A DNA stretch of 24,127 bases from positions 883,113-907,239 of the forward strand of contig MU646366.1 of the NCBI GenBank assembly GCA_026770585.1, given 5' to 3'. Shown one piece after another: positions 1-24,127 of the stretch (positions within the stretch are counted from its first letter, which is position 1; each line of letters starts with the position of its first letter). Position numbers and translations under genes: made by a program. Origin of the DNA: Baffinella frigidus (lineage: Eukaryota; Cryptophyceae; Cryptomonadales; Baffinellaceae). The notes under the pieces were generated by a model. The model made no database searches and had not been told where the DNA came from. It was given only the letters and a program-made list of their open reading frames with translations.

Positions 1-46
1 CCCCAAACCCCAAACCCCACACCCCAAACCCCAAACCTCAAACCAG
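1..46. repeat. CCCCAAA telomere-like array (intron, left edge)
   Basis: Near-perfect CCCCAAA heptamers running directly into the acceptor of exon 1. The window begins inside the intron. Confidence 0.9.
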
Positions 47-124
47 GTAAAACCAGGGAAGCCCAAGTCAGCCGAGATTGTCGTCCCCCCACCGGAAGGA
101 GCCGAACCATTCAGGAAGCTGCAG
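47..124 (+). CDS. SMCHD1: exon 1 of window: start of an Ig-like unit
   Basis: The acceptor is the end of a CCCCAAA array (aaaccag) and the donor is gttctt. The reading begins VKPGKPKSAEIVVPPP and ends FRKLQ. The 'GKP' motif is typical of the start of each SMCHD1-type beta unit. Length 78 nt, phase 0 in and out. The true upstream phase is unseen because the preceding exons lie outside the window. Confidence 0.75.
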
Positions 125-3071
125 GTTCTTATATACACGAATTCCTAGACCCGAAACCCTATACCAGAACATGTGAAACCTCATCGGGTGTTGTCCGAAA
201 CCTCATCGGGTGTTGTTGAGACACCTAGCCTTCCGGCCGGACCACACTGAAGTCTTTTCAGTAGCGTTAGACTGAATGAGTTTCTGTGCATAGGTCGAGG
301 GTTGCGGGTTGAGGGTTGAGGTTCGAGTGTTGAGTGTTGAGTATTGAGAGCTGAGGGTTCGTCGAGTACGATACAACCTCATCGCTTTACTCGAAAATGT
401 TCACTCGCGATAAATGCGGTCCTGGGGAGGCCCATAAACTCTAAAACCTAAACCCAAACATAGGTCCTGGGGACCAACAAGAAGAACGCCCTGCTTCTCC
501 GGTTCTGCCCTGAACTCCACCCCCAAGCCTTGAACCCAAAACCCCAAACCCTAACTCCCGAACCATACACTCTAAAACCCAAACCCTAAACACCAAACCC
601 TGAAAACCGAACCATAAACCATAAACCCCAAACCTCACACCCCAACCTTCAACCCTGAACCCTGGATTTTAATCCGTAATCCCGTGAACCTGAACCCGAA
701 ATCCCAAACTCTTAGCCGTGACCCTAAACCATAATCCATATACCAGGTTCTACGATGATGTCGGCGTCGGAAAATATGACTCAACGTCCTTAGCAGCCAA
801 AAATTGGAAAGGCAACTGGTGCTACCTTCAGGTCTCACCTCACATTCAAACCTCAAACTCCATACCCTAAATCCTGAACCCTAAACCCGAAACCCGAAAC
901 CTCAAACCCTGAACCCTGAGCGCCACAACCTGATCACTAAACCCCAAACCCCAAACCCCAAACCCACACGCCACACAACAAACCCAAACCCAACCCACAA
1001 ACCCCAAGCCCCAAACCCCAGCCCCCAAAAGACAGAGCTGGTACCCACGCAGCTCTTTCTCTCTGAAACGTTTGCGGAACGTGATGGCTACTTTGCAGAG
1101 GGTGTGACGGTAGCACACTGGTTGGTGGCCTGGTTGGTGCCTAAATCCTGAACCCTGAACCCTAAACCCCACACCCTGAAACCTAAACCCCAAACCCCGA
1201 ACCCCAAACCCCAAACCTCAAACCCCACACCTCAAACCCCAAACCCCAAACCCCAAACCCCAAACCCCAAACCACAAACCCCAAACCTCAAACCCCAAAC
1301 CCCAAACCCCAAACTCAACGCTTGACGCTTCAAACCGCAAACCACCTGAACCCTGAACCCTTCCTCCCAGATTCAGGTGATAACAATGCAACTGTTGGAT
1401 TCCACACCGAAGCCATGAACGCCAAACCACACACCTTCAACCCCAACCCCGAACCCCAAGCCTTTCGCCCTGAGTTTTACACGCTGAACCCCAAACACCA
1501 AACCGCTGAACCCCAAACACCAAACGTGGTCGAAATCACACAACAAGCCCCTCAACGCCCGAACCCAAACCTCAACCATCATCCGGGGACATGGTTGATT
1601 TAATGAATTTGGGCAATGCACAGCACTACTGTGTTGCTATTACTAGTTTGAGCCTTATGTGTAGATGCATTGCTCAAACCAAATTAAAGGAAGTTTCCGG
1701 ATTCAACCCGAACAGGACAAACCTGAGACGATGCCGCCGGTCGAGATTTTGCAGATCGAGGACCCCTCGACGCCTTCCCAGGTCTCCCTTAACCAATCTA
1801 ACCCCCCTCAACAAGGCTTCGCCTCAACCTTCAAACCTAACGTCCCGAGGTCACGTAAACTGTGAGGACCGTCTCGGGACGAGCCCGCCTCAGGCGGAGA
1901 ACAGTCCTTTATGTAGACTTTAGGATATTGGGCTATTTCGGGTCGATCCACCCAAAAGGGGATCAAACCTTGGACCCCACAGAACCTGACCCTGACTTCA
2001 GGTACAAATCCTTCAAGTTGTACCCGTCCCGCTCGAGAGTGGTACACCGAAACCCTGGATCAGCATTTGTTACGCCACTCCTCGTTTTGAAACCCTGAAC
2101 GCTACCCCCATTTTGAAACCCCACCGCTGCCCCTCTTTTTGCAGGTCAAGTTCACATTCTCCCCCTCCGCGGAGAAGACCGGAAACGTCGGGTAAGCCTC
2201 ATGGGTTAGGGTTAGGGTTAGGGTAAGGGTTGGGGTTAGGGTTAGGGTTAGGGTTAGGGTTAGGGTTAGGGTTAGGGTTAGGGTTAGGGTTAGGGTTAGG
2301 GTTGGTGTGAGGGGTCAGCGCACGAAGACTTGATGGCCGGAAAACCCGTGTAAGCCTTACAGGTTAGGGTTTCGGGTTCAGGGTTTTGGGGTTAGGGGTT
2401 AGGGGTTAGGGGTTTGGGGTTAGCGGTTGGGGGTCAGGGGTCCGGGGTTAGGGTTCAGGGGTTAGGGGTTAAGGGTTTGGGGTTAGGGGTCAGGGGTAAG
2501 ATCGCGACAAAAGACGTCAGCCTAGCCCGGCCCTTGACCCTGGTTTGGGTTGAGGGTTGAGGGTTGAGGGTTGAAGATCCAGGGTTTCATGTTCAGGGTG
2601 CAGGACCTCCTGAACCTTATTTATACGTTTGAACTTCCTTCTACGTTTGATGTTGAGGGTTCAGGCCCTCCTGAACCTTGGTCTCCACGACACGAAGCGC
2701 TCATGAAGCGTCTCCTCGAAATCAGGTCCTCATCCAGTCGAGTCACCTCCAGTCACTTGTCCCCAAACCCTGTACCCCAAACCTTACATCCTATACTCTC
2801 AACCCTAAACCCTCAACCTCGAATCCCTGATCAAGCTGTTACACGAAGCTTGACAAATGTAAACTATGTCTTTAAGAGTATTGACAACCAGCTGACCCGG
2901 ATCCACTGTATAACCGACTGATTGAGCGGACGTCCTCACTTCATAGGTGTCATTATTTTCCCCCAGTAGCCTTGTATCCACCTACATATGTGTCTTGATA
3001 CTTGTACGGATGTGGAGTCGAGTCACGTCCCGGCAGGTATCTGAGCTGAGGTCTGCTTCTCTGTCGCTCTT

Positions 3072-3121
<50 letters not shown>

Positions 3122-6100
3122 GCTCTCTCTCTCTCTCTTATGTAATCTTTCTCTCTCTCTCGCTCACTCTCTCTCTCTCGGAAGGTACCTTTCCTTCGAC
3201 GTGAAGTGCCACCTGGAAAACGAAAAAAAGCTTCAAGAACTCGCCACCATGAAGTCTGTCAAGGTCTCTACCGTTACTTCTTGAATGGAGGCTGCTTTTG
3301 CTTTGAACCGTTCTCAACCGACTTTTGTCTGGGCGAGCAGTCTATTTTTTCGTACCAATTTGGCTTTCCGCTTCAAGCTTGACGGATTTGTACCACACAG
3401 CCAGCATGTCGACTCGATAATAGTCGGCCATCCAAAGTGTGGCAGAGCTGTAAGTTGTGAGATTGGCCTTTGACTGGTAGAGCAAATTCTGATACGGATC
3501 TCATATGGCAACATATTCAATCTGAACCATTGGTCTTTTTTTCTTACGGGTGGGATGCGTGCTATTGTAAAGCAAGTCCAGGCTAAAAAAGACAATTCCA
3601 CCCTGTGTGTAACACAAAACGGTGTTTTAAATTGAACCTGTTTTCGCATTGAATCCTGCCCGAAGCAGAACAGTGCTGGTACAACAGCTGCCTGGGTTAG
3701 TCAAGTGTCGTGGGAAGCAATCAATCATTTTTTAGGACACGGGTTCAGGGTTTGGGGTTTGCTGCGGGCCCTAACCCCTGATCCTTTCACTCTCAAAGCT
3801 TGACACACGACGAAACCACCACGATGGGCAGAGTTTACGGTGGATTTGTTAGGCGAAATCAGCTATTTGACGTTTGGCAAATTGCGTGGGAATTCTGTGA
3901 TGTATCTCCCAAAGTGGCCAATCCATGGTACCAACAATAACCAGTCTCTCGTCCGCCTGCTCAACGTTGAGCGCATTCGTGGCAGGTTCAGACAAAGGTC
4001 AAGATCACGTTTTTCCCGGGGGGCGGGTCTGGGGGCGGGTCGAAGCGCAAGCTCGGAGAAGCGGGACCCTCGAACCCCGATTCTTCCGGGACACCCCGAA
4101 GCTTCGTGGCGACCGTCGCCGTGGAGGTGTGTGCCGGAAAGCCGCACAGTCTTGTGGCGAAGGTGCAGGGGCAGCACGGGGCGAAGAAAGATGCGCCGCT
4201 CGCACTGGAGAACCACCAGAAGGGCCCCAGCGTCGCTGTCACCGCCTACGACAAATGGAAGCACCCCTTGCGCTCGATCATCCACGCGGAGAGGGAGGAC
4301 GCTCTCGAGGTCGTCGAAGTCCTGAAGCATGCCGGGGGAGGGGATCCGCGCAGGACGGGGCGGAAGAAGAGTCTGGAGTCCTTCCGCGCCGTGACTGTCA
4401 AGGCCAACGCGGCAACGGGGGCCACGGTGTTCGAAGGCCGCGCGCTCCACTTGGAGGAACCTAAGGTGCCGCCACCTGAAACACGAAACCCGGAACCGGA
4501 AACCAGGAACCGGAAACCCGAAACCCGAAATCCTATCCCTAAACCCCTCAACCCTGCACCCTGAACCCTGAATCCCAAACCATAACCACGCCCTAAGCCC
4601 TGAACCCTACACCAGGTCGATTCACCGGAGAAGCACGATCTTATCTACAAGATCAAGGAAGGTCAGTAAACCTCACACCCTACATCTTAGCTCCCTCAAA
4701 CCGTATACCTCTAACCCTAAACCCTAAACCCTAAACCCTCACCTCTAAATGAAATTTTCCCCGACTCCCACAAAACCCTAACCCCCTCAAAACCTTCAAC
4801 CCTAAATCCTAAACCAGGTGCTCCGGGCATCGAGACTTCAATCTCTCTCACCATCACGCCCTCCAAGGCCCCTTTCTCGGTGTGGCCGTACCTGACAAGG
4901 GAAGGCGGAGCAGCGGTGAAGCTTCCGCGCTCCGAAGATGGGGCGACCTTCTTGCTCCTCGCTCACGCTGGGAGCACCGTCTCTGGGGTGTGTGTTCTTC
5001 TTTTTCATGTCCTTCTTTATTTTATCTTTTCCGGTTCTTGTTTTTTATTTTATTTTTCTTTTTTTTGGCTCCGCTCTGCATAGGCCCTACACCCTCAACC
5101 TCAAAACCCTCAACCCTATCCCAGGTGTCGTTCCGGTTCTTCGACGAGGCGGGCGAGCGCGTGAACATCGAGCCGGGCAGCGGATGGGCAGCCAAGGGTG
5201 GCGGATGGCCAGAGAAGGTGCCCCCCCCCCTCTAGTAAGGTACACGTACAGCTACCGGGAAAAGGGAATTCAAACACCCATGGCGCGAGGTCTATCCTGA
5301 TACGGCTGTTTCGACGAGCTGGTGAAACTCCCACCCCTTTTAAAACGTGAACCCGCCCGGCAGAGCACGGCGGTGAGCGGGGAGGTTTCGATGCCGGGGT
5401 GCAAGATGCGCGACAAGGCGGGCGACAAGGAAAAACTCACCATCATCTTCGAGGGCCCGCCTGGAATCGCGAACAAGAAGCTCGACTGCGTGCTCGTCCT
5501 CTCCCCCTCCGCCGCACCCCCCAAGAGCTGGCTCCTCGCAAGCCCTCCTCAGGCAGACAAGACCGGCAAGATGATGGACCCGAAACAGTTCTCCGCCCAG
5601 AACAAGTGCAAGGTGGGCAGCGGGCGGTTTCTCCGGGAGTTTCTATGTGCGCAGCTGGTTGACGAGTTTAACAACGTCTGCTCGCTCTCCTCGGTGCCTC
5701 CGGAGCTGGTCCCGGAACTCATTATCTCGGGCAAAAACCCTGGCATCACTCTGAAAGGGGGAGATGGGGTATGGGAGCGCATGGGGGAATACTTCGTCCC
5801 GCCTGCTGACGCGATGCTTACGGGGAAAGTGTCAGACCCGTTCGACATCAAGGTCAAGACCGGCCGCCCGACGGTGGCTGCTGACGCAGGGGGGCAGGGG
5901 GGGCGCGCCGGGGGGGCGCAGCAGAAGAACATCGCTATCTTCACGCAGCAGGTCCTGCTCGAAGCGGGTCAACCTGCACGGCTCAAGGTCAGCTATAAGC
6001 CGGAGGTGAAGTCGGAAGGGGTCTGGGCCGCTGCTGTCGAGAAGAGGCTTATCACAGACGGAAAGGAGCTGCCTGGTGAACCCTGAATCCTACACCCTGC

Positions 6101-9100
6101 ACCCTACACACTTGACCCTACACCCTGCACCCTACACCCTACACCCCACACCCTTCACCCTACACTCTACACCCTACACCTACATCCTGCACCCTATACC
6201 CTGCCCCCTACACCCTACACCCTACACCCTACACCCTGCACCCTACACCCTACACCCTACACCCTACACCCTACACCCTACCTCCTACACCCTACACCCT
6301 GCACCCGACAACCGACACCCGACACCCTGCACCCTGCACCCTGCACCCTACACTCTCAACCCCAGCACCCCAGCCCCTACACCCTAAACCCTTTATTCCA
6401 CACCGTGAACCCTTAACCTTTAACCCTCAGCCCTAAACCCTACACCCTAAACCCTACACCCTAAACACTAAACCCTCAACCCCAAACCCTAAACCCTAAA
6501 CCCTAAACCAAAAGCCCTAAACCCTAAACCAAAAGCCCTCAACCCTCAACCCTAAATCCCAAACCCAGGGCCGTTTCCGACGCACTACCTTCTCCAGGAG
6601 CTTGAAGTTCAGGTGGTGGACCAGTGGGACAACGTCGTTGCAGGCTCGTCCTCAATTTCCCTCGACCTTGAACCCTAAACCATGGACCCAAAACCTTCAG
6701 CCCCAAACCCCAAACCCTGAACCCTAAACCTCAAACCCTAAACCCTATACCTCAAACCCTAAACCCTAAACCCTAAACCCTAACCCCTAAACGCTAAACC
6801 TTAAACCCCAAACCTCAAACCTAAACCCTAAACCTTAAACTCTCAACCCTAAACCCTAAACTCTCAAACCTCAATCACAAACTCTAAACCCTAAACCTTA
6901 ACCTCAAACCATCGACCGTCAACCCCAAACCCTAAACCCGCAACTCCGAACCCGAAACTTTAAACCCCAAACCCTCGCTAATAACGGAGACCCTCCCTGC
7001 CGGGCAGGCAAACCGGTGAAGACAGCCAAGGTTTCGTTTTCGCTCAAGGAGTGTTTGCTGGCCGACCCTTCCGCCAAGAAGCCGGTTGAGGTACCCAAAC
7101 CCTCAACACTCAAACCCAACCCCCAAACCCCGAACCTTGAACCCTGAACCCGAAATCCTTAACCCTACACCCTCGAGTGAGACAGTCGTCAGCCAGCAAG
7201 ACCTCTGAATAGCTCCCGATCGCAGACTCTGGTCAAAGCCTTTTCGCAAGCCTGGAGCCTGAAGTTCACCAAGACCATGATTCGCGCAGACATTGGAAAC
7301 GGCGAACTCAACAAGAAGGGCACGGTCCGTGAGGGTTCAGGGTGTGGGGTTTAGAGTTCAGAGTTTAGGTTTTGAGGTTTATGGTTTAAGATTCAGGGGT
7401 CAAAACCCTATCTCCCACGCGCAGTACATTTGGGCATCGCCATGTGTTTGTTTAGCCTGTGCTGTGTCCCGCACGTGTGCGGATGTGTACCACACGCACA
7501 CGCACACAGCATGTCAACTACGTGGCTTCACGGGCCGTGCTCCCACAAGTCGCCTGCGAAACGACTCAAAAACTGAAACTGAGGCCGAGGCTTACGTCAA
7601 AAGTTGACGCTTCTGAATTTGACGACGCTGAACACTCAACTAAACCATAAACCATAAACTATACACCCTGACCCCAAACTGCAAAGCCTAAACTCTGCAT
7701 CATAAACCCTAAACCAGATCGTGTGCACCGTGGGGGTGGACCGTGAGGGGAAAAAAGTGGAACTGCCGCACTTCCACTTTCTCCTTCGCTTTTTCGAGTC
7801 ACGGTCCGCCCCAAGACCTAAATCCTGAACCGTGAACTGTAAACCCCAATCCTTAAACCTTGAAACCTGAATCGTAAACTGTGAACCCTGAAACCTGAAA
7901 CCTGAACCCTAAACTGTACAATCTGAAACCCGTACCCTGGAAGCTGAATCCTGAAGTGTAAACCCTGAACCCTGAACCCTGAACCCAGAAACCCAGAAAC
8001 CAAGAAACCTGAACCCTGAAACCTGAACCCTGAACCCCAGACCCCAACCCCCAAGCCCTGAACCCCAACACCCCAATCCCGCAGGCACGTGTGTCGCATG
8101 ACGCTAGCATGGCACCACCCTCCGGTCACGTTACCAACCGGCTCCGACGACTCCCTCGTCCCAAACACCCCCGCCTCCCTCGTCCCCCCAAACCTTCCCC
8201 GCCCCCCCTACCCTACCCCCCCCACCGTTCCGCGCACTGCGATCAGTGGGGTTGCGGGCGGAGTTGGGGGGCGGGCGGGCGGGGGAGGGGGGTCGTTGGG
8301 GGGGGCGGGCGGGGGAGGGGGGATGGGGGGGGCGGCTGCGGCAGACGTGGCGGGGGGGGGGATGGAGATGGAGGGGGTGCATCAGGTCAGACCCCAACGC
8401 CTTGATCCTCAACCCTGAACCCTGGACCATAGATCACAAACTCTAGTAAACCCTCAACACTGAATCCTCAACCCTGCAATCACGCTGGTCGGCGTATGGG
8501 CAGCAGGATTGACTGAACTCGTTGTTCGCAGTCACCCAATTTCTTTGTTCGTGGTTGACTGAATTGTTGGTTCGTGGTTGGCTAAATTCTTTTTGCGCAA
8601 TCAGGTTCGGACGAATCAGCCTGCGGGGACGCTGGTCGTCCACTTGGAGTGAGTCTCCTCTTCTCGTCCCACAACCGAACCCTGAAACCTTAACCCCAAG
8701 CCCCAAACTCTCAACAGCCTGCACCCCACGTCCCAAGCCATCAACAGTCGAGGGCGCCTTTCGTTCTAGCTCTGCCTCAGTCGAGTTGACTGAATATTCA
8801 CAAGTTGACAAGCTGGGTGTGTAAAAGGCAGAAGAGAACAACCGATGCTCCGCACGTGTTTGACTAATGCTAGATGCTACTCCGAAGTCTTTCGGATTTC
8901 AGGTGATGGTCGAGGGTCGGGGGATTCCCTGACTGCCCCCAAAAACCTAACCCCAATTACCCGGATCCAGGAACGCAGACGGGTCGATAATGACGAACGA
9001 GGGGGTGCAATACCCCACAGCTTTCGCCAATCTCCTCTCCTCGCTCAAGGTACGCCATACATCGGGTTGGGGGGTTAGTGTCTGGGAGCCATGACAGAGC

Positions 9101-12100
9101 GTGCTAGCGTCAACAAAGACGCGAATCAGCGGATCGACTTGGGTTAGAGCGGGTATCAGCCCCACTGCCACACCACTCGAGGTTAGAAAAGGCTCTGTTT
9201 TCAACCTGGGTTCCTTCCTTCACAAGGGCGGTATGTAGTGAATTTTACACAAAAATCCTCGTAGCCCTTCGGCGTTGAGGGCGTATGGTGTAGGATTTCG
9301 TTTTTGAGCAGACCGGGTGTTGGCGTACCGTTTTTGAACCTGCAGGAGCTGAACCCTAAACCCTAGAGCCAAAGCAGGTTTCGGTGATTAGGGTACCTAG
9401 ACCCTGAACCCTGAACTCTGAACCCTTAACCATGAACCCTTTAACCTGAACCCTAAACCCTGCACCCTTAACTAACGCCCAACCCTAAACCCTAAACTCC
9501 AAACCCTAAGCAGGTTTCGATTTCCGCGGATCCAGTCCAATCTGGTTGGATCCAGTCCAATTTCTAGCTCTGTCTCACTCAGGTTGACCACTTATTCTCA
9601 AGGTGGCTCTGGGTATGCGGTAAAAATGCCCCTGCCCACCAGATTGGAGAGCCCAACTAGACTGATAAATCTCAAACCTTAAACCCAAACTAGGTTTCGG
9701 TTTCCGAGATCAAGCCTGATGGCACCGACAAAGACGTGTCGAAAAACAGAAAGATGTTCAACCTTGAGGTTAAACCTCAAACCGAAAAACCAAACCCTAA
9801 ACCTTGAACCCGACAACCCCAATACCGAAAAACCTCTTACCGAAAAAGACTCGAAGAAACGCAAGGAGACCTTGACGCCGAAACCCCAAACCCCAAAACC
9901 CAAACCCCAGACCCCACACTCCAAACCCCAGACCCCAAACCCCGAACCCTGAACCCTGAGCCCCCAAAACCTAAAACTTATTCTAAACTCTGAATTCTGA
10001 GCCCTGAACCCTAAACCCTGAACCCTACACAGCGTGGGGAAAATCCTGCAATCTTCGGCGAGCTCAAGATCAGGTAGCCACACCAGAATGCAAGAGCATT
10101 CTTTTTAAAACCGAGATACTTCACACGTGGGCATTTATGTAGCAATTTTGTTAGATTGGTCACGTAACTGATCAAAATCTGGCCAGGCACGAGGTTGGTT
10201 ACGTTATCCTGGCACCAATTGTTACAAACCCGATGTAAACAGGGTGCTTCAGCATTCTTGAGTGGAGCCGCACAACTCGACGCCAAAAAAAGCTGATTCT
10301 AAACTGGGTTTCATTGCAGGTGAGGCGGTGTGTAGTAATTTCCACATAAAAAATCGCGTTTGGTCACTTTACTGTGGAAACGTGGATATCCCGCAGGAAC
10401 GTGACTGGTACAAACTTACCAACCAAATTTATGAAATAGTCATACTGCCAACTTCGAGTTGCACCCTGCTTCGTGTGCCCCGAAACGGCAACGCACCTGT
10501 GCGGGCTAGTGGTAGACATGCGTTTTTTTTTGGCTAGTGCGGTGTAGCCACACAGCAGGCTACGAAGGGATTCTCGGTGGATAATCCACCGACTTTCCGT
10601 TTCCTCATCCGCAGGAACCCCCTATGTGCCTACGATATTGCCTACCATGGGGTCATATATAGTATCGCTTTGGAGTTGTTCGAAATCCCTTTGAAGTCCG
10701 CGGTGTTGCGTATTTCACGTGTCTGGCGCAAATCGCCATGGTCAACCTTTGGTGAAAATTGACGCATGTCCAGCTATGAACCCCTAAACCCTAAAACAGG
10801 GAGGGGGGCGTTGGAGGGGTTGAGTTTCCGCCCGGGACTCCTCTCAGGCAAGCCGGGGAATATGTCGTCAAGGTGACCAAACCCCCATGGGATAACTGAT
10901 TCAGCTCCGAGAGAGAGAGAGAGATGTTTCATACAGGAAGTTCAGCTTTGCAGGACTGCATAAAACTCCAAACCTGTAGCCCGTACGGACTACCTCTTTT
11001 ATGTTTGTTTTTTATGGGGTTGGGGTGGGGGTTCGGATGGAACCGATAACAAACGATAATACGGAATTGCCGCCAGCCCTTAGGAGTCGGCCGCTGTGAA
11101 TCGCATGAGAAAACAGATCCAATTTATATCACCGTTTGCTCTCGTGGGGCGGATTTTGACAATCAACCATGAACCCTAAACCAGGTTACCTACGAAGAGA
11201 AGCGCTCGCTCATGAAGCAGGCCCTGAGCGCCGCAGAGTGCACTGTGAGCTCCCCTGCTTCATTTTCGTTCAAGAGTTTCGTGTGTAGGGTTTAGGGTCG
11301 ATGATGCCACCGTGCCCCAACACTGCATCTCCCCTTCAACGGAGCACTCTGGACCCTAAACCCTAAACCCCAAACCCTGAACCCTAAACCCTAATCCCTA
11401 AACCCTAAACCCTAAACCCTAAACCCTAAACCCTAAACCCTAAACCCTAAACCCTAAACCCTAAACCCTAAACCCTAAACACTAAACCCTAAACCCGAAA
11501 CCTCAAACCCTTAACCATAAACCATAAACCATAAACCCCAAACCCTAAACCCCACACCCCAAACCCTACACCCTAAACCCTAGACCCTCAATTATGAACC
11601 CTCAACCAGGTGACGGCGTCAAAGCGGATCATGGTGCAGGCGTTGCCCCCGCACAAGCTCAAGGTTGCCTTTTCGCCAAAAGTTGCCCCCATATTGACTT
11701 TCCCCCGAAAAGTTATCCCAACGTTTCTTTTTGATGATGTCCGGCACAGATTCGTTAATTCTGGAGCGGAAAACAGCCCGGGAAAACCAATTTGGCGATC
11801 AAATAGCCCGGGAAAACCAATTTAGTGATCAATGAGACAGAGCTAGGAGTTATTTCGAAGCGACGCACGCGGGCTTGTTTGTCGATCCGCAGTTGACTTA
11901 TTCGAGAGTTGACGTGTTCGGTTGGAGTTGGCTTAGTCGACCCGTTCGTTCATGGATGGGGCACTGTACAAGTCGTGGTACATTTCGGCCAGAATTCTGG
12001 GTGAAATTACCTTCGAAGCCCATTGTGTGGAGGGTTCAGGTTGATACTAGGAAAATAGATGGGCATTTCCCGCGATTCCCCCCCCTCACGTGGAACCCCC

Positions 12101-12812
12101 ACTTAGCAGCCACATGTGTCATTTCCCTCCGGATTTCCCAAAATCACCGGTGCCTGCTGAGTGGCTTACTACTCAGTCGGGTTGGCAGATAATCGTGTTG
12201 GAACATGCGGGGAGCTCTGTCACCAACACCACCGGCAATTCAGTTGGTACGAACCCCATCTCCGCTCGCTCTGATGTATGTTTCAGATTGTAGGGCTTAG
12301 GGTTGCGCTGCCTGGGTTTGCATGCAAGTTCCAAACGACAACTTCACCTGGAACGGGCTTGACACGGGCTCGACCCTAAACCCGAAACCTGGACATAGAA
12401 AGAGGGGCTGAGGATCGCGGACTCGATCGAGCTAGCCCTGAATCGTGAACTCGAAATACTGTTCTGACCCCAAAACCCTCAACCCGAAATCCTGAAACCT
12501 GATCCGAAACCCCAAATCATGAACCCGACATCCTGAACCCTGAACCCGAAACCCTGAACCAGAAACCCTGAACCCTGAACCCGAAACCCCTGAACCCAAA
12601 TCCCGAACCCTTGGAGCTTATCAACTTGCATGGGCACCGAAACTTGAAACCTGAACAGGTAACGAGAGGCTTCAGATTGCAGACCCGAGACAGATAGATA
12701 GATAGATGGATAGCTTGATGGATGGGTGGATGGATGGATAGATGGAGAAATAGATACACTTTGAAAAATGATAGATAGATAGATAGAGAGATACATAAAA
12801 ATAGATAGATAC

Positions 12813-12849
<37 letters not shown>

Positions 12850-15800
12850 CAGATAGATAGAGATAGATGAAAATCAATAGATCGATAGATAGATAGATAG
12901 TTAGATGGATGCAAGGATGGATGTGATTGACGGTATCTGCTCGCTCGAGCAGGGAACGAGATCGTGAAATCGATCGAGCTGGCCCTGCAAGACTCGGAGG
13001 GCAACCAAGCCATCATGCCGCTTCAAGGGGTACCTTTCAGGACGCCTACACCATGAACCACAAGCCCAACCCCCGAAACCCGGAACTCGAAACTCGAAAC
13101 CCGAAACTCTGTAAGACTCGGAGGGCAACCATACCTGAGGGGGCATGCCTCACCACACCCCTACACCTTCAACCAAACGCCGTAAACCGTCGGGGCGTGG
13201 CACCACACAGCGGACTACCCAGGGATTTTGTGAAAAACCTGGAAGTTGAAGCTCCGTTACTCACTCCGGTAGGAAATACAGTAGAGACAAGCAGAGACAT
13301 AGGGGAGTTCCTACAGACCAGGTAATCGAAAGGTGGTCAGCATCCGACAAAAAATCCCTGCGTAGCCCTCTGAGTGGGTTGGATGGCTCTACATCAGTGG
13401 CTTTACACATGAGAAATTGCTGTCCAAAACTCAGCCGTTCTTCATCGAGGACGGAATCTCAACCCTGAATCCTGTACCCTCCACCAGGTGGATGTGGCGT
13501 GGTTCATCGATGACGGAGACGCGCCTGTGCCTCCGGGCACCATCGTTGTCGATCAGGTCCCGCTCTCAAATCCACTCTATTGTTCAAGGTGGGCACAGAA
13601 TCTCTGGATGAGGGTATCTGTTAACTCTTTGATTCAGGGTAGCGGTATTCGACTTTGGTTCACTTCTCCAAACCCTAAACCCTAAACCCCAAACCCCAAA
13701 CCCTAAAACCTTAAACCTAAACCCTGAACCCTAAACCCTAAACCCTAAACCCCAAACCCTGAACTCTACACCCTAAACCCGAACACCCCAAACATCAAAC
13801 CCTCCCCCGCGTCAACACAACCACCAACCCCCCTCCCCCCCCTTTTCAGTCGTTCAATTTCTGCAACGATGAGAAGCGAGCAAAGGAGATCAAAGATCTC
13901 GACGAACCCCTCCAGAAAGCCAGCGAAGCGGTAACCTCCTGATCCCCAACCCAAGCACCGCCCCCAAATCTTAAGCACCGCCCCCAAATCTTACACACTA
14001 ACCCCAACCTGCTATGCCCGTGAGCCCAAACCTTCATGCCCCGGTTTTGGCGAAGCTAAACCTTAAACCCTAAACCCTGAACCATGCTCCCTCAACCCTA
14101 AACCCTAAACCCTAAAACCTCAACCCTAACCCTAAACCCTAAACCCTAAACCCTAAAACCTAAACCCTAAACCCTAAACCCTAAACCCCAAACCCTAAAC
14201 CCTAAGCCCTCAACCTTTAGCCCTTAACCCTAAATCCTTATCCCTAAACCCTGAACTCTGAACCCTACACCCTACACTCTGTATCCTCAAACCTAACCCC
14301 TAAACCCTAAACCCAAAGCGCTGTGCCAGGTACGCAAGCTGAAAGAGGGCCACGTGCGGCTGACAAAAAACATCGATCACTTCCGATTGGACAAAAATAA
14401 AAAAGTGATTCCCCGAGCGTGTTTTCCATTTGGTTTCTTTGAATTGCTTCTCATCCTACATGCTCGTCGTCCTAAACCCTAAACCCTGAACACTCAACCC
14501 CAAATCTTGAACCCTAAACCCTAAACCGTAAACCCCAAACCCTAAACCCCAAACCCAAAACTCTAAACCCTAAACCCTAGACTCTAAGCCCTTAACCCTA
14601 AACCCTTATTCCTCAACCCTAAACCCTAACCCCCAAACCCTCAACACACTGATTAGTCAACTGCAATACGGGGAACTCCGATTCTCAGTATCAGACACGT
14701 CATGTCCAGAGCAGGGCAACCCCCCCCCTTGCCCCAGAATGATGCCTCTACTCAAGAGCCTAATGTTGGGCTAGCGAAACAGCAGTTTCCATTATCGGTA
14801 CCACGAATCGGCCACTTTGGGAGAGAAACCGCGGAATCCATGTGCAATTCGCCAAAAATCAAATGTCCGAAATCTGATGTCGCCTCCACAAGGAGCTTTG
14901 CCCAAGCATCTTGTGTGCTAGGGTTTGGGGTTAAGGCATCTTGTGTGCTAGGGTTTGGGGTTAAGGCATCTTGTGTGCTAGGGTTTGGGGTTCACCCCGA
15001 AATCGCTACTAGCGCTCTCGCCGCCTCATGCAGATTTGCGTTTTTTTTTTTGAAACAACGCCCCTAATGTTTGAAATCACGCCCCTAATACCTGATACCC
15101 GAAACCTTGAATATCCAAAAAAGAAAGACAATTTAATCCTGAAACACAAAACCCTAAACCCTAAACTCTCAGCGCTCAACTCTAAACCCTAAACCATAAA
15201 CCCAAAACCCCAACCCTGAACCCACACCCACAACCTGAACCCTAAGCCCGGCATGCAGGAAATTGCCTACACGAAGGCACGGGAGGACGCCAGACGGTAC
15301 ATGATCAATGCTTCTGACGTGGACATGCAGAACACGGTAAGAGCGGGCGCTGAGAGCGGCCACCTTTGGAGCGGACGTTTGGTATTGGGGTCGACCTTGG
15401 GCATGGGGTTGTTGAGTATCCCAGGTGGTTTGTTTCCGGATAACTTTTCACACAGCGGGCTTCAAGGGGAATTCGTGAATTTTCGGTGGCTCGGCCACCA
15501 AACCGTCCTGGCACACATTACCCTCCACCCTCCACCTCAAACCTGAACCCCTAAACCTCAATCCCCCAAACCTAATCCCTAAACCCTCAACCTTAAACCC
15601 TCAATAGTAAACCCTCAACAGTAATTACCAAACACTGAACCCTAAACTTTCAACCCAAACACTCAACACCAAATCATGAAACCCAAACCCTAAACCCTAA
15701 ACCCTAAACCCTACACCCTTAACCCTAAACCCTAAACCTTATACCCTGAACCCTTAACCCTCAACCATAAATTTCAAACCCCAAACACTCAACCCTAAAC

Positions 15801-18800
15801 CCTGTACACTAAACCCTACACCCAAAACCTCAGACCCTACACCTCAAACCCTCTCGCGAATGCTGCCTAACTCAAGACGAATCCTGGCCAGTAAACTTAC
15901 CGTCCTGGCCGTAGTGACCGAGAAAGACTGTTTGTTTTTGACAACCAACTGGTCCCGATGTATCTCCGGGGTGAATGAAACTAACAGGCCTCGTGCCATG
16001 GGCGTTTTGAGTTCCTTTTCCCCAGTAGCCTAAGATCTACCTTGCTGGAGTGACTGTGGTGAACTTTGCAGACGAAGGTGGAGGAGTGGCTCTTGGACTA
16101 CAAGCACAGGGCTGTCGGGGCACGCGAATGGAGCTGCGAAGATCCCAACTTCAAATCAGCGACAGAACTGGTGAGACCCTGATCCATCAACCCTGCACCA
16201 TACATGCTGAACCCTGAACCCTGAACCTTAAACCCTAAACCCCAAACCCTAAACCCTCAACCGTAACCCCTAACCTCTAAACTCTTCACTTTAAACCCTA
16301 AACTATAAGTTCTCACTCCGCCCTTACTTCGCCCTAAACCAACCCAAACCACTTATAACCCCTAACTCCAAACCCTGAACCCAAACGCAACGACAACGCC
16401 TATCGTTCTGACAGGAAACTGACCCTGGAACCTCAACACTGATCCCAAAACCCAGAGCCAGACCCTGGAACCCAAACCCTGAACCCTAAGTACCAAATCT
16501 TGAGCCCTGGACCCTAAACCCCAAACCCTAAACCCCAAAATCTTGAGCCCTGGACCCTAAACCCTAAACCCTAAACCCTAAACCCTAAACCCTAAACCCT
16601 AAACCCCAAACCCTAAACCCTAAACCCTACACCCTAACCCCAAACCCTTGAACCTAAACCAGGAATATTGCAAGGCAGCCGGGTTCTCTCAGGGCGTCAT
16701 CGGAGAGCTCATCGTAGTGAGAGCCCCGCCTTTTTATTTTTTATTTTTATTATTTCTTCTTTCGCTTCTCCTTCTTCTCCCCTTGCAGTCCGTAGTGGGG
16801 CTTGATCGAGGCGTGTTCACACGAAACCTGCACCAAGTCAACCTGATTGATGTGGTTGCATAAGTTGATGTGGTTGCATATTTGTCGGTCAGTTTGCAAA
16901 GGCTCATCTTGCACACAAATTCTCAACAATATCTCAACAAAAACACCGGCTTGAAAGGAGTGAAGTCAATTGGACGGCAACTGTAGACTGTGTCTTCACA
17001 AATAGAGCAGGTCTCTTTTGACATGACCCAATTCGGAGCCTCAAAAAACCTGAAAATTTGAAAATTATAAGTCAGCAAAACTTTGAAACTTCTTACTCAA
17101 CCTTGAAACTATTGAGTCAACTGTAGTAAATTATTTTAATGGACAGGTTCACGATGTTTCCTCTACAAGTAAAGTCGACTGAACGGCAGCTTTAGATTGC
17201 GTCTTGAAAAATCCACCTGAAATTTCACGGTTTCTGCAGATCGAGGAAAAGTGGGTGGCAGATCTCTTCGCCTGGAGGTGACCCCCTACCCCCTCAACAC
17301 CACACCCCAAACTATAAACCATGAACCCCACACCCCAACTCCAACATGCAAGCGCCCTGTTCGTGTGGAGGTGACACCTCCACACGAACACCATAAACCA
17401 TCAACCCTAAACCCTAAACCCGAACATTCTGTCCGTTCTGGATCCCCTCTTTCTTTAACGTTGGTCTGACTATCAGCACACCCCTCACTCCCTCAACCCT
17501 AAACCCTAAACCCTAAACTCTATACCCTAAACCATCAACCCTCAACTCTGAAACCTCTAAATAACAAACCCTAAACCCTAAACCTGAAACGCGCAGGTTT
17601 GCACACCTGCTTATCACCGCGATCTTCACCGACCTCAACCCCGACATCGGTATAGCCCCGCCTCGGTCTATTGAGTCAACTTTTGCGGATTCATCGGTCA
17701 ACTTTGGAGAAGCTCTCTCACTTGTTTGCGCAGTTTTCGAATCGATCAACCTGTTTCAGGTTCTAAAAGTGGTTGATGTGAAAGTGGTGGATCTGAAAGT
17801 GGTTGATGAAGTGTTGGATATGAAAGTTGTGGACCCGCGGCAGGGAAGAACGAGTGCCAGAAGTACCAGAAGAAAAAGGAACTCGAGGTATAACCCTCCC
17901 TTTCGTCTGATTTCGAGTGACCATTTCAACCACGATACGAAACCTTGACTTTAAGAGCCACACACACATAACACTACGGGGAACGTGCTAAAATTAGGTA
18001 ATGATTTTTTCTTGGAAAACACGCCAAAATTCAGCAATGGTCGGTCACATTACACCGGATATCCGGGGAGTGAGAGAGCGATAGCGAGTCGCTTTACTGA
18101 AAGAGTCGAATAACAAGAAGGGAGGGAGGAAGGAGGTGTGGGGGGAGAGATAGAAAGAGTCGAAGCATTCCGCACACGCGCCGTTTGCTGTTTTTGCAAT
18201 GCCTGACCCGCTTTTTTTCTGAAGAGAGGTGAAGAAAGATGCGAGAGAGGGGGGGGCTTATCTAATTTGGAAACATGTCAATATAAAATTCCGTTTTGAG
18301 TTATCTTAATGGTGAAATTTGCTATTTTAGCCTCGAAATTTTTTTACAACAGCACACGCCCCACCCCTATGATCGGTGATCTGAATTGACTCTGTTTCCA
18401 TGTGAGATCGCGAGGTGGGAGCTGGGATAGGATTGTATCACCACAACCAATCACCAAATAAAAATAAATTAACTAAATTGTATCCCCTCTGCATACTAAT
18501 TATCATCTGAATCTGTATGCAACTCCTAAAGTAAGGTTCAATCAGATCAATCGACGTGATCTTTTGATCTTCAATATGAGTGATGTTTCGACAGGAGTGT
18601 TCGATACAACTCACGCCCTCGTCGAGAAATGACTCCCTACCCTGACATGCCACCCCCCTTCCCGTCATGAAATGTCAACCCCCTTAAGTTGACATGCACA
18701 TCTTTGCGAACAGGCGTGGAATGCTGGGTTGTTCAAGAAGTGGCCACTTACCCAACGGCGCACGGACCCCACCGGCAAAGAAGTGAGCCGCCCCTAAAAG

Positions 18801-19078
18801 GCAGAGACGTGAGGTTATGTTTGAACAAATTCGTTTGCTTGCTTGTGCAGTGTGGTTTCCGTTTGCAGGTCTGGGTCAAGTTCCCGAACTGATAGAGATA
18901 GAGAGAAAGATAGATAGATAGATAGATAAATCGATAGATTGTGGGATGGAAAGAGATAGATAGATAGATAGAGATAGAAAGATAGATAAAGAGAGAGAGA
19001 CAGAGACAGAGAAAGAGAGAGAGAGAGCGAGAGAGAGAGAGAGAGAGAGAGATGGATGGATGGATGGATGGATGGGTG

Positions 19079-19134
<56 letters not shown>

Positions 19135-20088
19135 TGGCGCTGCAGCTGACAACTCTGTCCGTTCTTTCATAAGTCCTTTCGGCATCACGCGTAGAATCCT
19201 CGCGAGGTGGGTGTTGACTAAAGGCCTTAAGTTGACCTGGTGAGGACGCCATTCCTTTGGCAGATCTACATCAAGTACCAGAACGGGAACAACGGGCAGG
19301 ACACGAGATTCGACTGGCGCAACACCCGCCTCGCCGTGAATCTCTTCAAGTTCAAGAATTCTGATGTCATCTCTCCCCCTCTGCCAACTTAAGAAGATTC
19401 TTTCGATCCGACTGAGGCAGAGCTTGGATCTGCTACGACCTCCGAACCACACAGTGGGTTACTTATCTTTCATCATGAGTGAACTTGTCCGGACGCAGTT
19501 AACTTTGAGGCCTTATATGGTACCACGTGTGTCGCGTTACCCCCCAATATTTTGAGGGCATGAGTGGAAAGTCGAACTTTTAAACTTTTCGTTTACCATT
19601 CAGTGTACCACTCAGTTGATTCTACATTCACGCGTTTCGTGTGGGATGTTTTCCCAAACCCTTAACCCTAAATTGAACCCTAAACCCTAAACCTTGACAT
19701 CTAAACCCTAAACCCTGAACCCTACACACCAAACCCTAAACCCTAAACCCTAAAACCGAAACCATAAACCATTGAACATAGTCCATAAACACCAAACACT
19801 AAACACTAAACCCTAAACCCTAGACCCCAACCCCAAATCTGGCCGCAGCTGGACAAAGAACTCCGTCCCAGGATGGTCAGTTTGTTCGGAAACGTCGTCA
19901 TCCTTGACAAGACCTCCGATGAGGTGGACCCTCAACCCTCAACACTTTTCTACCCCCTTCAATAACCAGCCCCTCCACCCTGAACCCCAAACCCTAAACA
20001 GGCTGCGAAATTTATGTACGATCTGCGAGACAATGACCTGCCTCTCGTTGAAATCATCTCCAGGGATGGCGAAAGGATCAAGGTCGGT

Positions 20089-20162
<74 letters not shown>

Positions 20163-23052
20163 GGCTCAGGGCTCAGGGTTCAGGGTTCAGGGTTCAGGGT
20201 TCAGGGTTCAGGGTATTGGGTATAGGGTGTAGGTAGTCTTCTTTAACAGAGCGAGAGCCACTTTACAGAATGTGGGGCGTGGCTTCAAGTTGAGAGTCGG
20301 GCCTGTTCAGGGTATGGGGGTTGGGGTTAATGGGTTAGTGCTCGCGGTGGAAAACGTCTTCAACATTATTATCCCTTTGGAAGGAGTCGTCTTGATAAAC
20401 CCTACCCTAGAAACCCTCAACTCTAAGCCATAAACCATAAACCAGCTAACCATAAACCACATCAAAACCGTCAACTCTAAAGCCCGCTCAACCTAAATCT
20501 CATCCTCAACCATGAACCCTAGACCATAAACCATAAACAATGAACCATAAACCATAAACCATACAGCTGCATAAATCCTAAACCCTAACCAAAAACCATG
20601 AACCCGCAGGCTAACGGCATTTCCGGGGGGAAGAACAACCACTGCCCGTTCAGCAGCTCCACGACGGTTGGTGTCCCTTTCGGGTGTGGGGGTTGGGGTG
20701 TATGGTGCCCCTAATGGCCTCTCCTGTTTTTGGGTTGAGGTAAAGGGTCTAGTGTTTAGGTGTTCCAATACTCTCGCGCAATTTTGGAACCACTCTGCTG
20801 CTGCGGGGGGGCGTTGCAGGGTGTTCAAGGGTTGAGGGGTTAGCTGTTGCACGGTGCTTGAGGGTTTGGGGTTTAGCTTTTGCTGGGTGTTTCAGGGTTT
20901 ATGGGTGATGGTTTGGTTTTTGCAGGGTGCTTCAGGTTATAGAGTTTTCATTTATCGCACGCCCACCACTCACTCCCAACGGGAGGCTTGAGAGCAATGA
21001 AAAGGCAGAGAAATTACTACTCACCTCCACCTCAGTACACCCCTCCTCTCAAACCTCCACCTCCACCGCACTGCACGAGGGTTCGGGGAATGTGGTTTGC
21101 CCCCCTTGGTTGTTTCACACCCAGGACACGTATCGTCACACACCTAGCACTAAGCACTCAACTCTAAAAACATCCCCAAAATCCTAAACGATGAATAAAC
21201 AATAATGATAATGATAATAATACAAATAATAATAATACATAATCAACCCTCCTAAACCCTACACTTTGAACCCCGTGCAGATTGCGGGCACAGCGGCCGA
21301 AGTGGTCGAGGTTCGAGCCCCTCACCTTCATGAATCAATCGCTCGAGAGTTTTTTTCCGATTGCAAATTTGCTCTGTAGAGTTTGAACCGAGCCAATACC
21401 AGGACCTCGAGTTGTTGTTAGAGTTCACAATTCTCTGCTAGGCCCCCCCTGACCGAAGTGCCGTCGAATAATAATGAAAAATTCATGGTGACACTTGACA
21501 AGTGTCACCGGTAGTAGTGAGTGGTGAGCGTGCTAGAAACGTCGCATGATACATGTCAGCTGGCGAGAGTAGTGAGCTGGGGGCATCGGAATGGAACACG
21601 AGAGCGGAACATGAAGATCTTCGAGCTTGAGGCTCATAACCTACCCGGGGTCAGAAATCATCAACGTGACTGTAAAACCGCAGAGTAAAAAACTGCTCCG
21701 GAACCGCAGGTTCTGGAGGAGCTGAAGAAGACCTTGGAACCGTACAAGACGGAGAACATCTCCATTCAGAGGGTACATACCTCTTCCCCTCGATACACCT
21801 CAAAATCAGCACTCTAGAACAGAGGGAACACCGCACCGCTCAGATGGTGCAGTCCTCTTCCTAAAACCAAAACCACAAACCCGAGAGGCCAAACCCTAAA
21901 CCAGTCCTGTTCCTCAAACCTCAATCGCAAACCCTGAACCCTACACCCTGAACCCTAAACCCTACACCCTGAACCCTAAGCCCTGAACCCTAAACCCCAA
22001 ACACCTAACCCCAAATTCTCAACCCTAAACTCAAAACCCTAAACCCTAAACCCTAAACCCTAAACCCTAAACCCTAAACCCTAAACCCTAAACCCTAAAC
22101 CCTAAACCCTAAACCCTGAATCTTTAACCCTAAACCCTGACACCTTCAACCCTAAACCTCAAACTCGAACCTTCAACTCTCAACATTAAACACGTCATGC
22201 TAGAACCCTTGCATCGTCCCACCGTGCCGTGTTTGACAATGTATTCAATCTCCATTTCTCCCCTGCAGATGCAAGAAACATTTGACGCGCGGAAAAATGA
22301 CCTCGCGAAGGAATTGAGAGACGCGATTTCCTGGGAGCAGGTCCGCCCCTCCCCTTCATCCTTCGTTATGAGCCTCAATCAGCATATTGAGTGCCACGCG
22401 ACGATAGCCTGCACCTCAAATCGAAAGTTGACTAACCCGGTTCAGGTATAATCAGTACTAAGTTTATGTTCCCCAACCCCTCAACCCTATACCCAAACGC
22501 AGGATCTGAAGACAAAGATGAAGGATCTGACCAAGGCCCGCCAGTCCATGGAAACAATGGACAACCCCGGGGCCCTCCAGGTCGCTGAACCATAATCCCT
22601 GAACACTAAACCCCCTACCCTGATCCCTCAACCCTGAGCTCTGAGGCCCTCAAGGCTTTGCCCCCCCTGCCCCCCCTGCCCCCATACCCCGTGGCCGCCC
22701 CCCACCAGTTCAATAACCCCCCCCCCCTCACATTCTCTCTCAGGTGAGATAGCCCGGAGAGGCTCTCTCTCTCGCTCGGTATGTCTTGTTCTCTCTCTTT
22801 CTCTTTCTCTTTCTCTTTCTCTTTCTCTCCCTCTTTCTCTCCCTCTATATCTCTCTTTCTCACTCGCTGCCTCTCTTTCTCTATCTCGCTGTCTCTGTTT
22901 TTCTCTCCCCGACCACCCCAATAATCCGTTACCGATGTGTGTCACGACGGCCCATTGCAACTAGCATCTTTCTCGCCAGCAGTTTTTCTCTCTAATTCCC
23001 TCGCCCTCTCTCTCTGTATGTCTCGCTTGCTCTCTCTTTCTTCCCCTCTCTC

Positions 23053-23093
<41 letters not shown>

Positions 23094-23608
23094 AACCCTG
23101 AACCCTAAAGGTGGGAGAGGCGGGGGAGGCACCATCGCTGGACTTCCACGCCGTTGAGAACCCCAACACCAGTCCGGCGATCTTGCCCAGGTGTGTGTGT
23201 GTGTGAGTGTGTGAGAGAGAGAGATAGAGAGAGAGAGATCAAGAGAGAGATGCCTAAACTCCAAATCTTGACGACACAACAAAACAAAACAAAAAACATG
23301 GGAATCCCAGGCGGCCGGTGCTCTTACCACCGCGGTGTGAGAGACATATTCATTCCTGGACTCAACTCCTGACGCTTCACGACGAAAACGAAGTGCTTTA
23401 GGGTCAGGGCGTACAATTTGGGGTTGAGGGTTCACGGTCAGAGTAGCCTGCAGGACCTCTTACCCAGGTGTGGGCCAGAGATGCCTGGACTCTTACCACT
23501 TGACGACAAACCGCAACAAAACGTTGCGACCCCACCCGGTAGGCGCTCTTGTCACGAGGGTCACCAACGTGGAGAACAACCCCCCCCCGTACACCGTGAC
23601 GACGAAAG
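47..23608 (+). CDS. SMCHD1: SMCHD1/GMI1-type SMC-hinge protein, middle and C-terminal part (46 exons joined, partial)
   Basis: This entry is the span of one spliced gene; the exons are listed separately. Joined exons give about 1,500 residues: repeated Ig-like beta units (exons 1-27), a charged coiled coil (28-31), an SMC flexible hinge (32-40), a second coiled coil (41-44) and a tail (45-46). Family call: the hinge shows G-V-I-G-E-L, an A-D-L-F-A-W helix, G-N-V-V-I-L-D-K followed by AA, and R-D-G-E-R-I-K-A-N-G-I-S-G-G, the order and spacing I know from SMCHD1. Known members are nuclear chromatin proteins: SMCHD1 in gene silencing and X inactivation, plant GMI1 in DNA repair, and the hinge-only DMS3 in RNA-directed DNA methylation. 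They dimerise and bind nucleic acid through the hinge. The N-terminal GHKL ATPase lies outside the window, so catalytic capacity is unknown. Of 45 introns, 33 are in phase 0. Family call is firm; function in this organism is inferred. Confidence 0.85.
125..463. other. intron 1, mostly non-repeat
   Basis: Contains a 22-nt tandem duplication (copies at 175-194 and 197-216, core cctcatcgggtgttgt) and a short G-rich GGGTTGA-like patch at 299-360. No coding sense seen. Confidence 0.7.
464..501 (+). CDS. SMCHD1: exon 2
   Basis: 38-nt exon after acceptor aaacatag, donor gttctg. Translation VLGTNKKNALLL plus two bases of an Arg codon. It ends in phase 2, which fits exon 3, whose first base completes the codon. 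Confidence 0.7.
532..735. repeat. degenerate telomere-like heptamers
   Basis: CCCCAAA, CCCTAAA and CCCTGAA variants mixed with point changes, C-rich on the + strand, in the intron between exons 2 and 3. Confidence 0.85.
747..831 (+). CDS. SMCHD1: exon 3: beta strand with D..G motif
   Basis: Acceptor ataccag, donor gtctca. One base completes Arg, then FYDDVGVGKYDSTSLAAK and, after a few residues, WCYLQ. The run LLLRFYDDVG across exons 2-3 is the usual 'hydrophobic strand, D, G' element of the Ig-like units. Confidence 0.8.
840..1030. repeat. telomere-like heptamers before exon 4
   Basis: CCCTGAA and CCCCAAA variants with interruptions. The stretch ends a few bases before the acceptor of exon 4. 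Confidence 0.85.
1032..1109 (+). CDS. SMCHD1: exon 4 (borders uncertain)
   Basis: Open frame reads TELVPTQLFLSETFAERDGY then FAEGVT. The acceptor may be at 1031 (aaaag) or two codons later at 1037 (agacagag). The donor that keeps phase with exon 5 is gtagca at 1110; the stronger-looking gtgtga at 1102 would put exon 5 out of frame. Confidence 0.55.
1140..1600. repeat. CCCCAAA array and decayed flanks
   Basis: Best part 1186-1315, almost pure CCCCAAA; beyond that increasingly diverged, to about 1600. Long open frames here on either strand are products of the 7-nt period, not genes. Confidence 0.85.
1716..1781 (+). CDS. SMCHD1: exon 5
   Basis: Acceptor gaacag, donor gtctcc, 66 nt, phase 0 both sides. 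Reads DKPETMPPVEILQIEDPSTP then SQ, and continues naturally into exon 6 (VKFTFSPSAEK). Confidence 0.7.
1782..2144. other. intron 5, little repeat
   Basis: Mostly unique sequence with a small GC-rich inverted repeat near 1890 (ccgcc/ggcgg) and telomere-like remnants near 2090-2130. No exon needed by phase. Confidence 0.6.
2145..2191 (+). CDS. SMCHD1: exon 6
   Basis: Good borders: polypyrimidine tract and tttttgcag before it, gtaagc after it. Reads VKFTFSPSAEKTGNV plus two bases of Gly. Phase 2 out agrees with exon 7. The intron that follows starts with a TTAGGG array. Confidence 0.86.
2203..2303. repeat. TTAGGG hexamer array
   Basis: G-rich on the + strand, with uninterrupted GGGTTA units from about 2232 to 2302. 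The period is six, unlike the seven-base units elsewhere. Starts about ten bases after the donor of exon 6. Confidence 0.95.
2364..2575. repeat. G-rich degenerate telomere-like repeats
   Basis: GGGGTTA and GGGGTTT variants to about 2500, then GGGTTGA units at 2546-2575. Opposite strand polarity from most arrays. Confidence 0.85.
2597..2679. repeat. 61-nt-spaced direct repeat
   Basis: cctcctgaacctt with flanking cagg occurs at 2601-2618 and 2662-2679, and tacgtttga also occurs twice. An old local duplication inside intron 6. The rest of the intron, to 3050, shows nothing else clear. Confidence 0.7.
3055..3180. repeat. CT microsatellite ending at an acceptor
   Basis: Pure pyrimidine (CT)n with TTT and CG interruptions, ending five bases before exon 7. 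It looks like an expanded polypyrimidine tract. Confidence 0.95.
3185..3263 (+). CDS. SMCHD1: exon 7: beta strand and charged helix
   Basis: Preceded by a long CT tract that ends in tctcggaag. One base completes Gly, then YLSFDVKCHLENEKKLQELA and TMKSVK. Donor gtctct. 79 nt, ends in phase 0. Confidence 0.88.
3264..3985. other. intron 7, transposon-like remnants
   Basis: Almost free of telomere-like units (a patch at 3738-3785). Holds two segments that recur inverted elsewhere in the gene: 3592-3652 (matches 11098-11160) and 3852-3939 (matches 14789-14884). Open frames of 60-190 residues here, and on the opposite strand across exon 8, have no recognisable features. Confidence 0.7.
3986..4465 (+). 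CDS. SMCHD1: exon 8: Ig-like unit with Gly-Ser insert
   Basis: 160 codons, the second longest exon. Acceptor gtggcag, donor gtgccg. Starts VQTKVKITFFP, followed by a Gly/Ser-rich basic insert (GGGSGGGSKRK), then VATVAVEVCAGKPHSLVAKV, a 'GKP' unit start. About 45 residues later comes VAVTAYDKWKHPL, the 'V.V.D' element, then a charged helix (EREDALEVVEVLKHAGG) and a strand FRAVTVKANAATGATVF. GC-rich third positions contrast with the introns. Confidence 0.93.
4480..4815. repeat. telomere-like heptamers flanking exon 9
   Basis: Variants with CCCGAAA, GGAACC, CCCTGAA and CCCTAAA on both sides of exon 9. Both acceptors (4615 and 4817) end the repeat as ..accag. Confidence 0.85.
4616..4661 (+). CDS. 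SMCHD1: exon 9
   Basis: Acceptor tacaccag at the end of a telomere-like stretch, donor gtcagt. Reads VDSPEKHDLIYKIKE plus one base of Gly; phase 1 out agrees with exon 10. Confidence 0.85.
4818..4987 (+). CDS. SMCHD1: exon 10: Ig-like unit
   Basis: Acceptor aaaccag, donor gtgtgt. After completing Gly it reads APGIETSISLTITPSKAPFS and ends LLLAHAGSTVSG. The 'KEGAPGIETSISLTITP' junction with exon 9 is smooth. 170 nt, phase 0 out. Confidence 0.88.
5125..5217 (+). CDS. SMCHD1: exon 11: 'D..G' strand of an Ig-like unit
   Basis: Acceptor tatcccag, donor gtgccc. Reads VSFRFFDEAGERVNIEPGSG and ends GGGWPEK. 93 nt, phase 0 both sides. Confidence 0.88.
5319..6075 (+). CDS. SMCHD1: exon 12: largest exon, two Ig-like units
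   Basis: About 252 codons. I place the start at 5319 (tcgacgag|CTG), giving LVKLPPLLKREPARQ; a second in-frame acceptor (cggcag) at 5363 would start at STAVSGEVSMPGC. Features include LTIIFEGPPGIANKKLDCVL, the strand CAQLVDEFNNVCSL with the family's 'D..NN' element, and EAGQPARLKVSYKPEV, a new unit start. A Gly/Ala-rich loop (AADAGGQGGRAGGAQ) interrupts the domain. The donor gtgaac leaves one base of Gly. The intron after it is the CCCTACA array. Confidence 0.88.
6080..6400. repeat. CCCTACA heptamer array
   Basis: About 40 units of CCCTACA with CCCTGCA variants, the largest array of this variant in the window. It begins within ten bases of the donor of exon 12. Confidence 0.95.
6405..6565. 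repeat. CCCTAAA heptamers before exon 13
   Basis: Canonical CCCTAAA units with CCCTCAA variants and a duplicated 'aaaagccctaaaccctaaacc' block, ending in the acceptor of exon 13. Confidence 0.92.
6569..6643 (+). CDS. SMCHD1: exon 13, probable GC donor
   Basis: Acceptor aaacccag. Reads G then PFPTHYLLQELEVQVVDQW and DNVVA, a clear 'V.V.D.(W)(D)N' strand. None of the GT dinucleotides in the exon gives phase 1, which exon 14 needs. The GC at 6644 (cag|gctcgt) does, so a GC-AG intron is the simplest model. The exon could instead run further, to about 6668, with an unseen small exon after it. Confidence 0.68.
6668..6975. repeat. degenerate CCCTAAA heptamers
   Basis: Fills the intron between exons 13 and 14 with CCCTAAA, CCTCAAA and CTCTAAA variants. 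Confidence 0.9.
7008..7090 (+). CDS. SMCHD1: exon 14
   Basis: Acceptor cgggcag, donor gtaccc. Two bases complete Gly, then KPVKTAKVSFSLKECLLADP and SAKKPVE. Joined to exon 13 this gives DNVVAGKPVKTAKVSFSL, a regular strand-turn-strand. Phase 0 out. Confidence 0.84.
7226..7324 (+). CDS. SMCHD1: exon 15
   Basis: Acceptor gatcgcag. Reads TLVKAFSQAWSLKFTKTMIR then ADIGNGELNKKGT. The donor is gtccgt at 7325, which keeps phase 0 with exon 16. A stronger consensus gtgagg sits four bases on, at 7329, but would break the frame unless another exon intervenes. Confidence 0.84.
7330..7717. other. intron 15
   Basis: Short G-rich telomere-like patch (7335-7400), unique middle with a CA-rich stretch near 7490, and C-rich units from 7640 to the acceptor of exon 16. 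The piece around 7482-7520 (tgtaccacac...cagcatgtc) resembles one in intron 7 near 3388-3413. Confidence 0.6.
7718..7803 (+). CDS. SMCHD1: exon 16
   Basis: Acceptor taaaccag, built from the repeat; donor gtccgc. Reads IVCTVGVDREGKKVELPHFH then FLLRFFES plus two bases of Arg. Phase 2 out agrees with exon 17. Confidence 0.88.
7805..8080. repeat. CCCTGAA heptamers
   Basis: Degenerate CCCTGAA/CCTGAAA units fill the intron before exon 17. Confidence 0.9.
8085..8385 (+). CDS. SMCHD1: exon 17: Pro-rich then Gly-rich low-complexity insert
   Basis: Acceptor atcccgcag, donor gtcaga; 301 nt, phase fits both neighbours. Begins HVCRMTLAWHHPPVTLPTGS, then a proline-rich stretch (PPNLPRPPYPTPPTVP) and a long Gly/Ala-rich stretch, ending GGGMEMEGVHQ. 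This is probably a disordered loop inserted between strands. The G-run DNA could also be a spliced-out or slipped region, so the middle of the exon is less certain than its ends. Confidence 0.78.
8500..8600. repeat. imperfect tandem GTTCGTGGTTGACT repeat
   Basis: gttcgtggttgactgaatt and gttcgtggttggctaaatt lie in tandem, with a weaker third unit upstream (ttgactgaactcg). They sit just before exon 18. Confidence 0.7.
8605..8648 (+). CDS. SMCHD1: exon 18
   Basis: Acceptor gcgcaatcag, strong donor gtgagt. Reads VRTNQPAGTLVVHL plus two bases of Glu. Phase 2 out agrees with exon 19. Confidence 0.82.
8764..8829. repeat. dispersed repeat, copy A
   Basis: Shares ttctagctctg(c/t)ctca and further matches through gtaaaa with 9562-9629, same strand. 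Short related pieces occur inverted near 11829-11848 and 19398-19420. Confidence 0.65.
8971..9049 (+). CDS. SMCHD1: exon 19
   Basis: Acceptor ggatccag, donor gtacgc. One base completes Glu, then NADGSIMTNEGVQYPTAFAN and LLSSLK. Phase 0 out. Confidence 0.85.
9350..9510. repeat. telomere-like heptamers in intron 19
   Basis: CCCTAAA and CCCTGAA variants, interrupted by a short copy of the exon 20 edge at 9376-9391. Confidence 0.85.
9562..9629. repeat. dispersed repeat, copy B
   Basis: Partner of 8764-8829. Next to it ggatccagtccaat is tandemly doubled (9528-9562). Confidence 0.65.
9694..9768 (+). CDS. SMCHD1: exon 20
   Basis: Acceptor aaactag, donor gttaaa. Reads VSVSEIKPDGTDKDVSKNRK then MFNLE. 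Two partial look-alikes of its 5' edge lie in the intron upstream (9376 and 9512); only this one stays open and in phase with both neighbours. Confidence 0.82.
9770..10030. repeat. CCCCAAA/CCCTGAA heptamers before exon 21
   Basis: CCCCAAA core at 9880-9950, with CCCTGAA and CCCTAAA to the acceptor. Confidence 0.9.
10033..10073 (+). CDS. SMCHD1: exon 21
   Basis: Acceptor ctacacag, donor gtagcc. Reads RGENPAIFGELKI plus two bases of Arg; 41 nt. Confidence 0.84.
10074..10847. other. intron 21, no telomere-like array
   Basis: 774 bases of mostly unique sequence with an 8-bp inverted repeat (tttccaca/tgtggaaa, about 10338-10378). A piece near 10324-10350 resembles one near 9226-9256 (ggcggt(a/g)tgtagt). 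Not needed as coding by phase. Confidence 0.6.
10848..10872 (+). CDS. SMCHD1: exon 22: 25-nt micro-exon
   Basis: Acceptor ctcctctcag, donor gtgacc. One base completes Arg, then QAGEYVVK. 'AGEYVVKV' is a common closing strand of Ig-like units, and both phases fit, which is the main support for so short an exon. Confidence 0.75.
11185..11244 (+). CDS. SMCHD1: exon 23
   Basis: Acceptor taaaccag, donor gtgagc. Reads VTYEEKRSLMKQALSAAECT; 60 nt, phase 0 both sides. Confidence 0.86.
11340..11605. repeat. CCCTAAA array
   Basis: Nearly perfect CCCTAAA from about 11396 to 11480, with diverged flanks leading to the acceptor of exon 24. Confidence 0.95.
11610..11663 (+). CDS. SMCHD1: exon 24
   Basis: Acceptor ctcaaccag, donor gttgcc. 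Reads VTASKRIMVQALPPHKLK; 'LPPHKLK' looks like the junction between two Ig-like units. The frame stays open past the donor for about 50 codons, so a longer form of this exon cannot be excluded. Confidence 0.8.
11775..11832. repeat. 30-nt tandem duplication
   Basis: Two copies of a unit starting agcccgggaaaaccaattt, period 30, three differences, within the otherwise unique intron 24 (11664-12188). Confidence 0.9.
12189..12246 (+). CDS. SMCHD1: exon 25
   Basis: Acceptor ggttggcag, donor gtacga. Reads IIVLEHAGSSVTNTTGNSV plus one base of Gly, continuing the 'PPHKLKIIVLE' strand from exon 24. Phase 1 out agrees with exon 26. Confidence 0.8.
12465..12660. repeat. CCCTGAA-type degenerate heptamers
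   Basis: CCCTGAA, CCCGAAA and variants in intron 25, followed by the GATA array. Confidence 0.88.
12690..12911. repeat. GATA (TAGA) microsatellite
   Basis: Long (GATA)n with GATG and AAAT interruptions, ending about 40 bases before exon 26. The opposite-strand 'IYLSIYLS' frame is an artefact of this repeat. Confidence 0.95.
12953..13029 (+). CDS. SMCHD1: exon 26: 'L.L.DS.GN' strand
   Basis: Acceptor tcgagcag, just after a GATA array; donor gtacct. After completing Gly reads NEIVKSIELALQDSEGNQAI then MPLQG, a textbook unit strand. Pieces of this exon recur in both flanking introns (12411-12453 and 13113-13131). Confidence 0.89.
13030..13487. other. intron 26 with exon fragments
   Basis: Short CCCGAAA-like patch (13066-13110), an exact 19-bp copy of exon 26 sequence at 13113-13131, and an echo of exon 27 at 13440-13456. 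The remainder is unique. Confidence 0.75.
13488..13556 (+). CDS. SMCHD1: exon 27: last Ig-like strand
   Basis: Acceptor ctccaccag, donor gtcccg. Reads VDVAWFIDDGDAPVPPGTIV then VDQ; 69 nt, phase 0 both sides. Confidence 0.88.
13668..13800. repeat. CCCTAAA/CCCCAAA heptamers
   Basis: Intron 27 array, followed by a C/T-rich stretch that forms the pyrimidine tract of exon 28. Confidence 0.9.
13850..13930 (+). CDS. SMCHD1: exon 28: start of coiled coil before the hinge
   Basis: Long pyrimidine tract and ccttttcag before it; donor gtaacc. Reads SFNFCNDEKRAKEIKDLDEP then LQKASEA: charged, helix-forming, no beta pattern. Confidence 0.88.
13953..13992. repeat. perfect 20-nt tandem duplication
   Basis: Two identical adjacent copies of a 20-nt unit with core caccgcccccaaatctt, 22 bases after the donor of exon 28. 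Confidence 0.95.
14050..14328. repeat. CCCTAAA heptamers before exon 29
   Basis: Canonical units with CCTAAAA and CCCTCAA variants, reaching close to the acceptor. Confidence 0.92.
14330..14404 (+). CDS. SMCHD1: exon 29: coiled coil
   Basis: Acceptor ctgtgccag, donor gtgatt after a lysine run. Reads VRKLKEGHVRLTKNIDHFRL then DKNKK. The frame stays open beyond the donor, but phase 0 into exon 30 supports this end. Confidence 0.82.
14470..14650. repeat. CCCTAAA heptamers after exon 29
   Basis: Mixed CCCTAAA, CCCCAAA and CTCTAAA units. Confidence 0.9.
14789..14884 (-). repeat. inverted copy of an intron 7 element
   Basis: Reverse complement aligns with 3852-3939 over about 90 bases, with an exact tcccaaagtggcc core and shared tttggc(a/g)aattgc. 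It is probably a relic of a mobile element. Confidence 0.75.
14906..14993. repeat. 30-nt minisatellite, three copies
   Basis: gcatcttgtgtgctagggtt plus tggggttaag, three near-identical units in a row (the last varies at its end). Each unit contains a G-rich telomere-like piece (agggtttggggtt). Confidence 0.97.
15051..15255. repeat. 21-nt duplication then telomere-like heptamers
   Basis: gaaa(c/t)-acgcccctaat occurs twice (15051-15069 and 15072-15090), followed by CCCTAAA variants to exon 30. Confidence 0.8.
15259..15336 (+). CDS. SMCHD1: exon 30: coiled coil
   Basis: Acceptor ggcatgcag, strong donor gtaaga. Reads EIAYTKAREDARRYMINASD then VDMQNT; 78 nt. Confidence 0.88.
15535..15860. repeat. 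degenerate CCCTAAA heptamers in intron 30
   Basis: CCCTAAA, CCCTCAA and CTACACC variants. The flanking parts, 15337-15534 and 15861-16071, are unique sequence without recognised features. Confidence 0.88.
16072..16170 (+). CDS. SMCHD1: exon 31: lead-in to hinge
   Basis: Acceptor actttgcag, donor gtgaga. Reads TKVEEWLLDYKHRAVGAREW then SCEDPNFKSATEL; helical and charged, 99 nt. Confidence 0.88.
16180..16655. repeat. telomere-like heptamers in intron 31
   Basis: Degenerate to about 16550, then clean CCCTAAA (16552-16630) that runs into the acceptor of exon 32. A block tcttgagccctggaccctaa is duplicated (near 16498 and 16541). Confidence 0.92.
16663..16716 (+). CDS. SMCHD1: exon 32: N-terminal strand of SMC hinge
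   Basis: Acceptor taaaccag, donor gtgaga. Reads EYCKAAGFSQGVIGELIV. 'G-V-(I/L)-G-x-(L/I)' is the classic opening of SMC hinge domains. Joins exon 33 as VIGELIVIEEKWVADLFAW. Confidence 0.89.
16717..17239. other. intron 32, no telomere-like array
   Basis: T-rich stretch (16731-16785), tandem ttgatgtggttgcata (16848-16880) and a diverged direct repeat (16961-17003 and 17170-17212). Possible exon SVVGLDRG at 16789 was rejected. Confidence 0.7.
17240..17277 (+). CDS. SMCHD1: exon 33: hinge helix
   Basis: Acceptor tttctgcag, donor gtgacc. Reads IEEKWVADLFAW plus two bases of Arg. In SMCHD1 the matching helix is the one containing 'SWH'. 38 nt. Confidence 0.88.
17358..17390. repeat. perfect 15-bp hairpin
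   Basis: Arms tgttcgtgtggaggt and acctccacacgaaca with a gac spacer. In the middle of intron 33, between telomere-like patches (17285-17340 and 17395-17425). Confidence 0.97.
17490..17590. repeat. CCCTAAA heptamers before exon 34
   Basis: CCCTAAA and CCCTCAA units ending six bases before the acceptor of exon 34. Confidence 0.88.
17597..17649 (+). CDS. SMCHD1: exon 34: hinge strand
   Basis: Acceptor acgcgcag, donor gtatag. One base completes Arg, then FAHLLITAIFTDLNPDI plus one base of Gly. The pattern (hydrophobic strand followed by T/D turn) matches the hinge core after the 'SWH' helix. Confidence 0.86.
17766..17830. repeat. 15-nt minisatellite before exon 35
   Basis: About four imperfect units of aaagtggttgatgtg, immediately upstream of the acceptor of exon 35. 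Confidence 0.85.
17844..17887 (+). CDS. SMCHD1: exon 35: hinge helix
   Basis: Acceptor cgcggcag after a 15-nt minisatellite; donor gtataa. After completing Gly reads KNECQKYQKKKELE. Phase 0 out. Confidence 0.86.
17888..18713. other. intron 35, longest without telomere-like repeats
   Basis: Purine-rich middle (18070-18265, gggagg/gagaga), AT-richer part 18270-18550. Composition differs from the other introns; perhaps an old insertion. No coding frame of interest. Confidence 0.6.
18714..18782 (+). CDS. SMCHD1: exon 36: hinge
   Basis: Acceptor gcgaacag, strong donor gtgagc. Reads AWNAGLFKKWPLTQRRTDPT then GKE. The W-P-L segment sits where SMCHD1 has its conserved 'lPxWkR' stretch. Confidence 0.85.
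18893..19134. repeat. GATA/GAGA microsatellite
   Basis: (GATA)n, then (GAGA)n, (GGAT)n and again (GATA)n, upstream of exon 37. Opposite-strand open frames here are artefacts. Confidence 0.95.
19264..19365 (+). CDS. SMCHD1: exon 37: hinge
   Basis: Acceptor tttggcag. Reads IYIKYQNGNNGQDTRFDWRN then TRLAVNLFKFKNSD. The donor gtcatc at 19366 keeps phase 0. An in-frame alternative donor gtgaat at 19336 would drop ten residues. Confidence 0.82.
19366..19845. other. intron 37
   Basis: Unique first half, with a possible relic (gactgaggcagagctt near 19407) of the dispersed repeat seen at 8764. Telomere-like CCCTAAA units run from about 19657 to 19835. Confidence 0.7.
19849..19923 (+). CDS. SMCHD1: exon 38: hinge, conserved 'LDxxxxAA' region
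   Basis: Acceptor ggccgcag, donor gtggac. Reads LDKELRPRMVSLFGNVVILD then KTSDE; with exon 39 gives ILDKTSDEAAKF. This is one of the most conserved parts of the SMCHD1 hinge (G-(N/D)-x-(V/I)-(V/I)-L-D...AA). Confidence 0.91.
20002..20082 (+). CDS. SMCHD1: exon 39: hinge, conserved 'RDGxRI' region
   Basis: Acceptor taaacag, donor gtcggt. Reads AAKFMYDLRDNDLPLVEIIS then RDGERIK. 'x-(S/T)-R-D-G-(E/D)-R-I-(K/R)' followed by '(A/S)-N-G-x-x-G-G' in exon 40 is the SMCHD1 hinge signature I rely on most. Confidence 0.92.
20087..20235. repeat. GGGTTGA then GGGTTCA heptamer arrays (G-rich sense strand)
   Basis: About eleven GGGTTGA units (20087-20165) switch to GGGCTCA/GGGTTCA (20163-20212). Starts within five bases of the donor of exon 39. 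Confidence 0.95.
20400..20605. repeat. CCATAAA-type degenerate heptamers
   Basis: Units drifted to ccataaa/accataa, C-rich on the + strand, before exon 40. Confidence 0.85.
20610..20666 (+). CDS. SMCHD1: exon 40: end of hinge
   Basis: Acceptor aacccgcag, donor gttggt. Reads ANGISGGKNNHCPFSSSTT; 'NG..GG' completes the signature of exon 39. 57 nt, phase 0 out. Confidence 0.89.
20667..21280. other. intron 40
   Basis: G-rich telomere-like patches with a repeated 'tgcagggtg' motif (20815-20935), then unique sequence, then an (AAT)n-like stretch (21190-21240) and a few CCCTAAA units. Confidence 0.7.
21281..21310 (+). CDS. SMCHD1: exon 41: short exon opening C-terminal coiled coil
   Basis: Acceptor ccccgtgcag, donor gttcga; 30 nt, IAGTAAEVVE. 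It runs in helical register into exon 42 (VVEVLEELKKTLEPY). The exon and its donor also resemble tRNA promoter boxes; see findings. Confidence 0.7.
21311..21709. other. intron 41 with hairpin
   Basis: Unique sequence with a perfect 10-bp hairpin at 21487-21509. No telomere-like units. Confidence 0.7.
21487..21509. repeat. perfect 10-bp hairpin
   Basis: Arms ggtgacactt and aagtgtcacc with a gac spacer, the same spacer and a similar core to the hairpin at 17358. Confidence 0.95.
21710..21772 (+). CDS. SMCHD1: exon 42: coiled coil
   Basis: Acceptor gaaccgcag, donor gtacat. Reads VLEELKKTLEPYKTENISIQ then R, heptad-like hydrophobics. 63 nt. Confidence 0.88.
21870..22190. repeat. CCCTAAA array in intron 42
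   Basis: Perfect CCCTAAA from about 22033 to 22115, with CCCTGAA and CCCTACA variants on both sides. Confidence 0.95.
22269..22340 (+). CDS. SMCHD1: exon 43: coiled coil
   Basis: Acceptor cccctgcag, donor gtccgc. Reads MQETFDARKNDLAKELRDAI then SWEQ; 72 nt, phase 0 both sides. Confidence 0.88.
22503..22580 (+). CDS. SMCHD1: exon 44: coiled coil end
   Basis: Acceptor aacgcag, donor gtcgct. Reads DLKTKMKDLTKARQSMETMD then NPGALQ; 78 nt. The helix ends at NPG. Confidence 0.88.
22735..23091. repeat. CT microsatellites in intron 44
   Basis: Two CT-rich blocks (22785-22910 and 22985-23091) around a short unique piece. The second ends about 20 bases before exon 45. Confidence 0.93.
23111..23190 (+). 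CDS. SMCHD1: exon 45: C-terminal tail
   Basis: Acceptor ccctaaag after a long CT tract and one repeat unit; donor gtgtgt. Reads VGEAGEAPSLDFHAVENPNT then SPAILP plus two bases. No recognisable domain. Confidence 0.8.
23191..23252. repeat. GT then GA microsatellite
   Basis: (GT)n from the donor of exon 45, turning into (GA)n. A shorter similar run follows exon 46 (23609-23628). Confidence 0.92.
23559..23608 (+). CDS. SMCHD1: exon 46 (tentative): tail
   Basis: Possible acceptor gtcacgag, donor gtgtgt. One base completes the codon, then VTNVENNPPPYTVTTK. It resembles exon 45 (VENPNTSP, then a gtgtgt donor running into GA repeats), so it may be a duplicated exon or only a decayed copy. A short in-phase exon after cctgacag (23706-23725, WDNNI then TGA) could end the gene. 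Confidence 0.4.
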
Positions 23609-23887
23609 GTGTGTGAGAGAGAGAAAGATGCCTCAACTCACCAACGCCGCACTCACGTTCAAAAGAGAGAGAGCCATCGCACGTTCAAACACAACACCCT
23701 GACAGCCTGGGATAATAACATCTGAAACCCTGAACCCTAATCCCTACATCCTGACGCTCTCTTTGCTCCTGATGAATCCCAGCCACCGTGGGGGAGACAT
23801 GCGAGGGTTTGGAGTTCATGGGTCAGAGTTTAGGAGGGTTGAGGGCTTAGGGGGGGATACACATTGGTCATGTTGGCATCAATATCT

Positions 23888-24127
23888 TAACTCTGAACCC
23901 TGAACCCTGAACCCTGAACCCTGAACCCTGAACCCTGAACCCTGAACCCTGAACCCTAAACTCCAAACCCAAACCCCAAAACCCAAACCCCAAACCCCAA
24001 ACCCCAAACCCCAAACCCCAAACCCCAAACCCCAAAACCCAAACCCCCAACCCCAAACCCCAAACCCCAAAACCCAAACCCCAAACCCCAAACCCCAAAC
24101 CCCAAACCCCAAACCCCAAACCCCAAA
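23888..24127. repeat. CCCTGAA then CCCCAAA arrays (right edge)
   Basis: Perfect CCCTGAA units (about 23894-23955) switch to CCCCAAA/CCCAAAA units (from about 23960) that run off the window. Whether this is intron or downstream of the gene depends on where the stop codon is. Confidence 0.97.

Follow-up and report, generated by a model that had tools for sequence, protein, structure and literature searches.

The origin and persistence of intron sequence is an old question, and a locus of the cryptophyte Baffinella frigidus raises it anew: why should the introns of a gene be filled with a telomere-type heptamer repeat? An intron filler with a recognizable source, a strict direction, and visible duplication junctions would make intron growth readable event by event. 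We analyzed a stretch of 24,127 nt (here called the window; positions 883113 to 907239 of a 1,012,366-base contig) with a repeat HMM built as a CCCTAAA ring and scored on both strands. CCCTAAA-family arrays covered 6,151 nt on the plus strand and 971 nt on the minus strand (62 segments), with 14 antisense segments. Dinucleotide-shuffled versions of the window contained 0 nt of array in five of five shuffles under the same model. Because reversing CCCTAAA yields a similar word, the reversed, uncomplemented window was still assigned 4,383 and 329 nt; the dinucleotide shuffle is therefore the fair control. The filling of introns with a telomere-type heptamer in the window is thus confirmed. The longest perfect CCCTAAA runs measure 85 and 84 nt (Table 1), in agreement with a sequence-only reading of the window that had reported perfect repeats over 80 bases. 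Other perfect runs with a 7-nt period include GGTTGAG (79 nt; 20086-20164) and CTGAACC (65 nt; 23893-23957). The same reading had held that this is not a chromosome end. The window is indeed internal to its contig and includes no contig end, so the arrays are not located at one; tandem telomere-type units inside contigs correspond to the definition of interstitial telomeric sequence. Genome-wide, perfect 21-mers of the repeat number 53,120 on both strands, versus 27 for the reversed pattern.

The exons between the arrays likely belong to one large plus-strand gene encoding one protein. A gene finder combining codon and splice signals favored the plus strand. With generic splice weights, this program scored the plus strand at 564 and the minus strand at 250; a stricter setting with retrained splice weights gave 366 versus 53, a comparison that is partly circular because the weights were retrained on sense-strand data including the window. 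Among 36 GT-AG introns that passed a filter (each flanking predicted exon at least 36 nt), sense arrays occur in 24 and antisense arrays in 9, which makes the initial estimate of roughly 30 repeat-bearing introns a fair one. The accompanying claim of one continuous protein between the arrays is likely to hold, but the 1,148-aa spliced model had no homologue at an E value of 0.001 among 7,991 scored candidates. Six open frames of the window had no Pfam match, and two spliced pieces of the host gene recovered only two Pfam families, both under their cutoffs, with no hinge domain match. The longest exon had no PDB match, and part of the late exons bears a weak resemblance to the SMCHD1 hinge domain, with 6n64 as the sole PDB match (E value of 0.95). 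Rfam at gathering thresholds gave 0 matches in the window.

Table 1. Predicted exons, repeat arrays, and exceptions in the window (slashes mark predicted splice junctions)
Feature	Position	Strand	Basis
Long host-gene exon	3986..4465	+	gene model
Degenerate heptamer array, 140 of 150 nt of intron 4466-4615	4474..4613	+	HMM, gene model
Two arrays (4667-4749, 4773-4815) in intron 4662-4817; intron end AAACCAG/G	4667..4815	+	HMM, gene model
Longest host-gene exon	5364..6075	+	gene model
Array, first part mostly CCCTACA type; 488 of 493 nt of intron	6079..6566	+	HMM, gene model
Array in the intron after that of the 6079-6566 array	6659..6975	+	HMM, gene model
Array, CCTGAAC type	7809..8080	+	HMM
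Array	9869..10030	+	HMM
Array with 85-nt perfect CCCTAAA run (11396-11480), up to predicted acceptor CCAG/G at 11609	11346..11607	+	HMM, gene model
Predicted exon; by eye, truncated copy of the start of exon 12953-13029	12405..12444	+	gene model, sequence reading
Array after truncated exon copy 12405-12444	12464..12610	+	HMM
Exon with partial copy downstream at 13109-13131	12953..13029	+	gene model, sequence
Array ending at start of partial exon copy 13109-13131 (2-nt overlap)	13045..13110	+	HMM, sequence
Array	13670..13803	+	HMM
Array	14056..14322	+	HMM
Array	14471..14645	+	HMM
Array	15520..15852	+	HMM
Array with 53-nt perfect run, up to predicted acceptor AAACCAG/G at 16662	16422..16660	+	HMM, gene model
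Array	19653..19837	+	HMM
Array with 84-nt perfect run (22034-22117)	21912..22191	+	HMM, sequence
Array, CCCTGAA then CCCCAAA type, continuing past window end	23886..24127	+	HMM
Exception: antisense array, hexamer GGGTTA	2203..2303	-	HMM
Exception: two antisense arrays (2348-2500, 2544-2604)	2348..2604	-	HMM
Exception: antisense array, GGTTGAG units	20086..20233	-	HMM
Late exons, partly with weak SMCHD1 hinge domain resemblance	19264..22580	+	gene model; PDB 6n64, E 0.95

Confining the repeat to the introns of one gene, as the sequence-only reading did, proved too narrow: introns do hold it, but arrays are present in 21 of 25 other loci. In these kinesin and kinase loci, for which gene direction was set by protein homology, the C-rich strand of the repeat runs in sense. 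All 21 loci with arrays are mostly sense (sign test, about 1e-6), and the totals are 11,183 nt sense versus 426 nt antisense. The kinesin loci (n = 14) contain 8,890 nt of sense and 396 nt of antisense array (85 versus 7 segments), with arrays in 13 of 14 and a sense majority in 13 of 13; the kinase introns (n = 11) contain 2,293 versus 30 nt, with arrays in 8 of 11 and a sense majority in 8 of 8. The array majority follows the same rule in four random loci (L014, L015, L018, and L027) whose codon signal is clear when splice weights are generic. The predicted proteins of L014 and L018 had no Pfam match, and their direction therefore depends on the codon model. Two cases go against the rule if taken at face value, namely, L028 (weak coding scores of 6.1 on the minus strand and 3.7 on the plus strand; arrays of 415 nt on the plus strand) and a C1 stretch (weak coding scores of 6.7 on the minus strand and 0 on the plus strand; arrays of 1,958 nt on the plus strand). 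Overall, the sampled loci have arrays in many genes, with the C-rich strand in sense and often reaching the 3' splice site. An artifact of assembly or read errors is scarcely credible as their source: tandem arrays are difficult to assemble, but these are degenerate and locus specific in 21 of 25 independent loci, and kinesin profile positions occur in order along the kinesin loci.

The repeat might simply be abundant in all noncoding DNA of the species, introns being nothing special. Arrays make up 18% of 29,239 nt of readable random DNA versus 15% of 60,949 nt of kinesin loci, and 45% of a 4.3-kb stretch in which coding signal is all but absent (1,958 of 4,312 nt), as such a general abundance would predict. 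However, the sense bias and the link to acceptors connect the arrays to transcription units, and the codon signal of four random loci suggests genes, so that we consider this explanation rather improbable.

The link to acceptors is visible in pattern counts. Genome-wide, ACCCTAAACCAGG occurs 1,135 times, versus 194 for two control variants combined, an excess indicating that arrays often end at an acceptor-like CAG/G. Of 170 sense arrays, 58 have CAGG at their end and 14 at their start. Because the splice weights were retrained, array-acceptor contact as seen in the local gene models is partly circular, whereas these counts are not. The repeat could accordingly have a positive splicing role, with CCCTAAACCAG serving instead of a pyrimidine tract as branch region and 3' splice site; the CAGG ends, the excess of ACCCTAAACCAGG, and a retrained acceptor profile with no strong T tract are all in line with it. 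We nevertheless doubt such a role, since sense arrays occur in 69 of 134 modelled introns and are missing from the other 65, and they cover 17 to 23% of every decile along the intron rather than the acceptor-proximal part only.

Several candidate causes of the sense bias were evaluated against the remaining DNA. Sequence outside arrays and exons in 19 loci is nearly strand symmetric in total (C, 0.269; G, 0.256), and dispersed elements common to the window and other loci have the same orientation in 4 cases and the opposite one in 6. Quadruplex motifs outside arrays show a mild bias (15 G-sense versus 27 C-sense), too weak for general quadruplex avoidance. The notion that AG or GT repeats are generally removed from the sense strand was rejected, as both are commoner there than their complements [28 (AG)n versus 6 (CT)n runs; 9 (GT)n versus 2 (AC)n runs]. 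In sense arrays, A-to-G changes giving rise to AG are infrequent (position 6 in 18 arrays and position 7 in 14, compared with position 5 in 89), a pattern suggestive of selection; among the few antisense arrays, the counts are 1 and 2 for positions 6 and 7 versus 11 for position 5. Because antisense arrays share this rarity, splice-site avoidance was dropped as the sole cause of the bias; it fails both the variant-spectrum and the (AG)n/(GT)n controls. The idea of a splicing-neutral filler, put forward from the sequence, is compatible with a C-rich unit lacking GT and AG and with the sense bias, but these two controls do not favor splice-site avoidance as the whole reason.

Orientation may instead result from the insertion process and not from selection. 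A telomerase-like activity extending the 3' end of the template strand at genic breaks or nicks would always place CCCTAAA in sense. That sense and antisense arrays have similar variant spectra points to a single generating process at the DNA level, generic repeats containing AG or GT have not been removed from the sense strand, and some arrays start directly at truncated exon copies. However, no recent insertion with an empty counterpart site was observed, neighbor copying suggests that arrays gain much of their length in situ, and we regard this process as a serious contender that is still on the unlikely side.

The evidence for copying comes from variant units, which have an identical neighbor in 17.6% of cases at lag 1, 8.1% at lag 12, and 2.6% between arrays; in the sampled loci, arrays lengthen in place by copying adjacent units. 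These data also bear on introners, a class characterized by a repeated motif in many introns, a feature shared with the arrays. An introner-like mobile element bringing the repeat into genes would explain one motif family with a preferred orientation in many introns, and the sequence-only reading had proposed an intron-spreading element. We find this very unlikely: unit makeup varies from array to array, with the low between-array identity given above, and all 10 matches of the window to other loci fall outside arrays. The arrays have only the heptamer in common; neither a common element sequence nor a shared sequence carrying splice sites was found.

A second local process is duplication. Nonoverlapping within-locus pairs in 19 loci are direct in 160 cases and inverted in 27; 5 of the 19 loci have no direct pair, including the window (0 of 160). 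Copies of exon starts lie upstream in 29 of 31 cases and copies of exon ends downstream in 32 of 33; 3 are inverted, and 21 further matches are middle or whole copies. In many sampled genes, these exon-edge copies are local direct tandem duplications across splice junctions that left truncated copies in the adjoining intron, i.e., the tandem geometry of intron change by duplication. Exon copies outside predicted exons are scarce in the window (one clear case, at a low threshold), and the evidence for duplication therefore comes chiefly from other loci. A similar boundary-crossing geometry is found in a potato RdRp gene, in which, according to the accessible text of PMC4974935, a duplicated segment crosses an intron-exon boundary and the exonic piece of one copy becomes intronic. 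The duplication described there is a single one and gave rise to a new intron, whereas in the present loci a neighboring copy accompanies 54 of 176 predicted exons.

Some truncated ends of exon copies run directly into an array. This is the case for 8 of 29 start copies (expected, 1.0) and 4 of 32 end copies (expected, 1.1), and the truncated end lacks an array in 49 of the 61 edge copies. Four of the eight start-copy junctions derive from one repeatedly duplicated exon (L039); counting it once leaves 5 versus 0.9 expected (p = 0.002), and the end-copy excess alone has a p value of 0.03. Arrays also touch the intact, splice-site end of 10 of 29 start copies and 10 of 32 end copies (raw counts without an expectation). 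Intact ends are touched at least as often as truncated ones, and contact with copies is therefore not specific to repair junctions. The earlier suggestion of break repair finds indirect support in the 12 of 61 truncated ends (about 2.1 expected), with arrays also touching 20 of 61 intact ends.

The explanation that we prefer, at chances slightly better than even, is that interstitial telomere-like arrays are a normal intron constituent, possibly seeded at duplication or break repair and expanding in place, with orientation set by selection or else through some strand-specific process. Arrays would start as filler, or via template switching, during the repair of duplications and breaks; heptamer-like exonic words may serve as landing sites, and slippage would then lengthen the arrays. 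The orientation opposite to C-rich sense may be harmful or unstable in transcribed DNA, possibly through a G-rich transcript, R-loops or quadruplexes, or splice-like TTTAG/GG and GGGTTT words; alternatively, replication codirectional with transcription could set the orientation. A bolder version, which we hold to be improbable, has the introns of this lineage built largely by one coupled process: telomere-type DNA, synthesized on the transcribed strand, would seal the breaks and unequal exchanges that occur across splice junctions. Intron growth would then follow, strand-specifically, as a by-product when active genes undergo telomere-like repair, and the heptamer would have been taken over as a standard sequence context of 3' splice sites.

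Of the systems already described, short interstitial telomeric sequences (ITS) resemble these arrays in being internal, short, length-variable telomere-type tracts, and they are tied to break repair and instability in the accessible text of PMC6410037 and PMC7215372. The arrays differ in being sense in about half of the modelled introns (69 of 134), with a strong orientation and frequent 3' splice-site contact, neither of which is described for ITS in those portions of the two papers. Plant telo boxes share the AAACCCTA word within genes, but the part of PMC3022908 available to us describes them as short motifs enriched in 5' untranslated regions, with 3,829 in Arabidopsis introns versus 3,945 expected; in the introns examined here, the arrays are long and lie throughout, unlike short 5' motifs. 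Literature searches, in which subscription journals were thinly covered, retrieved no account of telomeric repeats in introns by exact phrase and nothing combining intron gain, telomeric repeats, tandem duplication, and double-strand breaks; among the related titles listed, none concerned telomere-like repeats filling introns. For yeast telomere tracts in an artificial intron, the accessible text of PMC6410037 reports orientation-dependent rearrangement versus expansion and contraction. In the present loci, effects of transcription orientation on telomere-type repeats would become testable in nature, beyond engineered yeast introns.

A kinesin motor exon has full-length relatives at 94%, 82%, and 72% identity, and its highest identity to a named species among the best 120 of 4,711 matches is 54%. 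Searches for actin and myosin yielded 6 and 4 matches, respectively.

A hidden Markov model with one CCCTAAA ring per strand labeled 62 array segments in the window, which occupies positions 883113 to 907239 of contig C64 (6,151 nt on the + strand and 971 nt on the - strand) and no array in five dinucleotide shuffles of the window. The longest perfect CCCTAAA runs measured 85 and 84 nt, in agreement with a sequence-only reading that had reported perfect runs of over 80 bases. Variants also occur in the window as separate uniform runs: CCCTACA, CCCTGAA, CCCCAAA, GGTTGAG, and the hexamer GGGTTA. Approximately 17 antisense copies of this hexamer lie amid mostly heptamer arrays at positions 2203 to 2303, and a 30-nt unit containing a fragment of an antisense heptamer is present as three perfect tandem copies at 14906 to 14992. 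For the window gene, a gene finder with a strand-symmetric background preferred the + strand with generic splice weights (564 versus 250) and, in a stricter form, with retrained splice weights (366 versus 53). After filtering, 24 of its 36 introns in the window carried a sense array (i.e., the C-rich strand on the coding strand) and 9 carried an antisense array, bearing out the same reading's report of heptamer arrays in introns. The sole lead on the identity of this gene is a weak match of its late exons to the SMCHD1 hinge (E = 0.95).

The restriction to one gene suggested by that reading did not hold: arrays were found elsewhere in the genome (382 Mb; 1,364 contigs) in 13 of 14 kinesin loci and 8 of 11 kinase loci. 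Gene direction elsewhere was taken from Pfam kinesin exon matches. The kinesin sample comprised 14 of the 15 loci with at least two nearby matches (contig C112 was omitted), a few matches (e.g., in C249 and C739) being under the curated cutoff, and contained 8,890 nt of sense and 396 nt of antisense arrays (85 versus 7 segments); all 13 array-bearing loci, including three minus-strand genes, were mostly sense. From 31 kinase loci with at least two nearby matches, the interval between matches was taken for 11, picked by size and including several matches under the cutoff; all eight with arrays were mostly sense (2,293 nt sense and 30 nt antisense). Together, the 21 array-bearing loci agree without exception (sign test, ~1e-6). 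Four random stretches whose codon signal is clear when generic splice weights are used also follow the sense rule, whereas L028 and a stretch of C1 run contrary to it if their weak coding scores are taken at face value; the random stretch L020 contained no arrays. The same strand caller was correct on 14 of 14 kinesin loci.

The array share of random readable DNA (18%; 29,239 readable of 200,000 bases in 20 stretches of 10 kb each) is as high as that of the kinesin loci (15%). This random readable DNA may, however, be mostly genic, and the predominance of sense arrays in 21 of 21 homology-oriented loci argues against a repeat that is simply abundant in all noncoding DNA, an explanation we consider unlikely. 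DNA outside arrays and exons is nearly strand-symmetric overall (C, 0.269; G, 0.256; locus-by-locus skew, -0.14 to +0.20), and elements common to the window and other loci, probably old transposons, run in the same direction in four cases and in the opposite direction in six. The strand bias therefore belongs to the arrays. Two long AGAT tetranucleotide arrays also lie in the window (12688 to 12910 and 18896 to 19134); among runs of at least four units in 19 sampled loci, AGAT was on the sense strand six times and ATCT never, possibly another strand bias.

Locations of arrays, exon copies, and dispersed elements in the window and of arrays in other stretches
Feature	Location	Strand	Remarks
Largest intron array	window 6079-6566	+	fills 488 of 493 nt of intron
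Array	window 13045-13110	+	ends where partial copy of exon 12953-13029 begins
Truncated copy of exon 12953-13029	window 12405-12444	+	found by eye; modelled as exon; array from 12464 follows
Dispersed elements	window 8766-8822, 10071-10265, 10546-10709	both	74-85% identity to L032, L036, L040, L053
Random stretch	L014		arrays 1,720 nt sense, 414 nt antisense
Random stretch	L015		arrays 639 nt sense, 38 nt antisense
Random stretch	L018		arrays 956 nt sense, 0 nt antisense
Random stretch	L027		arrays 899 nt sense, 274 nt antisense
Random stretch	L028		arrays 415 nt on +; weak coding scores 6.1 on -, 3.7 on +
Stretch	C1		arrays 1,958 nt on +; weak coding scores 6.7 on -, 0 on +

The arrays also often contact the acceptor site. 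In 19 loci, CAGG lay at most a few bases from the end of 58 of 170 sense arrays and near the start of 14 of 170, against a background of 4.6% per 12-nt window. Genome-wide, ACCCTAAACCAGG occurs 1,135 times versus 194 for ACCCTAAACC[GT]GG (two variants summed), i.e., ~12-fold per variant, in counts probably limited to the readable part, as much of the genome reads N. Among 134 modelled introns (window plus 14 kinesin loci), sense arrays were present in 69 and antisense arrays in 16, covering 12,611 and 1,328 of 60,059 intron nt, respectively, compared with 278 of 16,874 nt of modelled exons; sense arrays extend along the whole intron (17 to 23% per decile). The gene models are ab initio, and splice weights retrained on array-containing data underlie these intron tallies, the exon-copy alignments, and the within-locus repeat counts; the pattern counts and homology-oriented loci are independent of them. 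One reading, which we regard as doubtful, is that introns were largely built by strand-specific telomere-like repair in genes, with the heptamer co-opted as 3' splice-site context.

Sense units (n = 2,774) conserve C1 to C3 at 87 to 90%, A6 and A7 at 83 to 87%, and T4 and A5 at 68%; in antisense units (n = 249), the values are 85 to 90% for C1 to C3, 74% for T4, 56% for A5, and 73 to 74% for A6 and A7. A variant unit was followed by an identical unit in 17.6% of cases at lag 1, 8.1% at lag 12, and 2.6% between arrays; the arrays thus expand in place by copying neighboring units. Avoidance of splice dinucleotides was dropped as an account of the unit spectrum, which is the same in the antisense control. 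A simple purge of splice-like words is likewise disfavored because (AG)n and (GT)n runs outnumber their complements on the sense strand [(AG)n, 28; (CT)n, 6]. Long CT-rich arrays at 3058 to 3179 (just upstream of exon 3185-3263), 22790 to 22907, and 23006 to 23089 of the window run counter to the (AG)n excess.

Predicted exons matched nonexonic DNA of their own locus 76 times at 40 bits or more and that of 18 other loci together 4 times. At 34 bits or more, exon-start copies lay upstream in 29 of 31 cases and exon-end copies downstream in 32 of 33, with 17 further copies of exon middles and 4 of whole exons; only 3 matches were inverted, and copies belonged to 54 of the 176 predicted exons. 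This strict tandem geometry is the trace expected of duplication across a splice junction, with the outer intact copy still spliced, and resembles a duplication across an intron-exon boundary described for a potato gene (PMC4974935). This propensity to duplicate may deserve as much attention as the arrays themselves. Outside arrays, 160 nonoverlapping direct and 27 inverted within-locus repeats were found (median spacing, ~265 nt), of which the window holds 0 and 2, respectively. Truncated exon-edge copies are visible in adjoining introns at L039:2380-3500 and in L014, L018, L030, and L032. L039 has four upstream repeats of the start of one of its kinesin exons, and each runs into an array at one shared exonic word, ATGAACC, which is itself near the heptamer. 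In 8 of 29 start copies lying upstream (1.0 expected; 5 versus 0.9 with L039 counted once), the truncated end is where an array begins; in 4 of 32 end copies lying downstream (1.1 expected), it is where an array ends. The intact splice-site end is in contact with arrays too, in 10 of 29 start and 10 of 32 end copies, which weakens a special role at truncated junctions.

We are inclined, if only slightly, to regard the arrays as interstitial telomere-like sequences seeded by breaks or duplications and expanding in introns, with their orientation set by selection or by a strand-specific process; the intact-end contacts and the two weakly contrary stretches slightly reduce our confidence in this view and in the reading of introns built by telomere-like repair, and make a repeat abundant in all noncoding DNA slightly more probable. 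Seeding would occur at repair or template-switch junctions. Selection might act against a G-rich transcript inviting R-loops, quadruplexes, and cryptic splicing; alternatively, the orientation could stem from strand-specific synthesis or from replication that is codirectional with transcription. Both classes remain, and the data favor neither. In yeast work summarized in PMC6410037, telomere tracts in an artificial-intron reporter caused rearrangements in one replication orientation and underwent expansion and contraction in the other.

Among known kinds, short interstitial telomeric sequences come closest, and the arrays are tentatively grouped with them. Plant telo boxes share the word but differ in form and place (PMC3022908). 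Searches of an open-access library turned up no paper that places telomeric repeats within introns or links them to intron gain. Among the matches listed, the closest relatives of the L038 kinesin motor exon (94%, 82%, and 72% identity) come from the sources ena and jgi and carry no species names, so environmental DNA may be the main source of sequence from this lineage.
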